Assembly (NCBI RefSeq): GCF_003434055.1
Contig: NZ_QVEX01000014.1
Coordinates: 1-64,000, forward strand
DNA length: 64,000 nt
Source of the DNA: Enterocloster aldenensis
GTDB lineage: Bacteria; Bacillota; Clostridia; Lachnospirales; Lachnospiraceae
Direction of reading: 5' to 3'
A program made the position numbers and the translations under genes. The notes below the pieces were generated by a model. It was not told where the DNA came from. It did not search any database and saw only the letters and a program-made list of their open reading frames with translations. Shown one piece after another: positions 1 through 64,000 of the stretch. How positions within the stretch are numbered: the stretch's first letter is position 1; each line of letters begins with the position of its first letter.

Positions 1-36
1 GATTGTAAAAGCACAATGTAACTATGTCAAGGTACT

Positions 37-72
37 AGGGTCTGTTTGAAAATTGCTTTCCGCCCTCTGCCC
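37..72 (+). repeat. Half-copy of dispersed inverted-repeat family
   Basis: The stretch beginning AGGGTCTGTTTGAAAATTGC matches one arm of the elements at 14028-14186, 26621-26709 and 28889-28971, and the half-copy at 5731-5764. No opposite arm is seen nearby, so this is a solo or decayed arm. Confidence 0.5.
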
Positions 73-201
73 CGACCTGCTCATTTCTCTCCCCACCCCC
101 ATGAAACTCCGCACCAAACATATCCTGTCAATTTTTCCTTTTTATCAATCCGCATGGAGTTATGGCTGTGACGGAGGTTGTAACCACAAAGTCTTATTTT
201 T

Positions 202-237
202 AGGCAAGCCGTTTGGTTTGCCTTTATTATTTTTATA
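202..237 (+). terminator. Rho-independent terminator-like hairpin
   Basis: AGGCAAGCC pairs with GGTTTGCCT around a GTTT loop, followed by a T-rich tail. Just upstream, GGTTGTAACC (176-185) plus the AGGCAAGCC arm faintly resembles a BglG/LicT-type antiterminator target, but the spacing is longer than usual. It may be the orphaned leader of a lost gene. Confidence 0.4.
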
Positions 238-301
238 AAAATAATTATTGTGATATTTCAAGCTTGGAAGTAAAAACGGCAGAATCCCTGTAAGTATACG
301 G

Positions 302-514
302 GTGTCAGGATGTATCGGCAACGACCCGACGGAAGCGTTCTGGGGTATGTTGGAATGTGAAATATCTTATCTGAAAAAGTATTACACCTATCAAGAACCC
401 GTAACAGCGGTGATGGATTATATAGACTGCCATAACCATAGGAAAAACAAAAAACGGCTGAGCTGTATGACACCAATAGAATACAGGGAGTATCTACAGC
501 AACAAGCTGCATAA
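302..514 (+). pseudogene. IS3-family transposase C-terminal fragment
   Basis: About 70 residues match the end of an IS3/IS150-type OrfB integrase-core transposase. The visible features are the CIGND..E-FWG stretch around the third acidic catalytic residue and the terminal MTPIEYREYL motif. A full protein is about 280-300 residues, so the N-terminal three quarters (including the first two acidic residues) is absent. The frame simply opens here with no start signal, so this is a dead remnant. Downstream, 515-600 holds a hairpin (ATATCACCA...TGGTGATAT) and a GTCGACTTGACAGGGGGC stretch of the kind found at the right end of such elements. Confidence 0.8.
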
Positions 515-600
515 AAATATCACCAGCCGCTGTTACATGGTTGGTGATATAAAAACTTTCCGTTTTTTCATCTGTCGACTTGACAGGGGGCGGTTCAATC
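515..600 (+). mobile_element. Probable right end of the decayed IS3-family element
   Basis: A hairpin with arms ATATCACCAGCC and GGTTGGTGATAT directly follows the transposase stop. Then comes a TGTCGACTTGACAGGGGG stretch typical of IS3-family right ends. No matching left end is visible, so the element is truncated on the left. The hairpin could also terminate guaA, which converges from the other side. Confidence 0.45.
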
Positions 601-623
601 AGCGGGGTTCCGGTATTATTTTC

Positions 624-1922
624 TTATTCCCACTCAATGGTAGCCGTAGGCTTCGGGCTTATGTCATAGCATACCCGGTTCACATTCTTTACTTCCTTTA
701 AAATCCTGTCCGTAATCTTCTGGAGCACATCATAGTCAATGCGTTCAATGATGGCTGTCATGGCATCCACCGTATTCACGGCCCTGATAATGACAGGGTA
801 GTCAAAGCAGCGCGCATTGTCCCTTACGCCCACTGACTTAAAGTCCGGCACAATGGTAAAATACTGCCAGACCTTCTTGTCCAATCCGGCATTGGCAAAT
901 TCCTCACGAAGGATGGCATCGGATTCCCGCACCGCTTCCAGCCGTTCCCTTGTGATGGCGCCAAGGCAGCGTACACCCAGACCAGGGCCGGGGAAGGGCT
1001 GACGGTAAACCATATCATAGGGAAGCCCCAGTTCCAGACCGCAGGCCCGCACCTCGTCCTTAAACAGCTGGCGCAGCGGCTCAACCAGTGTGAAGTCCAG
1101 GTCCTCGGGAAGCCCGCCCACATTGTGGTGGGATTTGACTACCTTGGCTGTCTTGGTCCCGCTCTCAACAATGTCCGGGTAAATGGTTCCCTGCGCCAGG
1201 AAGTCGATTCCCTCCAGCTTCCTTGCCTCTTCTTCAAACACGCGGATAAACTCAGCACCAATGATTTTGCGCTTCTGCTCCGGGTCAGCCACGCCTTCCA
1301 GTTTGCCCAGGAAACGTTCCACGGCATCCACATATACCAGGTTGGCGTCCATCTGGTTCTTGAATACTTCGATTACGCTCTCAGATTCGCCTTTTCTCAT
1401 AAGACCATGATTTACATGGACACAGGTAAGCTGCCTGCCGATTGCCTTAATCAGAAGGGCCGCAACAACAGAGCTGTCCACACCGCCGGACAGGGCCAGA
1501 AGCACCTTCCTGTCCCCCACCTGTTCACGGATCAGTTCTATCTGGTCAGATATGAAGTTTTTCATATTCCAGTTGGCCTGGGCGCCGCATGTATCAAAGA
1601 CAAAAGAACGGAGTACCTGGGCTCCATCCCCATCCCAGCTGCTGATGGAACACTCACATGCCGCTGATGCATGGTCAGCCGCCATCACAGGAAAACCAGC
1701 CTCATATATCTCAGGCAGTACGTCTATGGAAACGCCGTCCACCACATGGTTGGGACCGCCGTTGATGATGACACCCTTTACATTGGGCAGCGCCTTCAGT
1801 TCCCCTGCCGTAATATCATGGGGATAAATCTCGCTGTAAACCCCCATCTCCCTGATGTCCCTGGCCAGCTTGGTGTTCTCAGAGCTTCCCAAATCCAGAA
1901 TCACTATCATATCCTGTTTCAT
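624..1922 (-). CDS. guaA: GMP synthase with degenerate glutaminase domain
   Basis: GMP synthase amidates XMP to GMP using ATP. The synthetase half is intact: PP-loop SGGVDSS at residues 145-151, the GTIYPDIVES and QPFPGPGL motifs, and the canonical end PTATIEWE. The N-terminal glutamine amidotransferase half is not. It is about 115 residues instead of about 190. The nucleophile motif G-x-C-x-G expected after FPVM (near residue 81) is replaced by AADHASAAC, and the QFHPE histidine/glutamate motif is absent. Total length is 432 residues against about 515. By inference the enzyme must use free ammonia, or a glutaminase in trans. The start is well set by AGGAGG seven bases upstream. A good sigma-A promoter lies at 1966-1994. 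Confidence 0.9.
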   Translation of the reverse strand: MKQDMIVILDLGSSENTKLARDIREMGVYSEIYPHDITAGELKALPNVKGVIINGGPNHVVDGVSIDVLPEIYEAGFPVMAADHASAACECSISSWDGDGAQVLRSFVFDTCGAQANWNMKNFISDQIELIREQVGDRKVLLALSGGVDSSVVAALLIKAIGRQLTCVHVNHGLMRKGESESVIEVFKNQMDANLVYVDAVERFLGKLEGVADPEQKRKIIGAEFIRVFEEEARKLEGIDFLAQGTIYPDIVESGTKTAKVVKSHHNVGGLPEDLDFTLVEPLRQLFKDEVRACGLELGLPYDMVYRQPFPGPGLGVRCLGAITRERLEAVRESDAILREEFANAGLDKKVWQYFTIVPDFKSVGVRDNARCFDYPVIIRAVNTVDAMTAIIERIDYDVLQKITDRILKEVKNVNRVCYDISPKPTATIEWE

Positions 1923-1965
1923 CTTTTGCCTCCTAGTTCATTTGTATTGGTTTTTTATTTTCTTC

Positions 1966-1994
1966 ATTATACTATGCCCAGGGCCTGGTTACAA
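1966..1994 (-). promoter_or_regulatory. Sigma-A promoter of guaA
   Basis: On the minus strand TTGTAA and TATAAT are separated by exactly 17 bases. The -10 lies about 45 bases before the guaA start. No purine-riboswitch-like aptamer is visible in the short leader. Confidence 0.65.
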
Positions 1995-2194
1995 GCAGGA
2001 ATGTCCTGCCCAGGCCTATCCTTTGGACGCTGCATGAAAATGGACAGAACCCTGCATTCCTGCATGACGGCCTGTGTCCATGGCCTTGGGTCCTGTCCAT
2101 TTTTATCCTGTCTGTTTTTGTCCGGGCCAATTTTATCCGGGCCTGCATTATCCAGTCCTCTTATCCGGTCCATTGTGCCTGATTTATATATCCG

Positions 2195-2797
2195 CTATTG
2201 TGTCTCTTCTCCAAGATAAGCCAGTACCGCCCTCAGGCAGCCTTCTACCCCGACCGGGCCGCTGTCCAGGCACAGGTGATAGTTCTGGGCCCTTCCCCAT
2301 GTGTTGCCGGTATAGTACTGGTAATATTCTTTCCGCTTGCGGTCTACCTCGCGTATACGGCGCTCCATCTCTTTTCCGTCTGATTCAGCTTCTGATTCCA
2401 GTTCCAGCATGCGCCTGATCCTATCTTTCATTTTGGCATAGATGAACAGGTTCAGACTGTCTGTCAGTATCATATCCGCACACCGCCCTACTATGATGCA
2501 GGGTCCGTAGGATGCCAGCCTCCGGATTACGTTGGACTGGGCTACAAATATCTGGTCGGACATGGGTATCTGGTATACTTCTGAAAATGCGTGGTAGAAC
2601 TGCCGGTCCAGGGGATCGTGTACAACGATATGCTCGTCATAATGCTGGAATGCATCCTCTGCAATATTGATATCGTCTGCTGCCATGGAAATCAGTTCCT
2701 TGTCATAAAAGGGAATCCCCAGCTTGTCAGCCAGCTTCACTCCCAGTTCACGGCCTCCGCTTCCGAATTCACGGCTTATTGTAATAACCTTATCCAT
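2195..2797 (-). CDS. Cytidylate kinase-like family protein
   Basis: A 200-residue P-loop nucleotide-kinase-like protein opening with MDKVITISREFGSGGRELG, where the phosphate-binding loop is the GSGGRELG stretch. This opening is typical of the cytidylate kinase-like family (PF13189), whose substrates are mostly unknown. IIVGRCAD and a LID-like arginine-rich helix (DRIRRMLELE) are also visible. The chosen start follows AAAGGGGCGG; the longer frame up to 2884 has no family resemblance. It is not the essential CMP kinase, which has a different N-terminus. The gene stands alone. Confidence 0.8.
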   Translation of the reverse strand: MDKVITISREFGSGGRELGVKLADKLGIPFYDKELISMAADDINIAEDAFQHYDEHIVVHDPLDRQFYHAFSEVYQIPMSDQIFVAQSNVIRRLASYGPCIIVGRCADMILTDSLNLFIYAKMKDRIRRMLELESEAESDGKEMERRIREVDRKRKEYYQYYTGNTWGRAQNYHLCLDSGPVGVEGCLRAVLAYLGEETQ

Positions 2798-2923
2798 ATA
2801 GCACCGCCCCTTTCTGTTGGATGGTTGGTTGTCCTGTGGCTTGCAGGCTGATGGCTCGGGGCCGGGTCCGCAGTGCGCGCTCAATTCCGCTGCGCTCCAT
2901 TTCGCTCACGGGCTTCGCCCTAT

Positions 2924-2988
2924 ACAAAAAGCGAATCAGAAAATTCCTTATGTGCGAGCACAACGGGATTTCCTGTTTCTCTTTTTGT
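2924..2988 (-). terminator. Imperfect hairpin after the P-type ATPase gene
   Basis: ACAAAAAGCGAATCAG pairs imperfectly with the CTGTTTCTCTTTTTGT arm. On the minus strand the second arm ends in CTTTTTG, about 45 bases past the ATPase stop. It plausibly terminates that transcript. The adjoining GC-rich stretch (2855-2920) carries small CGCTCACGGGC-type repeats of unknown meaning. Confidence 0.45.
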
Positions 2989-3031
2989 GCACTACTCATT
3001 GCCTACGTGGACATTATACCACACTTCCCAG

Positions 3032-5641
3032 TTAATTCCTATGCCTAAAATCTCTTAAGATTTTGGAGGCCTGGATCAGGATGGTCGGGATTGCTGCAAG
3101 CAGGCAGACGCTTCCGGTTTGGGACATGGTCAGGGGGGTGACGGAAAATAGTTTTTGTAAAAATGGTACGAACATTACAAGCCCCAGCAGGCAGACCCCG
3201 GCGGCAAAGGCGCCCAGGCTGTACCAGTTGCTGGAAAAGCCTAGTTTGAAAATATTGTGCCTGCTCCTGCAGTTGAAGCCGTGGAACAGCCTTGCCAGGG
3301 TCAGGGTGGCGAACGCCATGGTGCTGGCTATTCCTGCATCTCCGCTCCCAAGGCCCAGATGGAAGGCAATCATGGTACAGACCGCAATGATGCCGCCCTG
3401 GGTAAGGATGGTCAGCATGAAGTCTTTTGTAAGGATTCCTGTTTTTGGATTCCTTGGCTTTTCTGACAGTAAATCTTTTTCAGCAGGCTCCATGCCGATG
3501 GCAATGGCGGGCAGGGAATCTGTCAGCAGGTTGATGAACAACAGATGAACCGGGGCAAAGGGCACTGGCAGGGCTGCCACGGAAGTGTACAGCACGGACA
3601 GGATTCCCGCCATGTTGCCCGAAAGCAGGAACTTGATTGCGTTCTTGATGTTACGGTACACATTCCGTCCATTGGCAACAGCCTTGATGATGGTTGCAAA
3701 GTTGTCATCTGTCAGGATCATGGCAGCCGCATCCTTGGAAACCTCGGTTCCCGTGATACCCATGGCAACGCCGATGTCCGCCTTCTTAAGGGCCGGCGCA
3801 TCATTGACACCGTCTCCTGTCATGGCTGTGATGGATCCCCGTCTCTGCCATGCGTCCACGATGCGGATCTTATTCTCAGGTGACACCCTGGCATATACGG
3901 AAATACTGGTGATATCCTTATCCAGCTCCTCTTCTGTCATGGCATCCAGCTCGCGGCCCGTCATGGCAATGTCGCCTTCTTCAAAAATACCGATCTGCTT
4001 TGCAATGGCGGTTGCAGTAATCTTATGGTCGCCTGTAATCATCACCGGTTTGATTCCGGCCCTTTTTGCGTCAGCAACAGCTGCCTTTGATTCTTCCCTT
4101 GGCGGGTCCATCATGGAGATAAGGCCCAGGAACGTGAAACCATTTTCATTGTCCAGTGACAGCGTGTAATCCTCCGGCACCTCCTTGTATCCAAATGCCA
4201 GGACCCGAAGCCCTTCCTGGGAAAATTCCAGGTTCTTTTGAAGGATTGCATCCTTATCCGCCTGGGTGATTTCCCTAATCCCGTCCTCCAGCCTGATGTT
4301 GGCCGTACGGTCCAAGAGCACGTCCAGGGCGCCCTTTGTCAGAACGGTGGGCACATCGTGAAGCTCGTATTTTGTGCTCATCAGTTTACGGTCTGAGTCA
4401 AATGGGATTTCTTCCAGACGGGGCATCAGTTCCCTGAGAAGGTTTTCATCCACCGTGGCCTTGCGCCCCATTTCCACCAATGCAAACTCTGTTGGGTCCC
4501 CGATTCCCTTTCCGTCCACAATGGAGGAATCATTGGTCAGTATGGCGTCATAGAGCAGGTAACGGTGGAGCTGGTTGCGCAGGTCCAGACGGTCGATGGA
4601 AATGGTCTCGTTATTAACATAGATATTCTGTACCGTCATCTTGTTCTGGGTTAATGTGCCTGTTTTGTCAGAACAGATGACTGATACGCAGCCCAGGCTT
4701 TCCACTGCCTTCAGTTCTTTGATGATGGCATGTTCCCTTGCCATTTTCTGCGTTCCCATTGCCTGCACGATGGTTACGATGGAACTGAGCGCCTCCGGGA
4801 TTGCCGCAACTGCCAGCGCAACCGCAAACATCAGTGAATCCAGGATAGGCATGTCACGGTACAGGCTCAGAAGGAACACAAGGCCGCAGATTACCATTAT
4901 GGCCATGGCCAGGCGGCTTCCGAACTGGTCCAGGCTGATCTGCAGCGGGGTTTTCTTCTCCTTTGTGGCGTTCATAAGGGCTGCAATCTTACCGATTTCC
5001 GTATCCATGCCGGTGGCTGTCACCAGCACCACGGCCCTTCCGTAGGTCACAAGGCCGCTGGAATATACCATATTAGCCCGGTCTGCCAGGGCGCAGTCGT
5101 CATGGATCAGGCCATCGCTTTTATCCACATTGGTGGACTCTCCTGTAAGGGAGCTTTCATTGACCTGCAGGGAATAATTTTCCAGTATCCTTCCGTCGGC
5201 AACCACCAGGTCCCCGGCCTCCAGGTACAGGATGTCGCCCGGAACCACCTGGGCCGATGGCACCTCAATCTTATGTCCGTCCCTCATCACTTTGGTGCTG
5301 GGCGATGACAGGGATTTAAGGCTGTCCAGGGATTTTTCCGCCTTGGCATGCTGCACGGTTCCCAGGATTGCATTAAGTACGATAACAGCGATGATCACGA
5401 TCGTGCTTTCCACATTGCCGCTTACCATGGATATAAGGGCGGCAATGATCAGGATGACCACCAAAAGGTCACAGAACTGCTCAAAAAAAACCTGAAGGGT
5501 GCTTTTGCGCTTCCCCTCCTTAAGGACATTTTCCCCGCTCTCAGCCAGCCGCTTACCGGCTTCCTCACCGGTCAGCCCATGTTCCGTCACACGGAAATGT
5601 TCCAATAACTCTTCCTTAGTCTGTTGATACCATTCTTTCAT
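3032..5641 (-). CDS. P-type cation-exporting ATPase (Ca2+/Mn2+ type)
   Basis: An 869-residue P2-type ATPase of the usual length. It has an N-terminal cation-ATPase domain, the actuator motif TGES (166-169), membrane helix 4 with PEAL (282-285), the phosphorylation motif DKTGT with Asp325, TGDGVNDAPALKKADIG in the P domain, and NLLTDSLPAIAIG in a C-terminal helix. The protein pumps a divalent cation out of the cytoplasm at the cost of ATP. Sequence alone does not separate Ca2+ from Mn2+. However, a yybP-ykoY manganese riboswitch sits in its leader (5822-5914), and manganese exporters such as the lactococcal YoaB ATPase are controlled this way. Mn2+ efflux is therefore the preferred role. Confidence 0.9.
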   Translation of the reverse strand: MKEWYQQTKEELLEHFRVTEHGLTGEEAGKRLAESGENVLKEGKRKSTLQVFFEQFCDLLVVILIIAALISMVSGNVESTIVIIAVIVLNAILGTVQHAKAEKSLDSLKSLSSPSTKVMRDGHKIEVPSAQVVPGDILYLEAGDLVVADGRILENYSLQVNESSLTGESTNVDKSDGLIHDDCALADRANMVYSSGLVTYGRAVVLVTATGMDTEIGKIAALMNATKEKKTPLQISLDQFGSRLAMAIMVICGLVFLLSLYRDMPILDSLMFAVALAVAAIPEALSSIVTIVQAMGTQKMAREHAIIKELKAVESLGCVSVICSDKTGTLTQNKMTVQNIYVNNETISIDRLDLRNQLHRYLLYDAILTNDSSIVDGKGIGDPTEFALVEMGRKATVDENLLRELMPRLEEIPFDSDRKLMSTKYELHDVPTVLTKGALDVLLDRTANIRLEDGIREITQADKDAILQKNLEFSQEGLRVLAFGYKEVPEDYTLSLDNENGFTFLGLISMMDPPREESKAAVADAKRAGIKPVMITGDHKITATAIAKQIGIFEEGDIAMTGRELDAMTEEELDKDITSISVYARVSPENKIRIVDAWQRRGSITAMTGDGVNDAPALKKADIGVAMGITGTEVSKDAAAMILTDDNFATIIKAVANGRNVYRNIKNAIKFLLSGNMAGILSVLYTSVAALPVPFAPVHLLFINLLTDSLPAIAIGMEPAEKDLLSEKPRNPKTGILTKDFMLTILTQGGIIAVCTMIAFHLGLGSGDAGIASTMAFATLTLARLFHGFNCRSRHNIFKLGFSSNWYSLGAFAAGVCLLGLVMFVPFLQKLFSVTPLTMSQTGSVCLLAAIPTILIQASKILRDFRHRN

Positions 5642-5730
5642 ATGCTTTCCTCCTTATTCAGTACATCTCCGGCTCCATCCCCAGGTGCATCAGGTTAGGT
5701 GGTTTCCACCCCTGTCCGGATGGAGTACCA

Positions 5731-5764
5731 GGGTCTGTTTGAACATCCATTCCCGCCATCTGCA
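5731..5764 (+). repeat. Half-copy of dispersed inverted-repeat family
   Basis: GGGTCTGTTTGAACATCC begins an arm nearly identical to that at 14028. It lies inside the ATPase leader, between the riboswitch terminator and the ribosome-binding site, so it is transcribed with the gene. Confidence 0.55.
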
Positions 5765-5765
5765 T

Positions 5766-5832
5766 AAAAAAAGACTTCCATGGATGGCTTGCCAGAATAT
5801 GTAACATATCTGCAAGCCACGCATAAAAGTCT
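5766..5832 (-). terminator. Riboswitch expression-platform terminator
   Basis: On the minus strand a long hairpin (arms AGACTTTTATGCGTGGCTTG and CAAGCCATCCATGGAAGTCT) is followed by seven T. Its first arm contains the 3' strand of the aptamer's P1 stem, so aptamer closure and terminator formation exclude each other. This is the layout of an ON switch. Confidence 0.75.
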
Positions 5833-5914
5833 TGTAACCGTATCGGCATATATTGCCAGGTTCCGTGCAGAACCGAGGTTGTTGACAATATATTTAAACT
5901 ACTCCCTCTTTAGC
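5822..5914 (-). ncRNA. yybP-ykoY manganese riboswitch
   Basis: On the minus strand the leader shows the family's hallmarks in order: GGGAGTAG after the P1 5' strand (AAAG), a long helix made by ATATATTG and CAATATAT, the inner GTCAAC strand, a GGTTC/GGAACC hairpin, and the closing CAAGACTTTT strand of P1. yybP-ykoY RNAs bind Mn2+ and switch on Mn2+ export or other metal-homeostasis genes. The nearest gene, a P-type ATPase starting at 5641, fits. A terminator that overlaps P1 follows directly. Confidence 0.8.
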
Positions 5915-5943
5915 TGTGTTGCCTTGCTTATGAAGTTTTAATG

Positions 5944-5972
5944 AGTTTATCCCTTTTTTTAATAATTGTCAA
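5944..5972 (-). promoter_or_regulatory. Sigma-A promoter upstream of the riboswitch
   Basis: TTGACA and TAAACT on the minus strand are separated by 17 bases. They lie just downstream of the sugar-binding-protein stop and about 30 bases before the aptamer. The ATPase is thus transcribed independently of the sugar operon. Confidence 0.75.
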
Positions 5973-5993
5973 GGGGAAAGCAGAATTTTTTTG

Positions 5994-7412
5994 CTATTTC
6001 AGCAAATCCAGTACATCGGCCTGGGCTTTATCACAGGCCTCCTGGGCTGTCATTTCACCTGCCTGGGCGCGTGAGGCATAGCTTCCCATTATATCCAGCA
6101 TCTGGTTGATCTGCTCATGAGGCGGAGTCCATTGAAGGCCTCTCTTAACAAGGCCGTTGGCCTTCTCCAACGCTGCCAGCTGTGCTGGATAGGAGGGGTT
6201 CTCCTTAATCAGTTCCTCATTCTCATATACGGAATACCTGGTGGAGGCGCCGCCGTTCTTTACATATTCCAGACTCTTCTCGCGGCTTGTCATATACATC
6301 ATGAACGCCCATGCCGCATCCGGATTCTTGGCTCCGTTCGGTATGGAAATGTTCCAGTCAGCCAGGGCTGCGGACTCTCCTGCAGGACCGTCCGGAGGCG
6401 CTGCAAATGCTACCTTGTCATAAACCTTGGACTTCTGCGGGTCCGTAATTGCAGAGGCAATGGCGGTCGCATCCAGCCACATGGCTGTCTTGCCTGACAT
6501 AAATGCCCCAAGGGCTTCCTCATGTGTATAAGTTGAAACATCCGGCGGTGCGCACTCCAGCATATCAAGATACCATTGCAGGGATTCCACCACGCCCGGG
6601 TCGTTAATTTTAGGCTCCAGCGTTTTCTGGTCCATCATTCCGTCGCAGAACGCATACATGGTGGTCAGCCATCCGGAAGCAAAATGGATTCCTCTCTGCG
6701 CCCTCAGGGCAACTCCATAAAGACCGTCCTCCTTGCCGTTAAAGAACCTTGCCAGTTCCAGGAATTCATCCATGGTTTTAGGCGGCTCCTTGCCGTATTT
6801 CTCAAACAGATCCGTTCTGTAGGCGAGGAACCGGGTCTCACCTGCTATGGGTATGCCGATGGTCTCCCCCTTGTATTGGCCCAGGTCACAGTATGCAGGA
6901 ATCAGGTCGGCTTTGTCGTACCATTCCGGTGTTTTCTGAGGGTCGTTCATATAATTATCAAGAGCCTGGACCACGTTCTTAGCTCCATATTCCGCATTCC
7001 AGAAGCTGTCAACCATAAAAACATCATAGCTGTGCGCGCCCTGGAAATCCAGAAGCTGCTTGTTCTTAAGATAGGTCTGCTCCACCACATCCCACTCCAC
7101 CTGAATTCCTGTTAAATCAGTAAACTCCTCAGCCATTGCCTGGAAGGCTTCGGTGGATGGATGGGATGCCATGGATACAACAATCCTGGTACCATCATAC
7201 TGTTCCTTCATCAGATTCCCCCAGCCTTCCATGGTCGAAGCATCCGCGGCGGCTTGTGTGCTCTCTGCAGCAGCAGTATCCTGGGCCTCAGTCCCTGATT
7301 CCTGGGTATCCGCAGGCGCAGACGAAGCCGGTGTCCCCTTGCCGGCAGAACAGGCTGTCATTGACAATACCAGCATCAATGCCGTTGCCGTAGAATACAA
7401 CTTTCTTTTCAT
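5994..7412 (-). CDS. Sugar ABC transporter substrate-binding lipoprotein
   Basis: A 472-residue family 1 extracellular solute-binding protein. The N-terminus is a lipoprotein signal with lipobox LSMTAC (Cys21), then a low-complexity Ala/Ser/Thr/Glu linker to about residue 60. The mature part has the usual binding-protein sequence (SYDVFMVDSFWNAEYG, GIPIAGETRFLAYRTDLFEKYG). It captures a carbohydrate outside the membrane and delivers it to the two permeases encoded just upstream (7446-9170). No ATPase gene is in the operon, so a shared MsmK-type ATPase elsewhere is expected. It is the last gene of the ROK-headed operon. Confidence 0.9.
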   Translation of the reverse strand: MKRKLYSTATALMLVLSMTACSAGKGTPASSAPADTQESGTEAQDTAAAESTQAAADASTMEGWGNLMKEQYDGTRIVVSMASHPSTEAFQAMAEEFTDLTGIQVEWDVVEQTYLKNKQLLDFQGAHSYDVFMVDSFWNAEYGAKNVVQALDNYMNDPQKTPEWYDKADLIPAYCDLGQYKGETIGIPIAGETRFLAYRTDLFEKYGKEPPKTMDEFLELARFFNGKEDGLYGVALRAQRGIHFASGWLTTMYAFCDGMMDQKTLEPKINDPGVVESLQWYLDMLECAPPDVSTYTHEEALGAFMSGKTAMWLDATAIASAITDPQKSKVYDKVAFAAPPDGPAGESAALADWNISIPNGAKNPDAAWAFMMYMTSREKSLEYVKNGGASTRYSVYENEELIKENPSYPAQLAALEKANGLVKRGLQWTPPHEQINQMLDIMGSYASRAQAGEMTAQEACDKAQADVLDLLK

Positions 7413-7445
7413 AGCTTTTCCTCCTTATTTTAAAAAATACATTTG

Positions 7446-8282
7446 TTAACCTTTCACTGCACCAAATGTTAAACCGCGTATCATATATTTCTGGACAATT
7501 ATCCCAAAGAGGATAACCGGAAGACTGGAAAGGACACCGGTTGCCGCCATCTCTCCCCATTTCGTGCCTGACACGGACAAAAAAAGCATGACCGAAGTAG
7601 GAACGGTCTTGGCATTTACACTGGTAAGGAAGTTTGCAAAAACAAATTCGTTCCAGGAATTAATAAGACAGAATATTGCCGTTGCCGTCAGTCCCGGAAG
7701 TGACAGGGGCAATATCAGTTCTTTGAAAACCTGAAGTCCATTGCATCCATCAATCTTGCCTGCCTCCTCAATCTCCATTGGTATATCCTCAAAGAATCCA
7801 CGCATCATAAGGATTGTAAACGGTATGTTAAACAGCAGATAACAGATTATCAGTATCACCCGGGTATCCAGAAGCCTGGCCGCCATTGCCATCAGGAAAT
7901 ATGGAATTACAATGGCCATGGCAGGCAGCATTCTCTGGCTTAAGACCAGAAAAGCAGTGCTCTCCCTTTTCTTCCAGTTAAATCTTGCAAATCCATATGC
8001 TGCAAAAGAACCAATCACCAGGGATACAAAGGTGGATACCACAGACACAACCGCGCTGTTGGCAAAATAGTCCAGTATATGGGCATTCTTTATGATACTG
8101 GCATAGTTCTCCATGGTTGGCTGGAATATAAACTTGCCCGGATCAAAAATATCCACCCGGGGCTTCAGGCTGATTAATACCATCCACAGATAGGGTGCTA
8201 TAAAAAACAGGCAGACAATGAAAAAAATGATTCCCTTTCCAACTCCCAGAAAAGCCCTTTTGTTTTTTCTGCTCATCTTCAC
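7446..8282 (-). CDS. Sugar ABC transporter permease, MalG type
   Basis: A 278-residue inner-membrane permease with about six helices and the EAA loop (EEAGKIDGCNGLQVFKELILP) that docks the ATPase. The likely start is a GTG at 8282, eight bases after AGGGGG; an ATG six bases further in is the alternative. It is separated from the MalF-type gene by only a few bases and forms the heterodimeric channel with it. Confidence 0.9.
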   Translation of the reverse strand: MKMSRKNKRAFLGVGKGIIFFIVCLFFIAPYLWMVLISLKPRVDIFDPGKFIFQPTMENYASIIKNAHILDYFANSAVVSVVSTFVSLVIGSFAAYGFARFNWKKRESTAFLVLSQRMLPAMAIVIPYFLMAMAARLLDTRVILIICYLLFNIPFTILMMRGFFEDIPMEIEEAGKIDGCNGLQVFKELILPLSLPGLTATAIFCLINSWNEFVFANFLTSVNAKTVPTSVMLFLSVSGTKWGEMAATGVLSSLPVILFGIIVQKYMIRGLTFGAVKG

Positions 8283-8285
8283 AGC

Positions 8286-9170
8286 TTAGTCCCCCTTTCT
8301 CTGATAATGGATCAGGATCTTGCTGACCATGGTGGAAATGACCATCAGTATGATGGCATTTGCGGCCGCCCTTCCAATCAATCCGTTCTGTGCGTTTGCC
8401 AGCCTGTAGATATGCAGGCTGAGGAATTCGGTTGAGTTTCCCGGACCGCCCTGGGTCAGGACAAAAGGCATATCGTATATCTTCAGCGAATCTATGGTCC
8501 TGAATATCAAGGTCAGGAAAATCAATGGCCGAAGGGATGGCAGCGTTATATGACGGAACAGCTGGAAAGCGTTCCCGCCGTCAATCCTGGCCGCCTCATA
8601 TTGATCCACAGGCAATGAACACAGTCCTGCGTAGCTGATTAAGGACACAAACGGGGTCCACTGCCAGACATCTGCCAGCACAACAGATGTAAATGACAGA
8701 TTGGCGTCCAGCCATGTAACATTTGATATGCCAGCCAGATTCAGGAAATAATTTACAATCCCGTATTCCGAATTCAGCATTAACTTCCAGATATTCCCGG
8801 CAATGCTGGGCGTCATCACAATTGGTATGATTAATATGGCAAATACAACTGGTTTCAGTTTAAACTCCGAATCACACAGCAGCTTACCAATCATAAAACC
8901 AAGCACCATCTCAATGCCTGTGGTGATGGTCATGAATTTAAGGCTGATATAGACAGCATTCCAGAAGTCAGGGTCCCTGCCGGAGAACAGCCGGATGTAA
9001 TTATCAAACCAGACCAGACGGATCCGCCCCAGATTCCACCCCAGCTGATAATCCGTAATACTGATAAGGTACAGGAAAATCGTGGGAAATACCGTCAGTA
9101 CCGTCATGATGGTCATTGCTGGTGCAATATACGGTATATATGGCTTTTTCTTAATATAACGTTTCATCAT
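8286..9170 (-). CDS. Sugar ABC transporter permease, MalF type
   Basis: About 294 residues with six predicted helices and the EAA motif (YEAARIDGGNAFQLFRHITLP). It partners the MalG-type permease encoded next. The start was moved to the ATG at 9170, because the upstream TTG at 9179 touches the ribosome-binding site AGAGGGA. The substrate is a sugar or glycoside; nothing in the sequence fixes which one. Confidence 0.88.
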   Translation of the reverse strand: MMKRYIKKKPYIPYIAPAMTIMTVLTVFPTIFLYLISITDYQLGWNLGRIRLVWFDNYIRLFSGRDPDFWNAVYISLKFMTITTGIEMVLGFMIGKLLCDSEFKLKPVVFAILIIPIVMTPSIAGNIWKLMLNSEYGIVNYFLNLAGISNVTWLDANLSFTSVVLADVWQWTPFVSLISYAGLCSLPVDQYEAARIDGGNAFQLFRHITLPSLRPLIFLTLIFRTIDSLKIYDMPFVLTQGGPGNSTEFLSLHIYRLANAQNGLIGRAAANAIILMVISTMVSKILIHYQRKGD

Positions 9171-9188
9171 ATTGCCCAATCCCTCTTT

Positions 9189-10181
9189 CTATTGCTTACA
9201 CAGCTGTCTGGCATCGATGGAAATAAACTGTCTTGAATCCGCAGCCTCTTTTGCGGCCCATAATATTTTCATGGTGCCTTCAACAGAGAACAGGTTTGAC
9301 TGTTCAGGTTCCTTCTGGCATTTTACACATTCCACAAAATATTTAAGCTCTTCTTCATATCCGTCCTCATGTTCCAGGCTGATACACTGCTTTTCATTTC
9401 CACGGATTAATTCCAGGCAGTCTCCCCCGGAATATGTAATCATCCCTGTGTCCCCCACGATTTCCAGCATGGACTCCAGGCCCCCGTCATGGAAGCCTTC
9501 AGGCATTCCCCAGGAACCGACCACATTGGCGCAGCAATCGCTGTAGACTATGTTGAGGATTCCATGAAGGGTTGTCTCCGCCCTCTCCACGATTTTACAG
9601 GACACCTGTTCCGGCGTTCCCAGCAGCCAGTATAAATAGTCTATATCATGTATGCACAGATCCATCAGCAGACCGCCGCTCTGCCTGTTATCCATAAGCC
9701 AGTTTCCCTTTGACCAGGAAGGCATCTTCTGCCTTCTGAAACATGTAATCAGCCTTGGTCTGCCAATCTCGCCGTTCAGCACCATTTCCCTGGCCCTCAC
9801 ATATCCGTTCCAGAACCTGAGCACCTGACCCACCATGAGATGGCATGTCTTTGTATCTGCGATACGGCAGAGTCCATAATAATCATCCCTTGTCAGGCAT
9901 ACCGGCTTTTCGCAGAATATATAGTCACATAGGTCCAAGGCCTGCTCAATGGCCTCCCTGTGCAGATACGTTGGAAGGCATATGTCAATCATGTCTATAT
10001 GTTTTCCTTCCAGCCCGCTCACGTCATCTATGGCCCTGCACCGGAATCTCCCGGAAAACTCAGCTGCCTTTCCCGCATCGCGTTCAACTATATACGCTAT
10101 CTCAACATCCTTTCCCATCCCTTTATAGGCCTGGCCATGAACCTGTCCCATTTTCCCGGCACCCCATATAGCCACCTTCAT
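9189..10181 (-). CDS. Gfo/Idh/MocA family oxidoreductase
   Basis: A 330-residue NAD(P)-dependent sugar dehydrogenase-like protein. The N-terminal Rossmann fold opens MKVAIWGAGKMGQVHGQAY. The EKPVCLT motif, whose Lys is catalytic in the family, is present, and a C-terminal alpha/beta substrate domain contains the DLCIHDIDYLYWLLG helix. The start follows GTGGAGG; the ATG five codons earlier would include the ribosome-binding site. Pairing with a TIM-barrel isomerase and a sugar ABC transporter suggests oxidation or epimerisation of the imported sugar, perhaps a 3-keto-glycoside or inositol-like route. Confidence 0.88.
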   Translation of the reverse strand: MKVAIWGAGKMGQVHGQAYKGMGKDVEIAYIVERDAGKAAEFSGRFRCRAIDDVSGLEGKHIDMIDICLPTYLHREAIEQALDLCDYIFCEKPVCLTRDDYYGLCRIADTKTCHLMVGQVLRFWNGYVRAREMVLNGEIGRPRLITCFRRQKMPSWSKGNWLMDNRQSGGLLMDLCIHDIDYLYWLLGTPEQVSCKIVERAETTLHGILNIVYSDCCANVVGSWGMPEGFHDGGLESMLEIVGDTGMITYSGGDCLELIRGNEKQCISLEHEDGYEEELKYFVECVKCQKEPEQSNLFSVEGTMKILWAAKEAADSRQFISIDARQLCKQ

Positions 10182-10227
10182 AAATAACCTCCACAATCAT
10201 GTCCATTGGAATCTGCTGCCAAAATCC

Positions 10228-11049
10228 TTACAATATGCTCTCCAAATATTTCTTACCCTCGATAATCTCCTGTTTCTGCCTCTCATTGCCGGCTTCTATC
10301 TCATACTCCACAGAAACAGGGCCATCATAACCAATTTCCTTTAATTTCTTTATAAATCCCGGGAAATCCACCTTGCCCTTCCCAATGGGGAACTCACTGC
10401 CTAATTCATATCCTGTTTCCGGGTAGCTTCCATCCTTTGCATGTACGCTGCGCACATATTGCCCCAGCACGTTAAGGCCATCCACCGGATTGGCGTTGCC
10501 ATACATCATGAGATTGGCGGGGTCATAATTAACAAACAGATTGTCATTCCCCACATCCTCAATCAGGCGCCTGAGGACAATGGGCGGTTCCTGGCCTGTT
10601 TCCATTAAGAAATTCTGCCCATGCTTTTTCAGTTCCGATGTGATGTATCTCAGCGCACTTACCACTCCGGTGTAATTCACGTCCCTGCAGTTAGTGGGAA
10701 CAAAACCAAGATGGGTGATGATGTCCTTAACTCCGAGTATCCTGGCATAGGCCGCCCCGTCCAGCAGGTTCTTTATGCGGGACGCCCTGTATTCCGGGGG
10801 GACGATTCCCAGAATGGAAGGGCCTTCTGCAAAATCCCATTTGATGGGACCGTGCCAGCCGCACCACAGGCCGGTTACTTCCATATCCAATTTTTCCAGA
10901 AGGTCCTTAACATACCCTGCATGTTCCCTGCACAGATGGGACATATCCCAAAGCTGCAGCTGGCAGTTATGAAATCCACTGTCCTTTGCCCAGCCAAGGG
11001 TCTCCTCCAGGTCCTCTCCCATAATGACTGCAATTCCTAACGGTTTCAT
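10228..11049 (-). CDS. Sugar phosphate isomerase/epimerase (TIM barrel)
   Basis: A 273-residue xylose-isomerase-like TIM barrel (AP endonuclease 2 fold). Metal-binding acid and histidine residues are visible in ITHLGFVP, FLMETGQE, NYDPANLMMYG, RSVHAKDG and PVSVEYEIEAG. It likely isomerises or epimerises a sugar or keto-sugar produced by the neighbouring Gfo/Idh/MocA enzyme. The start follows AAAGGAGG. It lies between the ROK regulator and the dehydrogenase in one operon. Confidence 0.85.
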   Translation of the reverse strand: MKPLGIAVIMGEDLEETLGWAKDSGFHNCQLQLWDMSHLCREHAGYVKDLLEKLDMEVTGLWCGWHGPIKWDFAEGPSILGIVPPEYRASRIKNLLDGAAYARILGVKDIITHLGFVPTNCRDVNYTGVVSALRYITSELKKHGQNFLMETGQEPPIVLRRLIEDVGNDNLFVNYDPANLMMYGNANPVDGLNVLGQYVRSVHAKDGSYPETGYELGSEFPIGKGKVDFPGFIKKLKEIGYDGPVSVEYEIEAGNERQKQEIIEGKKYLESIL

Positions 11050-11081
11050 AGGTTTCCTCCTTTACCTGTACATTCATATCA

Positions 11082-12284
11082 TCATCCGCAAAACAGCTGC
11101 GAAGGTTCCATGTCATTGAACTTAAAATAACGGTTAATGTAGTATTTGGCAGCTCCCCTGACAACCGATGCCTCCCCCAGTTTCGTATAAACCACATCCA
11201 CATCTGATACGAACTGCCGGAAACCAAACTGCTGCATCTTTCCTTTCAGCAATTCCAGAAACCGGTCCCCCAGCTTCCGCCCAATCCCTCCAATAATAAC
11301 CAACTCCGGATGGAATAAGGTAATGGCATTGCAAAGGGCATATGCAAAATCCTCTGCCATATAAGACATAAGTTTGAGCGCGTCCTCATCCCCAGCCCCC
11401 ACCAGGGCTGCCAGATCCTTGAACAGAAGTTTATCTCCGGACCCTTTGGGCACCTCAAGACCAAATTCCTCAAACTGCCTGGGAAGCGCCAACTCCCCTA
11501 TCTGGTTCTCCAGACATCCCCTATTGCCGCAGGCGCACGGGCATCCATTGCGGTCCACAGAAAAATGGCCAAACTGTGTTGCCATGCCGCTGGCCCCGCC
11601 GAGAAGATGTCTGTCATGTATAATGGCCGCGCCAACCCCGTCATTGATATTAATATAAATATAATTCTCCCCATCCAGTTTTCCAAAGGCTGTCTCCGCA
11701 TAGGCAAAACATGCCGTGTCGTTTAAAATGGCCAGGGGATATCCATCCAGCATACTTCTCAGCCTGCTGATTTTATAATTTCCCTGGCTTTCCGTGGGCA
11801 GTACCACGGATATGATTTCATCATGTTTTTCATCAATCATCCCGGGCACAATCACACAGACGCCCATTACATGGATGTCCACACACTGCGCTTCCCTGAA
11901 TTCTTCAAAATATCCTTTTAATCCTGCCAGGGCATCTCCTGCGTTCTTCATGTCATATTCCCTGCACAGCACAATATTCATGGCCGAGTCCACCAGGGCA
12001 ATCTCAAGGTTATCCTTATGCCAGTTTAAAACAATCACATAATTGGTGCTGTTATTGACAGCAAGGCTGTTAGGCTTCCTTCCCTGGCGGCTGCTTTCTG
12101 ATGCGCCCTCATCTATAACGAACATTTCCTGCATCATCTCATCCACTAAAGCCGAAACCGTTGTCTTGCTGAGTTTGAGCTGCTCGGCAATCTGTGTCCT
12201 GCTGATTCCTGGAAAATCCTCTATAAGCTGATATATTTGTTTTTTATTATTATCTTTGATTAGAAGCTGGTTATATTTTTTCAC
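11082..12284 (-). CDS. ROK family transcriptional regulator
   Basis: About 400 residues: an N-terminal winged helix (GISRTQIAEQLKLSKTTVSALVDEM) followed by a ROK sugar-kinase-like domain with the cysteine-rich zinc motif CPCACGNRGCLE. Typical XylR/NagC-type repressor, relieved by a sugar ligand. The chosen start is a GTG preceded by GGAGGGGGAG; the longer ATG frame begins inside the promoter. As first gene of the sugar operon it probably autoregulates the whole unit. Confidence 0.88.
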   Translation of the reverse strand: MKKYNQLLIKDNNKKQIYQLIEDFPGISRTQIAEQLKLSKTTVSALVDEMMQEMFVIDEGASESSRQGRKPNSLAVNNSTNYVIVLNWHKDNLEIALVDSAMNIVLCREYDMKNAGDALAGLKGYFEEFREAQCVDIHVMGVCVIVPGMIDEKHDEIISVVLPTESQGNYKISRLRSMLDGYPLAILNDTACFAYAETAFGKLDGENYIYININDGVGAAIIHDRHLLGGASGMATQFGHFSVDRNGCPCACGNRGCLENQIGELALPRQFEEFGLEVPKGSGDKLLFKDLAALVGAGDEDALKLMSYMAEDFAYALCNAITLFHPELVIIGGIGRKLGDRFLELLKGKMQQFGFRQFVSDVDVVYTKLGEASVVRGAAKYYINRYFKFNDMEPSQLFCG

Positions 12285-12333
12285 CAAATCTCCCCCTCCA
12301 TTAATTTGTTCAGTGACCTTACTAATTATCTTG

Positions 12334-12362
12334 AGTATAACACACAGCTGTTTATTACGCAA
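12334..12362 (-). promoter_or_regulatory. Sigma-A promoter of the ROK/sugar operon
   Basis: TTGCGT, 17 bases, TATACT on the minus strand, about 50 bases ahead of the GTG start of the ROK regulator. Confidence 0.6.
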
Positions 12363-12379
12363 TACCCAAATGCAAAAGG

Positions 12380-12991
12380 TTATGTCATCCTCCAGATTCC
12401 AGCCTCAGATATAACCATGTCCACTGCCTGGTCATGTTCCTCCACCGGTATATCATCCCGCATGATCCTGTCCCTGCATATGACCGCCTTCACTCCTGCC
12501 ACACGCCCCAGATAACGGTCATAATACCCTCCCCCGTAACCCAGGCGCCTGCCCGTTTGGCTGCATGTACAGCAGGGAATGACTGCCAGGTCGATTTCCT
12601 CCGGCTGTATCCTCACCGCATCATTCCTCGGCTCTTGAATACCGTAACTGCCATCCTCCAGATCTTCCAATGAATCAATCAGGTATGCTTCCATCACGCC
12701 CTTTGATATGCATTTCGGTACGGCAACCTGCTTTCCATGCTCCAGGGCATGGGTTATGATGGGCCTGGTATTAATTTCCCCTTCCGTTCCCACAAAAATG
12801 AAAACCGTCACGGCCTTATGATATTCATCCAGACCAGTCACGGCCTGGCAGATGGCCTGGTCTGCCTGTATACAGTATTCATGGTTTAGGCCTGAAACCT
12901 GAAGCCGCACAAGCTTCCTCAGTTCCTGTTTCCTGTTTCCTTCTTTTTTCCTGCCCACTTCCTTTTCCATATTCCCTTCCATTCCCGGCAC
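12380..12991 (-). CDS. 5-formyltetrahydrofolate cyclo-ligase
   Basis: A 203-residue protein that converts 5-formyl-THF to 5,10-methenyl-THF with ATP. Diagnostic motifs are visible: the basic N-terminal helix RKQELRKLV, the VAVPKC strand, and the glycine-rich LGYGGGYYDRYL with the preceding DLAVIPCCTC. The start is uncertain: a GTG at 12991 overlaps the preceding gene's stop region, and ATGs lie 3 and 7 codons in. It appears translationally coupled to the ArsC-like gene. Confidence 0.9.
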   Translation of the reverse strand: MPGMEGNMEKEVGRKKEGNRKQELRKLVRLQVSGLNHEYCIQADQAICQAVTGLDEYHKAVTVFIFVGTEGEINTRPIITHALEHGKQVAVPKCISKGVMEAYLIDSLEDLEDGSYGIQEPRNDAVRIQPEEIDLAVIPCCTCSQTGRRLGYGGGYYDRYLGRVAGVKAVICRDRIMRDDIPVEEHDQAVDMVISEAGIWRMT

Positions 12992-13333
12992 TCACTCCCA
13001 TGTCTTCCACACATCCGGCTGATATCCCACCGTTGCCTTGGCTCCATTCCTGACAATCGGTGTCTTTAACACGTTCTGATTCTCCAAAACCTTCCCGTCC
13101 CTGTCCTCTGCCGCGATATACTGGATCAGGGCCAAAAGGTCCTTGTCCTTACAGTCCTTATCAATCATGGACTCCAGCCCGCCAACCGCCTGCTTTACCC
13201 GGTTGAACTCACCCTTGCTCATGCCCTTTTCGCTCAGGTTGATGGACTGGAACCGGATTCCGCGTTCCTTAAAATACCGCTCTGCTTTCTTTGTATCAAA
13301 GCACTTGGACTTTCCAAATATCTGTATGTTCAT
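12992..13333 (-). CDS. ArsC/Spx-like thioredoxin-fold protein
   Basis: A 113-residue ArsC-family protein: IQIFGKSKCFDTKKAERYF at the start and VLKTPIVRNG towards the end, the usual layout of the arsenate-reductase-like/YffB group. Only one cysteine sits in the N-terminal loop (KCFD), not CxxC as in Spx. A small-molecule thiol reductase or an unknown role is likelier than a transcription factor. The start was shortened to the ATG behind AGGAGG. It is cotranscribed with the folate cyclo-ligase. Confidence 0.8.
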   Translation of the reverse strand: MNIQIFGKSKCFDTKKAERYFKERGIRFQSINLSEKGMSKGEFNRVKQAVGGLESMIDKDCKDKDLLALIQYIAAEDRDGKVLENQNVLKTPIVRNGAKATVGYQPDVWKTWE

Positions 13334-13502
13334 ATGCGCCCTCCTATAACCATATCCTGTTTGGGCATTCCACCATTTTACCATGTAAATGACGCAATGC
13401 CTGTATTTTATACCACATTATAACAGACGGGGAGGGATCCAGCAATTTATTTCATTGATAATGCTATCCTGCCTGATAACTAAGGCCAGGAAACCGCAAA
13501 AA

Positions 13503-13537
13503 TCCTGCCCAGGCCATCAAATGGCATCAGGGCAGGA
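13503..13537 (-). terminator. Rho-independent terminator
   Basis: TCCTGCCC and GGGCAGGA arms with an inner GATGCCATTTGATGGC pairing. On the minus strand it is followed by ATTTTTG. It ends the YczE-like remnant transcript. Confidence 0.7.
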
Positions 13538-13552
13538 CCTTTCAACGGCTCA

Positions 13553-14000
13553 TTAGTTAACCGCTGCTTCTGGAACGCTTTTTTTTAAATGGTTGAAAAT
13601 CCAGGTATGCATTTTTGTGAACTGGCCGCAGATAATGGCATTTATCAGGGTGCCTTCACGTATGAACATAATCTTGCCCAAGAATACCAGGCCAATGACA
13701 GCGGATATGACAAGCAGGCCGCAGTCCACCATGGATTTTACATTTCCCCACTTCATGCGGGTCCTCCTCACAACCACGGTGTTAAATGCATCAGCGGGCA
13801 TCAGGATTAAATCAGCCTCAATCATAAGGTACAGTCCAAGGGCCAGGACCGCGCATCCCAATACCAGGAGACAGAGCCTTAATATATAATTCTCCACTGC
13901 CAGGAAGCTGAACAGATACAGGTTGGCATCCAGGAACATACCTGAAATCATGGCCGGTACCAGCTGTGTGTCCTGCTGTGGATAGCGGGTGCTCTATGCA
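13553..14000 (-). pseudogene. Truncated YczE/YitT-type membrane protein
   Basis: From 13951 to 13553 the frame encodes 132 residues with three or four membrane helices. They match the C-terminal two thirds of the YczE/YitT-like family, including the family's C-terminal REGTLINAIICG motif. The full-length relative at 50414-51103 is 229 residues. Similarity appears to continue upstream of the first ATG (TRYPQQDTQLVPAM) and is cut by an in-frame TAG at about 14000, close to the inverted-repeat element at 14028. The N-terminal helices are missing, so the product is probably not functional. Confidence 0.65.
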
Positions 14001-14027
14001 CAAGGACCTGCGATACGTTGTACCGGA

Positions 14028-14186
14028 GCCTGTCTGAACATTCATCCCCGCCATCTGGGCGCCCCTTCACAACCCGGTATATTTGAGCCAAATTCAGGTT
14101 ACCCAGCCCGCTATGCGCCCTTCATTTGGCCCAGATTCCCCCCAAAGCCGGGCGCTCATCTGACGGAAAACAATGTTCAGACAGGC
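14028..14186. repeat. Inverted-repeat element (dispersed family)
   Basis: Left arm GCCTGTCTGAACATTCATCC and right arm ...GTTCAGACAGGC are imperfect inverted repeats of about 38 bases around a non-coding core of about 90 bases. It has no ORF. The same arms recur at 26621 and 28889 and as half-copies at 37 and 5731. It resembles a MITE. It abuts the stop of the VOC gene and the broken end of the YczE-like gene. Confidence 0.65.
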
Positions 14187-14187
14187 C

Positions 14188-14598
14188 TTAAGAAATCTTA
14201 CCCACACGCCATCCGGACATGGTGTCCTCCCTGATCAGGAACTGGTTTCCATCCATATCCTCAAACTGGAACATATTTCCATAGGGCATCCTCTTAATCT
14301 CCCCCACGCTGACGCCCTTTTCAAGCAGTTCTTTGTAAGCCTCCTCAATGTTATCCGTACTCATCATGACAGAGGGATGGCCCACATTGACCTTTGGGTT
14401 CTGGGCCTCCATCATCTTCTTATCATACAGTACAAATACGGTTGTGTCCCCCTGGGCCGGCCCTACTTCGATCCACTTCATATCAGGTCCCATCTGTTCC
14501 TCAGAGCGTACCTCAAATCCCACCTTTTCAGTCCAGAAAGCCTTGGCTTCTTCCTGGTTATTAACATAAAGTGTGACTTTAGATATTGCATTAATCAT
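14188..14598 (-). CDS. VOC (glyoxalase/bleomycin-resistance) family protein
   Basis: A 136-residue vicinal-oxygen-chelate protein with the two beta-alpha-beta-beta-beta modules: MINAISKVTLYVNNQEEAKAFW...KVGFEV, then PSVMMSTDNIEEAYKELLEKGV and FEDMDGNQFLI. It may be a small metal-dependent lyase/dioxygenase-like or binding protein, and the substrate is unknown. The start was set at the second ATG, eight bases after GGAG. Its stop lies one base beyond the inverted-repeat element, which may serve as its terminator. Confidence 0.82.
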   Translation of the reverse strand: MINAISKVTLYVNNQEEAKAFWTEKVGFEVRSEEQMGPDMKWIEVGPAQGDTTVFVLYDKKMMEAQNPKVNVGHPSVMMSTDNIEEAYKELLEKGVSVGEIKRMPYGNMFQFEDMDGNQFLIREDTMSGWRVGKIS

Positions 14599-14729
14599 CG
14601 CCATTTCTCCATTTCTGTCTGTCATTCTCAATCTGTTATTCAGAATGCCCTGGAAATGGGATTTTCATGCAGCGTGACATGGAACAGGAAAGCATTTTCA
14701 AACATCCCCCGGCCGTACGCCGGATCCGG

Positions 14730-15896
14730 TCATGCCTTAACAGCCCAGCGCATCTTGGTGGACCTGGCACGGCTGTTCATACTGCACTCTTCTGCGGACG
14801 GACGGATCACATCCCCGGCTATCTCACTGTAAATACCCTGACGGTGCAGATTCTTAAATGATTTTTTAACAATCCGGTCTTCCCCGGAATGGAAGGTCAG
14901 GACAGCCACACGGCCGCCCTTTGCAAGCACATCCGGCAACTTTTCCAGAAATTGGTACAGCACCTCAAATTCACTGTTAATATCAATGCGCAGGGCCTGG
15001 AATGTCCTCTGGCAGGATTTCTTAACCGCCTCCCTCCGGTCTGGTTCCGGAACAAAAGAAAGCGCCTGCTCTATGGCTTCCCTGAGCTGGGTCGTGGTGT
15101 CAATGCCGTCTCCCCGCTTAATCCGGTTCACAACCGCCCTGGCAATCTCCTCTGCATATGGCTCGTCTGAATTCTCAACCAGCATTCCCGTCAGTTCTTC
15201 CCTGGAAATATGTTTCAGCCGCTCCGATGCAGGTATGCCCCGGCTGGAATCCAGACGCAGATCCAGCGGGCCGTCCTTCTTAAAAGAAAATCCCCGCTCC
15301 GGGTTATCTATCTGCATGGAGGATACCCCCAAATCAGCCAGCACAAAATCAAAGGGACCGGTTTCCGCCGCCAGCTGGTCAATATCCGCAAAGTTCAGCT
15401 GCCTGATGGACAGTATCTCAGGGCCGTATCCCAGTTTTCCAAGACGTTCCCTGGTCTTGGCCATTTCTATGGTGTCCACGTCCAGGGCATGAATATGCCC
15501 ATGGCCTTGCAGGCACTTGAGCATTTCCTGGGTATGTCCGCCATATCCAAGGGTTGCGTCCAATCCGGTCTGGCCCGGCTGTATCTGAAGGAAATCCAGG
15601 ATTTCCTTAACCATGATGGAAATGTGCATGCCCACCGGGGTGCTTCCCTTGCTGATTACCTTGGCAACGGTTTCCGGATATTTCTCCGGCTGCAGTTCTT
15701 TATATTTCTCATTGTATTTCTTGGGGTGGGTTCCCTTGTATCGGACACGCCTCTTGTGTTCCTGGGGCGGATGTTCCTGCCCCTGACGCTGATGTTCCTG
15801 TCCCTGATGCTGATGTTCCTGTCCCTGATGCTGATGTTCCTGTCCCTGATGCTCCCGGACCTCATGTCCCTGGTATTCTTGTCCTCTGTTTTCCAC
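14730..15896 (-). CDS. rsmH: 16S rRNA (cytosine1402-N4)-methyltransferase
   Basis: RsmH methylates C1402 of 16S rRNA with S-adenosylmethionine. The core starts at about residue 91 (HISIMVKEIL) and shows the SAM-binding LDATLGYGGHTQ, DFVLADLGVSSMQ, ERGFSFKKDGPLDLR and the C-terminal AVLTFHSGEDRIVK motif. The N-terminus is odd. Residues 16-43 are four tandem copies of HQGQEHQ-like heptads, and 45-90 is a basic linker (PEKYPETVAKVISKGSTP). The GTG at 15896 is the best start because AGGAGG lies six bases before it. It is not followed by ftsL/pbp genes as in a classical dcw cluster. Confidence 0.92.
   Translation of the reverse strand: MENRGQEYQGHEVREHQGQEHQHQGQEHQHQGQEHQRQGQEHPPQEHKRRVRYKGTHPKKYNEKYKELQPEKYPETVAKVISKGSTPVGMHISIMVKEILDFLQIQPGQTGLDATLGYGGHTQEMLKCLQGHGHIHALDVDTIEMAKTRERLGKLGYGPEILSIRQLNFADIDQLAAETGPFDFVLADLGVSSMQIDNPERGFSFKKDGPLDLRLDSSRGIPASERLKHISREELTGMLVENSDEPYAEEIARAVVNRIKRGDGIDTTTQLREAIEQALSFVPEPDRREAVKKSCQRTFQALRIDINSEFEVLYQFLEKLPDVLAKGGRVAVLTFHSGEDRIVKKSFKNLHRQGIYSEIAGDVIRPSAEECSMNSRARSTKMRWAVKA
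15768..15851 (-). repeat. 21-bp tandem repeat within rsmH
   Basis: Four adjacent 21-bp units (plus-strand theme CTGATGTTCCTGTCCCTGATG) encode HQGQEHQ-type heptads near the RsmH N-terminus. In-frame repeat units like these can expand or contract without breaking the gene. Confidence 0.85.
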
Positions 15897-15937
15897 GTTT
15901 TCCTCCTGATGGGTTATCACTTCACTTTTATACGGAT

Positions 15938-16555
15938 TTATCGCTGTTTTGCGGCAGCCTTCTTAATCAGCCCCGCGATTCCCTCTTCCGGATAAGACAG
16001 CAGCCGTCCAAATTCAACAGCAATGTCATAACGCGCCTGCGCAGTGTATGCGTCCTCCTGTTTAAGGCGCTTCTGCCTCTCCTTTAACCCAAGGTATTGT
16101 TCCAGCACATCTTCCGTGCGGTAAAAGAGATAGTTGAATTTATCCTGGTTCGCCTTTGCAGGGAATAAGTCCGTGATAAATGCCTGGTCTTCCGGGTAAT
16201 AGGATATCCCATACTGGCTGCAAAGCCTTTTTACTTCGCCCAGATAGCTGTCCCGTTCCTCCCTGGTGTCACATGGATGGCTCATGGCCAGTTTCTTAAG
16301 GCCGCAGGAAACCATTTCACAAAAACAGTCCATTACACCGGCCTGGTAGGAATATGGGTCGATGGGGCGGGCAGCCTTCCCATCATCTCCTGCTTCCTCA
16401 TACTCATCCCGGTCTAAAGACAGGGGAATTCCTGACGCGCTGGTCACATTAACCCCTCCGTACCAGGTACTGTCCACCGTAAAGATGTCCCCGACCTGAT
16501 ACTCCATTGAAAATCCATCATTCTTTCTGATTATGCGGATCCGCTGTTTATCCAT
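15938..16555 (-). CDS. Hypothetical protein
   Basis: A 205-residue soluble protein that I do not recognise. The N-terminal 60 residues look like a small beta domain (RIRIIRKNDG, VGDIFTVDSTWYGGVNVTS). A central cysteine-containing helical segment follows (VMDCFCEMVSCGLKKLAM), then a charged helical tail (KERQKRLKQEDAYTAQARYDIAVEFGRLL). There is no signal peptide or membrane helix. It ends 41 bases before the rsmH start on the same strand and is probably cotranscribed with it. Confidence 0.65.
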   Translation of the reverse strand: MDKQRIRIIRKNDGFSMEYQVGDIFTVDSTWYGGVNVTSASGIPLSLDRDEYEEAGDDGKAARPIDPYSYQAGVMDCFCEMVSCGLKKLAMSHPCDTREERDSYLGEVKRLCSQYGISYYPEDQAFITDLFPAKANQDKFNYLFYRTEDVLEQYLGLKERQKRLKQEDAYTAQARYDIAVEFGRLLSYPEEGIAGLIKKAAAKQR

Positions 16556-16799
16556 GGCGTATGCTCCTGATTACTCATGATTTTATGATTCATGGCCCAA
16601 AGCCACGATTACGATTAAAAGTATAACACAGGTAGATGGAAATGATAAGAGGGTGCTGTGGATTTCCACTTGTCAGAACCCCCATTGTCATGTAGAATAG
16701 TACTGCCTGAGTTAAAAGTATTGGTGTGGAAATGGTGCCATTCCTATTCCCCAGCAGGAAAAACACCTATAAAACCCTATAAAATAAAGGAGTTTTCAA

Positions 16800-18356
16800 A
16801 TGAGTATCTTAAACGTTGAACATTTAAGCCACGGTTTCGGCGACCGTGCAATTTTCCAGGACGTATCCTTCCGCCTGCTAAAGGGCGAACACATCGGCCT
16901 GATCGGGGCCAATGGCGAGGGAAAGTCCACCTTCATGGATATCATTACCGACAAACTGATGCCCGATGAAGGCAAGGTGGAGTGGGCCAAGAATGTCCGG
17001 GTGGGTTATCTGGACCAGCACACGGTGCTTGAAAAAGGCATGACCATCCGGGACGTGTTAAAGAGCGCCTTTGGCTTCCTTTTTGAGATGGAAGAACAGA
17101 TGAACCAGATATGTGAGAAGATGGGCGAGGCAGACGAGGATGAGATGAATTCCATGATGGAGGAGCTGGGTACTATCCAGGACCTTCTCATGGCCCATGA
17201 TTTTTATATTATTGATGCCAAGGTGGATGAGGTCGGACGCGCCCTTGGACTGAACGAGATTGGGATGGATAAGGACGTGACCGGGCTTTCCGGCGGCCAG
17301 AGGACCAAGGTGCTTCTTGGAAAACTGCTGTTACAGAAGCCTGATATCCTGCTTCTGGATGAGCCCACCAACTACCTGGACGCCCAGCACATTGAATGGC
17401 TGAAGCGGTATCTTCAGGAATATGAGAACGCATTTATCCTGATTTCCCATGACATCCCCTTCCTTAACAGTGTCATCAACCTGATTTACCATATGGAAAA
17501 CCAGCGCCTGGACCGTTATGTGGGGGATTATGACAAATTCCAGGAAGTGTACGCTGTCAAGAAATCACAGCTGGAAGCAGCCTACAAACGCCAGCAGCAG
17601 GAAATCGCGGATCTGGAAGACTTCGTGGCCCGCAACAAGGCCAGGGTCTCCACCAGGAACATGGCCATGTCACGGCAGAAAAAGCTGGATAAGATGGATG
17701 TAATTGAACTGGCAAGGGAAAAACCCAAGCCTGAGTTCCATTTCCTGGAAGCACGCACTGCCGGAAAGTGCATCTTTGAGACAAAGGACATGGTCATCGG
17801 TTATGACGAACCCCTGTCCCGCCCGCTGAACCTTTTGATGGAACGGGGGCAGAAAATCGCGCTGGTGGGTGCCAACGGTATCGGCAAGACCACGCTGTTA
17901 AAGAGCATCCTGGGCCTTATCCCGGCCATGAGCGGCAGCGTGGAACTGGGTGATTATCTGTCCATCGGATACTTTGAGCAGGAGATGGCGCCAGGCAACA
18001 CCACCACGTGCCTGGAGGAGATATGGAAGGAATTCCCCTCCTATACCCAGTATCAGGTGCGGTCCGCCCTTGCCAAATGCGGCCTTACAACCAAGCACAT
18101 TGAAAGCCAGGTGCGTGTCTTAAGCGGCGGCGAACAGGCAAAGGTAAGGTTATGTAAGCTGATGAACCGGGAATCCAATGTACTTCTTCTGGACGAACCT
18201 ACCAACCACCTGGATGTGGACGCAAAGGAAGAACTGAAATGCGCCCTGAAGGCATATAAAGGAAGCATCCTTCTGATCTGCCATGAACCGGAGTTCTATG
18301 AGGGTCTGGCCACGGATGTGTGGGATTGCAAGGAATGGGCCTTGAGGCTGTCATAG
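16800..18356 (+). CDS. ABC-F family ATP-binding protein
   Basis: A 518-residue soluble protein with two ABC ATPase domains in tandem and no membrane part. Walker A motifs are GANGEGKST and GANGIGKTT, signatures LSGGQRTKV and LSGGEQAKV, Walker B LLLDEPTNYLD and LLLDEPTNHLD. The charged P-site linker (about 245-310) separates them. ABC-F proteins act on ribosomes as translation factors or antibiotic-protection proteins; this one looks like the YbiT/YkpA-type housekeeping class rather than a Vga/Lsa resistance protein, by inference only. The start follows AAAGGAG. Transcribed alone and ended by a terminator at 18399. Confidence 0.88.
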   Translation: MSILNVEHLSHGFGDRAIFQDVSFRLLKGEHIGLIGANGEGKSTFMDIITDKLMPDEGKVEWAKNVRVGYLDQHTVLEKGMTIRDVLKSAFGFLFEMEEQMNQICEKMGEADEDEMNSMMEELGTIQDLLMAHDFYIIDAKVDEVGRALGLNEIGMDKDVTGLSGGQRTKVLLGKLLLQKPDILLLDEPTNYLDAQHIEWLKRYLQEYENAFILISHDIPFLNSVINLIYHMENQRLDRYVGDYDKFQEVYAVKKSQLEAAYKRQQQEIADLEDFVARNKARVSTRNMAMSRQKKLDKMDVIELAREKPKPEFHFLEARTAGKCIFETKDMVIGYDEPLSRPLNLLMERGQKIALVGANGIGKTTLLKSILGLIPAMSGSVELGDYLSIGYFEQEMAPGNTTTCLEEIWKEFPSYTQYQVRSALAKCGLTTKHIESQVRVLSGGEQAKVRLCKLMNRESNVLLLDEPTNHLDVDAKEELKCALKAYKGSILLICHEPEFYEGLATDVWDCKEWALRLS

Positions 18357-18398
18357 GGTGTGTATGAAAAGGTGTGTATGAAAATAACATAATAATCC

Positions 18399-18458
18399 GG
18401 GCAGATCCAACCGCGGCAGGCTTATAAGCCGCCCCCGCAGTGTGGATCTGCCCTTTTT
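18399..18458 (+). terminator. Rho-independent terminator of the ABC-F gene
   Basis: GGGCAGATCCA and TGGATCTGCCC arms with an inner GCGGC-GGCTTATAAGCC-GC hairpin, followed by TTTTT. Confidence 0.85.
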
Positions 18459-18466
18459 CCCATGTA

Positions 18467-19399
18467 TCAATTTTCGTATAATGCAGCCATGTCACGTATC
18501 CTGTGCTTTATTTCCATACGGACATGCGGCGGCTCTAAGCACTCGCACTTATCCCCGAAGCCTAAAAGAATATCATAGTAGTATTCATTCTCCACGAAAG
18601 GGAAGCTGACAATGTAATGCTCACCTCCATCCGGTGAAAGGTGTTCATACGTACAAAAATCAAGTATTCTGTCCACAACGGATTTATGGATACGGATTTT
18701 TATTTCTGTCTGCATTTTCTCCAGGATTTCCGCAAAATCCATATCCGGTTTTTCATAATCCCGCGGTATGAAAGTTTCCTCCTGTATCTGCAGGTCAGAC
18801 ATGCGGGAGAGCCTGAATAGACGGAACCCATTCCTCTTATGGCAATACCCCCGGAGATACCAATGGCTGCCTTTCAATACAAGCTGATATGGTTCGGCTG
18901 TCCGTTGGGATCCATTACCGTGGTGGGCTATATATCCAAACGAAACCAGCCTGCTTTCCTGCATGGCCGCCTTGATGATTTCCAGATATGGCTGTATGTT
19001 CCCGCTGCCCATCCATGGGCTTAAATCTATGTGTACCTGATTTATTTTCAGTTCAATGTCCTTCGCCCTGTGGGCGGGGATGAAACTCCTGACCTTTGCA
19101 AGAGTATGTACCAGTTCATCTCCCCGCACCATGTTGGAAAGACTGGAAAGCCCCATCAGGAGGACGGAAAGGTCGTCAGCGGAAAAAACCTTTTTGTCAA
19201 CCTTGTATTCCTGCATGATCTCAAATCCGCCGCCCACCCCGGATGCGGAACGGACAGGAATACCCGCCATATTGATGGCGTCTATATCACGGTAAATTGT
19301 GCGGGGAGAAACCTCAAACATATCTGCCAGCTCCTGCGCGCTTATTCGTTTCTTGTCAAGAAGTATCATGATAATACTGACAAGCCTGTCAATTTTCAT
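18467..19399 (-). CDS. HTH/WYL-domain transcriptional regulator
   Basis: 310 residues: an N-terminal HTH_11 winged helix (RISAQELADMFEVSPRTIYRDIDAIN) and a C-terminal WYL domain (RLVSFGYIAHHG...EPYQLVLKGSHWYLRGYCHKRNGFRLFRLSRM), the YafY type. WYL domains sense small ligands. The start was moved to the ATG after AAGGGGGG. It is divergently placed from a DJ-1/PfpI gene with about 105 bases between, and a TGTTGTCAACA palindrome lies in that gap, so it probably controls the neighbour and itself. Confidence 0.85.
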   Translation of the reverse strand: MKIDRLVSIIMILLDKKRISAQELADMFEVSPRTIYRDIDAINMAGIPVRSASGVGGGFEIMQEYKVDKKVFSADDLSVLLMGLSSLSNMVRGDELVHTLAKVRSFIPAHRAKDIELKINQVHIDLSPWMGSGNIQPYLEIIKAAMQESRLVSFGYIAHHGNGSQRTAEPYQLVLKGSHWYLRGYCHKRNGFRLFRLSRMSDLQIQEETFIPRDYEKPDMDFAEILEKMQTEIKIRIHKSVVDRILDFCTYEHLSPDGGEHYIVSFPFVENEYYYDILLGFGDKCECLEPPHVRMEIKHRIRDMAALYEN

Positions 19400-19435
19400 G
19401 GGATGCCCCCCTTTCAATCCATATTGTGGCCATAC

Positions 19436-19446
19436 TGTTGTCAACA
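19436..19446. promoter_or_regulatory. Palindromic operator candidate
   Basis: TGTTGTCAACA is a perfect 5+5 palindrome around one base in the divergent intergenic region between the WYL regulator and the DJ-1-like gene. It is a candidate regulator site. Confidence 0.4.
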
Positions 19447-19505
19447 ATTACATGGTACAATAAAAATGAAAGCAAATCAATCAAACAATGAAAGCGGAGG
19501 AAACT

Positions 19506-20147
19506 ATGTCTACAATCTATGTGTACGTCCTTGATACGTTAGCTGACTGGGAACTGGGTCACGTTACTTCGGAACTGAACTCCGGACGTTTTTTCAAACA
19601 GGGGGCACAGCGCGTGTCACTTAAGACAGTCAGTTATTCAAAAGAGCCAATCATTACAATGGGAGGTCTGACAATCCTACCCAATTGTTCCATTGATGAC
19701 ATGGCTGTGGATGAATCAAGCATGCTGCTTTTACCGGGCGCAGATACATGGAATGATCCAAAGCATGCCCCTGTCATCCAAAAAGCAGGCGAATTCCTCT
19801 CTTTAGGGGCAGCGGTGTGCGCAATCTGCGGCGCGACCGCCGCGCTTGCCAGCGTTGGGCTATTGGACCGGCGCCCCCATACCAGTAATGGGCCGGGATT
19901 TCTGGAAATGGTTTCTCCTGGTTATAAAGGGCAGGATTTTTATATAGACAAGCCATCTGTGGCGGATGGCAGCCTTATTACCGCAGGCAGCACCGGGGCT
20001 TTGCTGTGGGCCAGGCAGATCATCCAGCGTTTAGACGTGTTTCAAACAGACACGCTGGAATCATGGTATGAATATTTTAGTACCGGTAAGCCTGAACATT
20101 TCTTTGCCCTCATGCAGACGTTGCCGTCCGGCAGCGATTCACAATAA
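19506..20147 (+). CDS. DJ-1/PfpI family protein
   Basis: A 213-residue type-1 glutamine-amidotransferase-fold protein. The nucleophile-elbow sequence is CAICGATAALA with Cys108 as the probable nucleophile. The strand SSMLLLPGADTW holds the usual acid-loop region. Members act as chaperones, deglycases or hydrolases; the role here is unknown. The start at the second ATG follows CGGAGGAAACT. It is divergently transcribed from the WYL regulator, which by position probably controls it. Confidence 0.82.
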   Translation: MSTIYVYVLDTLADWELGHVTSELNSGRFFKQGAQRVSLKTVSYSKEPIITMGGLTILPNCSIDDMAVDESSMLLLPGADTWNDPKHAPVIQKAGEFLSLGAAVCAICGATAALASVGLLDRRPHTSNGPGFLEMVSPGYKGQDFYIDKPSVADGSLITAGSTGALLWARQIIQRLDVFQTDTLESWYEYFSTGKPEHFFALMQTLPSGSDSQ

Positions 20148-20256
20148 TTCCCCATCGGGAAGCTCCCCGAAGAATTGGAACGGACTGCCCAGGCCCAGGC
20201 AACAGCTCTTTCCAGGTATCTGGCTTGGTTCCCAGAAAGCGGAACATAGAGCAGCC

Positions 20257-20285
20257 GCGCATCGTTTAAAACGGTGCGCTTTTTT
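20257..20285 (+). terminator. Rho-independent terminator of the DJ-1-like gene
   Basis: GCGCATCGTTT pairs with AAACGGTGCGC and is followed by six T. It sits 110 bases after the stop; the gap before it shows no gene. Confidence 0.8.
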
Positions 20286-20299
20286 CTTTATACATACAC

Positions 20300-20328
20300 T
20301 TGCTTTTATTCTTCTGTTCCTGTATAAT
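20300..20328 (+). promoter_or_regulatory. Sigma-A promoter
   Basis: TTGCTT, 17 bases, TATAAT, right after the preceding terminator. It would drive the small ORFs at 20454 and 20611. The leader between (20335-20453) carries an AAAGGAGG followed too closely by an ATG to be a convincing start. Confidence 0.6.
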
Positions 20329-20453
20329 CCATTTAAATACTTTTATATTTATTATAGTAATTAAGCTTGGATGAAAGGAGGCTATGCACCATCCTGCATC
20401 TGGCCAGCATATCCAGAAGCATTCGGTTCAGGCAGCCGGAAAGGAGAAAACCA

Positions 20454-20645
20454 ATGAGCAGCTTATATACAAATCTGATGGAACGGTTCATGACATACTT
20501 CCTGTCCAACTGGCAGCTTTTTATCATTATTACAGGACTTCTGTTCTTGCTTGGCGGGATTTTCAACTGGAAATGGACCTGGGCCCCTGACGGCCACGGC
20601 GGAAAAAATCATGGAAATGAAGGTAAGCCCTGTGGTCCCTGCTGA
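20454..20645 (+). CDS. Small membrane protein resembling Imm17
   Basis: 63 residues, with a single hydrophobic helix LFIIITGLLFLLGGIFNWKW preceded by an amphipathic start (SSLYTNLMERFMTYFLSNW). The GLLFLLGGIFNWKW stretch recalls immunity protein family 17, which usually continues into a second helix. Here the frame ends in GKNHGNEGKPCGPC, suggesting truncation or a frameshift. The start follows AAAGGAG. No polymorphic toxin gene is nearby, so an immunity role is only a guess. Confidence 0.5.
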   Translation: MSSLYTNLMERFMTYFLSNWQLFIIITGLLFLLGGIFNWKWTWAPDGHGGKNHGNEGKPCGPC

Positions 20646-20886
20646 CTGCCAGCAGTTCATCCACATCCTGAGGGATGACCAGAGCGATTTCTGTTTCCCT
20701 CTGGGGACTTCCCTGGCCGGCGGAGCGGATGCATGGTGTGTAACCTACAAATTTGATAAGCAGACAATCCTTCCCGGAAGCCGTCTGCCTGAGGACGGTA
20801 TTGTGCCGTTCCTGCTGGAAGCAAAGCCTAAAAAGCAGATTCCCATCCAGCTTGCCGCCATACCCGGCAAATATTATCAGGCGTGA
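20611..20886 (+). CDS. Small hypothetical protein
   Basis: 91 residues (start at 20611 or at an ATG six bases later) overlapping the previous ORF by 35 bases in another frame. Composition looks like a real soluble protein (VPADCQQFIHILRDDQSDF, WCVTYKFDKQTILPG, IPIQLAAIPGKYYQA), but I do not recognise it. A weak ribosome-binding site makes coupling to the upstream ORF likely. A terminator hairpin follows at 20922. Confidence 0.5.
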   Translation: MEMKVSPVVPADCQQFIHILRDDQSDFCFPLGTSLAGGADAWCVTYKFDKQTILPGSRLPEDGIVPFLLEAKPKKQIPIQLAAIPGKYYQA

Positions 20887-20921
20887 CCAAGTAAGGAAAC
20901 AGACCCTGATACCATATTTTC

Positions 20922-20961
20922 CGCCCGTGCAGCATCATGCTGTATGGGCGCTATTTGTTTC
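20922..20961 (+). terminator. Terminator-like hairpin
   Basis: A 13-bp stem (CGCCCGTGCAGCA / TGCTGTATGGGCG) with a three-base loop, followed by CTATTTGTTT. The remaining gap up to 21114 shows nothing else. Confidence 0.6.
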
Positions 20962-21114
20962 CTGGTCTTCCATTCCTTATCATCCTGACCAGAAGATTTC
21001 CCTGGACATCATCGGCCGGGACATGAAAATGCCCCGGGAAATGCCGGACAGTCTCATTCACGGTCCAATTCCTTCCATTTAAGGACAGTTCTTTCATCTT
21101 AGCTTCCCGCCTGC

Positions 21115-21120
21115 TATAAT
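21115..21120 (+). promoter_or_regulatory. Probable -10 box of the LCP/two-component operon
   Basis: A perfect TATAAT lies 52 bases before the LCP start. The -35 region at a 17-base distance (TTTCAT) is poor. Confidence 0.45.
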
Positions 21121-21171
21121 AAAGTCCATAAAGAAATTACGCCTTAAACCAATTGAAAGGGGAACCGTACC

Positions 21172-22218
21172 ATGAATCCAGCCATAAAATCCATATTGAA
21201 AAAAGCAGGCATCATCTGCCTTTCCACCATACTGTTTGCCATGTGTTCCGTACTTATCTATATCACAAAGATAACCGGGAACATGCACCGCCTGGACGGC
21301 AGTCCGGAAATCCCGGTCATGGAAACCAATCCCAATATTCCGGCAGAACCCATGAACATGGGGAGCGGATACTGGACCATTGCGGTTTTTGGCGTGGACA
21401 GCCGTAACGGGGATGTGGGGAAAGGCAATCATGCGGATGTACAGCTTCTGTGCTCCATCAACGCTGCCACAGGGGATATACGCCTTGTGTCCGTATACAG
21501 GGATACCTTCCTTATGAACAGCCCGTCCACGGACGGTTACGGTAAATTAAGCCAATCCTATATGGTCTCAGGACCCAATGGCAATGTGCAGGCACTGACC
21601 GCCAATCTGGATATCACCATCGATGATTATATATCCTTTAACTGGAAATCCGTGGCAGATGTAATCAATCTTCTGGGAGGCGTGGATATTGAACTGACTA
21701 AAGCTGAATTTCATTATATCAATGCCTTTATCACGGAAACCGCGGACAGCACCGGGATTCCCTCCGTCCACCTGTCTGATTACGGGATGCAGCATCTGGA
21801 CGGGGTACAGGCAGTGGCTTATATGCGGTTAAGGCAGATGGATACTGATTTTGCCCGCACGGAACGCCAGAGAAGGGTCATCAGCCAGGTCTTTGGAAAG
21901 GCAAAGGACACGGATCCCGGCACACTGCTTCAGGTGGCTGACACGGCATTTTCCCAGTCCCTCTCCTCCCTGACCGCCAAAGACCTGGTCAGCATGATAC
22001 GCAACATAAAGAAATTCAATTTAAGCAGCACAGCCGGCTTCCCATTTACCCATGAGGACGCCCCTCTTGGGAAGAACGGGGACTGTGTGATTCCCAATAC
22101 CCTTGAATCCAATGTGGAACAGCTTCACCAGTTCCTATATGAAGACATGGATTATACCTGCCCTGACAGGGTCCGGTCCATCAGCAGGGAGATTATCAAG
22201 CAGGCAGTTAAGAACTAA
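21172..22218 (+). CDS. LytR-CpsA-Psr (LCP) family protein
   Basis: 348 residues with an N-terminal membrane anchor (about 12-32) and an extracellular LCP domain. Visible are the NGDVGKGNHADVQLLCSIN strand, TGDIRLVSVYRDTF with the conserved arginine and aspartate, and the AVAYMRLRQMDTDFARTERQRRVI signature. LCP enzymes transfer polyprenyl-phosphate-linked glycopolymers to peptidoglycan. It starts an operon with a LytTR response regulator (12 bases later) and its kinase, a pairing that hints at regulated surface glycopolymer attachment. Confidence 0.88.
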   Translation: MNPAIKSILKKAGIICLSTILFAMCSVLIYITKITGNMHRLDGSPEIPVMETNPNIPAEPMNMGSGYWTIAVFGVDSRNGDVGKGNHADVQLLCSINAATGDIRLVSVYRDTFLMNSPSTDGYGKLSQSYMVSGPNGNVQALTANLDITIDDYISFNWKSVADVINLLGGVDIELTKAEFHYINAFITETADSTGIPSVHLSDYGMQHLDGVQAVAYMRLRQMDTDFARTERQRRVISQVFGKAKDTDPGTLLQVADTAFSQSLSSLTAKDLVSMIRNIKKFNLSSTAGFPFTHEDAPLGKNGDCVIPNTLESNVEQLHQFLYEDMDYTCPDRVRSISREIIKQAVKN

Positions 22219-22230
22219 GGAGCGTATGAC

Positions 22231-22959
22231 ATGATACGAATTGCGGTTTGTGATGATGAACAATGTTTTGTGGAGCAGATTTACACCATTCTTTCAGTGC
22301 AGGCAAAGGAAATCTCCTCTGCCCTGCACATTTCCACCTATATGGACAGCGGCCAGCTGCTCTACGATGTGGAGGACGGCGCCCATTTTGACCTGCTGTT
22401 CCTGGACATAGAAATGCCCGGTACAGACGGCATGAGCCTGGCCGGAGCCATCCGGCGTTCCCTGCCCCTGGCCTTAATCGTCTTTATTACATCCCATACA
22501 AAATATGCGGTCAAGGCGTTTGAGCTTTCCGTATTCCGGTACATCCCCAAGCCGGAGCTGGCAGCCTGCCTGCCCCTGGCCCTTAAGGATGCCTGCCGGC
22601 TTCTGGAACGGAATTCCAATGGAACCTATGTCATCGAATCCTCCCGCAGGGTACGCAAGATTGCAGTGGATGATATCCTCTATATCTATAAGGACCAGAA
22701 GTACGCTGTCTTTGTACTTGAAAATGAAGAATTGCCCGTGCGCAGGCCCCTGGAGCAGGTGTTGTCAGAGCTGTGCGGCCAGGAGCGCGACAGCGGTTTC
22801 CTGATGGTGGAGCGGGGATACATCGTCAACCTGTTCCATGTGGATAAGATGGAGGATCATGAACTGTTCCTGGATAACGGGACCACGGTTCCGGTCAGCC
22901 GCAGACATCTTAGGGAAGTGCGGGAATCCATCACATCTTACTGGAGGGCCAGATTATGA
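22231..22959 (+). CDS. LytTR-family response regulator
   Basis: 242 residues: a receiver domain with acidic pair D8-D9, phosphoacceptor Asp59 in LLFLDIEMPG, and a conserved lysine in IPKPEL. A C-terminal LytTR DNA-binding domain follows from about residue 140 (IAVDDILYIYKDQKYAVF, FLMVERGYIVNLFHV). AgrA/VirR type. It overlaps the kinase gene by four bases (ATGA), so the two are translationally coupled. Confidence 0.9.
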   Translation: MIRIAVCDDEQCFVEQIYTILSVQAKEISSALHISTYMDSGQLLYDVEDGAHFDLLFLDIEMPGTDGMSLAGAIRRSLPLALIVFITSHTKYAVKAFELSVFRYIPKPELAACLPLALKDACRLLERNSNGTYVIESSRRVRKIAVDDILYIYKDQKYAVFVLENEELPVRRPLEQVLSELCGQERDSGFLMVERGYIVNLFHVDKMEDHELFLDNGTTVPVSRRHLREVRESITSYWRARL

Positions 22960-24281
22960 ACAACTGGTATGAGGCGCTGGAAGTCTGCTCTGACTTTATT
23001 GAGGCATGGCTGTGTTACCATTTTATAGGGATTTTCCTACCGGACAGGGTCAGGGGGCGGCTGCCCTTCTTTCTGCTGTCCATGACCCTGGTCTGCTCCG
23101 TCAAAGCCATGAATGCATATGGGATCGACCCCCTGATATCCACCCTGTGGTTTGTTTTCTTTATCTGTATGACCACCGTGGTCCTGTTCCAGGTGGACCT
23201 GTTTTACGCGGTCTCACTGGTCAGCTTTTACTTTCTCTGCCTTTATGTCATCAACTTTTTCTGTATGTCCGTCATGGGCGTCATAGCGGGAAACCGGCAG
23301 TTTGCGGGGTTCATATTGAACCAGCTGTCCCTGTGGAGGTGTGCTTATATTGCTGCTGACAAGGCAATGCTGTTCAGCTTCTGTTTCCTGGCAGGAAGGG
23401 CCTTTCGGGGGACCACGTTTTACAATCCGAAAATGATATTTACCGTTTCCCTGTTCGGCATCCTGGGCGTGGGCTTCCTATCCCTGTTCACCCTTCAGGA
23501 AATCTCCGTACTTACCTTATTCAGCTGGGGCCTGTGCCTGGTCATCCTGCTGTGCCTCTGCCTGCTTATGCTTATCTATGCCAACTATGTAAAGGAAAGG
23601 GAGCTTCGGGGTATCCTGGAATTCAAAGACCAGCTGGTACGCCAGGAGTATGAGATGGTAAAGCAGATGCAGAAAGAACAGGAAACCCTTTCCCACAACA
23701 TGAAGAACCATCTCCTGGTCCTGGACGGCATGCTGGCAGAGGGTAATGCAGCAGGCGCCCAGGCCTATATCGGCCAGCTGAGCGCCCCCCTGGAAGGTCT
23801 TTCACCTTCCATCTGGACAGGAACCCCCACCCTGGATGTGCTGCTGAACCACACCCGGAGCCGGTGTGCACGGGCCGGCATCCCGTTTACCGTACAGGCA
23901 GATGCCATGGACCTCCATCCCATGGAAGACCAGGACATCTGCAGCCTGTTTGCCAACCTTCTTGATAATGCATATGAAGCCGCCTCCGATGTAAAGGACG
24001 GGCCGGCATGGATACATGTGAAAATCAGGAAGATGAAGGAAATGGTTTTCATTGACATTTCGAACCCAGCCGCCCAGGCTCCCTGCCAAAAAGGCGGCAG
24101 GCTGGTTTCCAGGAAACGGGACAGCGCCCTGCACGGCATCGGCCTGAGCAGCGCCGCCATATCAGCCGGCAAATACGGAGGGCAGCTGGAATATGAATAT
24201 AAGGACCACGTTTTCTCTGTGCGGGTCAGTTTCCTTGGCGGGATCCGGTCCGTGGGCAGCCATTCACCGAAAACCAGTTAA
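22956..24281 (+). CDS. GHKL-type sensor histidine kinase
   Basis: 441 residues. The N-terminal half has about six hydrophobic helices (to about 205), then a coiled helix with the phosphoacceptor region TLSHNMKNHLLVLDGML. A GHKL ATPase domain follows (LFANLLDNAYEAA as N box, LHGIGLSSA as G box). This is the AgrC-like class that often senses peptides. Its 3' end overlaps the convergent pseudouridine synthase gene by 56 bases. Confidence 0.88.
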   Translation: MNNWYEALEVCSDFIEAWLCYHFIGIFLPDRVRGRLPFFLLSMTLVCSVKAMNAYGIDPLISTLWFVFFICMTTVVLFQVDLFYAVSLVSFYFLCLYVINFFCMSVMGVIAGNRQFAGFILNQLSLWRCAYIAADKAMLFSFCFLAGRAFRGTTFYNPKMIFTVSLFGILGVGFLSLFTLQEISVLTLFSWGLCLVILLCLCLLMLIYANYVKERELRGILEFKDQLVRQEYEMVKQMQKEQETLSHNMKNHLLVLDGMLAEGNAAGAQAYIGQLSAPLEGLSPSIWTGTPTLDVLLNHTRSRCARAGIPFTVQADAMDLHPMEDQDICSLFANLLDNAYEAASDVKDGPAWIHVKIRKMKEMVFIDISNPAAQAPCQKGGRLVSRKRDSALHGIGLSSAAISAGKYGGQLEYEYKDHVFSVRVSFLGGIRSVGSHSPKTS

Positions 24282-25005
24282 ACGCGCCGCCGGAAGGCCT
24301 GATTTCAAATACAAGCCGTTTCCCTGTCACCGGATGGGGAAATGCCAGATGGTAAGCACACAGGGCCAGCGGGCCGCGGGCCGCTGGTTTCTTTTTTATG
24401 TCAACAATTGTGGATATGTCCCCTCCATACCGTCCATCTCCATAGAGGGGGGTGCCATGCCCGGCAAACTGCACCCTTATCTGGTGGTGCCTTCCTGTAA
24501 GCAGCTCAATATCTATTAAAGAAACCATTTGTTCCTTGTCCTCAGGGCTGTGGATAACTTCCATTTCCCTGTATTTAAGGACTGCTTTTTTTGCATCTTT
24601 TACAGACTTATCCACAATTTCCGATGTGTTGTTTTTCCTGTCCTGCCGAAGATAATCCACATATGAACCTTGTTTATCCACAAGTTGTCCACATATCACC
24701 GCCATATAAGATTTTTCCATTTTTCCGGCCTGGAGCGCAGCGCTTAAGGCTGCTGCCGACTTCTGGTTTTTGGCATAAACCATGACTCCCTGCACCGGCT
24801 TATCCAACCTGTGGATAACTCCCACATATGGAGGCTGGACCCTTGAAATACCTGCTGCCGGCTTGTGGATATCCTGTGGATTGTGTAGATAACAACTGAT
24901 TTCACTGACCATGTCCGGCGCAAAACCGCGTGATGACTGGGATTCCAGCCCTGCCGGCTTGTGTACCACGATTATATCTTTGTCTTCATATAGAATGGGA
25001 ACCAT
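24226..25005 (-). CDS. RluA-family pseudouridine synthase
   Basis: A 259-residue synthase of the RluA/RsuA fold. The catalytic-aspartate motif is GVIHRLDKPVQGVMVYAKN, and the C-terminal GRHHQIRVQFAGHGTPLYGDGRYGG is typical. It isomerises uridine in rRNA or tRNA; the exact site cannot be told. The start follows AGGAGAGG. Two oddities: it overlaps the convergent kinase gene by 56 bases, and its coding sequence is packed with DnaA-box-like sequences (24410-24890). Confidence 0.88.
   Translation of the reverse strand: MVPILYEDKDIIVVHKPAGLESQSSRGFAPDMVSEISCYLHNPQDIHKPAAGISRVQPPYVGVIHRLDKPVQGVMVYAKNQKSAAALSAALQAGKMEKSYMAVICGQLVDKQGSYVDYLRQDRKNNTSEIVDKSVKDAKKAVLKYREMEVIHSPEDKEQMVSLIDIELLTGRHHQIRVQFAGHGTPLYGDGRYGGDISTIVDIKKKPAARGPLALCAYHLAFPHPVTGKRLVFEIRPSGGAFNWFSVNGCPRTGSRQGN
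24549..24818. other. Cluster of DnaA-box-like sequences
   Basis: Four exact TTATCCACA sites occur, read on either strand, at 24549-24557, 24608-24616, 24674-24682 and 24810-24818. One-mismatch sites lie between them at 24653-24661 and 24685-24693. Further TGTGGATAT near-matches sit at about 24412 and 24864. Some are forced by coding (VIHRLDKP, VDK), but the density is far above chance. This is not an origin: no dnaA/dnaN or AT-rich unwinding region is near. Confidence 0.55.
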
Positions 25006-25107
25006 GACATTTACCTCTCCTGATGTTTCAATCCTTCAGACTCAGCATGATTATAGCATAGTTTTCCAGATAAAAGCCTTTGATTTTGAAGAATTTATTA
25101 AAAAGTA

Positions 25108-25136
25108 TTGCATAATTTATTCACAGAGTGTATAGT
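25108..25136 (+). promoter_or_regulatory. Sigma-A promoter of the hemolysin III-like gene
   Basis: TTGCAT, 17 bases, TATAGT; an overlapping TATAAT begins at 25138. About 90 bases upstream of the start codon. Confidence 0.5.
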
Positions 25137-25225
25137 ATATAATACAAACAGATGTAGTAATCAAAACTACATAACAAAGTTACCATTAAAATCTATCTGT
25201 TTTAATTATGAGGAGGCTGGTATAT

Positions 25226-25897
25226 ATGACAGCAAAACTAAAACGTAATCTTACCAAGGTAAAAGACCCGGGCAGTGCCCTTACGCATTTTATCGCCATG
25301 ATATTGGCCATGATAGCAGCCATGCCCCTTCTGATGAAGGCGGTGCGTGATTCCGGGCACCTGCATGTGAGTGCGCTTGCCATCTTCATACTAAGTATGA
25401 TTGGCCTGTACGCAGCCAGCACCATTTACCACACCCTTGACATTTCACCCCAAATCAACCAGATGCTGCGCAAGATTGACCACATGATGATCTTCATCCT
25501 GATTGCAGGAACCTATACCCCGGTGTGCATGATTGTCCTGGGAGACAAAACAGGCTGGTCCCTTCTGACCCTTGTCTGGGGTATTGCCATTGTGGGTATC
25601 CTTATCAATGCCCTGTGGATTACCTGCCCTAAATGGTTCTCTTCCCTGATTTATATTGCCATGGGCTGGGTATGCGTCCTGGCCATCACCAAAATACTGA
25701 ATTCCATGCCAAAAGCCGGCTTCCTGTGGCTGCTGGCCGGCGGTGTCATATACACGGTGGGAGGCATCATCTACGCCCTGAAGCTTCCGTTCTTTAATTC
25801 CCGCCACAAGAACTTCGGCTCCCATGAGATTTTCCATCTGTTTGTCATGGGCGGAAGTATCTGCCATTATGTGATGATGTACCGTTTCGTGGCGTGA
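25226..25897 (+). CDS. Hemolysin III / PAQR family membrane protein
   Basis: 223 residues with seven membrane helices. The motifs are those of the YqfA/HlyIII branch of the progestin/adipoQ receptor superfamily: SALTHFIAMILAMIA, STIYHTLDIS, KIDHMMIFILIAGTYTP and the C-terminal HEIFHLFVMGGSICHYVMM, carrying the conserved metal-binding His/Asp/Ser set. The physiological role in bacteria is unsettled; lipid hydrolase activity is suspected for the superfamily. The start follows GAGGAGG. Confidence 0.88.
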   Translation: MTAKLKRNLTKVKDPGSALTHFIAMILAMIAAMPLLMKAVRDSGHLHVSALAIFILSMIGLYAASTIYHTLDISPQINQMLRKIDHMMIFILIAGTYTPVCMIVLGDKTGWSLLTLVWGIAIVGILINALWITCPKWFSSLIYIAMGWVCVLAITKILNSMPKAGFLWLLAGGVIYTVGGIIYALKLPFFNSRHKNFGSHEIFHLFVMGGSICHYVMMYRFVA

Positions 25898-26050
25898 CCG
25901 GCCCCATGGACCGGATTCCAAACATCCAGGCCTTGTATTACCGCCCGCGTGTTTTAGATAAACAATCCCGGGCATAAGGGTTCCTTGGCATAAGGGTTCC
26001 CAGGCATAAGAGGTTCCCGGGCCGGAGAATTTATCTTTCACACAAAAAAA

Positions 26051-26087
26051 CCGGCGTCCCGCGGCACCACCTGCCGCAGGACGCCGG
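26051..26087 (-). terminator. Strong Rho-independent terminator
   Basis: CCGGCGTCC-GCGGCA arms fold into a near-perfect GC stem. On the minus strand it is followed by seven T. It probably ends the GIY-YIG transcript. The rest of 25898-26213 holds no gene. Confidence 0.8.
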
Positions 26088-26213
26088 GCATCCGGTGCCT
26101 GTATCCTTGCCTGCAAAAAGCTCATCCATTCTTATGGCTGCAGGCATTCTTAGATTCTGTCTTTCTTTCATCTTATCTTGCTTTAACCCTACCTTTATCT
26201 TCATTTTCCCGCA

Positions 26214-26483
26214 TCAGTCCGCACGCAAGCCTGCACAAGCCCGGTTCCCTTGAATCAACATCTCTTTCTGTCTCCTGGTCAAATGCTTGATTGCATATTC
26301 CCGTTTCATGGCTTCGCCTTTTGTCTCAAATGCCTCATAATAAGACAGCGCCACCGGCCGTCTGGGCTTGGTGTACTTGGCTCCGCGGCCCGCGTTATGG
26401 GCCTTCAGACGCTTGTCCAGATCATTGGTCCAGCCGCAGTACAGCGTACCGTCCGCACAGGTAAGTATATAGGTATAGTTCAT
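26214..26483 (-). CDS. GIY-YIG family nuclease-like protein
   Basis: An 89-residue single-domain GIY-YIG protein of the UPF0213/YhbQ type. NYTYILTCADGTLYCGWTNDLDKRLKAHN carries the two hallmark triplets and the catalytic arginine region, then KYTKPRRPVALSYYEAFETKGEAMKREYAIK with the conserved Glu. The role is probably DNA repair or structure-specific cleavage. The start at the ATG (26483) gives the normal family length; the longer frame runs through a repeat element. Confidence 0.85.
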   Translation of the reverse strand: MNYTYILTCADGTLYCGWTNDLDKRLKAHNAGRGAKYTKPRRPVALSYYEAFETKGEAMKREYAIKHLTRRQKEMLIQGNRACAGLRAD

Positions 26484-26620
26484 CTTGCCAAATTCCTCTG
26501 CATTCCAAGATAGCTGGTTATGTAAACGGCAACAACGCTTACAGTGCGTCATCACCGCCCAGGTTGCCCTGTGATCTATTATAAAGCACCAGCTGGATGC
26601 GCGGTACAATAGTGCTTCCC

Positions 26621-26709
26621 AGGGTGTGTCCGGACATTCATTCCCGCCGTCTGCACGCCCCACTTTGCAGGACGCACCTCTGACGGAAAGCCGCTTTCAA
26701 ACACACCCT
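26621..26709. repeat. Inverted-repeat element (dispersed family)
   Basis: Arms AGGGTGTGTCCGGACATTCA and ...TTTCAAACACACCCT form an imperfect palindrome of about 89 bases. It belongs to the same family as 14028-14186 and 28889-28971. A second hairpin adjoins it at 26707. No gene is visible between 26484 and 26851. Confidence 0.7.
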
Positions 26710-26760
26710 GGCGTAAATAAGATGATACACGATACAGGATATCAGCTTATTTATGCCAGG
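26707..26760. repeat. Long intergenic hairpin
   Basis: CCTGGCGTAAATAAG-TGATA pairs with TATCA-CTTATTTATGCCAGG around a 12-base loop. No T run follows on either strand, so it is not a classical terminator. It lies 92 bases after the stop of the TPM gene. Confidence 0.55.
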
Positions 26761-26851
26761 CAGCATCAGATTGGGTAGATAAGCCTGAATCATATCTATA
26801 CCCTATTATATCGCACATACCTTTAAAGTGTGCACAAAACATGATTTGTAT

Positions 26852-27850
26852 TCAGAATCTTCTTCCTCCGCCCCCATGGCTTCGCCCGCTGCTGGAACGG
26901 TGGGTGGAGCTGCGGCCCGGGGAACCAGATCCGCCTGAGCCGCCTCTGTCCGCCCTTGGGATTGGCGCCGAGGTCACGAATTTGTTCAGCAGTATGTCAT
27001 TGACATCCCCAAACCGGTACTTTGCATCTGCCCTGTAGGCCAGAAGGCTGTTGGCCCGTTCCCGGTCAGACTGCTTCATGGAATACCGGCCCTTGATTCC
27101 CAGGCACACGCTTCCCGCTATCATGGCCGGCGCGATGACGGCAAATGCAGCCTCATACCAGCGTATGCTTCTGTATATGCTGATTTCCCCTGTCTCCGTA
27201 TCATAATTATACTGTCCGGCCTGGATTCCTTTGTCCACATAGTACTCAATGTCCCTGGCAAATGCAAGGATGGCTCCATAATAATCCTGGCTTCCCAGAT
27301 AATCGTACATGTCATCCAGTATCAGGTCAATGCGCTTGTCCGTAAGGATACGTATCATGTTGCCTGAAGTGGATATCCAGCATTCGCCGCCCCGCCGTCC
27401 CGGCGCATCCATATAGATGAGCACCAGCGCGCCGCTCTTATCCCGGCCCGTGCCGAAATCATTGTAATCATAATAGTCGTCCGCATATTCCATGGCAGAA
27501 CGGACGCCGTCATTATAGGCAGTCACTGCCGACACATCCATTCCGGTCTTCGTCCTGCAGCCGCTAAGGGCCTCCTCCAGCCGTTCCTGCTCCTCCCCGG
27601 ATAAAAGCCCGGCCTCATCAAACAGCCTCTGGCCCGTATCGGCCTGGGTGCCGGCCCATGCATCTGCTTGGGAACCGGCCCGGGCTTCAACCAGATTGCC
27701 GGCCCCAGCCTGGGCGCCCATGCTGGTAACCATCCCCAGATTTACCCAGAGAACCACCCATGCAGCGGTCAGGGCCACCATGCGGATCCATGGGGCAATA
27801 ACCGGATGTTTCCTGTTGTGAAAGCATTTTCCCATATCATACCCCATCAT
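26852..27850 (-). CDS. TPM-domain membrane protein
   Basis: About 332 residues: an N-terminal membrane segment (VALTAAWVVLWVNLGMV), a TPM domain (from about residue 80: LFDEAGLLSGEEQERLEEALSG), a second helix (AAFAVIAPAMIAGSVCLG), and a glycine/serine/arginine-rich tail ending GGGGRRF. This is the YgcG-like layout. The start chosen is the ATG that overlaps the upstream stop (TGATG), 13 bases after AGGAGG; the frame itself opens 12 codons earlier. Last gene of the envelope module. Confidence 0.78.
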   Translation of the reverse strand: MMGYDMGKCFHNRKHPVIAPWIRMVALTAAWVVLWVNLGMVTSMGAQAGAGNLVEARAGSQADAWAGTQADTGQRLFDEAGLLSGEEQERLEEALSGCRTKTGMDVSAVTAYNDGVRSAMEYADDYYDYNDFGTGRDKSGALVLIYMDAPGRRGGECWISTSGNMIRILTDKRIDLILDDMYDYLGSQDYYGAILAFARDIEYYVDKGIQAGQYNYDTETGEISIYRSIRWYEAAFAVIAPAMIAGSVCLGIKGRYSMKQSDRERANSLLAYRADAKYRFGDVNDILLNKFVTSAPIPRADRGGSGGSGSPGRSSTHRSSSGRSHGGGGRRF

Positions 27851-28860
27851 CACAGCAGATATCCTCCTATCAGAAACAATATGCAAAGCGGCAGGAAGAT
27901 GGAAAGGAACAGCAACGCCAGCTTCTTAGGATCCACCGGCAGCTGGCCGCATATCTTCCCTGTCTGGCCGTTCAGGGCAAAATAATATATTTTCCCCCTG
28001 GCTTTGTCATTGTAGGTCAGGGTCCACACCGGGAGAAGGGCGTAACTCCACACCTCTCCCATAAGCTTTGCTTCCCTTTGCCTGATATTCATGGAATCAT
28101 AGTTCCCGGCCTGGGACTGGAGGCTTTGAAGGGCAAACTCCCTGACCTCGGTCTGCACATCCACCACAAACTGCTCCTTTTCCATGTCACGGTTCTCTGC
28201 CAGGAAACCTGACAGGAACCCCATGGAGAATTTCTTCTTCTCATCCATCCGGAAAGGCAGGACGCCGTCCACCAGCTGGCGGTTTGCCTTTCTTAGGCCG
28301 TTTCTGGCCACATGGTCCACCTCCATGGTTCCCTGGCGCCTGACATCATACACCTGTGTTTCCGTGTAGCGCATATTGCCTGTGGTCCATGTCCTGAGTT
28401 TTTTCCCCTGGGCGTCCAGCATCCCGTCCACCCGGCATCCGTAAAGCCAGTAGGGGAAATACACACCGGTCATGGTCTCTATCTGCCTGCCGGAATAAAA
28501 TGCGTCCGGCACATACTTCTTCTTTGCAATCCACCCCGCAAATATTTCCTTTGCCTTGTCCCGGTCAATCTGGAAGGGAATCACATAATCCGGGGCAAAC
28601 CTGCCTGTCAGCTTTCCTGACAGCACCACCGGGTTATGGCAGTAGTAGCAGAAGGTTGCAGCTGTTGTCTCATCCGTAACAATCTGCGCACCGCAGCTGG
28701 GGCAGGTATACAGCACGGCCTGGCTGTCCTCTGGCTCCGGTACGTCTAATTCTTCCTGTGTAAAATCAGACAGGCAGAATTCACAGTGGTATTTCTGTGA
28801 CGATGGGTCAAATATCAGGCCTCCGTCGCAGTTTGGGCATTTATATGTTATTGCTGCCAT
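27850..28860 (-). CDS. Double zinc-ribbon membrane protein
   Basis: 336 residues. Two zinc ribbons open the protein: YKCPNCDGG with YHCEFC, and YTCPSCGAQ with FCYYCHN. A large middle domain follows (YVIPFQIDRDKAKEIFAGWIAKKKYVP, GVYFPYWLYG), and a single C-terminal membrane helix (LALLFLSIFLPLCILFLIGGYLL). The family is often annotated TFIIB-type zinc ribbon, without known function. It is translationally coupled to the TPM gene. Adjacent SPFH and TPM genes imply a membrane-associated complex. Confidence 0.72.
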   Translation of the reverse strand: MAAITYKCPNCDGGLIFDPSSQKYHCEFCLSDFTQEELDVPEPEDSQAVLYTCPSCGAQIVTDETTAATFCYYCHNPVVLSGKLTGRFAPDYVIPFQIDRDKAKEIFAGWIAKKKYVPDAFYSGRQIETMTGVYFPYWLYGCRVDGMLDAQGKKLRTWTTGNMRYTETQVYDVRRQGTMEVDHVARNGLRKANRQLVDGVLPFRMDEKKKFSMGFLSGFLAENRDMEKEQFVVDVQTEVREFALQSLQSQAGNYDSMNIRQREAKLMGEVWSYALLPVWTLTYNDKARGKIYYFALNGQTGKICGQLPVDPKKLALLFLSIFLPLCILFLIGGYLL

Positions 28861-28888
28861 TTGTTATCTCCTGTATCATAATGCCAGA

Positions 28889-28971
28889 GCGTGTCTTAAA
28901 GCTGCTTTCCGTCTGCTGTGCATCCCGCTTTGTGGGACGTGCAGAAGGCGGAAATGGATTTTCAGACACGC
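28889..28971. repeat. Inverted-repeat element (dispersed family)
   Basis: GCGTGTCTTAAAGCTGCTTT and ...ATTTTCAGACACGC form an imperfect palindrome of 83 bases. It lies between the SPFH and zinc-ribbon genes, inside the probable operon, so the element is transcribed. Confidence 0.7.
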
Positions 28972-28996
28972 ATTGGCACGGGAACGCGCTCCTTCA

Positions 28997-30340
28997 TCAA
29001 GGCCTTGGCTTGCCGCACTCGCTGCAGAACTTACCTGAGTTCACCGTACCGCAGCTGCAGGTCCAGTCTGCCGCAGGCCTTGGGTTTCCGCACTCACTGC
29101 AGAATTTGCCGGAGTTGGGTGTGCCGCAGTTCGGGCAGTACCATCCCGCTGTCCCCGGGCCAGGATTCATCCCGGACTGCGCCGTACCTACCGGCGCCCC
29201 TGCACCTGGATTCACTCCGGACTGCGCCGTGCCTGCCGGCGCCCCTGGGCCTGGATCCATCCCTGTCTGCCGCGCCCCTGCCGGCGCCCCTGGGCCTGGG
29301 TTCATCCCGGCCTGCTGCGCCCCTGCCGCCGACCAGTTCCCCTGGTTCTGCATCTGCTGCATATTCGTATTGGAGGCAGCGCCCATGAATCCCCCTCCTG
29401 TCTGCATGCCAAAGCCCATGCCCATGAACCCTGCCAGGGAACCTGCGGAATTGGAGCCCGCGTTCTTTAATCCCTCGGCAATGGTACTCTGTACATACCC
29501 TTCACGGATACCGGGGTCGCCCATCATGGCGCCCTTGTTCCTCAGGTTAATCAGGTTCTGGGATTCCTCATCATAGGTAATGCTGGCAATGCCCACGGAC
29601 TGGATTTCCATTCCGCGCAGCTTGTTCCACTCTTCATCCAGGGTGTCCGCCATATACCGGCCCAGCTCCCTGCTCTTGGAGGTAACAAAGGAAATCCGCG
29701 TGCCGTCGGCAGACATCTGGTTTACCGATGTCTGGAACGCTTCCAGGAATTCAGAAAGATACTGCTCATTGATAGAATCAATATCCACCCTGTCCGCATT
29801 CTTGGGGATGACCTCCCCATAGAACTTTAGGGGGTCGGTTACCTTGATGGAGTAGGTTCCATGCGCCCGCAGGAAAAGTTCCGCGTTATAGAAATTATCA
29901 AAATAATTCACAGGGTTCCTGGTGCCGAATTTAATCCCCTTGATTTCCTGCAGGTTCACATAGTAGACCTTCTGTGCCGTGGGTGTGATCCCGCCAAAGC
30001 GGATACGGTTAAAGGATTCCTTTAACGCTTCCCCGAACTGGCCGTTAAACATGGAGGGCATGGCCGAGTGGTCGATGGTATAATAACCTTCCTCCGCCGT
30101 ATAGTCCACTACCTTGCCCCCGTCAACCAGCATCATGAACTGGTTGGGATACACGTGGATGACTGAACCATTGGACACAATATCCGACGAGCCTTTTGTG
30201 TTGGACCCCTTTCCCCTGCGCACCTGTACGCCCCGGGCAAAGACAATCCTGTCCCCCATATCATCCGGTTCGATGGCCTCCAGCCACTGATCTGCCAGCG
30301 CTCCTCCCACTGCCGATGCAACCGCCTTAATAATTCCCAT
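28997..30340 (-). CDS. SPFH-domain protein with C-terminal zinc ribbons
   Basis: 447 residues. The N-terminal part (about 1-280) is a YdjI-type SPFH domain (VIHVYPNQFMMLVDGGKV, GTYSIKVTDPLKFYGEVIP, LGRYMADTLDEEWNKLRGMEIQSVGIASI). A Gly/Met/Gln-rich region is followed by three and a half copies of a 15-residue repeat (345-399, theme GMNPGPGAPAG). Two zinc ribbons end the protein (WYCPNCGTPNSGKFCSECG and WTCSCGTVNSGKFCSECG). YdjI-like proteins occur with envelope-stress and membrane-remodelling systems, which fits its place between an exporter and membrane proteins. Confidence 0.8.
   Translation of the reverse strand: MGIIKAVASAVGGALADQWLEAIEPDDMGDRIVFARGVQVRRGKGSNTKGSSDIVSNGSVIHVYPNQFMMLVDGGKVVDYTAEEGYYTIDHSAMPSMFNGQFGEALKESFNRIRFGGITPTAQKVYYVNLQEIKGIKFGTRNPVNYFDNFYNAELFLRAHGTYSIKVTDPLKFYGEVIPKNADRVDIDSINEQYLSEFLEAFQTSVNQMSADGTRISFVTSKSRELGRYMADTLDEEWNKLRGMEIQSVGIASITYDEESQNLINLRNKGAMMGDPGIREGYVQSTIAEGLKNAGSNSAGSLAGFMGMGFGMQTGGGFMGAASNTNMQQMQNQGNWSAAGAQQAGMNPGPGAPAGARQTGMDPGPGAPAGTAQSGVNPGAGAPVGTAQSGMNPGPGTAGWYCPNCGTPNSGKFCSECGNPRPAADWTCSCGTVNSGKFCSECGKPRP
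29144..29308 (-). repeat. 45-bp tandem repeat within the SPFH gene
   Basis: Three full 45-bp units and one partial unit encode GMNPGPGAPAGARQT, GMDPGPGAPAGTAQS, GVNPGAGAPVGTAQS and GMNPGPGTAG. They form a collagen-like flexible spacer between the SPFH part and the zinc ribbons. Confidence 0.85.
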
Positions 30341-30374
30341 GTTTTACCCCTTTCCTGATATCCAATCAATCTTA

Positions 30375-31295
30375 TTATTTATGCTTATTGCTCCTGCGCC
30401 TGCGCTTCACAGGCTCCACGCACCTGACCGCGATATAGATTAAAAGCGCTGCCAGGGCCAGTTGGATCAGGATGCTTACAATAACCCAGTTCTCCGTAAC
30501 AAAATTAGTGGCTGTCATGCCAAATGAACTTTTAAGCTTGCTTAATGGCGTATTCCCTCCCGCCTGTCCGTTGAGGATGGCAAGGAAGGTGGATGCCGGG
30601 TTCAGGAGCAGCAGATAGAAAAAACCGCCGGATGTGGGCTTTACCGCATTTTCCCCGAACCCATAGGCTGCCGCTGTATTGTTTATGTTCATGGCTGACA
30701 GGGACAGGGAGAACTTATTGATAAAATACGTCCCGGCCACCACGGCCACCAGCACGCCATAAGTCGCCACCGTGGAAACAGTGGAACGCTTGAACAGGGC
30801 TGAAAAGCAGATTCCCAGGCTGCCTGCAAAAAATGCCACGGTTATATAGCAGAGAATCAGGGATACGGCATCTGTCCAGGTAATCCCTCCATAGACAAAT
30901 ACCATGGCCACGGACGGGAAACTGGACACTATCAGCAACAGCAGGGTGCAAAGGGCGCTCATCAGCTTGCCGATCACCACCTGGGAAGCCGTCATCTGGG
31001 TGGTAAGCATCAGTTCCAGGGTCTGCCTCTCCCTCTCCCCGCTGATACTGGCCGCTGTGACGGCCGGCACAATGAACATCAGCAGGATGAACTCAATGGT
31101 GGTGACAAACTCATACATATTCATGAAACTGCTGTACTGTATGACGGCCGTGGTCTTAACCTGGGCCACGGCGGAATACATGTTGAGAAGCGTTACCAGG
31201 GACAGGATACCGTTAAAAAGAAGAATGATCAGAGGCAGCCTCACGCTTCTTGAACCCACCTTAATCTCACGGCTAAAAACCGGATTCCGCATCAT
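30375..31295 (-). CDS. ABC-2 type transporter permease
   Basis: About 306 residues with six membrane helices. It opens MMRNPVFSREIKVGSRSVRLPLIILLFNG and contains the ISGERERQTLELMLTTQMTASQVVIGKL segment, characteristic of NatB/YhaP-like ABC-2 permeases. It overlaps the ATPase gene by 23 bases. The start was moved to the ATG after AAAGGGTGG. With the ATPase it probably exports or extrudes an unknown compound, or drives a membrane-stress pump. Confidence 0.85.
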   Translation of the reverse strand: MMRNPVFSREIKVGSRSVRLPLIILLFNGILSLVTLLNMYSAVAQVKTTAVIQYSSFMNMYEFVTTIEFILLMFIVPAVTAASISGERERQTLELMLTTQMTASQVVIGKLMSALCTLLLLIVSSFPSVAMVFVYGGITWTDAVSLILCYITVAFFAGSLGICFSALFKRSTVSTVATYGVLVAVVAGTYFINKFSLSLSAMNINNTAAAYGFGENAVKPTSGGFFYLLLLNPASTFLAILNGQAGGNTPLSKLKSSFGMTATNFVTENWVIVSILIQLALAALLIYIAVRCVEPVKRRRRSNKHK

Positions 31296-32235
31296 AGGAC
31301 AACACCACCCTTTCTTCTTCATGTTCCGTCAGCTGCATGAACACGGATTCCAGGCTTCCCTTTTCCCTGGTAAACCCGTTGACCAGCACATCGCTGTCAA
31401 TCAATTGCTGCAGCAGCAGCGCCTCATCCTGGGAATCCCCTGAAAAACGCACGCAGATATCCTGTTCCCTCAGGGAAATGGTCTGCACGCAGGGATGGCT
31501 CTTCAAAATAGCCAGGGCCTTGTCCACATTGCTGAACACGGATATGACAAGGGGATTGGAGGTGTTGACCCTGGACAGGATATCATTTATATTCCCCTCC
31601 AGCACCATCCTGCCCTGGTCGATAATCCCGATATCCGTGCACAGCTCGGACAGTTCGGACAACACATGGGAACTGATGACAATGGTCTTGCCGCTTTCCT
31701 GCAGTTCAGACAGTATTTCCTTAAACTCAAACCTGGTCCTCGGGTCCAGACCCGAGGTGGGCTCATCCAGTATCAGTATGGACGGGTCATGGATCAATGC
31801 CCTGGCAAGGCAGAGCCTTTGTTTCATCCCCCTGGAAAGGCCGTCCACATAAAAGTCCAGCTTATCTTCCAGGCCCACCTGCTCCAAAAGGGCGGTGTAG
31901 CGCTTCCTTGCCACCAGCCCGTCCATGTGATGGCAGGAGGCGAAAAACTCCATGTACTCTGACACGGTCAGGTTATCATAAACACCGAAAAAGTCCGGCA
32001 CATATCCAATCCTTGCCTTCAGGGCCTTCAGGTTTGACAGGGCGTCCATACCGTCTATGGTAATCTTCCCCTCCTCCGCAGGAAGAAGGCCTGTCATTAT
32101 CTTAATGGTGGTTGTCTTGCCCGCGCCGTTAGGTCCCACAAACCCATAAAGCGCCCCCGTGGCCACATTCATGTCCAGACCGCTTAATGCGTGGTATTTT
32201 CCGTATATCTTGTGTAATCCTCTGATTTCCAGCAT
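31273..32235 (-). CDS. ABC transporter ATP-binding protein
   Basis: 320 residues: Walker A GPNGAGKTTT, Q-loop region YVPDFFG, signature LSRGMKQRL, Walker B LILDEPTSGLD, switch SSHVLSEL, and a C-terminal DUF4162-like extension (VDKALAILKSHPCVQTI...QLIDSDVLVNGFTREKGSLESVFMQLT). CcmA/NatA class partner of the next gene. Its first base overlaps the last base of the large upstream gene. Confidence 0.92.
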   Translation of the reverse strand: MLEIRGLHKIYGKYHALSGLDMNVATGALYGFVGPNGAGKTTTIKIMTGLLPAEEGKITIDGMDALSNLKALKARIGYVPDFFGVYDNLTVSEYMEFFASCHHMDGLVARKRYTALLEQVGLEDKLDFYVDGLSRGMKQRLCLARALIHDPSILILDEPTSGLDPRTRFEFKEILSELQESGKTIVISSHVLSELSELCTDIGIIDQGRMVLEGNINDILSRVNTSNPLVISVFSNVDKALAILKSHPCVQTISLREQDICVRFSGDSQDEALLLQQLIDSDVLVNGFTREKGSLESVFMQLTEHEEERVVLSYDAESGF

Positions 32236-34805
32236 TATTTACTCCTCCCTGTGACAGCCAGGACAGGCAGCATGATATTCCAGGTATAATCGCCCGAGGA
32301 ATCATACACGTATTTAACCGTCAGCGTATTGCCGGGTGACAGGTATGGTCCCAGCACGTCCCTGTCAAATTCCGTAACACCTGTGTCCATGGAATCGTAA
32401 TTTCCCGTATTATAGTTATAGAAATACATCTTGCCGCTGAACGGAACCGTGTAATAGTAGCGCATGCTCTCCGCCACCTCATCGCTTAAGTGGTAGAAAT
32501 CCAGTTTATCCACCTCTATATTGTTGCCCAGATAATACTCCAGCATTACAGGAGTCAGGCCGTACATGGTATTGTTCTGCGCATAGTATTCGCCAGACAG
32601 CACGTTAGGCTGCTTCTGCATGGCTGACTGGTATATCATCCCGTCCTTCTCATAATTCACATCCACGGAGGACGTGAGCAGGGTGGTGCCATAAGTCTCA
32701 TAACCGGAAGACCGGAGGAATCCCGTTTCTTCCTTATCCTTGCTGAACGCCACGATCCTGGCTTCTGAATGATAGCCGGTCAGGTAGTTGCCCATATAAA
32801 AGGACAGCAGGTTGGTCCTCTCCAGCGCCTCCACATAAGCAGTGTCCTCAATATCCTTATCTTCCTTATACCGGGAAGCCCCCGTAATCTGCTCCGCCAT
32901 GGCATATCCGAAGTTGGTTGCCCCGTACAGTGTCTTAAGGCCGTCCAGCTTCACGGTCTCGCCCGGGTCCATGTGCCCCACGAATATCATCTGGTTGTAA
33001 AGGAGCACCGCCACATCCTCAACCTCCTGGCCGTAGTGATTGGTCAGGGTCCCTGACACCTTGCCGTCAAAGGAGTTTATGTTGCCGGTAAAGCCTTCCT
33101 CCTTATCATTCTCCATATGGCGTTCCAGCATGAAGAACTTGGAGTTAAACGCCCCCACGTTTTGGGACCTGATACCGGTATCCTCCTCACCGTAATGGAT
33201 GGTGATGGCGGGATCCTCCTCGCCTGTGAACTTCGGTACGGGCGACATACTGTAGTATGTATTGCCTGTAAGGGGGTAGAGGGTGTAATCCGGGTTCAAC
33301 CTCACGGAATAGGACTTGTTATAAGGCGCCCTCATGTTGATGAAGGTGGTTTCAGACACATTATCCGTATCCGTATCTTTTATGGATGCATAGGTAAAGA
33401 AAGGACCTGTGAACCTGGTGGCCATTCCCATAAGAAGCACCATTCCGGTACAGCACAGGGAAAGGACTGCCACACAAGGCTGGTAATACCGGAGCATCCC
33501 ACGGTGCTTCATGAAGAAATACAAGCCCGGTCCGGCCAGGGCCACATAGGCAATGGCCAGGGTCACATACAGCCCGACTTTTGGGATCTTGCTCAGATTC
33601 CCCGTATTAATCAGGGACTGGACGGACCAATAAAGGCTGGATGTGCTTCCGTCCATGCCGCTGCTCAGGGAATTAATGCGGCTCTCCCCCAGCAGGCTGG
33701 TAAAGAGATGGTCAATATAGGAAATGTTGTCCTGGCAGAATCCCTCTATGTCCACAAAATCATACATGGACACAGCCACCATCCCCTTGCCCACTGACAC
33801 GGACGAAATCACGGACAATTCATCACTGGCCAGTACCTCGCTTCCGCCTTTGAGCCACACCTCGGTGCAGGTCAGGGGAATGGAGGCGCCTTCCGGCCCG
33901 TCTACTGCGTATTCCACCCCCATGTTAATCAAGTACTGGTCCGGCTGCGGCACCGGCTGTTCCAGGATGTCACCGGCAAAGGCACGGAGTGTCTCCTCCC
34001 CGCGTCCGCCGGTCCCTATCAGCAGGACGCCGCCCTTCTGGACCCATTCCCACACAGCAGTTACCTGCTGCCCTGACAGGCTTCCCGTATCAAAATCCGT
34101 TATCAGGAGCACGTCCAACTGGTCAAGCCCCAGCTCGTTGGAGGGAAGGGACGCTGCCGTCATCTCTATGGACCTGGTGCGCAGCGTGCTGTAATTAATG
34201 CCCGCGCCTCCCATATACAGAAGCTTCTCGGGATTGTCGCTGAGCACGCCGATAAAAAGCTCGGCCGTATCCTTATTCAGGTTCAGCTTCAGGCGCTTGC
34301 GCGTCACTTCTTTTCCGTCTTCATCCAAAAGGCGGATGTACATCTGGTCCACCCTGGCGCCCAGGGACACGCTGAGCAGCTCAGTGAGACTGCCCGATGC
34401 CGGTATTTCCACCGGATATTCGTAACGGTAAACATCATAGTCCATGTCCATGGAATAGCCCTGCATATCGCTCTCCATGGCCAGCACGCACAGCGTGCCC
34501 TTAAACACCTGATCTGTCCGGTTGCCCAGTTCCACGCGCAGCGGAAGGAAACGCCCGCTCTTGGCAATGTTCTTATACCCGTAAACCACATCTAACGTGA
34601 CAGGGGAGTCCGTCAGTTCCTCCGCGCCGTCCATATCCTGGCCGGAATCTCCGTACTGCCCGGCCTCCGCCCCAGAGGTCCCGGCCTCCGCCCCGGTAAT
34701 CCCGGCCTCTGCCCCAAAGGCCTGGACCGCCACGGCAGCAGCCAGCAGTAAGCCAAAAAGGGAGCTTTTCAGCGCCCTTTTCATATTCCTGGAAAATATC
34801 CTCAT
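32235..34805 (-). CDS. Large exported membrane-anchored protein
   Basis: About 856 residues that I cannot place in a named family. A signal peptide (SSLFGLLLAAAVAVQAFG) and a low-complexity GAEAG linker come first, then beta-rich extracellular domains. A GATase-like alpha/beta domain follows (LDVLLITDFDTGSLSGQQVTAVWEWVQKGGVLLIGTGG), then two or three membrane helices near the middle (VGLYVTLAIAYVALAGPGLYFF, PCVAVLSLCCTGMVLLMGMA), and a long C-terminal domain. The start chosen has AGGTGAGG nine bases upstream; an ATG at 34868 or 34856 would lengthen it. Coupled to the ABC ATPase, it may be the extracellular or sensor partner of the exporter. Confidence 0.7.
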   Translation of the reverse strand: MRIFSRNMKRALKSSLFGLLLAAAVAVQAFGAEAGITGAEAGTSGAEAGQYGDSGQDMDGAEELTDSPVTLDVVYGYKNIAKSGRFLPLRVELGNRTDQVFKGTLCVLAMESDMQGYSMDMDYDVYRYEYPVEIPASGSLTELLSVSLGARVDQMYIRLLDEDGKEVTRKRLKLNLNKDTAELFIGVLSDNPEKLLYMGGAGINYSTLRTRSIEMTAASLPSNELGLDQLDVLLITDFDTGSLSGQQVTAVWEWVQKGGVLLIGTGGRGEETLRAFAGDILEQPVPQPDQYLINMGVEYAVDGPEGASIPLTCTEVWLKGGSEVLASDELSVISSVSVGKGMVAVSMYDFVDIEGFCQDNISYIDHLFTSLLGESRINSLSSGMDGSTSSLYWSVQSLINTGNLSKIPKVGLYVTLAIAYVALAGPGLYFFMKHRGMLRYYQPCVAVLSLCCTGMVLLMGMATRFTGPFFTYASIKDTDTDNVSETTFINMRAPYNKSYSVRLNPDYTLYPLTGNTYYSMSPVPKFTGEEDPAITIHYGEEDTGIRSQNVGAFNSKFFMLERHMENDKEEGFTGNINSFDGKVSGTLTNHYGQEVEDVAVLLYNQMIFVGHMDPGETVKLDGLKTLYGATNFGYAMAEQITGASRYKEDKDIEDTAYVEALERTNLLSFYMGNYLTGYHSEARIVAFSKDKEETGFLRSSGYETYGTTLLTSSVDVNYEKDGMIYQSAMQKQPNVLSGEYYAQNNTMYGLTPVMLEYYLGNNIEVDKLDFYHLSDEVAESMRYYYTVPFSGKMYFYNYNTGNYDSMDTGVTEFDRDVLGPYLSPGNTLTVKYVYDSSGDYTWNIMLPVLAVTGRSK

Positions 34806-34873
34806 ATTACAAGTCCTCACCTTTCCACAATCCGTTCCATCGTGGAATTTCCTCATTGTATTCTCCATTAGTG

Positions 34874-36010
34874 TCAGCTGATTGTTCCGAAATTCTCTTT
34901 GTTGATATCAAAATGCACCTGCAGCTTCACAGTGAACACGGTTCCGTTTAAATCACTGGCCACCTGGATGGTGCCTCCATGCATATCCACAATCTCCTTT
35001 GCAATGGCCAGTCCCAGGCCGGTGCCTCCCGTGCTGCTGGAGCGGGACTGCTCCACGCGGTAAAACTTATTGAAAATCAGCGGAAGCTCGTCCGGCGGGA
35101 TCACATACCCATAATTGGTCACGGAAACCGTCACCACATCATCATCCCCATGGATTTTCACCAGGACCCGCTTTCCATCCGCACCGTACTTGATGGCATT
35201 GCCGATCAGATTATCAAACAGCCGGGCCAGAAGGTTGCCGTCCGCCGTGATTATCTTGGCCGGGATATTGCTCTGAAGGTCGTAGGACAGGTTCTTTTCC
35301 ACAAAATTCGGATAGGCCTCTTCCAGAAGCTGTCCCAGCAGCTTCACCACATCCACCTGTGCCACATGCATGGAAATCTTGCCGTAATTAAGCTTTGTGA
35401 ACCCAAACAGGTCTTCTATGAGTTTTTCCAGGCGCCTTGCCTTGCCATAGGCAATCTCTATGTACTTGTGCTGCATGTCCAAAGGTATCTTGGTATTGCC
35501 TGCCAGCAGCTCCAGATAGCCGATGATGGAAGTAAGGGGCGTCCTCAGGTCATGGGCCACATTGGTTATAAGCTCATTCTTGGTGCGCTCGGATTCCCGT
35601 TCCTTGTCCATCAGCACCCGGATATCCTCCACCATCTTATTCAGGTTGGCTGCCATGCTGGAAAACTCGTCATCGCCAATCACGTCAATGGTAGTGTTCA
35701 GGTTCCCTTCGGAAATGCTCTGGACCGCATCGGAAATCTTACTGATATAGCGGATATACGGTTCCTGAAGGATCATGAACGTAACCGCGAACAGCACCAG
35801 ACCGGATATGACATAGACCAGCACCACCGCCACATGGTAGCCGAGCACTGCCTGGATCAGGCCGTTCATCCTTCCCGACTCCTCCATGTACCTGGCAATC
35901 ATGGAAACATTGGTCACCAGGAATATCTCCACCAGACAGGAAATAATGGCACTGTATATGATATTGGTTATGACCCGCGTATGGTAGCGCCTGTTCATAT
36001 CACTTTTCAA
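34874..36010 (-). CDS. Sensor histidine kinase, VanS-like
   Basis: 378 residues: two membrane helices (about 15-35 and 60-82), HAMP, HisKA with phosphoacceptor His153 in NVAHDLRTPLTSIIGYLELL, and a HATPase domain (LFDNLIGNAIKYG, STGGTGLGLAIAKEIV). The gene overlaps its response regulator by 11 bases. It probably senses cell-envelope damage, given the linked exporter and SPFH genes. Confidence 0.9.
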   Translation of the reverse strand: MKSDMNRRYHTRVITNIIYSAIISCLVEIFLVTNVSMIARYMEESGRMNGLIQAVLGYHVAVVLVYVISGLVLFAVTFMILQEPYIRYISKISDAVQSISEGNLNTTIDVIGDDEFSSMAANLNKMVEDIRVLMDKERESERTKNELITNVAHDLRTPLTSIIGYLELLAGNTKIPLDMQHKYIEIAYGKARRLEKLIEDLFGFTKLNYGKISMHVAQVDVVKLLGQLLEEAYPNFVEKNLSYDLQSNIPAKIITADGNLLARLFDNLIGNAIKYGADGKRVLVKIHGDDDVVTVSVTNYGYVIPPDELPLIFNKFYRVEQSRSSSTGGTGLGLAIAKEIVDMHGGTIQVASDLNGTVFTVKLQVHFDINKENFGTIS

Positions 36011-36704
36011 TTTTGTATCCTACTCCCCACACCGTGGTGATGATTTTATTCTGTCTGGTGTCTTCCTTCATCTTGCCCCTCAGGCGTCTGATATGTACCA
36101 TGACCGTGTTGTTGGCCTCATAAACCTTCTCATTCCACACACGTTCAAAAATCTCATCCGTGCTGAATACCTTGCCCGGATTGGAAGCCAGAAGATACAG
36201 GATGTCAAATTCAATGGGGGTAAGCTTAATCTCCTCATCATCCACAATTACCTTGTGGTTATCCTTATTGATGATCATCCCCTTGATGGTAATCTCATTG
36301 TTGGCCTTGTCCTGGGAAGCGCTGTTGGGATTCAGCTGGGTATAGCGGCGCAGATGGGATTTGACCCTGGCCGTCAGTTCCAGCGGGTTAAACGGTTTCA
36401 CCACATAGTCGTCCGCCCCGGTTCCCAGGCCCAGTATCTTATCCAGGTCCGTGGACTTGGCGCTGAGCATGATGATGGGGATATTATTGTTCTCCCGGAT
36501 TTTCTTGCACATCTCCAGCCCGTTCATTCCGGGCATCATGATATCCAGAAGCACCAGATGGATATCCTCCTTGGCAAGGATCTCCAGTCCCCTTGCAGCG
36601 TTCTCCGCCTTAAACACTTTATAACCATCGCTGACAAGATAAATTTCAATCAGATCCGCAATCTCTTTTTCATCATCTACAACCAGAATATTAATATCGG
36701 GCAT
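36000..36704 (-). CDS. OmpR/VanR-family response regulator
   Basis: 234 residues: receiver with D10-D11, phosphoacceptor Asp54 (LVLLDIMMPGMNG) and KPFNPLEL, then a winged helix (LTPIEFDILYLLASNPGKVFSTDEIFERVW, NTVMVHIRRLRGKM). First gene of the envelope module, with a sigma-A promoter about 70 bases upstream. Confidence 0.92.
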   Translation of the reverse strand: MPDINILVVDDEKEIADLIEIYLVSDGYKVFKAENAARGLEILAKEDIHLVLLDIMMPGMNGLEMCKKIRENNNIPIIMLSAKSTDLDKILGLGTGADDYVVKPFNPLELTARVKSHLRRYTQLNPNSASQDKANNEITIKGMIINKDNHKVIVDDEEIKLTPIEFDILYLLASNPGKVFSTDEIFERVWNEKVYEANNTVMVHIRRLRGKMKEDTRQNKIITTVWGVGYKIEK

Positions 36705-36772
36705 GATGTCCCCTCCTCTTACGTTAACTTATATGTATGCAGGGCGGCACCTGTTTTATGCCGCACCGTGGC

Positions 36773-36801
36773 TTAATACCTATTCTAACATAATATATCA
36801 A
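36773..36801 (-). promoter_or_regulatory. Sigma-A promoter of the VanRS-like operon
   Basis: TTGATA, 17 bases, TATTAA on the minus strand, followed by a leader of about 70 bases. Confidence 0.6.
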
Positions 36802-36820
36802 GGTTTTCCTTACTTTTTTC

Positions 36821-36850
36821 TTGAAATATTATGGGAATTTCTGTTACAAT
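36821..36850 (+). promoter_or_regulatory. Sigma-A promoter of the MBL-fold gene
   Basis: TTGAAA, 18 bases, TACAAT, divergent from the VanRS-like promoter and about 110 bases before the start at 36960. Confidence 0.5.
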
Positions 36851-36959
36851 CCCAGTCTCTTTCCTCATATGTAAAAAGAAGGATGGGACATCCATGCTTG
36901 TCAGGCACAGATGCCATGGTATAATCATATCAGGATCATTAACCTTGGGGGATAAAAAG

Positions 36960-37790
36960 ATGGGGAATATACGGATTGTGACACTGATGGACAACCAGAA
37001 CGGCGAAAGGAAAGACCTGGCAGCTGAGCACGGGCTCTCTCTGTACATAGAAACAGGATACGCCAACATACTCTTTGACTTTGGCCAGGGAAAACACACC
37101 TATGAAAATGCAGCCGCGCTGAACATCCGGCCGGAGCGGGTTGACTATGGGGTGTGCAGCCACGGACACTATGACCATGGGGGCGGATACCCGGAATTTG
37201 TAAAGAACGGACTGTCATGCCCGCTGGCAACAGGAAAAAGGTTCTTTTCTGAAAAGTATTCCCTTGGCAGGACCAAGGCCGCCTTCCTTGGAACGGGTTT
37301 TGACGCGGCATTTTTAGAAGAAAACAAAATCCGCCACATGGTATGTGACGGTCTGCTGCCCCTGGCACAGGGCTGCTGGGCCTTGGGCGGCATCCGCAGG
37401 AAGCGCGCCTTTGAGACAATCCCAAAACGGTTCGTGCTGCGGCAGCAGGGTGCATGGGTACAGGATTATTTCCAGGACGAGATATGCCTTATTCTGGAAG
37501 AAAATGGGGAATTAACCGTGATTGTGGGATGCAGCCATCCCGGAATCCTCAATATACTGGACACGGTCAGGGAACGGTTCAGCCAGCCCATCCGGGCCGT
37601 CATCGGCGGCACCCACCTGGTAAAGGCCGGCCCGGAACGGATTGGGAATACCATTGCAGGGATAAAAGGCATGGGCATCCGGCTGCTGGGATTCAACCAT
37701 TGCTCAGGAGAGGATTTCTGCCGGGCCATGGAAGAGGACGGGGAACTGGAAACAGTTTACATGGGGGTTGGGGATTGTCTGTTCCTGTAG
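36960..37790 (+). CDS. MBL-fold metallo-hydrolase (COG1237 type)
   Basis: 276 residues of the metallo-beta-lactamase fold. The metal motif is GVCSHGHYDHGGGY (HxHxDH variant), with VIVGCSHPGILN and VIGGTHLVKA downstream and a C-terminal GFNHCSGE. This is the group annotated as dihydropterin-methyl-ribofuranosylaminobenzene phosphate synthase-like; the true substrate is unknown. The start follows TTGGGGGAT. The gene converges on the AMP-binding enzyme gene. Confidence 0.82.
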   Translation: MGNIRIVTLMDNQNGERKDLAAEHGLSLYIETGYANILFDFGQGKHTYENAAALNIRPERVDYGVCSHGHYDHGGGYPEFVKNGLSCPLATGKRFFSEKYSLGRTKAAFLGTGFDAAFLEENKIRHMVCDGLLPLAQGCWALGGIRRKRAFETIPKRFVLRQQGAWVQDYFQDEICLILEENGELTVIVGCSHPGILNILDTVRERFSQPIRAVIGGTHLVKAGPERIGNTIAGIKGMGIRLLGFNHCSGEDFCRAMEEDGELETVYMGVGDCLFL

Positions 37791-37841
37791 GACAGACGGC
37801 TTACGGTCCGGAATCCGCCTCCCGCCCTGCATCAGCAGTTC

Positions 37842-39371
37842 TCAGTATAATTCTTCCAGAAGCTTATGGTCATTCAATTCCGCAGGCGGCAGGATGGCCT
37901 TCCTGTCAACCTTTGAATTCATGTTCCGCGGAAATGCCTCAAGTTGTATCAGGCAGGTGGGTATCATGTAATACGGTATCCTGTCTGCCAGCTTTTTCTT
38001 CAGGTCCTTTACATCCACCCTATGGTCCGCGGTAAAATACCCGCAGAGGATATTGCAGCCGCCGTCATCCATAAACGCCTTGACCACGGCTTCCTTTACA
38101 TCCCCGCTTTCCAGGATGGCTGTCTCCACTGCCCCGGACTCTACCCGGAACCCGCGGATTTTAAACATGTTATCCTTGCGGCACACATACTGGAGATTCC
38201 CGTCAGGAAGTTCCCTTAGGATATCGTTGGTCCTGAATACACGTTCATAGCCCGCTTCCTGCGAAAAAGGATTCCCAATGTAATGGGCCCGCGTCATTTC
38301 AGGCAGTCCGTAATAACCACGGCTCACCTGACGGCCGGCCAGCCACAGTTCCCCCGGTTCACCGGGACGGACCGGATTGCCTTCTTCATCCGTAATGTAT
38401 CCTTTCAGTCCATGATTCAGCCTCCCTACCGGATACACGGATTTTCCTCCGGCATCCTTAATCTCATAATGGGATATCATGGAACACATCTCAGAAGCCC
38501 CATACACATTAAAGATGCGGAACGGAGCCTTGCTAATATCCAGATTGCGCACAGGCTCGCTGCCCACCAGCAGCAGCCTGAGCGGGATTCCCTCCAGGTC
38601 CATGGCCAGAAGTTTCCTGGCCATGTGGGGCGGAAGGAATGTAATACATATCCCATGCATTCTGTAAAATTTTTCTAATTCAACTATATTTTTCCGGATG
38701 GTTCCCGGAATGATATAATTGGCTGCCCCAACCGCCAAGGTTGAAAATAGGTCGCTTACCGCGGCCACGAACCCGAATCCGGGGAATACCCCGAACCGTT
38801 CATGGGGCCTTGTGTCAAACACAGTGAAGTTATAGGCGGAGGCCATCACGTTCCGGTGTTCCAGCATGACACCCTTGGGCTTTGAGGTGGAACCTGAAGT
38901 ATAGATAAGCAGGGCCAGGCAGTTTCTCTTGGATAAGTTAATATCCGGCAGGAACATTTCCCTGTCTATCCCCTCCCACCACCGTCTGTCCAGGATGAAG
39001 CGGCACCGGCAATCCTTGATGATGTTCTCACTCCTTTCCTTTGGATAAGCCCTGTCCAGATACACATATGCACAGCCTGCTTTCCAAATACCCAGGATAC
39101 CGGCAATGGTTTCCGCGGTCCTTCCTGTGTTCACGGCAATGATTTCTTCCTTTGCGGCGCCGTCTTTAAGAAGACGGCCGGCAACCGCATTAGACCACCT
39201 TAAGATTTCCCTGTAGGTCACGGACCTGCCGTCCGCATAGACGGCGGTCCTGTCAGGGTATTGCGCGGCTGTCCCTGCGAACACATCACAGAACGTCTGA
39301 TGTTCCATGATGTCATCCCAGTGTTTTTTTAAGTATTCAGCTCTGTTTCCATCATCATATGTTTTTTTCAT
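37842..39371 (-). CDS. AMP-binding adenylate-forming enzyme
   Basis: About 509 residues of the ANL superfamily: core motifs [68 protein letters not shown], and a C-terminal lysine in [12 protein letters not shown]. The spacing resembles amino-acid adenylation or DltA-type domains more than fatty acyl-CoA synthetases, but no carrier-protein gene is near. It overlaps etfA by 17 bases (ATG at 39371; a TTG at 39377 is unlikely). Position suggests it primes the pathway by making the first CoA ester with ATP, as CarB does in caffeate respiration; this is inference. Confidence 0.78.
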
Positions 39372-40362
39372 TTGCAAACGCTTCCGCCATCATAGGGACA
39401 ATTTCATACAGGTCCCCTACCAGGCCGTAATCAGCCACCTCAAAGATAGGAGCCCTTGGGTTCTTGTTTATTGCTATAATGATATCAGATGACTGCATTC
39501 CTGCCAAGTGCTGGATTGCGCCGGATATGCCGCATGCAATATAAATCTTGGGTTTGACCGTGGTGCCGGTCTGTCCCACCTGATGGGAATGGTCAATCCA
39601 CCCTGCGTCCACGGCCGCCCTGGAAGCCCCTACAACCCCGCCCATTACGTCGGCCAGCTTCTGAATGACTGCAAAGCCCTCCGGGCTGCCCAGGCCGCGC
39701 CCTCCGGATACAATGACGTCCGCGTCCGTAAGGGATACGGTTTCCCTGGCGCTCTTTACGATTTCAAGCACCTTTGTCCTGATATCGGCTTCTGACAGCT
39801 CTACATCCACATCCACCACCTCGCCCTGGCGGCTGTGGTCCGGTTCCAGTTTCTGCATGACGCCGGGGCGCACCGTTGACATCTGGGGGCGGTGTTCCGG
39901 GCACACGATGGTGGCCATCAGGTTGCCGCCAAAAGCGGGGCGGGTCTGCATGATTTTTTTGTCCTCAGGGTCAATGTCCAGCCTGGTACAGTCCGCGGTC
40001 AGCCCCGTATTTACCCTGGCGGCAATCCTGGGCGCCAGGTCGCGGCCGATATGGGTTGCGCCGTAAAGCACGATTTCCGGCCTGTATTCCTGGATGGCGT
40101 CCGTGATTACCTTGGTATAGGCGTCCGTTGTATAGTTTTCCAGCAGGGGATGGTCAGCCACATATACCTTATCCGCGCCGTAACAGATCAGTTCCTTTGC
40201 AAGGCAGCCGATATCCCTGCCCAGAAGGATGGCGCATACGTCTGTTCCTATTTCCCCGGCCAGCTTTCTGCCCTCTCCTAAAAGTTCCCTTACCACAGGG
40301 GTAATCACTCCCTGCCTCTGCTCTGCAAATACCCAAACATTCCTGTATTGACTTAAGTCCAT
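39355..40362 (-). CDS. etfA: Electron transfer flavoprotein alpha subunit
   Basis: 335 residues. N-terminal nucleotide-binding-like domain, then the FAD domain [32 protein letters not shown] and [28 protein letters not shown]. There is no N-terminal ferredoxin domain, unlike CarE of Acetobacterium. It pairs with EtfB to carry electrons to or from the acyl-CoA dehydrogenase. Whether it bifurcates electrons cannot be judged by eye. Confidence 0.95.
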
Positions 40363-40376
40363 GTCCTACCTCCTAC

Positions 40377-41162
40377 TTAGATAATGTGTTTTTCTTTCAG
40401 GCAGCCCATTAATGCCGCGACCTGTTCCTTGGGGGTCCCGCCCAGCACGGTCCCCGCGCCCTTGGGTGCCGGGGTAAATGAACGGAACACCCTGGTAGGC
40501 GAGGACTTAAGCCCTACTTTTTCCTGCGGGACATCCACATCCCCAAATCCCCATACCGTGATTTCCTTGTCGTATGCCTCGTAGATTCCCTTCATGGTCA
40601 TGTATCTGGGCTTGTTCAGTTCCTTTACGGCAGTAAGGAAACATGGGGTCTGCACCCGGATTACCTCATATCCGTCTTCCAGCTGCCTCTGCACCACCAC
40701 TGCCCCGTCTTCCAGTTTAAAGTCCTGCACATATGTAACCTGGGGAATCCCAAGCTTTTCTGAAATCTGGGGGCCAACCTGGGCCGTATCCCCGTCAATG
40801 GCCTGGCGTCCTCCAAATATGATATCGTAGTCCCCTATTTTTTCTATGGCGGCAGAGATGGCATTGGAGGTGGCCCATGTGTCGGAGCCCCCGAATTCCC
40901 TTCCGCTTAAAAGGATGGCCTCATCCGCTCCCATGGCCAGGCATTCCCTTAGCATGACCTCTGCCTGGGGCGGTCCCATGGAAATGACGGTAACGGTCAC
41001 GTCCTCATATGCATCCTTTAATTTCAGTGCTTCCTCCAGCGCATTGGCATCATCCGGATTCAGGATGCTTTCCACGCCGTCCCTGATCAATGTTCCTTTT
41101 ACCGGGTCAATCTTTACTTCGTTTGTATTGGGAACCTGCTTTGCGCAAACAACTACCTTCAT
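40377..41162 (-). CDS. etfB: Electron transfer flavoprotein beta subunit
   Basis: 261 residues with the ETF-beta signatures MKVVVCAKQVPNTNEVKIDP, GADEAILLSGREFGGSDTWAT, GRQAIDGDTAQVGPQISEKLGIPQVTYV and KELNKPRYMTMKGIYEA. It lies between the acyl-CoA dehydrogenase and EtfA genes with spacings under 30 bases. Clostridial bifurcating complexes and the caffeyl-CoA reductase have the same order. Confidence 0.95.
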   Translation of the reverse strand: MKVVVCAKQVPNTNEVKIDPVKGTLIRDGVESILNPDDANALEEALKLKDAYEDVTVTVISMGPPQAEVMLRECLAMGADEAILLSGREFGGSDTWATSNAISAAIEKIGDYDIIFGGRQAIDGDTAQVGPQISEKLGIPQVTYVQDFKLEDGAVVVQRQLEDGYEVIRVQTPCFLTAVKELNKPRYMTMKGIYEAYDKEITVWGFGDVDVPQEKVGLKSSPTRVFRSFTPAPKGAGTVLGGTPKEQVAALMGCLKEKHII

Positions 41163-41188
41163 TATGTATCCTCCTTCTTATGCTTCTA

Positions 41189-42322
41189 TTACTTTCCCAG
41201 TATATGGTTGGCGATTACCACCCTCTGGATCTCCGATGTGCCCTCGTAGATTGCCACAAGCCTTGCATCCCTGAACATCCGCTCAATGGGATAATCTTTC
41301 ATGTAGCCATAGCCGCCGTGAAGCTGTAAGGAACGGTATGCAATGTTGTTGCACAGGTCGCCGCAGTAGTATTTGGCCATGGCCGCATTCTTGGAATAGG
41401 GCTGTCCTGCATCCTTAAGCCGGGCCGCATTGTAAACCAGCTGCCTTCCGCATTCCACCCTGGTTGCCATGTCCGCAATCTCAAACTGGGTGTTCTGAAG
41501 CTTGGCAATGGGTTTTCCGAACTGGACCCTTTCCTTTACATATTTGACCGCCTCGTCCAATGCGCCCTGGGCAATCCCCAGTCCCTGGGTAGCCACGGTG
41601 ATACGGCCTGAATCCAGGGTGGCCATACAGATTTTGAAGCCCTGCCCTTCCCCGCCTAACAGGTTTTCCTTTGGCACACGTACATTTTCAAAAATCAGGT
41701 CGCAGGTGGGCGAACCGTACATGCCCATCTTGTTCTCAACCGCTCCCGTGGAAAAACCTTCCCAGGACGACTCCACGATAAATGCGCTGATTCCCTTCAC
41801 GCCCCTGGCATCCACGTCCGTCTTGGCAAATACGGTGACAAAGTCACAGCAGGGCCCGTTGGTGATAAAGCATTTGCGGCCGTTTAGGATGTAATAATCC
41901 CCATCCTTCTGCGCGGTTGTGGTGATGGCCGCAGTGTCAGAACCCGCGCCAGGCTCCGTGATGGCAAATGCGCCAACCAGTTTTCCCTCCGCCATTCCCC
42001 TGAGGTATTTCTGCTTCTGGGCCTCATTGCCGAACATCATCAGGGCGCCCCCTGACAGGGAGTTGGGCATAAGCTGGGTGGAGACGCTGGCGTCCACCCT
42101 TGTAAATTCTTCCGTCACAATGGTAGCTGCCACGGTATCCCCTCCGCAGCCCCCATATTCCTTGGGAATCACGATTGCATGGAATCCGCAGTCAATGATT
42201 TTCCTGCGCAGTTCCTCCGGATACTCCCCTGTCTCATCAATCTGTGCCGCCAGGGGTGCGATTTCATTTTCTGCAAACTCTCTTGCCAGTTTCCGAATCA
42301 TTTCATGTTTTTTGCTGAACAT
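41189..42322 (-). CDS. Acyl-CoA dehydrogenase (enoyl-CoA reductase)
   Basis: 377 residues with the full short-chain acyl-CoA dehydrogenase layout: FAD/substrate motif GAFAITEPGAGSDTAAI, FITNGPCCDFVTVFAKT, and the C-terminal GGYGYMKDYPIERMFRDARLVAIYEGTSEIQ with catalytic Glu360. In a fermenter next to etfBA it most likely reduces an enoyl-CoA (crotonyl-CoA or analogue) to the saturated acyl-CoA. Chain-length preference is not readable. Confidence 0.93.
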   Translation of the reverse strand: MFSKKHEMIRKLAREFAENEIAPLAAQIDETGEYPEELRRKIIDCGFHAIVIPKEYGGCGGDTVAATIVTEEFTRVDASVSTQLMPNSLSGGALMMFGNEAQKQKYLRGMAEGKLVGAFAITEPGAGSDTAAITTTAQKDGDYYILNGRKCFITNGPCCDFVTVFAKTDVDARGVKGISAFIVESSWEGFSTGAVENKMGMYGSPTCDLIFENVRVPKENLLGGEGQGFKICMATLDSGRITVATQGLGIAQGALDEAVKYVKERVQFGKPIAKLQNTQFEIADMATRVECGRQLVYNAARLKDAGQPYSKNAAMAKYYCGDLCNNIAYRSLQLHGGYGYMKDYPIERMFRDARLVAIYEGTSEIQRVVIANHILGK

Positions 42323-42358
42323 TCCCTTTCCTCCTGTATCATTTCATTTTATGCTTTC

Positions 42359-43942
42359 TTACTCTTTGTCCATCAGGTCCTTAAGGCCGCCCCAGGTTTC
42401 ATTGAATATCTGCGCAGGCATCTGCTCCAGGTCCTCGCTGATCATGGGGGCAAAATCCATCTGGTCCAGTATATCCTTTTGAAGGTCCACGCCGGGCGCG
42501 ATTTCGGTAAGGAGGAGTCCGTCCTTTACCAGTTCGAACACGCACCGCTCCGTCACATAGATGATTTTCTTGCCCTGTTTAAGGGATGCCTCCCCGTTAA
42601 AGGAAATCTGCTCTATCTCTTTGACGAACTTCCTGGAGTTTCCTTCTTTTGTTACCTTGATATGGCCATTGCCGATTTCATAGGCAGGGCCTTCCCCTTT
42701 ATGAAGGCCGCCGGTAAAGGTTGCCGCGAACACCACCTTGCTGGCGCCTCCCGCCACATTCAGGAATCCGCCCACACCCAGGCCTTCCCCGTTGCGCTTG
42801 CTTACATTCACATTTCCGTTGGGCCCTACCTGGAGCACGCCCAGCACGCCCAGGTCCAGGGCCCCGCCGTCATACATGTCGAATTCATCCGCCATCTCAA
42901 TGGTGGCCTCCGCGTTCCAGCAGCACCCGAAATCATGGCTGCTGGCAGGAACCCCGCCAATGCCGCCCGCCTCGGTGGTAAGGGTAATGTAATCCCCGCA
43001 GCCCTCTTCGGCCGCAACCGAGGAAACTGCTTCCGGAATGCCCACGCCCAGGTTCACAATCGCGCCCTTTGTCAGTTCCATGGCAGCCCTTCTGGCAATC
43101 ACCTTCCTGGCGCTTAGCTTTTCAAATGGGATGGCATCCAGGGGAACCCTGATTTCACCTGAAAAAACAGGATTGTAATAGGTCTTGGAGGTCTGCCAGT
43201 GGTACTCTGGCTTGGATACGAACACATAGTCAATCAGGATACCGGGGACAACCACATCCCTTGGCTTGATGCTTCCCGCCTCAACAATATTCTCCACCTG
43301 GCAGATGACAATGCCGCCGCATGCCCTGGCAGCTTCTGCCGCGGATAACTGCCCCAGCTTATATCCTTCCTTGTAACAGGAGATATTTCCCTTTGTATCC
43401 GCAACCGTGCCCCTGATCAAGGTCACGTCCAGCTTGGGAAGCTTGTACCAGAGCCACTCCTCTCCCTGAAGTTCAATCAGCTCTACCAGAGGTTCGGCGT
43501 TCTTTGCCTTCTCATTCATGCAGCCGCCGTCCACCCTGGGATCCATCATGCTTTTTAAACCGATTTTAGTAATCACGCCCGGGGTGTGGGCAGCTATGTG
43601 GCGGCACATGACCGACATTACGCCCTGGGGGAAATTGTAAATCTCGCCTTTGTTGTCGCGGCTGAATTCAGTCATGGCCGGACCGCATCCGTTGAGATGC
43701 CCTCCCACGCCGCGTTTTAAGAACCCTTCGTGGGCCGCGTGGGCAAGCCCCCTGTCCCCCCTGTTCCCGGTGGCTGACTGCCAGTACATGGTCAGGTCCC
43801 TTGGATGCCCTGTTTCTAAAAAGCTCTTTTCCAGTTCCACCAGGGCTTCCTCTGCGAATCCGCCCAGGGTGATACCCGTATACATGATGGTATCCCCGTC
43901 CTTTATCAGCCTGCTTACTTCTTCTGCACGAATAACCTTCAT
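42359..43942 (-). CDS. Fused acyl-CoA:carboxylate CoA-transferase (Pct type)
   Basis: 527 residues, alpha and beta halves fused as in propionate CoA-transferase. The catalytic glutamate is Glu324 in TTEAGGIGG, followed by GGFLNVAGGASKVVFAATFTGG. An N-terminal glycine loop is TGITLGGFAEEAL. It would move CoA from the reduced end-product ester onto the incoming acid, saving ATP. First gene of the operon, about 60 bases downstream of the predicted sigma-54 start site. Confidence 0.92.
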   Translation of the reverse strand: MKVIRAEEVSRLIKDGDTIMYTGITLGGFAEEALVELEKSFLETGHPRDLTMYWQSATGNRGDRGLAHAAHEGFLKRGVGGHLNGCGPAMTEFSRDNKGEIYNFPQGVMSVMCRHIAAHTPGVITKIGLKSMMDPRVDGGCMNEKAKNAEPLVELIELQGEEWLWYKLPKLDVTLIRGTVADTKGNISCYKEGYKLGQLSAAEAARACGGIVICQVENIVEAGSIKPRDVVVPGILIDYVFVSKPEYHWQTSKTYYNPVFSGEIRVPLDAIPFEKLSARKVIARRAAMELTKGAIVNLGVGIPEAVSSVAAEEGCGDYITLTTEAGGIGGVPASSHDFGCCWNAEATIEMADEFDMYDGGALDLGVLGVLQVGPNGNVNVSKRNGEGLGVGGFLNVAGGASKVVFAATFTGGLHKGEGPAYEIGNGHIKVTKEGNSRKFVKEIEQISFNGEASLKQGKKIIYVTERCVFELVKDGLLLTEIAPGVDLQKDILDQMDFAPMISEDLEQMPAQIFNETWGGLKDLMDKE

Positions 43943-44014
43943 AGTCCTGCATCCTTTCTTGAATAAGTGAATATTAATAGTCTAATATTTATCATTCTTC
44001 TAACCTTTTTAATA

Positions 44015-44030
44015 AGCAAATTCCGTGCCA
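44015..44030 (-). promoter_or_regulatory. Sigma-54 promoter of the CoA-transferase operon
   Basis: The minus strand reads TGGCACG-GAAT-TTGCT, a full match to the -24/-12 consensus (TGGCAC/TTGC at the standard spacing). An enhancer-like palindrome lies about 115 bases upstream at 44145. Confidence 0.85.
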
Positions 44031-44144
44031 ACCGCGGCCCACGGATCCATATATAAAAAAGAAACAGAAATCAGGCCAAAAACACCATGCCTCATTCCTG
44101 CCTCTTTGATTTTCCGCAAAAACTATACATTCTGCTTTTAAATA

Positions 44145-44161
44145 TGTATAGTTTTTATACA
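44145..44161. promoter_or_regulatory. Enhancer palindrome TGTATA-N5-TATACA
   Basis: A perfect inverted repeat (TGTATA GTTTT TATACA) immediately after the enhancer-binding-protein gene and upstream of the 44015 promoter. A near-half site, TATACA, lies at 44124. It matches the palindrome at 52135, so it is probably the activator's binding site. Confidence 0.7.
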
Positions 44162-44162
44162 A

Positions 44163-45560
44163 TTATTTCAATCCGTATTTCTCCAGCTTTTCGTAAAACG
44201 ACCTGCGGGACAGTCCAAGTTCATTGATGGCCATGCTCTTGTTCCCATTGTTTCTTTTCAGCGCCCGCTGCATCATGCTTTTTTCCAGCCTTTCCACCGC
44301 ATCCTTCAGCCTGCATGGGCCATCCTCTGCCGGGCCGTCCTCCGCGCCGTCCCCTCTCAGATACTGGGGGAAATCCTTTATCTCCAGGATATCCCCTGTT
44401 TTAACAATCATCGCGTATTCTATCACATTCTGAAGTTCCCTTACATTGCCCGGCCAGCCGTATTCCTCCAGCATCCTGGCAGCGCCCGGCGTCAGGTCCG
44501 TGCTCTCGTCCCCGCCGTTCCTTTCTATGAAATAGCGCACCAGGGGCATGATATCCTCCCTCCGGTAACGCAGGGCAGGTATATGGATCGGAACCACATG
44601 AAGCCTGTAATAAAGGTCGCTGCGGAATTCATTTTTCTCAACCATTTCCTCCAGGTTCCGGTTGGTTGCCGCGATGACCCGCACGTCCAGTTTGATTGTC
44701 TTGGTGCCGCCCACCCGTTCCAGTTCCTTTTCCTGCAACACGCGCAGAAGCTTGGACTGCATGGTAAGGCTCATATCCCCGATTTCGTCCAGAAGGATGG
44801 TGCCTTTGTTGGCAAGCTCGAACTTGCCCAGCTTCCCGCCTTTTCTGGCCCCGGTAAAGGCGCCTTCCTCATAGCCGAACAGTTCGCTTTCCAGCAGGTT
44901 CTCAGGGATGGAGGCGCAGTTGACCTTAATCATGGGACGCTCCTTCCGGCTGCTGGCATTGTGGATGCACTTGGCCATGACCTCCTTGCCCACCCCGCTT
45001 TCCCCCTGTATCAAAATGGTACAGTTGGTATTGGCCACCTTGGCGGCCAGGCTCAGTGTTTTCTGCAGGTCCTTATTCTGGCTGATATAGGATTGGAAGG
45101 ATATGGGCAGCTCCGACGCCTCCAGCTGGGAGGCAAGATACTGGACCATCTCCTTGGACTTCTGAAGCTTCCTGGTCAGTTCCACCACATGGGTCACATC
45201 CTTAAAGATGGCGCAGGCCCCTACTTTCTCCTTACGGCTGTCATACAGCGGAAATGCAAGCCCCACTGAATCTATGTTCAGCGACTTTATGTACTCCACT
45301 TCATCGTTGTCCCTGCCTCCCCCGTCTTCCATGACCCTTAAGAGCTTGGCCTGGGGTTCAATGTCATAGAGGTTCCTTCCCATCAGTTTTTCCAGCTTTA
45401 TGTTCATATGTTCCGCATAGAACCGGTTGATATAGACCACCGTGCCCTTGCAGTCAATGATAATCACTGCATTATCCGCATTCTCCAGTATTTCCAGCAG
45501 TATCTGCGCGTCCCATTCCTTAAAATACGCTGTGGTCATCAGCCTAGATTCCAGTGACAT
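44163..45560 (-). CDS. PAS-containing sigma-54 enhancer-binding protein
   Basis: 465 residues. A PAS sensor domain (about 20-125; AVIIIDCKGTVVYINRFYAEHMNI) is followed by a helical linker and an AAA+ domain: Walker A GESGVGKE (186-193), the sigma-54 contact loop GAFTGA (233-238), Walker B LLDEIGD. The C-terminal Fis-type helix-turn-helix is NKSMAINELGLSRRSFYEKLEKY. It activates RNA polymerase with sigma-54. The start follows GGGGAG; the frame opens nine codons earlier. Five sigma-54 promoters lie within 8 kb, so it is almost certainly the local activator, with PAS sensing the substrate, a CoA ester or redox state. Confidence 0.93.
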   Translation of the reverse strand: MSLESRLMTTAYFKEWDAQILLEILENADNAVIIIDCKGTVVYINRFYAEHMNIKLEKLMGRNLYDIEPQAKLLRVMEDGGGRDNDEVEYIKSLNIDSVGLAFPLYDSRKEKVGACAIFKDVTHVVELTRKLQKSKEMVQYLASQLEASELPISFQSYISQNKDLQKTLSLAAKVANTNCTILIQGESGVGKEVMAKCIHNASSRKERPMIKVNCASIPENLLESELFGYEEGAFTGARKGGKLGKFELANKGTILLDEIGDMSLTMQSKLLRVLQEKELERVGGTKTIKLDVRVIAATNRNLEEMVEKNEFRSDLYYRLHVVPIHIPALRYRREDIMPLVRYFIERNGGDESTDLTPGAARMLEEYGWPGNVRELQNVIEYAMIVKTGDILEIKDFPQYLRGDGAEDGPAEDGPCRLKDAVERLEKSMMQRALKRNNGNKSMAINELGLSRRSFYEKLEKYGLK

Positions 45561-45623
45561 AGTTTTTTCTCCCCGGTGTGATTTCATTCCATCTTATTGT
45601 TAATTTTTTACCAACCAAAGTAT

Positions 45624-45652
45624 AGTATACCTACTTTTTTATGCAATTTCAA
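45624..45652 (-). promoter_or_regulatory. Sigma-A promoter of the enhancer-binding-protein gene
   Basis: TTGAAA, 17 bases, TATACT on the minus strand, about 65 bases before the start. The activator itself therefore seems to be made by housekeeping sigma, as is usual. The rest of 45653-45909 shows no gene. Confidence 0.7.
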
Positions 45653-45909
45653 CACATTTCCCAAAATAAAACGGAATATTCCGTCAATATCATCCCCCTC
45701 CCATGGAACCGGCCGCCATCCCCTCCCGATGGGTCATCCATTCTATATGCATCATCCATGTGCGCAGCATCTATGACACATGCATTGGGCATGGCCCTCA
45801 TACGACAGGAGGGACGGAAACCTGTCTTACCAGACTTCCGCCCCTTATTGCCGTTACGGGTGTTTATCAAAACCGTCCTTACATTATATCAAGTCCAATA
45901 CGCCCCGGA

Positions 45910-47241
45910 TTACACAATCCCAAATTGTGCAATAATCGAAAGGCAGATGGCCACAATCAGCGGAATGATGACCGAACACACTCCCATTGGGCGGTATCCC
46001 ACCCTGTGGGGCAGCCTGGCCTGGGTCAGCTCGTTAATGATGGTTCCATTACTTGGAAGGGAATCCAGGCCGCCGGAACAGATGGTTGCAATCCTGTGCA
46101 CTACCTGTGGGTTCATGGCAAGCCCGCCTTCTGAAAGCGGCCCAATGAACCGGTCCGCCAATGCGTTCAGCGCAATGGTCAGTCCGCCTGCCGAAGACCC
46201 GGCCACACCGGCCGCAATATTAACAGCAACCACTACCTGGAATTCTCCGGGTCCGGGAATCCTGCCCAGGGCGCTGCATATAAGGGCGAACCCACTGGTA
46301 ACTCCTACAACGGAACCAAAGGCAATTACCATGGATGCGGTACAGACAGAGTTGATGGACTGCATGGCCCCGCGCTTAAATGTCTCTATCTTAGCTGACA
46401 TCCGCTTCCAGTAGACAACGTATCCCACAAGGATCCCAAAGGTTGCCGCAATATAAACCGGCTGTTTAAACACGTTCAGTGTGACAATCAGGACAATGGA
46501 AGGGATCAGACAGGTAAGGATGTTCATTTCCTGGAAATCATCATCCGCCACTTTTAACTGCACCTTGGCAATCTCCGCTCCCGTGGGCAGGAATCCTTCA
46601 TGGTTTTTCTCAACCTGCCTGATTTCCCACTTAAAGTAGATGCCGGCCAGGAAAACCGCAATCAGGCAGCCTATGATGCCCAGGGCGGGCGCTGCCATTG
46701 CATTGGTGCCAAGGGCTTCTCCTGCAATTACATTGTTGACCGAAGGAGAGCCGGGCGCCATGGTAAGGGCAAGTACGCCTGCGCCTAAGATATTGACCCC
46801 GTAAAGCCTCCACGGCACGTCCAGTTCCTCAAACATTTCCTTTGCAACTGCAATCACGGTAAAGAATGCCACGAATACGCTGACGCCGCCATACCCCAGG
46901 ATAAAGGATAATGCAGCCAGTGACCATAAGGCCATCAGTTTTTCTTTTCCAGGGAATTTCCTGGCAATCCGGCCGAACTTAAGGCCAATGGACTTGGCTG
47001 CGCCGCTGTCCCCCATCATGGCCCCGAATATGGCGCCTGTAAACATGGTCAGGAAATACTTCTGGATGAATCCCGCCATTCCCTCCATGTACGCGCCGCT
47101 CATGCCCGAGGCAATATCCAGGCCGCTTGTAACCAGGACCAGGATGGATACCATGGGCGCCACAATGACAGCGGGAATGCCTTTGTAGCAGGTGTAAATC
47201 AATAATGCCACTGCCAGAAGAATACCTATAATACTTACCAT
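45910..47241 (-). CDS. GntP-family permease
   Basis: 443 residues with about twelve membrane helices. GntP signatures include GAIFGAMMGDSGAAKSIGLK, FILGYGGVSVFVAFFTVIAVAKE, LTMAPGSPSVNNVIAGEALGTN and GVAGSSAGGLTIALNAL. The family imports gluconate and short hydroxy-acids such as 3-hydroxybutyrate by proton symport. A private sigma-54 promoter precedes it, which marks it as the uptake system of the island. In Pseudomonas a GntP permease also sits under a sigma-54 activator in hydroxybutyrate use. Confidence 0.88.
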   Translation of the reverse strand: MVSIIGILLAVALLIYTCYKGIPAVIVAPMVSILVLVTSGLDIASGMSGAYMEGMAGFIQKYFLTMFTGAIFGAMMGDSGAAKSIGLKFGRIARKFPGKEKLMALWSLAALSFILGYGGVSVFVAFFTVIAVAKEMFEELDVPWRLYGVNILGAGVLALTMAPGSPSVNNVIAGEALGTNAMAAPALGIIGCLIAVFLAGIYFKWEIRQVEKNHEGFLPTGAEIAKVQLKVADDDFQEMNILTCLIPSIVLIVTLNVFKQPVYIAATFGILVGYVVYWKRMSAKIETFKRGAMQSINSVCTASMVIAFGSVVGVTSGFALICSALGRIPGPGEFQVVVAVNIAAGVAGSSAGGLTIALNALADRFIGPLSEGGLAMNPQVVHRIATICSGGLDSLPSNGTIINELTQARLPHRVGYRPMGVCSVIIPLIVAICLSIIAQFGIV

Positions 47242-47360
47242 CTAATAACCCCCTTGTCTTTTGAAGGTATGCAAATATCTTCCTGTATGTTTCCCGTGCG
47301 ATAGAAACATTGCATGATTCTATTCTTTCATACCATCGTTAATTATTCAACAATATTTAG

Positions 47361-47376
47361 AGCAAGATTACTGCCA
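47361..47376 (-). promoter_or_regulatory. Sigma-54 promoter of the GntP permease gene
   Basis: The minus strand reads TGGCAGT-AATC-TTGCT, about 120 bases before the start codon. Confidence 0.75.
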
Positions 47377-47450
47377 AATCCCAATTATTTTAAAAATCCC
47401 CTAAAACCGCTGGGTTTTACCCTGTTTTTCCCTTCCCTCAGACCCGGGGG

Positions 47451-47467
47451 TGTATACTTTATAAACA
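47451..47467. promoter_or_regulatory. Enhancer palindrome, one mismatch
   Basis: TGTATA-CTTTA-TAAACA, about 75 bases upstream of the GntP sigma-54 promoter. A TATACA half-site at 47494 overlaps the stop of the neighbouring reductase gene. Confidence 0.55.
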
Positions 47468-47492
47468 CCGGGCCGGATAACTGTTACCTTTT

Positions 47493-49475
47493 TTATACAC
47501 TGCGTGCCAGCTCATAGGCCCCCCGTATGGCGGCCTCAATATCCGCGGTCACGGCAGCATCCCCAACCACATAAAATTCTTTCTGCATTTCCCCCAGGAC
47601 GCTGGTCAGGGCCTGTTCCGGTTCCTCCCCCATGGCTTCTATGATAAAATCTGCACAGAGCCGTTCCCGGCTGTCTCCTTTCTGCACAATGACATACCCG
47701 TCTCCCGTCTCCACCACCCGGGCCCCTGTCATGACCTTTATATGGTTCTGTTTCAGTTCATTCATGATGATGAAGCGGGTTCCGCCCAGGTTGCGCCCGG
47801 CCCGTTCTTCCTTTTCAATCAGCGTGATGGTCCCGGAGGGCAGGAACTGTTGCTTCACCTCGTCCGGCACATACCGTTCCATGAATCCCTGATGGCCGTC
47901 CTCAAGCCACCTTTTGCCGGCCAGAAACAGCGCTGTCTCCATGGCGGCCGCATCCCCTCCTATGATGACCGTCTGATTGCAGTTCATCCGGTTCCACAGC
48001 CTGTAATCCCCCTGGATTACTTCCTGGGCAAGATAGATTCCGGCATCCGTCCCACCCTTCATGCGCCGCGGCTTTCCTCCGGTGGCCAGCACTACGAAGC
48101 TGTACTGGTCCGCCTCCGCTTTAAGTCCTTCAGCCGTCACCACTGCATCGGTGGCAATATGTGTGCCCAGCGCCTTTAAATCCCATTCCAGGGCAGCTGC
48201 AATACCCAGGAATCCTTCTTTTCCCGGGCTGGCAGCCACCTGATCCAGGACCCCGCCCAGACGGCCCTTTTTCTCCTTAAGCGTAACCTGATATCCCCGT
48301 TTTCCCAGGAACCTGGCAGCCGCCATGCCTGCCACTCCCCCGCCGATTACCAGCACCCGGCCTTCCTTGGCCGGAAGGGAGGACAGCTTCTGATACTCAC
48401 TGCCCAGTTCCGGGTTCTGGATACAGCGCACTTCCTGGTTCCGGATGACGCGGTCCATGCATCCGCGGTTGCATCCCACACAGGGATGATAGGGATGTCC
48501 GTCCCGGATCTTTGCTGCAAAGCCTGCATCTGCCAGGAAGGGCCGCCCGCAGGCCACCAGGTCCGCCTTTTCCTCCTCAAGTATCCGCTCCGCCGTCTCC
48601 CTATCATTGATGCGGTTGTAGCAGATTACAGGCAGACCGCTATGCTCCTTTATACAGGAACTGAGGCAGGAATAGAATCCCCTGGGCACCTGATAGGTAA
48701 TCTGAGGCACCGGAGCTTCGTGCCAGCCGCCCGTGACGCCAATGGCGTCCGCCAGTCCTGATAGCTTGGAGGAAAATGCCTCCATGTCCTTCAGTCCGTA
48801 TCCCCTGGTCCGCATACTGCTGCCGGATATCTTTACCAGCACGGGAAAGTCCCTTCCAACCGCTTCCCTGACCCGGGCAAGCACCTCTAGGGGGAAACGG
48901 AACCTGTTTTCCTGGCTTCCCCCATACTCATCCGTGCGCTGGTTTGTTTCACCGGACAGGAACAGGGACAGCAGATAACCTGCGCTGCAGTTCACGGCCA
49001 CCCCATCCGCGCCCCAAGCCCTGCACCTGGCGGCTGCATCTGCAAAATCCTCCTTTACCCTTTTTATATCCTCTGCCGTCATCTCCTTTGGCATATGGCG
49101 GTAAATAGGGGACGGGACCGCGGACGGCGCCAGGAGCGGCCTTCCCAGAATATCATCCGCATGGTTCCTGCCAATGTGGAACAGGTGTATGAAAAGCCTG
49201 CAGTCATGCTGATGGAGCCGTTCTGCCAGGCAGCGCACCCCGGCCCCGAAGGTATTGTCATAAACCCCGGCCATGGACTCCGGTCCTCCCTCCGGGCTTA
49301 CCCTGGCAACCACGCCGATGGCCGCTGCGCCGCCTTTGGCCCGTTCCTCATAATAGGCCAGCTCCCGCTCCGTCAGGTATCCGTCCCTGCCAAATTCCGT
49401 GTGCATACCGGCCATGATGATCCTGTTTTTTAATGTAAGGTTCCCCAATACAAAGGGTTCGAATAATTTTGTCAT
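47493..49475 (-). CDS. Fe-S flavin NADH:enoate reductase (OYE family)
   Basis: 660 residues: an N-terminal FMN TIM barrel (MTKLFEPFVLGNLTLKNRII, GADGVAVNCSAGYLLSLFLS), a [4Fe-4S] site CVGCNRGCMDR...RCIQNP, and a C-terminal FAD/NAD(P) part (VLVIGGGVAGMAAARFLGKRGY, VVLATGGKPRRM, TVIIGGDAAAMETALFL). This is the layout of 2-enoate reductase, FldZ, BaiCD and FadH. It reduces an activated C=C bond with NADH. The start follows CAGGAGG. It is the last gene of its operon, after the SDR, and may act on the free unsaturated acid or a dienoyl-CoA. Confidence 0.9.
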   Translation of the reverse strand: MTKLFEPFVLGNLTLKNRIIMAGMHTEFGRDGYLTERELAYYEERAKGGAAAIGVVARVSPEGGPESMAGVYDNTFGAGVRCLAERLHQHDCRLFIHLFHIGRNHADDILGRPLLAPSAVPSPIYRHMPKEMTAEDIKRVKEDFADAAARCRAWGADGVAVNCSAGYLLSLFLSGETNQRTDEYGGSQENRFRFPLEVLARVREAVGRDFPVLVKISGSSMRTRGYGLKDMEAFSSKLSGLADAIGVTGGWHEAPVPQITYQVPRGFYSCLSSCIKEHSGLPVICYNRINDRETAERILEEEKADLVACGRPFLADAGFAAKIRDGHPYHPCVGCNRGCMDRVIRNQEVRCIQNPELGSEYQKLSSLPAKEGRVLVIGGGVAGMAAARFLGKRGYQVTLKEKKGRLGGVLDQVAASPGKEGFLGIAAALEWDLKALGTHIATDAVVTAEGLKAEADQYSFVVLATGGKPRRMKGGTDAGIYLAQEVIQGDYRLWNRMNCNQTVIIGGDAAAMETALFLAGKRWLEDGHQGFMERYVPDEVKQQFLPSGTITLIEKEERAGRNLGGTRFIIMNELKQNHIKVMTGARVVETGDGYVIVQKGDSRERLCADFIIEAMGEEPEQALTSVLGEMQKEFYVVGDAAVTADIEAAIRGAYELARSV

Positions 49476-49550
49476 AATTCCTCCTGACAAAAAGGCTGCC
49501 GTAACCTGTTTGACGGCAGCCTGAACTTTAACTTGAGAGTATTTCCAACA

Positions 49551-50342
49551 TTAATTACATGTGGTCCCCATATCAGCGGCAATATAAGCGCCCGTGACAA
49601 TGCTGGAGGCATCCGATGCCAGGAAAAGGGCCACTGCCGCCACTTCCCAGATTTCACCCAGGCGTTTTAACGCTGTCTTGGCAAGGATCTGTTCCCTTAC
49701 CCTTGGTATAGCCAGAGGCGCCGCGTTAATGGCCGTGGGAACATATCCCGGACAGATTGCATTGGCCGTTATGCCGTAGCGCCCCCACTCCATGGCCTCT
49801 GTCTTGGAAAGGCTTATGACGCCGGACTTGGAAGCACAGTATGCCGCGATGTTCTTGGTTCCCACCAGGCCGCCTGCGGAGGAAATGTTGATGACCCTTC
49901 CCTTGGTTTCCTTTTCAATCATGACCTTGGCAGCTTCCGCGCCGCAGATGAACACGCCCTTTAAGTCCGTGTCCACTACTTCATCCCACTCTTCATCGCT
50001 CATTTCCACAATCCGCTTCGTGATTCCGATTCCGGCGTTGCAGACCATGGTGTCCAGCCTGCCAAAGGTTTCCACGGTCTTGCTGACCATGGCCCGGACC
50101 TCTGCGCGGTTCCTTACGTCTGCTTTAAATGGGATAGCGGTTCCCCCCATCTCATTAATCTCGTCTGAAACACGTCTGCAGTCCTCTTCCTCCAGACCGT
50201 TAATCACCACCTTGGCGCCGTATGCGCAGAAGGCCACCGCCATGCCGTATCCCAGCCCGGTGGTGCTTCCCGTGATTATGGCAACCTTCCCGGTCAAATC
50301 AAATGTAGGGATTTCAAATGGCGTATTTTTCATTTCAATCAT
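49551..50342 (-). CDS. Short-chain dehydrogenase/reductase
   Basis: 263 residues of a classical SDR: cofactor loop TGSTTGLG (24-31), NAG (102-104), catalytic Ser154/155, Tyr168 and Lys172 (YCASK), and a C-terminal GAYIAADMG. The closest feel is gluconate 5-dehydrogenase/FabG-like. In this island it probably interconverts a hydroxy and oxo group on the substrate. The start follows AAAGGAG. The gap to the reductase gene is 75 bases, without a terminator. Confidence 0.9.
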   Translation of the reverse strand: MIEMKNTPFEIPTFDLTGKVAIITGSTTGLGYGMAVAFCAYGAKVVINGLEEEDCRRVSDEINEMGGTAIPFKADVRNRAEVRAMVSKTVETFGRLDTMVCNAGIGITKRIVEMSDEEWDEVVDTDLKGVFICGAEAAKVMIEKETKGRVINISSAGGLVGTKNIAAYCASKSGVISLSKTEAMEWGRYGITANAICPGYVPTAINAAPLAIPRVREQILAKTALKRLGEIWEVAAVALFLASDASSIVTGAYIAADMGTTCN

Positions 50343-50413
50343 AGCTTTTTCTCCTTTTTCATGTTAAATTCGTTTACTTCGTCAGTTTCTGCATGGTTTT
50401 ATTTGCGCCCTCA

Positions 50414-51103
50414 TCACGTTTCCATTTCCGCTTCCATCACCGGAGCCTCATCCACCTTCGGATTCAGCACCAGGGCCAGCCTGGGCCCCAGGAAGCGCCC
50501 CACATATCTGGCAAACCAGCCTATCATGACCGCTGATATCAGGGTTCCTTCCCTGACTCCCTCTATGCGTCCTAAAAAGATAAGGGAGATGACCAATGCC
50601 AGGGCAACCATGGAACAGTCAAACATAATCTTGCATATCCCAAAATCCAATTTTGTAACCCGCTGTATACAAACAGCCACGCCTTCTCCGGGAAGCATGC
50701 CAAAATTAGACATGACCACGCCGCAGACCCCCACTGCCAGCACAAAACAGCCAAACACCAGATATATGAGCCTGGTCCCATAAGACTGGGGCACAAATCC
50801 GCCAAACAGGATTCCTGTTAGGTCAATCAGCACTGCGAATACAGCGCTGAGTATGAACTGGGTCAAAAACCTGCGCAGCGTGTACTCTTTTTTCAGCACC
50901 AGCTTCTGGATGATATAAAGGATTGCATTCAGATACATGGTGCAGGTCCCCAGGGTCTGGCCCACTACAAAGGAAAATGCATAAGGCGCGCTTGTAATGG
51001 GCGATATCCCCAGATTGCATACTTTTACCACGGTTATCCCGGCAGCATATATAAATGAGCCCGCGAGACATACCGCTAATTTCCTAATCAGATATTTATC
51101 CAT
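50414..51103 (-). CDS. YczE/YitT-like integral membrane protein
   Basis: 229 residues with five or six helices: LAVCLAGSFIYAAGITVVKVCNLGISPITSAPYAFS, then YLVFGCFVLAVGVCGVVMSNFGMLPGEGV and the family C-terminal VREGTLISAVMIGW. Function unknown; family members may be transporters. As first gene behind the sigma-54 promoter at 51186 it may transport an intermediate or product. A truncated relative occurs at 13553. Confidence 0.8.
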   Translation of the reverse strand: MDKYLIRKLAVCLAGSFIYAAGITVVKVCNLGISPITSAPYAFSFVVGQTLGTCTMYLNAILYIIQKLVLKKEYTLRRFLTQFILSAVFAVLIDLTGILFGGFVPQSYGTRLIYLVFGCFVLAVGVCGVVMSNFGMLPGEGVAVCIQRVTKLDFGICKIMFDCSMVALALVISLIFLGRIEGVREGTLISAVMIGWFARYVGRFLGPRLALVLNPKVDEAPVMEAEMET

Positions 51104-51185
51104 CTGACACCCCCTTGTTTCATTTAATCCGCACGTAGAGGCCAGGCGCTTTTATTGGAGCCTGCGCCTCATGCCAATTTTAAAC

Positions 51186-51201
51186 AGCAATTTTGATGCC
51201 A
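51186..51201 (-). promoter_or_regulatory. Sigma-54 promoter of the YczE/SDR/enoate reductase operon
   Basis: The minus strand reads TGGCATC-AAAA-TTGCT. Only a TGTATA half-site (51207-51212) is seen close upstream; a full palindrome was not found here. Confidence 0.7.
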
Positions 51202-51235
51202 ACCTGTGTATATCCGACCAGATGGAGCACTGTCC

Positions 51236-52036
51236 CTACATCCAGGTTAAATCCAGCTTTTTCCTGGGCGCACTGCGCATATACGAAATAAGCGGATAGC
51301 CCATGGCAATGGCCATTACCATGGATTCATCCTCTGTTATCCCCAACATTTCCTTTAACTTACTGCTGTTATCCACAGCGTCCCCAAAAAAGCCGTTGAT
51401 ACAGGAGCCAATCCCCATGGTTTCAGCCATCAGCTGGATGTATGCAGACGCCAGCCCTCCGTCCTTTTTCACATTGAACCCTTTTTTCTTATTCCCGATT
51501 ACTAATATAAGGAGGGGCGCCCCATAGAACAGTATGTCATTGCCCTTCAGGCTCTCCTTATAAATCCTCCCGTAGGCAGGCGCATAAAATCCCGGTTTCT
51601 CTGCCAGGCCGCCCAGGACGCGGGCCGCCTCCCCGGTCACCTCATCCATATGTCCGCACACCGCTATGTAGCGCAGGGCCTGCCTGTTACCTCCCGTGCC
51701 CGCATATCTGGCCCCATCCAGTATGGCTTCAATCTCCTGCCTGGAGGGTATCTTCTGTCTGTAGGCGCGGATACTCCTGCGAAGCACCATCCTGTTTTTC
51801 ATTTCCTCCGGCGATGCCAGAGGGGTATCCGGCGTCATTTCCACGGACTCGCTGTTGTCATATCGGTCCGTGCACACAGCTTTCTGCGGGCAGACAGCCA
51901 TGCAGTGGGCGCAGGTCATACACCTCTTTTCTCCTTTAAATACCGCCTTTTCCTCCTCCATGACAATACATGCCATGGAACATACCTTAACGCATACACC
52001 GCATCCGGTGCACAGGTCCTTATTGATATGGATCAT
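51236..52036 (-). CDS. Ferredoxin-nitroreductase fusion protein
   Basis: 266 residues. An N-terminal 2[4Fe-4S] ferredoxin domain has two CxxCxxCxxxC sets (Cys9/12/15/19 and Cys39/42/45/49). A nitroreductase FMN domain follows (RRSIRAYRQKIPSRQEIEAILDGARYAGTGGNRQALRYI, YIQLMAETMGIGSCINGFFG). It would pass electrons between ferredoxin-type carriers and an FMN substrate site. Controlled by its own sigma-54 promoter, divergent from the dehydratase genes, it may use reduced ferredoxin made by the Etf complex or keep the radical dehydratase reduced. Confidence 0.88.
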   Translation of the reverse strand: MIHINKDLCTGCGVCVKVCSMACIVMEEEKAVFKGEKRCMTCAHCMAVCPQKAVCTDRYDNSESVEMTPDTPLASPEEMKNRMVLRRSIRAYRQKIPSRQEIEAILDGARYAGTGGNRQALRYIAVCGHMDEVTGEAARVLGGLAEKPGFYAPAYGRIYKESLKGNDILFYGAPLLILVIGNKKKGFNVKKDGGLASAYIQLMAETMGIGSCINGFFGDAVDNSSKLKEMLGITEDESMVMAIAMGYPLISYMRSAPRKKLDLTWM

Positions 52037-52089
52037 TTACCTGTCTCCTTTCCCATTGCCACTCAATTGTTCCGTATATTTTTTATACC

Positions 52090-52105
52090 CGCAAATCCCA
52101 CGCCA
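52090..52105 (-). promoter_or_regulatory. Sigma-54 promoter of the ferredoxin-nitroreductase gene
   Basis: The minus strand reads TGGCGTG-GGAT-TTGCG. The expected start site falls near 52078, inside another TGTATA-like palindrome (CGTATA-N5-TATACC, 52073-52089). Confidence 0.7.
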
Positions 52106-52134
52106 ACCTTATATCACACTGCGTCATGTTTTTT

Positions 52135-52151
52135 TGTATACTTTTTATACA
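52135..52151. promoter_or_regulatory. Shared enhancer palindrome TGTATA-N5-TATACA
   Basis: A perfect inverted repeat (TGTATA CTTTT TATACA) between two divergent sigma-54 promoters (52090 minus and 52224 plus). A further TATACA half-site lies at 52177. Together with 44145 it defines the putative activator site. Confidence 0.75.
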
Positions 52152-52223
52152 AGTTTTTAGATGACCATGCCCTTTTTATACAGTCCCATCCCCCAAATCC
52201 CCTGATTTCCGCTTCCTGATATC

Positions 52224-52239
52224 TGGCACAATTCTTGCT
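52224..52239 (+). promoter_or_regulatory. Sigma-54 promoter of the dehydratase operon
   Basis: TGGCACA-ATTC-TTGCT on the plus strand, about 90 bases before the first AbfD-like gene and about 75 bases past the enhancer palindrome. Confidence 0.82.
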
Positions 52240-52328
52240 CTTTAAATCATGGTGTAAGGGCCCAAGACCATGGCGCTCCATAAATGGCAAAAATTTAACA
52301 AGTAAAAAAATGAAGGAGGAATATAGGA

Positions 52329-53939
52329 ATGGGAATTGGAACTTATGAACAATACAAGGAACGGCTCCTCAAAATGAAACCCAATGTTTATTTAAATGGA
52401 AAATGTGTTGACCGCTCCAATGGGAAAGAAGGCGCTGAAAGGGATCTGGCTGACTGGATTAAAGGCGGGACCTATGTAATGAAACAGTGCTATGACGTTG
52501 CCAATAACCCCAGATATGAGGATGTATGTGTGACCACTTCCCATATTACAGGAGACAAAATCAACCGCTGCACCCATATCCACCACAGCATGGATGACCT
52601 GCTGAAGAAACAGCTGATGACACGCCTGATCTGCCAGCACGTGGGCGGATGTATGCAGCGCTGCATGGGCACGGACGCCATGAACGCACTGTTTTCCGTT
52701 ACCTATGACTGTGACCAGGCCTGCGGCACAGAGTACCACAAACGTCTGGTCAAATACATTGAATACTGCCAGAAGGATGATTTAATCTGCAACTGCGCGC
52801 AGACCGATGTAAAAGGTTCCCGCAACCCCAAATACAAACGCGCCCACATGCAGCCTGACCCGGATTCCTTTGTACACGTGATAGATACAGATGTGGACGG
52901 CGTGGGTGTGGACGGAAAACCATGTAAGGGCATCCTTGTCCGCGGCGCCAAGATCTGCAACTCCTGCGCTCCTTACGTGGATGAAATCATTGTTAACCCA
53001 ACCAAGTTCATGAGCCAGGATGACAGTGATTATGCGGTGGCCTTCGCGCTTCCGGCTGACTGGGACGGCATCAAGCTGATGGCCCTTCCCGGGCTGCACC
53101 ATAAGCGTACCCATCTGGACGCGCCCTATGCCAATATCGGGGATGTGGAAAGCCTGACCATATTCGATGACTGCTTCGTGCCCTATGACCGGGTATTCAT
53201 GTGCGGCCGCGACCATGAAGGTGTTGCCCGTTACGCTGGTTATCTGGCCCTGATGTTCGCACATTACCACCGCCATTCCTACACCGGATGTAAGACCGCT
53301 GTATCCGAGGTCATTGCATCCCAGGCAGCCCTGGTGGCCGATGTCAACGACATTGCCAGGGAATCCCATGTACGTGAAAAAATCTGCGATATCATCCAGA
53401 CAGCGGAGCTGGTATTCGCGGCAGGCGAGGCAGCCGCCCACCATGCAACCCAATTCCCATCCGGCCAATGGGTTCCGGATGAAGTGCTGACCAATGCGGG
53501 ACGCCGCCTGGCAGGACACAACATGTACCATGAATATGAGACCCTGGCAGACCTGACCGGCGGTGTCTGCGCATCCCTTCCAACGGAAGAAAGCTTCTTT
53601 GCGCCGGAAACAGCAGAACTGTGCAATAAGTATATACTCCGCAATCCCGCCTACAGCGCAGAGGATACGCACCGGGTCATGCGGATGATGGAAAACAAGC
53701 TGTGCGACTCCTACGAGGCTGCCCAGGCAGTGGCAGGCGTGCACGGCGGCGGTTCCCCACTGATGGAAACCATCACCCTTATGAGCCGTTATGACCTGGA
53801 AGAACTGAAGAAAATCGCAAAATACCTGGCCGGGCTTCCCGGATATGAGAAATGCCCGCGCTATGAGCGCAGCGCCCACACAGCAACCCCAAGGGCCATG
53901 CTTGCCAAATTCGATGCAGTAGCAGCTAAAAAACAATAA
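52329..53939 (+). CDS. AbfD-type [4Fe-4S]/FAD acyl-CoA dehydratase, copy 1
   Basis: 536 residues of the HpaB/4-hydroxybutyryl-CoA dehydratase family. The four cluster ligands known from clostridial AbfD (Cys99, Cys103, His292, Cys299) have clear counterparts: Cys108 and Cys112 in GGCMQRCMGTDAMNALF, and His314 and Cys321 in YHRHSYTGC. The active-site tyrosine (Tyr318) is also present. It is therefore a radical dehydratase rather than a monooxygenase. It is about 45 residues longer than AbfD (about 490), with an extra segment near residue 30-45 and more cysteines, so the substrate may differ. The start follows GAAGGAGG. Strongly expressed-looking codon use. Confidence 0.88.
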   Translation: MGIGTYEQYKERLLKMKPNVYLNGKCVDRSNGKEGAERDLADWIKGGTYVMKQCYDVANNPRYEDVCVTTSHITGDKINRCTHIHHSMDDLLKKQLMTRLICQHVGGCMQRCMGTDAMNALFSVTYDCDQACGTEYHKRLVKYIEYCQKDDLICNCAQTDVKGSRNPKYKRAHMQPDPDSFVHVIDTDVDGVGVDGKPCKGILVRGAKICNSCAPYVDEIIVNPTKFMSQDDSDYAVAFALPADWDGIKLMALPGLHHKRTHLDAPYANIGDVESLTIFDDCFVPYDRVFMCGRDHEGVARYAGYLALMFAHYHRHSYTGCKTAVSEVIASQAALVADVNDIARESHVREKICDIIQTAELVFAAGEAAAHHATQFPSGQWVPDEVLTNAGRRLAGHNMYHEYETLADLTGGVCASLPTEESFFAPETAELCNKYILRNPAYSAEDTHRVMRMMENKLCDSYEAAQAVAGVHGGGSPLMETITLMSRYDLEELKKIAKYLAGLPGYEKCPRYERSAHTATPRAMLAKFDAVAAKKQ

Positions 53940-53960
53940 AAATAAAGGAAGGTACGAACC

Positions 53961-55580
53961 ATGGCAATCGGTACATACGAGCAATATAAAGAACGTCTGT
54001 TAAAAATGAAACCCAACGTATACATGAATGGAAAATGCATGGACCGTTCCAACGGCAAGGAAGGCCCGGAAAGGGACCTGGCTGACTGGATGAAAGGCGG
54101 GACCTATGTAATGAAGCAGTGCTACGACACTGCCAATGACCCTGATTATGCAGATGTCTGTGTGACCACGTCCCATATTACCGGGGAACCCATCAACCGC
54201 TGCACCCATATCCATCACAGCCAGGAGGACCTGCTGAAAAAACAGCTGATGACCCGTTTAATCTGCCACCGGGTAGGCGGATGCATGCAGCGCTGCATGG
54301 GCACGGACGCCATGAACGCCCTGTTTTCCGTCACCTATGACTGTGACCAGGCCTGCGGTACAGAGTACCACAAACGGCTGTTGAACTACATTGAATACTG
54401 CCAGAAATATGACCTGGTCTGCAACTGTGCCCAGACAGACGTAAAAGGCTCCCGTAATCCCAAATACAAACGCGCCCACATGCAGCCCGACCCTGACTCC
54501 TTTGTCCATGTGGTTGAAACAGATGTGGACGGCATAGGTACAGACGGAAAGCCATGTAAGGGCATCATTGTCCGCGGCGCCAAGATCTGCAACTCCAATG
54601 CCCCTTATGTAGACGAAATCATTGTAAACCCCACCAAATTCATGGGACCGGATGACGCGGATTACGCGGTTGCATTTGCCCTTCCCGGAGACTGGGACGG
54701 TGTGAAGCTCATGGCCCTTCCAGGACTGCACCACAAACGCACCCATATCGAAGCACCCTTTGCAAACATCGGCGATGTAGAAAGCCTTACCATATTTGAC
54801 GACTGCTTCGTTCCCTATGACCGGGTATTCATGTGCGGCCGCGACCATGAAGGGGTTGCGCGCTACGCAGGTTACCTTGCCCTGATGTTCGCACACTACC
54901 ACCGTCATTCCTACACAGGATGCAAGACCGCTGTTTCCGAGGTAATCGCATCCCAGGCAGCCCTGGTGGCCGATGTAAATGACATTGCGCGTGAATCCCA
55001 TGTCCGGGAAAAAATCTGTGATATCATCCAGACAGCAGAGCTTGTCTTTGCAGCCGGGGAAGCGTCCGCCTATCACTCAACCAAGTTCCCCTCCGGGCAG
55101 CAGGTTCCGGATGAAGTGCTGACCAATGCCGGCCGCCGTCTGGCAGGACACAACATTTACCATGAATATGAGACCCTGGCCGACCTGACCGGAGGCGTAT
55201 GCGCATCCCTTCCAACCGAAGAAAGCTTCTACGCCCCTGAAACAGCAGACCTGTGCCACAAATACATCCTCCGCAACCCGGCCTACAGCCCGGAAGACAC
55301 CCACCGTGTCATGCGCATGATGGAAAATAAACTCTGCGACTCCTACGAAGCCGCCCAGGCAGTAGCAGGCGTGCACGGAGGCGGTTCCCCGCTCATGGAA
55401 ACCATCACCATGATGGGCCGCTATGACCTGGAAGAGCTTAAGAAAATCGCAAAATACCTGGCAGGCCTGAAAGGCTACGACGAATGCCCAAGGTACGAGC
55501 GCAGCGCCCACACAGCAACCCCAAGGGCCATGCTTGCCAAATTCGACGCAATGGCAGCCGCAAAAAAAGAAGCCAAATAA
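53961..55580 (+). CDS. AbfD-type [4Fe-4S]/FAD acyl-CoA dehydratase, copy 2
   Basis: 539 residues, a tandem paralogue of the preceding gene with the same numbering of Cys108, Cys112, His314, Tyr318 and Cys321. Long stretches are identical (for example MCGRDHEGVARYAGYLALMF and the following 60 residues). Differences cluster in the first 150 residues and near residue 213 (NSN for NSC). The gene begins 22 bases after the first copy. The two may form a hetero-oligomer or act on related substrates. No inactivating change is seen in either. Confidence 0.88.
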   Translation: MAIGTYEQYKERLLKMKPNVYMNGKCMDRSNGKEGPERDLADWMKGGTYVMKQCYDTANDPDYADVCVTTSHITGEPINRCTHIHHSQEDLLKKQLMTRLICHRVGGCMQRCMGTDAMNALFSVTYDCDQACGTEYHKRLLNYIEYCQKYDLVCNCAQTDVKGSRNPKYKRAHMQPDPDSFVHVVETDVDGIGTDGKPCKGIIVRGAKICNSNAPYVDEIIVNPTKFMGPDDADYAVAFALPGDWDGVKLMALPGLHHKRTHIEAPFANIGDVESLTIFDDCFVPYDRVFMCGRDHEGVARYAGYLALMFAHYHRHSYTGCKTAVSEVIASQAALVADVNDIARESHVREKICDIIQTAELVFAAGEASAYHSTKFPSGQQVPDEVLTNAGRRLAGHNIYHEYETLADLTGGVCASLPTEESFYAPETADLCHKYILRNPAYSPEDTHRVMRMMENKLCDSYEAAQAVAGVHGGGSPLMETITMMGRYDLEELKKIAKYLAGLKGYDECPRYERSAHTATPRAMLAKFDAMAAAKKEAK

Positions 55581-55590
55581 GAGGTAATCC

Positions 55591-55881
55591 ATGAGCGAAG
55601 AACTGAAAAAAGACATTGAAGCAGTCCTGAACCTCTTCGTCCGCCCCCAGTTATCCAGCCACGGGGGCGGGCTGGAGGTATTGGATTTAGACGAAAACGG
55701 GATTCTCTGGATTGAGATGCAGGGAGAATGCGCCGGCTGCCCCTCAGCCGACGAAACAGCCAAAAACCTGGTCCAAAAAGAACTTATCACCCGCATCTCT
55801 CAGATAAAAGGCGTAGAAATCGATTCCGGAATCAGCGATGAGATTCTTGCAGAAGCCATGAAGCTGTTTACACATGGGTGA
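55591..55881 (+). CDS. NifU-like Fe-S scaffold domain protein
   Basis: 96 residues equal to the C-terminal NifU domain, with CxxC Cys47/Cys50 in GECAGCPSADETAKN. It starts 11 bases after the second dehydratase gene. Such proteins hold and deliver [4Fe-4S] clusters, so here it probably matures the two cluster-dependent dehydratases. Replacement of the more usual general location by this operon is notable. Confidence 0.88.
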   Translation: MSEELKKDIEAVLNLFVRPQLSSHGGGLEVLDLDENGILWIEMQGECAGCPSADETAKNLVQKELITRISQIKGVEIDSGISDEILAEAMKLFTHG

Positions 55882-55922
55882 TTTAGGTGGGGTGGAATGG
55901 TGAAAGAATAGTGCATCCGTTC

Positions 55923-56154
55923 GTGAGTGGAATTGGGATGGGGGGTGTGGATACGGCTTCGGTGCTAGCTGCTCTAAGGCTGTGGCACCCGGCGCTGGAC
56001 AAGAGTCTGGCCGCCTAACTCGCGCCTAATCTTATCCGACAGTTTTGTTACTGGGCTCAGACAAAGGCGCCAGCCTCTTAGCGCCGATTGCCACAGCCTA
56101 AGACCAGCACGCACCTGCAGATGCATCCACACCCCCCATCCCAATTCCACTCAC
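55923..56154. repeat. Large palindrome with perfect 30-bp ends
   Basis: GTGAGTGGAATTGGGATGGG (first 20 of 30 bases) at 55923-55952 is repeated perfectly inverted at 56125-56154. Inside, TAAGGCTGTGGCA/TGCCACAGCCTA and AAGAGTCTGGC/GCCAGCCTCTT pair again, so the whole 232 bases can fold into one long hairpin. No ORF is visible. It could be a convergent-end terminator, a MITE-like element or a structured RNA. Confidence 0.75.
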
Positions 56155-56196
56155 CCGCTACGTATTCTCTTTTCCACACCACATAAATTAGGTTCT

Positions 56197-56317
56197 GGCA
56201 GCATAAAAGACGGGGGTGGACGAATGCATCAAAGCATGAGTCCAAGGTGCTATTCACGTAGAAAGTCCTTCAGGATTTCTACGTGAATAGTACCGATCCC
56301 CCGTCTTTTATGCTGTC
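56197..56317. repeat. Second nested palindrome
   Basis: Outer arms GGCAGCATAAAAGACGGGGG and CCCCCGTCTTTTATGCTGTC enclose an inner hairpin (56246-56294) with the near-perfect arm CTATTCACGTAGAAA. No ORF. The rest of 55882-56410 holds nothing else recognisable. It lies between the convergent NifU-like and ppk genes. Confidence 0.75.
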
Positions 56318-56410
56318 AGGGCCTTAGAAGCTGCCGCCTCCGGAACTGGGCGTCCGGCCTGTCCCCCTCCGCGGGCGTAACCCCCAAAATCCACCTCACC
56401 CCTAAACCAT

Positions 56411-58834
56411 TCATTCCCCCCCGCCGCTCTCAATCGGCGTAAACACCCTGGCCCTGGATAAGTCATCCACCCGGAACTCCTTTGCCATCATGACGGCCTC
56501 CCGGCAGAACTGTTCCTGGGAGTTTACCAGGACCTTGCCCCGTTTGTCTTCTTTCTCATAGGTGCCGTCCGGCTGGAGGATATGGGCTTTTACATTGTCC
56601 TCCAGTTCAACCTTCAGGATACGTATGACCTGTTCCTTTAATTTCTGGTTTTCTACCGGGAACATGATTTCCACACGGCGGTCCAGGTTACGGGGCATCC
56701 AGTCCGCGCTGCCCATGTAGACCTCGGGACTTGCGTCATTAAGGAAGTAGAAAATCCGGCTGTGCTCCAGGAAATTGCCCACAATGGAACGGACCGATAT
56801 ATTCTCGCTTAAACCGGGAACACCTGCTTTCAGGCAGCAGATGCCGCGGATTATCATTTCTATCTTGACGCCTGCACAGGATGCTTCGTACAGGGCGGTT
56901 ATGATTTCCTTGTCGCACAGGGAGTTCATCTTGGCCATGATGTGGGCTGGCTTGCCGTTCCTGGCATGCTCTGCTTCCCTGCGGATCATGCGCAGGAACC
57001 TTCCCCGAAGCCAAAGGGGGGCTACGGAAAGCTTATTCCATGCAAGGGGCTCTGAATATCCGGACAGCATATTAAATACAGCAGTCGCATCCTCTCCTAT
57101 CTGAGGGTCGCAGGTAAGGATTCCGCAGTCCGTATAGAGCTTTGCGGTTGAATCATTATAATTGCCGGTCCCGAGATGGACGTACCGCCTTATTCCGTCC
57201 TCTTCCATGCGTACCACAAGGGTAATCTTGCTGTGGGTCTTAAGCCCCACCAGGCCATAGATGACATGGCAGCCGGCTTTCTCAAGCATCTTAGCCCAGT
57301 TGATGTTATTTTCCTCATCAAACCTTGCCTTCAGTTCCACCAGTACGGATACCTGTTTGCCGTTGTCAGCTGCCTCAGCCAGCGCTGCAATGATTGGGGA
57401 ATTGCCGCTGACACGGTAAAGGGTCTGTTTGATTGCCAGCACCTCCGGGTCCCTGGCCGCACTGCGCACAAAGTTTACCACCGGGTCAAAGCTCTGGTAT
57501 GGGTGGTGGAGCAGGATATCCCCTTTCCGGATGTTGGTGAATATATCATCTTCATTCATCAGGGCCGGTACGGGCTGGGGAACGTATCTGGATGTCTTAA
57601 ACAAATCAAAACCTTCCAGTCCATACATTTTCATAAGGAAGGTCAGATCCAGCGGACCATTGATTCCGAATATATCCTGGCTGTTGATGGATAGCTCCTT
57701 CCTAAGGATTTTTAACAGCCTTTTGTCAACATTGTCCTCAATCTCCAGGCGGATGGCCTCGCCCCACTGGCGTTTCTTAAGCTGCTTCTGGATTTCCTCC
57801 AGAAGGTCCACCGCCTCTTCCTCGTCAATGGTCAGATCCGCATTCCTCATGATACGGAACGGGTGGGAAACCACGATATCATAGTTCAGGAACAGGGATG
57901 GCATGTTCCGCTCAATTATCTCTTCCAGAAGAATGACCACGCGCTGTTCCACGCCATCTTCCACCACTTCCCTTGGAAGTTCCACTATCCTTGGAATGAC
58001 GGACGGCACCTGCACCATGGCAAACTCCAGCTCGTCATCTGTCCCGTCCGTTTTTTTCTTTCTCAGAAGCGCGGCAATGTTCAGCGTCTTATTTCGGATT
58101 AAGGGAAATGGCCTGGAAGAGTCAAATGCCATGGGCGTCAGCACGGGATAAACATTTTTCTTAAAATATTCATCTGCAAATGCAGCTTCCTTTTCCGTCA
58201 GGTCCTCATGTTCTATGATGACCCTGAGCCCGTTTGCCTTAAGGGCGGGCAGGAGGGACCGGTTATAGGTGGAATACTGCATTTCTACCAGCTGATGTGT
58301 CTTCTCACTTATTTTATCCAGCTGCTCCTGGGGCGTCAGTCCTGCAATGTCGGGCTTGGTGTATTTTGCATGCACCATGTCCTTTAAGGAGGCAACGCGC
58401 ACCATGTAAAATTCATCCAGGTTTGAGGCCGTGATGCTTAAGAATTTGAGGCGTTCAAAAAGAGGAAGGCTTTTGTCCCTTGCCTCGCTCAGCACCCGGT
58501 AGTTAAATTCAAGCCAGCTCAGTTCACGGTTAACATAATTATTAGGGTCAGCCGCAAAATCCACGGTAGGTTCTGCAGGCTTTTCATTTACAGTCTTCAC
58601 AGTCTTTGCTTTTTCAATCCTCAGCGCCTCCGTCTTTGGATTCTCCACCTTAAGCTTTACGGCCTTTGTGCCTTCTGCCTTTGAAGCTTCTGCCTTAACC
58701 TTCTCTGCCTTTAAAACTTCTGCCTTTGCCTTAGAGGTTTCGGCCTTGGCCTTCACAGCCTGCTTGGACACCTCTTTGGCTGTCTCTTTTACAGTCTGTT
58801 TTGCAGACTGCTGCTTTCCAACCGGATCTGCCAT
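56411..58834 (-). CDS. ppk1: Polyphosphate kinase 1
   Basis: 807 residues; the enzyme reversibly polymerises ATP gamma-phosphate into polyphosphate. The core from about residue 95 is normal: NYVNRELSWLEFNYRVL, the HHPYQSFDPVVNFV region, KQTLYRVSGNSPI, VELKARFDEENNINWAKMLEKAG, VHLGTGNYND and SADWMPRNLDRRVE. The first 95 residues are an unusual Lys/Ala/Glu-rich extension (KAEVLKAEKVKAEASKAE) that looks disordered or coiled. The gene lies two bases after ppx, so the synthesis and degradation enzymes are cotranscribed. Confidence 0.94.
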   Translation of the reverse strand: MADPVGKQQSAKQTVKETAKEVSKQAVKAKAETSKAKAEVLKAEKVKAEASKAEGTKAVKLKVENPKTEALRIEKAKTVKTVNEKPAEPTVDFAADPNNYVNRELSWLEFNYRVLSEARDKSLPLFERLKFLSITASNLDEFYMVRVASLKDMVHAKYTKPDIAGLTPQEQLDKISEKTHQLVEMQYSTYNRSLLPALKANGLRVIIEHEDLTEKEAAFADEYFKKNVYPVLTPMAFDSSRPFPLIRNKTLNIAALLRKKKTDGTDDELEFAMVQVPSVIPRIVELPREVVEDGVEQRVVILLEEIIERNMPSLFLNYDIVVSHPFRIMRNADLTIDEEEAVDLLEEIQKQLKKRQWGEAIRLEIEDNVDKRLLKILRKELSINSQDIFGINGPLDLTFLMKMYGLEGFDLFKTSRYVPQPVPALMNEDDIFTNIRKGDILLHHPYQSFDPVVNFVRSAARDPEVLAIKQTLYRVSGNSPIIAALAEAADNGKQVSVLVELKARFDEENNINWAKMLEKAGCHVIYGLVGLKTHSKITLVVRMEEDGIRRYVHLGTGNYNDSTAKLYTDCGILTCDPQIGEDATAVFNMLSGYSEPLAWNKLSVAPLWLRGRFLRMIRREAEHARNGKPAHIMAKMNSLCDKEIITALYEASCAGVKIEMIIRGICCLKAGVPGLSENISVRSIVGNFLEHSRIFYFLNDASPEVYMGSADWMPRNLDRRVEIMFPVENQKLKEQVIRILKVELEDNVKAHILQPDGTYEKEDKRGKVLVNSQEQFCREAVMMAKEFRVDDLSRARVFTPIESGGGE

Positions 58835-58836
58835 GA

Positions 58837-60402
58837 TTACACCCTCCTCTTCTGCTTTAACACAGGTCTTACACCAAATATCTCTTCAAAGAAATCCGCC
58901 TTCTGCTCAAAGGAGGCTGTCTCCAATGCCATGTTGCCCTGATATCCTGTTGTGATGATCAGCTCATTGTCCCTGACCGCCATACGACAGTCCGCCAGTT
59001 TTCCGCGGTGGCTTCTGTCCATGGAATTGGCCAGGCGCAGGATGGCGGTCAGCTTTGCGATAAGGATGGTGATTGCGTTGCGGCTGTAACCCGGCATATC
59101 CTCCTGGTGGATCTGGGTCTCCAGCTGGACCTTGTCATAGTCGAAGTCCCTTATGTTGTACCGGACCACATTGGCAATGATTTCCCTCTCCAGATGGCTG
59201 AGACCAATGATTTCCGTGGACATGATGATGTTGTAGGAGCATTCGTTGGAGTTCTTGATGCTGATGAATTTGCCGCAGGCGTGAAGAAGCACGGATATCT
59301 GCAAAAGCAGTCTTTCCCTGGCTCCAAGCCCATGATATTTCTTCATGCTGTCAAAAATTCCCAGGGCATATTGTTCCAGCACCTGGTTGTGGCTGGTGTG
59401 GCACTTATAACGCTTGGCCATGTTCCTGGACGCGGCCAGGATATCGTTCTCAAAGTTATGGCTGAACCTGACCAGCTTGTTGGCCTGGGCATATTCAGCA
59501 GCAATGCCGTCGCACAGGCGGATTCCCGGCACCCAGAACATATCTGCCCCGGTCAGTTCCAGGATGCGTTTATACACCACCACGCTTGGAAGGAGCAGGG
59601 AGGCATATTCGCTGTTCACACCGAATTTCTCCTCAATCTGATCCGTGGTCATCTGGCACAGCCGCTCATAAAACCGGTTCATGGCAGCCGCGTCAATCCG
59701 GTCCCCGTACGCCTTCAGGTCCATGCGGTTGATGATATAGAGGATGTTCTCCCCGATTCCGATAAGGTTGTTGATTTCCCGGTCCTTCAGATACATCTTG
59801 CGGAAGGTGAAAAGCTCATTGTCCACAATCTCCTCAATGTGCTCCCGGTGCTCTGCCACGGTTGCCGGGATGTTGGCCAGAAGGCCGCGCACACGCAGGG
59901 TGCCAAGAGGAAGGTTCTGAGTGGTCACCAGAGAATCCTTGTCAAACAGGGACAGCTGGGCGCTGCCGAAACCAACGTCCACAATGGCAGTCCCTTTTTG
60001 TATGATTTTATTAAACTCACCGGCCTTGGCAGCAATGGCCTTATAGCTGATAAAACGCTGCTCTGAGTTGCTGATGATGCGCACGGTAAGCCCTGTCCTC
60101 ACCCGGATCTGGTCCAGGATGATCTGGTTGTTGCGGGCTTCCCTCATGGCGCTGGTGGCATAGGCCCTGTAGTCCTTGACCCTGTATGCCTTCATGATCT
60201 GGGCAAACTCCCCCAGGACCTGACACATCTCCTCCACAAGGCCATAGCTGATTTTGCCCCCGCTGTACGTATCCTTGCCAAGGGCAATTACGTGGCGGAT
60301 ATGATCCACACGCCGGATTCCCGTTTTATATGACATCTCATAGATGCCCATTTCCAGCTCGAATGAGCCCACGTCAATTGCCGCAAATGTCCGAATAGCC
60401 AC
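58837..60402 (-). CDS. ppx: Exopolyphosphatase, Ppx/GppA family
   Basis: 521 residues. An actin-like ATPase-fold start (FAAIDVGSFELEMGIYE), the AYATSAMREARN and AIVDVGFGSAQLSLFD motifs, and a C-terminal HD-like helical domain (QISVLLHACGKFISIKNSNECSYNIIMSTEIIGLSHLE). It degrades polyphosphate or pppGpp. The start chosen is the GTG (60402) eight bases after AAGGAG; a GTG three codons earlier touches the ribosome-binding site. Confidence 0.9.
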   Translation of the reverse strand: MAIRTFAAIDVGSFELEMGIYEMSYKTGIRRVDHIRHVIALGKDTYSGGKISYGLVEEMCQVLGEFAQIMKAYRVKDYRAYATSAMREARNNQIILDQIRVRTGLTVRIISNSEQRFISYKAIAAKAGEFNKIIQKGTAIVDVGFGSAQLSLFDKDSLVTTQNLPLGTLRVRGLLANIPATVAEHREHIEEIVDNELFTFRKMYLKDREINNLIGIGENILYIINRMDLKAYGDRIDAAAMNRFYERLCQMTTDQIEEKFGVNSEYASLLLPSVVVYKRILELTGADMFWVPGIRLCDGIAAEYAQANKLVRFSHNFENDILAASRNMAKRYKCHTSHNQVLEQYALGIFDSMKKYHGLGARERLLLQISVLLHACGKFISIKNSNECSYNIIMSTEIIGLSHLEREIIANVVRYNIRDFDYDKVQLETQIHQEDMPGYSRNAITILIAKLTAILRLANSMDRSHRGKLADCRMAVRDNELIITTGYQGNMALETASFEQKADFFEEIFGVRPVLKQKRRV

Positions 60403-60505
60403 CTTTATCACTCCTTTTGACCGCTATTATAAACGTGTCGTCAAACTTTTACATGTATACCATGTAAAACCCCTGTAAAATCCATGTAAAACCCGCCATG
60501 GCCTG

Positions 60506-61774
60506 CTATCTCCGCCCGAGAAGATGGGTGATGAACTGGGCCGCGGTACGGCCTGACAGGCCGCCGTGGCTCAGTTCCCACTTATTGGCCTCTGCATAAA
60601 GCTCCTGTTCCGGCATATCAAGATGATAGCGGTCTGCCAATGCCTTTACGATTGTCTCAAATTCCCTCTTGTCCGGGGACCCAAAGTATATGGTCACGCC
60701 AAAACGGGATGCCAGGGACAGTTTCTCCTGCACCGTATCATTGTTGTGAAGCTCGTCGTCCAGCTCCCTCTTGTCGCTGAACTTTTCACGTATCAGATGG
60801 CGTCGGTTGGATGTGGCGTAAATCAGCACATTGTCCGGGCGCTTGCCAAGCCCGCCTTCCAGGATTGCCTTCAGATACTTGTACTCCAGCTCATAGTCTT
60901 CAAAGGAAAGGTCGTCCATATAAATGATGAACTTGTAATTCCTGTCCTTAATCTGTTCCAGCACATCGGAAAGCGCCTTAAACTGATGCTTATATACCTC
61001 AATGATACGCAGTCCCCTGCTGTAATATTCATTGAGCACCGCCTTGACGCTTGAGGACTTGCCGGTTCCCGCGTCGCCGAACAGCAGCACGTTGTTGGCC
61101 TCCCTGCCTTCCACAAATGCTTCCGTGTTCTCAATCAGCTTCTGTTTCTGCAGCTGGTACCCCACGATATTATCAAAATACACGTGCTCCACATTGATGA
61201 TCGGGTCAATGACAACAACCTGTCCCCCATCCTTTTCCACTATCCTGAACGCCTTATTAAGGCCGAATTTCCCTACTCCGAACTCCCGGTAGAATTCTTC
61301 CACATGGTCCTGGAATTCCTCCACATCCGCGGATTCCTTAAGATTGACCGCCAGGCTCACGATGCGGTCCCTGATCCTCTTATTGAACACGCGGCTGCCC
61401 TTTTGACCGGACTCATAGCTGGCCAGCTGGTCCCATACCCCGGCAGGCGCAAGGTCGTGGATGTCATAATCAAACAATGCCTTGAAAATCTTAAAATCCT
61501 CCCTGGCCAGACGGTCCAGGGAACCGCCTGCGGCTCCCGTGATTTCACAGGAAGTTGTGTAGGCATTTTCATTATTTGCCAGACAGAAGGCCAGGAAACA
61601 GTGCCAGAGATTCCCCTCAAACCCATAGTTCACAGCCAGTTCAACCAGCTGTCCTGCGCAGTGGAATGCATCCGGCCGGCTGCCGCTGTCCGCATATCCC
61701 ATAAGGCAGGCCATGTCCTGAAACAGCTCCTGATATTCCAGATTCCTGTATATGATTAATTCATTTATGTCCAT
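60506..61774 (-). CDS. DUF815-family AAA+ ATPase
   Basis: About 422 residues. An alpha-helical N-terminal half (to about 210) is followed by an AAA+ module with Walker A LLFGDAGTGKSS, Walker B KFIIYMDDLSFE, sensor VLIYATSNRRHLIREKFSDKREL, and a lid helix near the end (LSHGGLSGRTAAQFITHLLG). DUF815 proteins are common in Firmicutes and have no settled role. The start was moved to the ATG nine bases after GGGAGGT. It follows pheA by 15 bases. Confidence 0.85.
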   Translation of the reverse strand: MDINELIIYRNLEYQELFQDMACLMGYADSGSRPDAFHCAGQLVELAVNYGFEGNLWHCFLAFCLANNENAYTTSCEITGAAGGSLDRLAREDFKIFKALFDYDIHDLAPAGVWDQLASYESGQKGSRVFNKRIRDRIVSLAVNLKESADVEEFQDHVEEFYREFGVGKFGLNKAFRIVEKDGGQVVVIDPIINVEHVYFDNIVGYQLQKQKLIENTEAFVEGREANNVLLFGDAGTGKSSSVKAVLNEYYSRGLRIIEVYKHQFKALSDVLEQIKDRNYKFIIYMDDLSFEDYELEYKYLKAILEGGLGKRPDNVLIYATSNRRHLIREKFSDKRELDDELHNNDTVQEKLSLASRFGVTIYFGSPDKREFETIVKALADRYHLDMPEQELYAEANKWELSHGGLSGRTAAQFITHLLGRR

Positions 61775-61789
61775 ATCCGTCACACCTCC

Positions 61790-62926
61790 CTAATAATTGC
61801 CAAGGATCCGCATGCTTACGGCTTCCTCTGAAATCCCCTTTAATGCATTCTGTATGGCCGCATCTCCCAGGGAACCCTCCACATCCACAAAAAACCTGTA
61901 CTCCCAGCTTCGTCCCACAATGGGGCGGGATTCAATCATCAGCATGTTCACATTGTTATAAATCAGGTTCCCCAGCATGTTATACAGGGAGCCGCTTTTA
62001 TGTAAACCTTCAAAGCAGATGCTCACCTTACCTGCGTCCTTTCTGTAAACAGGGGATTTAGACAGGATGATGAACCGGGTGGTGTTGTCCTTATCGTGAT
62101 TGATGCCCCGCTCAAGGACCTGGAGCCCGTAAAGCCTTCCCGCTGTCTCACTGGCCACCGCTGCCTGGGCAATGTCCTGGTCCTCCAATATCTTCTTGGC
62201 AGCGCCTGCCGTGTTCTCCACGCTGAACTGGGTCCACTGCCTGTTGGCATTCAGGTACCTGGAACACTGCATCAGCGCCTGGGGATGGGAATACACCCTT
62301 TTGATGTCTGAAAGGACCGCCCCCTTAAGTCCCAGAAGGGCGTGGTTGACAGAGACCTGGGTCTCGGCAACAATATACAGGTTGTGCATGACCAGATTAT
62401 CATAGTTGCCGCTGACAGCCCCTGCGGAGGAATTCTCAATGGGTAGGACTGCGTAATCCGCCCGGCCTTCTTCCACTTCCACCATGGCATCCTCAAAGCT
62501 GGGCACATGATATACATCCGCGTCATCCCCAAAGTACTGAAGGGCAGCCGCATGGCTGTAGGCCCCCTCCACGCCCTGGTACACAATCCTGGAATGATCC
62601 CGCTTCAGTTCCTGCACCATGGTGAACCCGGTATCCAGGCACTGCCCATGCCCTGCCAGGATACCATACTGCAGCCTGCGGCTGATGGTCATAATCTGTG
62701 AAAACAGTTCGTAAACGCCCTGCCTGTTAAAGTCCCCATGGGCCATACCGGTCACGGTCCCTAATTTTTCCTTCTCCCTTGCCGCGTCATACACGGCCTT
62801 GCCTGTTCCAATCTTATACTCCGCCACGTCCCCGCACAGCTTCATCCTTCTCTCAAATAATTCTACCAGCTGTGAATCAATCCCATCCAGCTGTCCCCTG
62901 ATTTCCTGTAAATCCAGATTCTCCAT
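61790..62926 (-). CDS. pheA: Chorismate mutase / prephenate dehydratase
   Basis: 378 residues of a bifunctional P-protein for phenylalanine synthesis: an AroQ chorismate mutase (about 1-85; LQEIRGQLDGIDSQLVELFERRM), prephenate dehydratase (about 112-290; VYQGVEGAYSHAAALQYFG, VLPIENSSAGAV, NTTRFIILSKSP), and a C-terminal ACT domain with the phenylalanine-binding ESRPIVGRSWEYRFFVD. Feedback inhibition by phenylalanine is expected. No leader-peptide attenuator or T-box fits in the 52-base upstream gap. Confidence 0.93.
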   Translation of the reverse strand: MENLDLQEIRGQLDGIDSQLVELFERRMKLCGDVAEYKIGTGKAVYDAAREKEKLGTVTGMAHGDFNRQGVYELFSQIMTISRRLQYGILAGHGQCLDTGFTMVQELKRDHSRIVYQGVEGAYSHAAALQYFGDDADVYHVPSFEDAMVEVEEGRADYAVLPIENSSAGAVSGNYDNLVMHNLYIVAETQVSVNHALLGLKGAVLSDIKRVYSHPQALMQCSRYLNANRQWTQFSVENTAGAAKKILEDQDIAQAAVASETAGRLYGLQVLERGINHDKDNTTRFIILSKSPVYRKDAGKVSICFEGLHKSGSLYNMLGNLIYNNVNMLMIESRPIVGRSWEYRFFVDVEGSLGDAAIQNALKGISEEAVSMRILGNY

Positions 62927-62978
62927 GGTATCTAATACACTCCTGTTCCAAAGCGCGCTTCCTGCGCCCTAATGTTCC

Positions 62979-63722
62979 TTATTCCTGTCCTTCAGACATA
63001 TCCTTAAGCATGCCTGATATCACATCCCTTGTATATGCTCCCGGAAATTTCCTTGCCTCCGGAGGAAGCTCCTTTATATCAATGGGTTCCCCGTACCGGA
63101 TGACCACATGGCTGGGCTTTATGAACGGAAGATGGTCCTCGAATATCCGGGCAGTCCCGGTTATGGCTACAGGGATTACCGGACAGCCGCTTTTCTGGGC
63201 AATCTTAAGGCTGCCCTCATGGAACGGGAGAAGTTCTGTCATATCCTTATTCTCATTGCGCGTGCCTTCCGGGAATATCCAGATGGATATGCCGGATTTT
63301 ACCTTCTCAATGCCTTCCAGTATGGTCTTTAAGCCTTCTTTGATATTCACCCTGTCAAGGAACAGGCAGTTCACCCTGTGCATCCAGTCCCTGAGAAGGG
63401 GTATCTTAAGCATCTCCTTTTTGGCAACAAACCCGGTCAGTCCGGGTACGGTCACATATCCCACAAGGATATCAAAATAACTTCTGTGATTTCCCACATA
63501 CAGGACCGCCCGGTCCGCCGGTATGTTCTCCAGGCCCTGCACCTCATATGTAACCCCCGCCAGCCTGAGTATGAACCTGAATACTCCCTGTACAATATGC
63601 AGGCTCTTAATCTGTGCGCCTTCCGGGTCTTTCTTATCCCGCGCTCCCAGGATGCCCAATAGCGGCATGCTGAAAATCAGGAACAGCACCACGGTCAGTG
63701 CCACCATAATTATCCGTATCAT
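62979..63722 (-). CDS. plsC: 1-acyl-sn-glycerol-3-phosphate acyltransferase
   Basis: 247 residues. An N-terminal membrane helix (RIIMVALTVVLFLIFSMPLLGILG), the catalytic NHRSYFD (HX4D), FVAKKEMLKIPLLRDWM, the substrate motif FPEGTRN, and VIPVAITGTARI. It acylates lysophosphatidic acid to phosphatidic acid at the membrane. Cotranscription with pheA is possible, since the gap is 52 bases. Confidence 0.92.
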   Translation of the reverse strand: MIRIIMVALTVVLFLIFSMPLLGILGARDKKDPEGAQIKSLHIVQGVFRFILRLAGVTYEVQGLENIPADRAVLYVGNHRSYFDILVGYVTVPGLTGFVAKKEMLKIPLLRDWMHRVNCLFLDRVNIKEGLKTILEGIEKVKSGISIWIFPEGTRNENKDMTELLPFHEGSLKIAQKSGCPVIPVAITGTARIFEDHLPFIKPSHVVIRYGEPIDIKELPPEARKFPGAYTRDVISGMLKDMSEGQE

Positions 63723-63757
63723 TCCCTGTCTCCTTTAATCCCTGTATATATTTTGGC

Positions 63758-63790
63758 GTCCGGGTGCAAAACCCGGACTATTTCATTTTA
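63758..63790. terminator. Hairpin between plsC and the next gene
   Basis: GTCCGGGT-GCAAA-ACCCGGAC is a perfect 8-bp stem. On the plus strand TATTTCATTTTATT follows. On the minus strand it lies about 65 bases past the stop of the partial gene at 63842, and there the tail is less T-rich. Confidence 0.6.
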
Positions 63791-63841
63791 TTATATAAAA
63801 AGAGCGGATTAAATACAATACCTTCCATCCAGGTTTGATAT

Positions 63842-64000
63842 TTAATAACCGCTCGTCTGTCCGGCACCCCGGTGCCCTGTACTGGTCAAATATTCAAATA
63901 ACAGCCCGGTCCCAAACCACAGGGGCGCGAACTTAAGGCGGATGACGCCGCCCACATTGTCCGGCCATGCCGAGTAATCCCACGGGCAGATCCCAAGGCT
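63842..64000 (-). CDS. 3' end of a putative ABC transporter permease (CmpB-like)
   Basis: Only the last 52 codons lie in the window; the 5' part is beyond 64000. The fragment reads GICPWDYSAWPDNVGGVIRL then KFAPLWFGTGLLFEYL. This is the WDYS...N-G-G...F..LW..G..FEY pattern of the CmpB-like putative ABC-transporter family of Firmicutes membrane proteins. Identification rests on this short end only. Confidence 0.6.
   Translation of the reverse strand, partial: SLGICPWDYSAWPDNVGGVIRLKFAPLWFGTGLLFEYLTSTGHRGAGQTSGY

What the first reader, a model, noticed from the sequence alone, without database searches (positions are those of the whole stretch)
37842..55881. A self-contained sigma-54 regulon for fermenting an unknown acid
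Five readable -24/-12 promoters (44015 minus, 47361 minus, 51186 minus, 52090 minus, 52224 plus) all match TGGCA-N7-TTGC spacing. They precede every transcription unit of an 18-kb island that also encodes the PAS/AAA+/Fis activator. The units cover uptake (GntP), CoA transfer, radical dehydration, enoyl-CoA and enoate reduction, an SDR, a ferredoxin-nitroreductase and Fe-S maturation. I know of no described pathway with this exact set.
Basis: partly seen in the sequence, partly recalled or inferred. Interest (0 to 1): 0.88.

Follow-up and report, generated by a model that had tools for sequence, protein, structure and literature searches.

The report
Sigma-54 switch for hydroxy-acid fermentation genes
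A gut-type bacterium carries one block of genes, apparently switched on together by its own sensor protein, that probably takes up a still unidentified hydroxy-acid and removes its hydroxyl group with a pair of closely related iron-sulfur/flavin enzymes.

Summary
Both motifs recur at the matching places in three relatives, and rpoN is in 6 of 6 carrier genomes tested. So this is a local sigma-54 regulon by sequence; the activator gene itself has no such site. Its parts are not new in kind: PMC6615313 lists cotY-gntT-bcd-etfAB (XcgR) and abfD-nifU (XanR) regulons. The enzymes suggest uptake, CoA activation, radical dehydration and enoyl reduction of a hydroxy-acid, most likely a C4-substituted 4-hydroxy-acid; the substrate is unproven. 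The dehydratase belongs to an uncharacterised subfamily related to AbfD: Fe-S ligands kept, AbfD Glu455 replaced by Ala in 120 of the 120 best-scoring homologues (of 2061). It comes in Cys213 and Asn213 forms; 20 of 24 genomes with two or more readable copies hold both, the most novel element.

The parts
37842..39377 (-). stand-alone AMP-binding (NRPS-adenylation-like) enzyme, probable acid-CoA ligase
   Evidence: PF00501 7.5e-64; TIGR01733 280 bits, cut-off 317; orthologues 93% (L083), 65% (L082), 62% (L084)
39355..40362 (-). EtfA-like electron transfer flavoprotein subunit
   Evidence: PF01012/PF00766; NF042970 below cut-off
40377..41162 (-). EtfB-like subunit
   Evidence: PF01012; NF040731 over its cut-off
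41189..42322 (-). acyl-CoA dehydrogenase/enoyl-CoA reductase
   Evidence: best PDB matches 5ol2 and CarC 6fah; AcrC model NF042972 504 bits, cut-off 640
42359..43942 (-). class I CoA transferase, YdiF/FadX type
   Evidence: 2ahu YdiF 2.9e-110
44016..44030 (-). sigma-54 promoter of the CoA transferase operon, TGGCACGGAATTTGC
   Evidence: exact match; identical in L003, exact in L062, exact before the CoA transferase remnant of L001
44145..44161 (.). enhancer-like palindrome TGTATA-N5-TATACA, 115 bp upstream of the promoter
   Evidence: exact; exact in L003, L062, L001; distance
44163..45587 (-). sigma-54 activator: PAS, AAA+ with GAFTGA, Fis HTH
   Evidence: PF00158, PF02954, PF00989; GAFTGA visible in the translation
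45910..47241 (-). GntP-family permease
   Evidence: PF02447 5.1e-07, over cut-off
47362..47376 (-). sigma-54 promoter of gntP, TGGCAGTAATCTTGC
   Evidence: exact; exact in L003 and L062
47451..47467 (.). enhancer-like palindrome, one mismatch
   Evidence: same with one mismatch in L003, two-mismatch copies in L062
47493..49490 (-). OYE/2,4-dienoyl-CoA-reductase-like enoate reductase
   Evidence: 1ps9 2.3e-85
49551..50342 (-). short-chain dehydrogenase
   Evidence: PF13561
50414..51103 (-). YczE/DUF6198 membrane protein
   Evidence: PF19700
51187..51201 (-). sigma-54 promoter of the YczE-SDR-OYE operon, TGGCATCAAAATTGC; nearest palindrome upstream about 870 bp away
   Evidence: exact; conserved in L003, L062, L001
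51236..52036 (-). 2[4Fe-4S] ferredoxin fused to nitroreductase
   Evidence: PF00881 plus Fer4
52091..52105 (-). sigma-54 promoter of the ferredoxin-nitroreductase, TGGCGTGGGATTTGC (one mismatch)
   Evidence: L003 and L062 counterparts are exact
52135..52151 (.). shared enhancer-like palindrome between the divergent promoters
   Evidence: exact; exact in L003, one mismatch in L062 and L001
52224..52238 (+). sigma-54 promoter of HpaB1-HpaB2-NifU, TGGCACAATTCTTGC
   Evidence: exact; conserved in L003, L062, L001
52329..53939 (+). radical-dehydratase-like HpaB1 (Cys213 form)
   Evidence: 1u8v 4.9e-81; model best match 1u8v; ligands C108, C112, H314, C321
53961..55580 (+). radical-dehydratase-like HpaB2 (Asn213 form), 90% identical to HpaB1
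   Evidence: identity; residue 213
55591..55881 (+). small NifU-like Fe-S carrier with CxxC
   Evidence: PF01106 5.5e-19; sequence

Best explanation
The island is a local sigma-54 regulon. A PAS-domain activator (44163-45587) senses the acid or a derivative (inferred), binds TGTATA-N5-TATACA enhancers (inferred from position and conservation) and opens five sigma-54 promoters (predicted). The products import a hydroxy-acid (GntP), load it with CoA (class I CoA transferase, with the adenylating enzyme as primer), dehydrate it with an AbfD-like FAD/[4Fe-4S] ketyl-radical dehydratase made in two forms (HpaB1, HpaB2) and given its cluster by the small NifU, and reduce the enoyl/dienoyl product with acyl-CoA dehydrogenase-EtfAB and the OYE; the SDR oxidises or reduces a hydroxyl/keto group. 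CoA then returns to the next acid, so the island works as an organic-acid electron sink like the acrylate or caffeate systems. The likeliest substrate class is a 4-hydroxy-acid carrying a substituent at C4, the open form of a gamma-lactone (for example aryl-hydroxyvalerates from flavan-3-ols; the example is recalled). Promoter motifs and gene families are shown by sequence; enhancer function, reaction order and substrate are inferred.
For: Promoters exact and placed before the target units. Palindromes near four of five promoters; only two exact copies in 64 kb. In the 6.5-Mb genome of L003 the exact palindrome has 4 places, 2 in the island (reversed control 2); in that of C. citroniae 2, one in the island; in that of L062 1, in the island (both controls 0). 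The 3 exact copies outside the islands have no sigma-54 site within 400 bp. Recurrence of promoters and palindromes in L003, L062, L001. In L003's genome 123 exact sigma-54 motifs (reversed control 30), 6 of them within 8.4 kb of the island, one of those six inside the SDR gene. rpoN in 6 of 6 carriers tested. Activator has GAFTGA. Enzyme families. AbfD fold: Foldseek top hit 1u8v, TM 0.74/0.81. Fe-S ligands in 49 of 49 locus sequences. Elsewhere HpaB sits with crotonase, 3HCDH and thiolase. Hydrolase genes of lactonase-like families lie beside it: PTE-family in L035, L037, L057, L006 and L050, the Sporomusa L037 one closest to PTE-type hydrolases such as 4h9u and DR0930, and MBL-fold in L045 and L033.
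Against: No expression, binding or substrate data. No palindrome (up to 3 mismatches) between 47467 and 52073, so the 51187 promoter has none closer than about 870 bp upstream. AbfD Glu455, catalytic by my recollection, is Ala here, so the chemistry may differ; that loop is low-confidence in the model, and the Foldseek rmsd to 1u8v is large, 11.8. No lactonase was recognised inside the window island. That the PTE relatives are lactonases is recalled, not from a call. 10 of 18 HpaB loci scanned show no exact sigma-54 site before the cluster: L005, L007, L009, L010, L035, L037, L008 (only a one-mismatch site), L002 and L004 (contig begins too late to show it), L006 (probable site, see report).
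Confidence: 0.6

Rival explanations
1. Hydroaromatic dehydroxylation: the island strips hydroxyls from quinate or shikimate as CoA esters, towards cyclohexanecarboxylate, as rumen and gut communities are recalled to do.
For: GntP-type uptake, SDR, OYE, AcDH-Etf and two dehydratases would suit a polyol acid; many carriers are rumen or deer MAGs by record title; spirochaete loci L040, L043 and L051 hold a crotonase that resembles (recalled) the ring-opening 6-oxocamphor hydrolase; a cyclohexanol dehydrogenase is among the 8 PDB matches of the C. citroniae SDR.
Against: No quinate-specific enzyme was recognised among the proteins scanned; the PTE and MBL neighbours are unexplained; listings of three literature searches showed no such gene cluster.
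Confidence: 0.2
2. Plain 4-hydroxybutyrate metabolism: HpaB1/2 are ordinary 4-hydroxybutyryl-CoA dehydratases feeding a butyrate pathway, as suggested for XanR and XcgR regulons in PMC6615313.
For: Closest solved relative is C. aminobutyricum AbfD; the paper's label is Butyrate/Butanol synthesis.
Against: Glu455 is Ala in the 120 best-scoring homologues and in 46 of 49 locus sequences (2 gaps, 1 Pro); the neighbour of the T190 position differs in two recurrent forms; SDR and OYE are unneeded; 32% identity to AbfD in the structural alignment.
Confidence: 0.12
3. Carnitine or gamma-butyrobetaine catabolism: HpaB eliminates trimethylamine or water from a 4-substituted butyryl-CoA.
For: The class III CoA transferase of the Sporomusa locus L037 is nearest the L-carnitine CoA-transferase model, 229 bits against a cut-off of 413; an analogous C4 elimination is described for BbuA (PMC8364193, passages).
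Against: GntP rather than a betaine transporter; class I CoA transferase in the window; BbuA is an acyl-CoA-dehydrogenase-like enzyme with about 10% identity to 4HBD.
Confidence: 0.05
4. The promoters are chance matches and the genes are run from ordinary sigma-70 promoters.
For: Over the whole window, 17 of 400 simulations reach four exact matches.
Against: All four exact matches lie in 1455 intergenic bases of the island (simulated mean 0.016) and recur in three relatives.
Confidence: 0.03

Closest known systems
XcgR sigma-54 regulon, cotY-gntT-bcd-etfAB (PMC6615313, Table 1)
   Same: CoA transferase, GntP-type permease, acyl-CoA dehydrogenase and EtfAB under sigma-54; activator motif of the form TGT-(10-12)-ACA, which TGTATA-N5-TATACA fits (spacer 11)
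   Different: Here with HpaB pair, NifU, SDR, OYE, ferredoxin-nitroreductase, YczE and ligase, and the shared genes lie in two operons; orthology of the activator not tested (supplement not available)
XanR sigma-54 regulon, abfD-nifU-hyp-ach-golB (PMC6615313, Table 1)
   Same: AbfD-family gene next to nifU under sigma-54
   Different: XanR is listed among groups with a distinct motif; here two genes of a divergent subfamily and other partners
4-hydroxybutyryl-CoA dehydratase AbfD, C. aminobutyricum (1u8v)
   Same: Fold, C-x3-C and H-x6-C cluster ligands, E257, Y296 and K300 equivalents
   Different: Glu455 to Ala, Thr190 to Ser, Gly191 to Cys or Asn; two forms
Acrylate (Pct/AcrCBA) and caffeate (CarA-E) systems
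   Same: CoA transferase plus enoyl-CoA reductase-Etf; NCBIfam Acr models hit below cut-off, CarC among best PDB hits
   Different: No lactyl-CoA dehydratase seen; EtfA lacks the extra ferredoxin domain recalled for CarE; AbfD-like dehydratase instead

Membership tests
sigma-54 regulon | -24/-12 elements with canonical spacing before target units | tested here: met
   four exact sites and one with a mismatch; positional significance; activator gene has none
sigma-54 regulon | activator with AAA+ GAFTGA loop and Fis HTH | tested here: met
sigma-54 regulon | enhancer-type motif upstream of promoters (sequence only) | tested here: met
   palindromes near four of five promoters, recurring in relatives; none near 51187; binding untested
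sigma-54 regulon | rpoN in the genome | tested here: met
   6 of 6 carrier genomes; the window's own genome is not held
sigma-54 regulon | transcription starts at the predicted sites, rpoN dependence | not testable with these tools
   needs experiment
AbfD (4-hydroxybutyryl-CoA dehydratase) | HpaB/AbfD fold | tested here: met
   (TM 0.74/0.81; rmsd 11.8)
AbfD (4-hydroxybutyryl-CoA dehydratase) | [4Fe-4S] ligands C99, C103, H292, C299 | tested here: met
   49 of 49 locus sequences; 117-120 of 120 listed homologues, the rest gaps
AbfD (4-hydroxybutyryl-CoA dehydratase) | Glu455 (catalytic by recollection) | tested here: not met
   Ala469 in 120 of 120 listed homologues, 46 of 49 locus sequences with 2 gaps and 1 Pro; mapping
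AbfD (4-hydroxybutyryl-CoA dehydratase) | dehydration of 4-hydroxybutyryl-CoA | not testable with these tools
   needs enzyme assay
XcgR regulon | cotY-gntT-bcd-etfAB targets and TGT-(10-12)-ACA motif | tested here: inconclusive
   same families and motif form, but only gene names of XcgR targets were seen, and the genes lie in two operons here
XcgR regulon | orthologous activator | not tested

The most novel reading that the evidence does not exclude
HpaB1/HpaB2 are a new two-form radical dehydratase system: paralogues recurrently split at one residue (Cys213 in one, Asn213 in the other, next to the AbfD Thr190 position) in several separate lineages, because the two forms work together (heteromer, two successive dehydrations, or the two stereoisomers) on C4-substituted 4-hydroxyacyl-CoA, opening an undescribed anaerobic route for gamma-lactone-type plant metabolites in gut and rumen.
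Probability: 0.3. Interest if true: 0.75.

Novelty: new variant of a known kind. Interest (0 to 1): 0.56.

Why it matters
It gives a concrete, testable switch (palindrome, activator, five promoters) that can be used to find the inducer, and so the substrate, of an uncharacterised radical-dehydratase subfamily whose carriers, by record title, include rumen and soil MAGs, Sporomusa, spirochaetes and C. citroniae (a human gut species, recalled). If the two-form pattern reflects function, it would show how ketyl-radical dehydratases diversify by one pocket residue.

Tried and rejected
Class-wide search for HpaB: 1 of 391 genomes, the centre genome itself, so of no use for context. Literature for a quinate, gut HpaB or valerolactone gene cluster: searches showed no matching pathway (listings and abstract starts only; one listed 15 of 35 papers). 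Benzene-activation paper PMC13101534 followed because it names 4HBD: in the passages seen only an analogy. HpaB as an oxygen-dependent monooxygenase rejected because the cluster ligands are invariant. Substrate from SDR relatives in the PDB: not informative (window SDR: a (3R)-hydroxyacyl-CoA dehydrogenase, glucose 1-dehydrogenases and FabG types; C. citroniae SDR: dihydroanticapsin 7-dehydrogenase, FabG types, a cyclohexanol dehydrogenase). Ferredoxin-nitroreductase: only weak nitroreductase and ferredoxin matches. Rfam (37000-57000) and tRNA scans: 0 matches. My greedy ORF caller put antisense ORFs in some loci; the tblastn maps were used instead. I first mapped AbfD T190 to Cys210 (note, label); re-reading one search gives Ser212, which the report uses. 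In one search the 20 of 20 at residue 213 is by selection; the informative count is 20 of 24.
Full report
Observation. The five promoters are real sequence features. TGGCA-N6-TTGC occurs exactly four times in the 64-kb window, at 44016(-), 47362(-), 51187(-) and 52224(+), all between genes of this island; the fifth, at 52091(-), differs by one base. Simulation on the 1455 intergenic bases gives a mean of 0.016 exact sites against 4 seen; on the whole window the bare count is not remarkable (17 of 400 simulations reach 4), so it is placement that counts. The activator gene 44163-45587 has no such site, so 'every unit' is slightly too strong.

TGTATA-N5-TATACA occurs exactly at 44145 and 52135 only, with a one-mismatch copy at 47451 and a two-mismatch copy at 52073. 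The copies at 44145, 47451 and 52135 lie 115 bp from the CoA transferase promoter, 75 bp from the GntP promoter, and 30 and 73 bp from the ferredoxin-nitroreductase and HpaB promoters, which share 52135. The YczE promoter (51187) has none nearer than about 870 bp upstream; in C. citroniae, where no ferredoxin-nitroreductase was found in the stretch seen, the YczE promoter lies next to the shared palindrome (L001). The motif fits the TGT-(10-12)-ACA form described for XcgR, PrdR and others.

Conservation. Exact sites precede all five units in L003 (Clostridiales 1_7_47_FAA) and in L062 (a Lachnospiraceae MAG), and four places in L001 (C. citroniae), with palindromes of 0-2 mismatches beside most of them. 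L003 is close to the window (95-99% protein identity for most island genes), so L062 and L001 carry the weight. Alignments show the boxes standing out from diverged flanks in the HpaB/ferredoxin-nitroreductase region; in the CoA transferase and GntP regions the L062 promoter boxes were not placed in register by the aligner, though exact boxes are present there. Of 18 loci scanned, 8 have an exact site before the HpaB cluster (L001, L003, L028, L033, L036, L045, L050, L062). L006 probably has one: an exact site at 1984, next to the start of the first gene after its activator. L005, L007, L009, L010, L035 and L037 have none, L008 has only a one-mismatch site before its permease, L002 begins inside the first HpaB copy and L004 just before the second. 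rpoN (PF04552) is in 6 of 6 carrier genomes. In the L003 genome the exact promoter motif occurs 123 times (reversed control 30), 6 of them within 8.4 kb of the island, one of those six inside the SDR gene. The exact palindrome has 4 places there, 2 in the island (reversed control 2); 2 in C. citroniae (1 in the island, control 0) and 1 in L062's genome (in the island, control 0). The three outside copies have no sigma-54 site within 400 bp.

Same slot, changing cassette. Flanking genes are shared by the window, L003 and C. citroniae: polyphosphate kinase on one side, an MBL-fold gene and a VanR/VanS-like pair on the other; the stretch beside the island in the MAG (L084) matched none of the latter. 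In the stretch seen, C. citroniae keeps HpaB1/2, NifU, YczE, AcDH-EtfBA, ligase and activator; no GntP, OYE or ferredoxin-nitroreductase was found, and it has another SDR, a DUF5058 protein with a further membrane-looking protein, and a class III CoA transferase with its own exact sigma-54 site. Downstream of the old promoter and palindrome it still holds a shortened remnant of the class I CoA transferase, 59% identical over 149 residues. The activator's N-terminal/PAS part is less conserved (59-64%) than AAA+ (85-88%) and HTH (76%) in L001 and L062.

Enzymes. Families are and PDB relatives. The HpaB proteins are related to AbfD: the model (mean pLDDT 86.9) best matches 1u8v (TM 0.74/0.81, rmsd 11.8). 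By the alignment, AbfD C99, C103, H292, C299, E257, Y296 and K300 are kept (49 of 49 locus sequences; near-invariant in the 120 homologues listed out of 2061), whereas T190 is Ser212 (120 of 120; 47 Ser and 2 Thr of 49) and E455 is Ala469 (120 of 120; 46 Ala, 1 Pro, 2 gaps of 49). The model is weak around 463-471. The catalytic roles of E455 and T190 are recalled.

Two forms. Residue 213, beside Ser212, is Cys in HpaB1 and Asn in HpaB2. Of 49 genomes readable at 213 (the window counted as one; MAG contigs grouped by isolate name), 24 have two or more copies, and 20 of these hold both Cys and Asn; exceptions are U.6_13 (C,C), Sporomusa KB1 and S. silvacetica (N,N) and JB007 (N,I). Among the 20 pairs the next most often differing columns with full coverage (153, 186, 233) differ in 15. 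Of 10 loci with two neighbouring copies on one strand, both readable, 9 have the Cys copy first and one has two Cys copies; L013 and L038 (second copy too short), L037 (copies 5 kb apart) and L043 (opposite strands) are left out. In a tree of 66 rows the Cys label needs 11 changes, at least 9 forced by well-supported branches, although it is more clustered than shuffled labels (mean 19.2, 0 of 500 as low): within several lineages Cys and Asn copies form neighbouring subclades, so the split recurs. That fits repeated duplication with convergence, or an old pair homogenised except here; the data do not separate these. Among the 120 listed homologues, 213 is N 62, C 38, I 15, A 5.

Substrate. Elsewhere HpaB sits in SDR-HpaB-SDR-crotonase-3HCDH-thiolase clusters (for example L012, L018, L028; L045 without a thiolase hit), with AcDH/Etf and class III CoA transferase (L036, L037), and beside PTE-type (L035, L037, L057, L006, L050) or MBL-type (L045, L033) hydrolases. 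The Sporomusa L037 PTE protein is closest to PTE-type hydrolases such as 4h9u and DR0930; that these are lactonases is recalled. AbfD chemistry (removal of a C4 hydroxyl from an acyl-CoA), lactonase-like neighbours, and Ala where AbfD has Glu455 suggest C4-substituted 4-hydroxyacyl-CoA. This is inference; quinate/shikimate remains a serious rival.

Prior work. PMC6615313 (abstract, sections 6, 7 and 9, and search passages seen; its supplement was not) predicts sigma-54 regulons XcgR (cotY-gntT-bcd-etfAB) and XanR (abfD-nifU-hyp-ach-golB), labelled butyrate/butanol synthesis. The island joins both kinds with further enzymes. No paper describing this combination showed in the listed part of searches, which cover open-licence PMC papers only.

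Verdict. The regulon is well supported by sequence; the pathway outline is plausible; the substrate is open. It is a new variant of a known kind, with the two-form dehydratase as the most novel element.

Noticed in passing
window 52329-55580 and loci: HpaB paralogues come as Cys213/Asn213 pairs in 20 of 24 genomes with two or more readable copies, and the split recurs in several lineages of the tree.
   Followed up: partly
L001:2771-3535(-): Shortened remnant of a class I CoA transferase downstream of a retained sigma-54 site and palindrome in C. citroniae, which has a class III CoA transferase instead.
   Followed up: yes
G001 and G003 (genomes of L003 and L062): Two sigma-54 DNA-binding-domain genes each in long open frames, so two RpoN paralogues may exist.
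   Followed up: no
L040, L043, L051: Spirochaete HpaB loci hold a crotonase-family protein (73-92% identical to the L040 copy) that looks (recalled) like the ring-opening 6-oxocamphor hydrolase.
   Followed up: partly
window 34874-36704: Two-component pair scoring best, below cut-off, to VanS/VanR-type models; no resistance genes were looked for.
   Followed up: no
window 36831-37790(+): MBL-fold hydrolase converging on the island end and conserved in L003 and C. citroniae; it may or may not belong to the pathway.
   Followed up: no
window 56411-60411: Polyphosphate kinase and exopolyphosphatase-like genes border the island.
   Followed up: no
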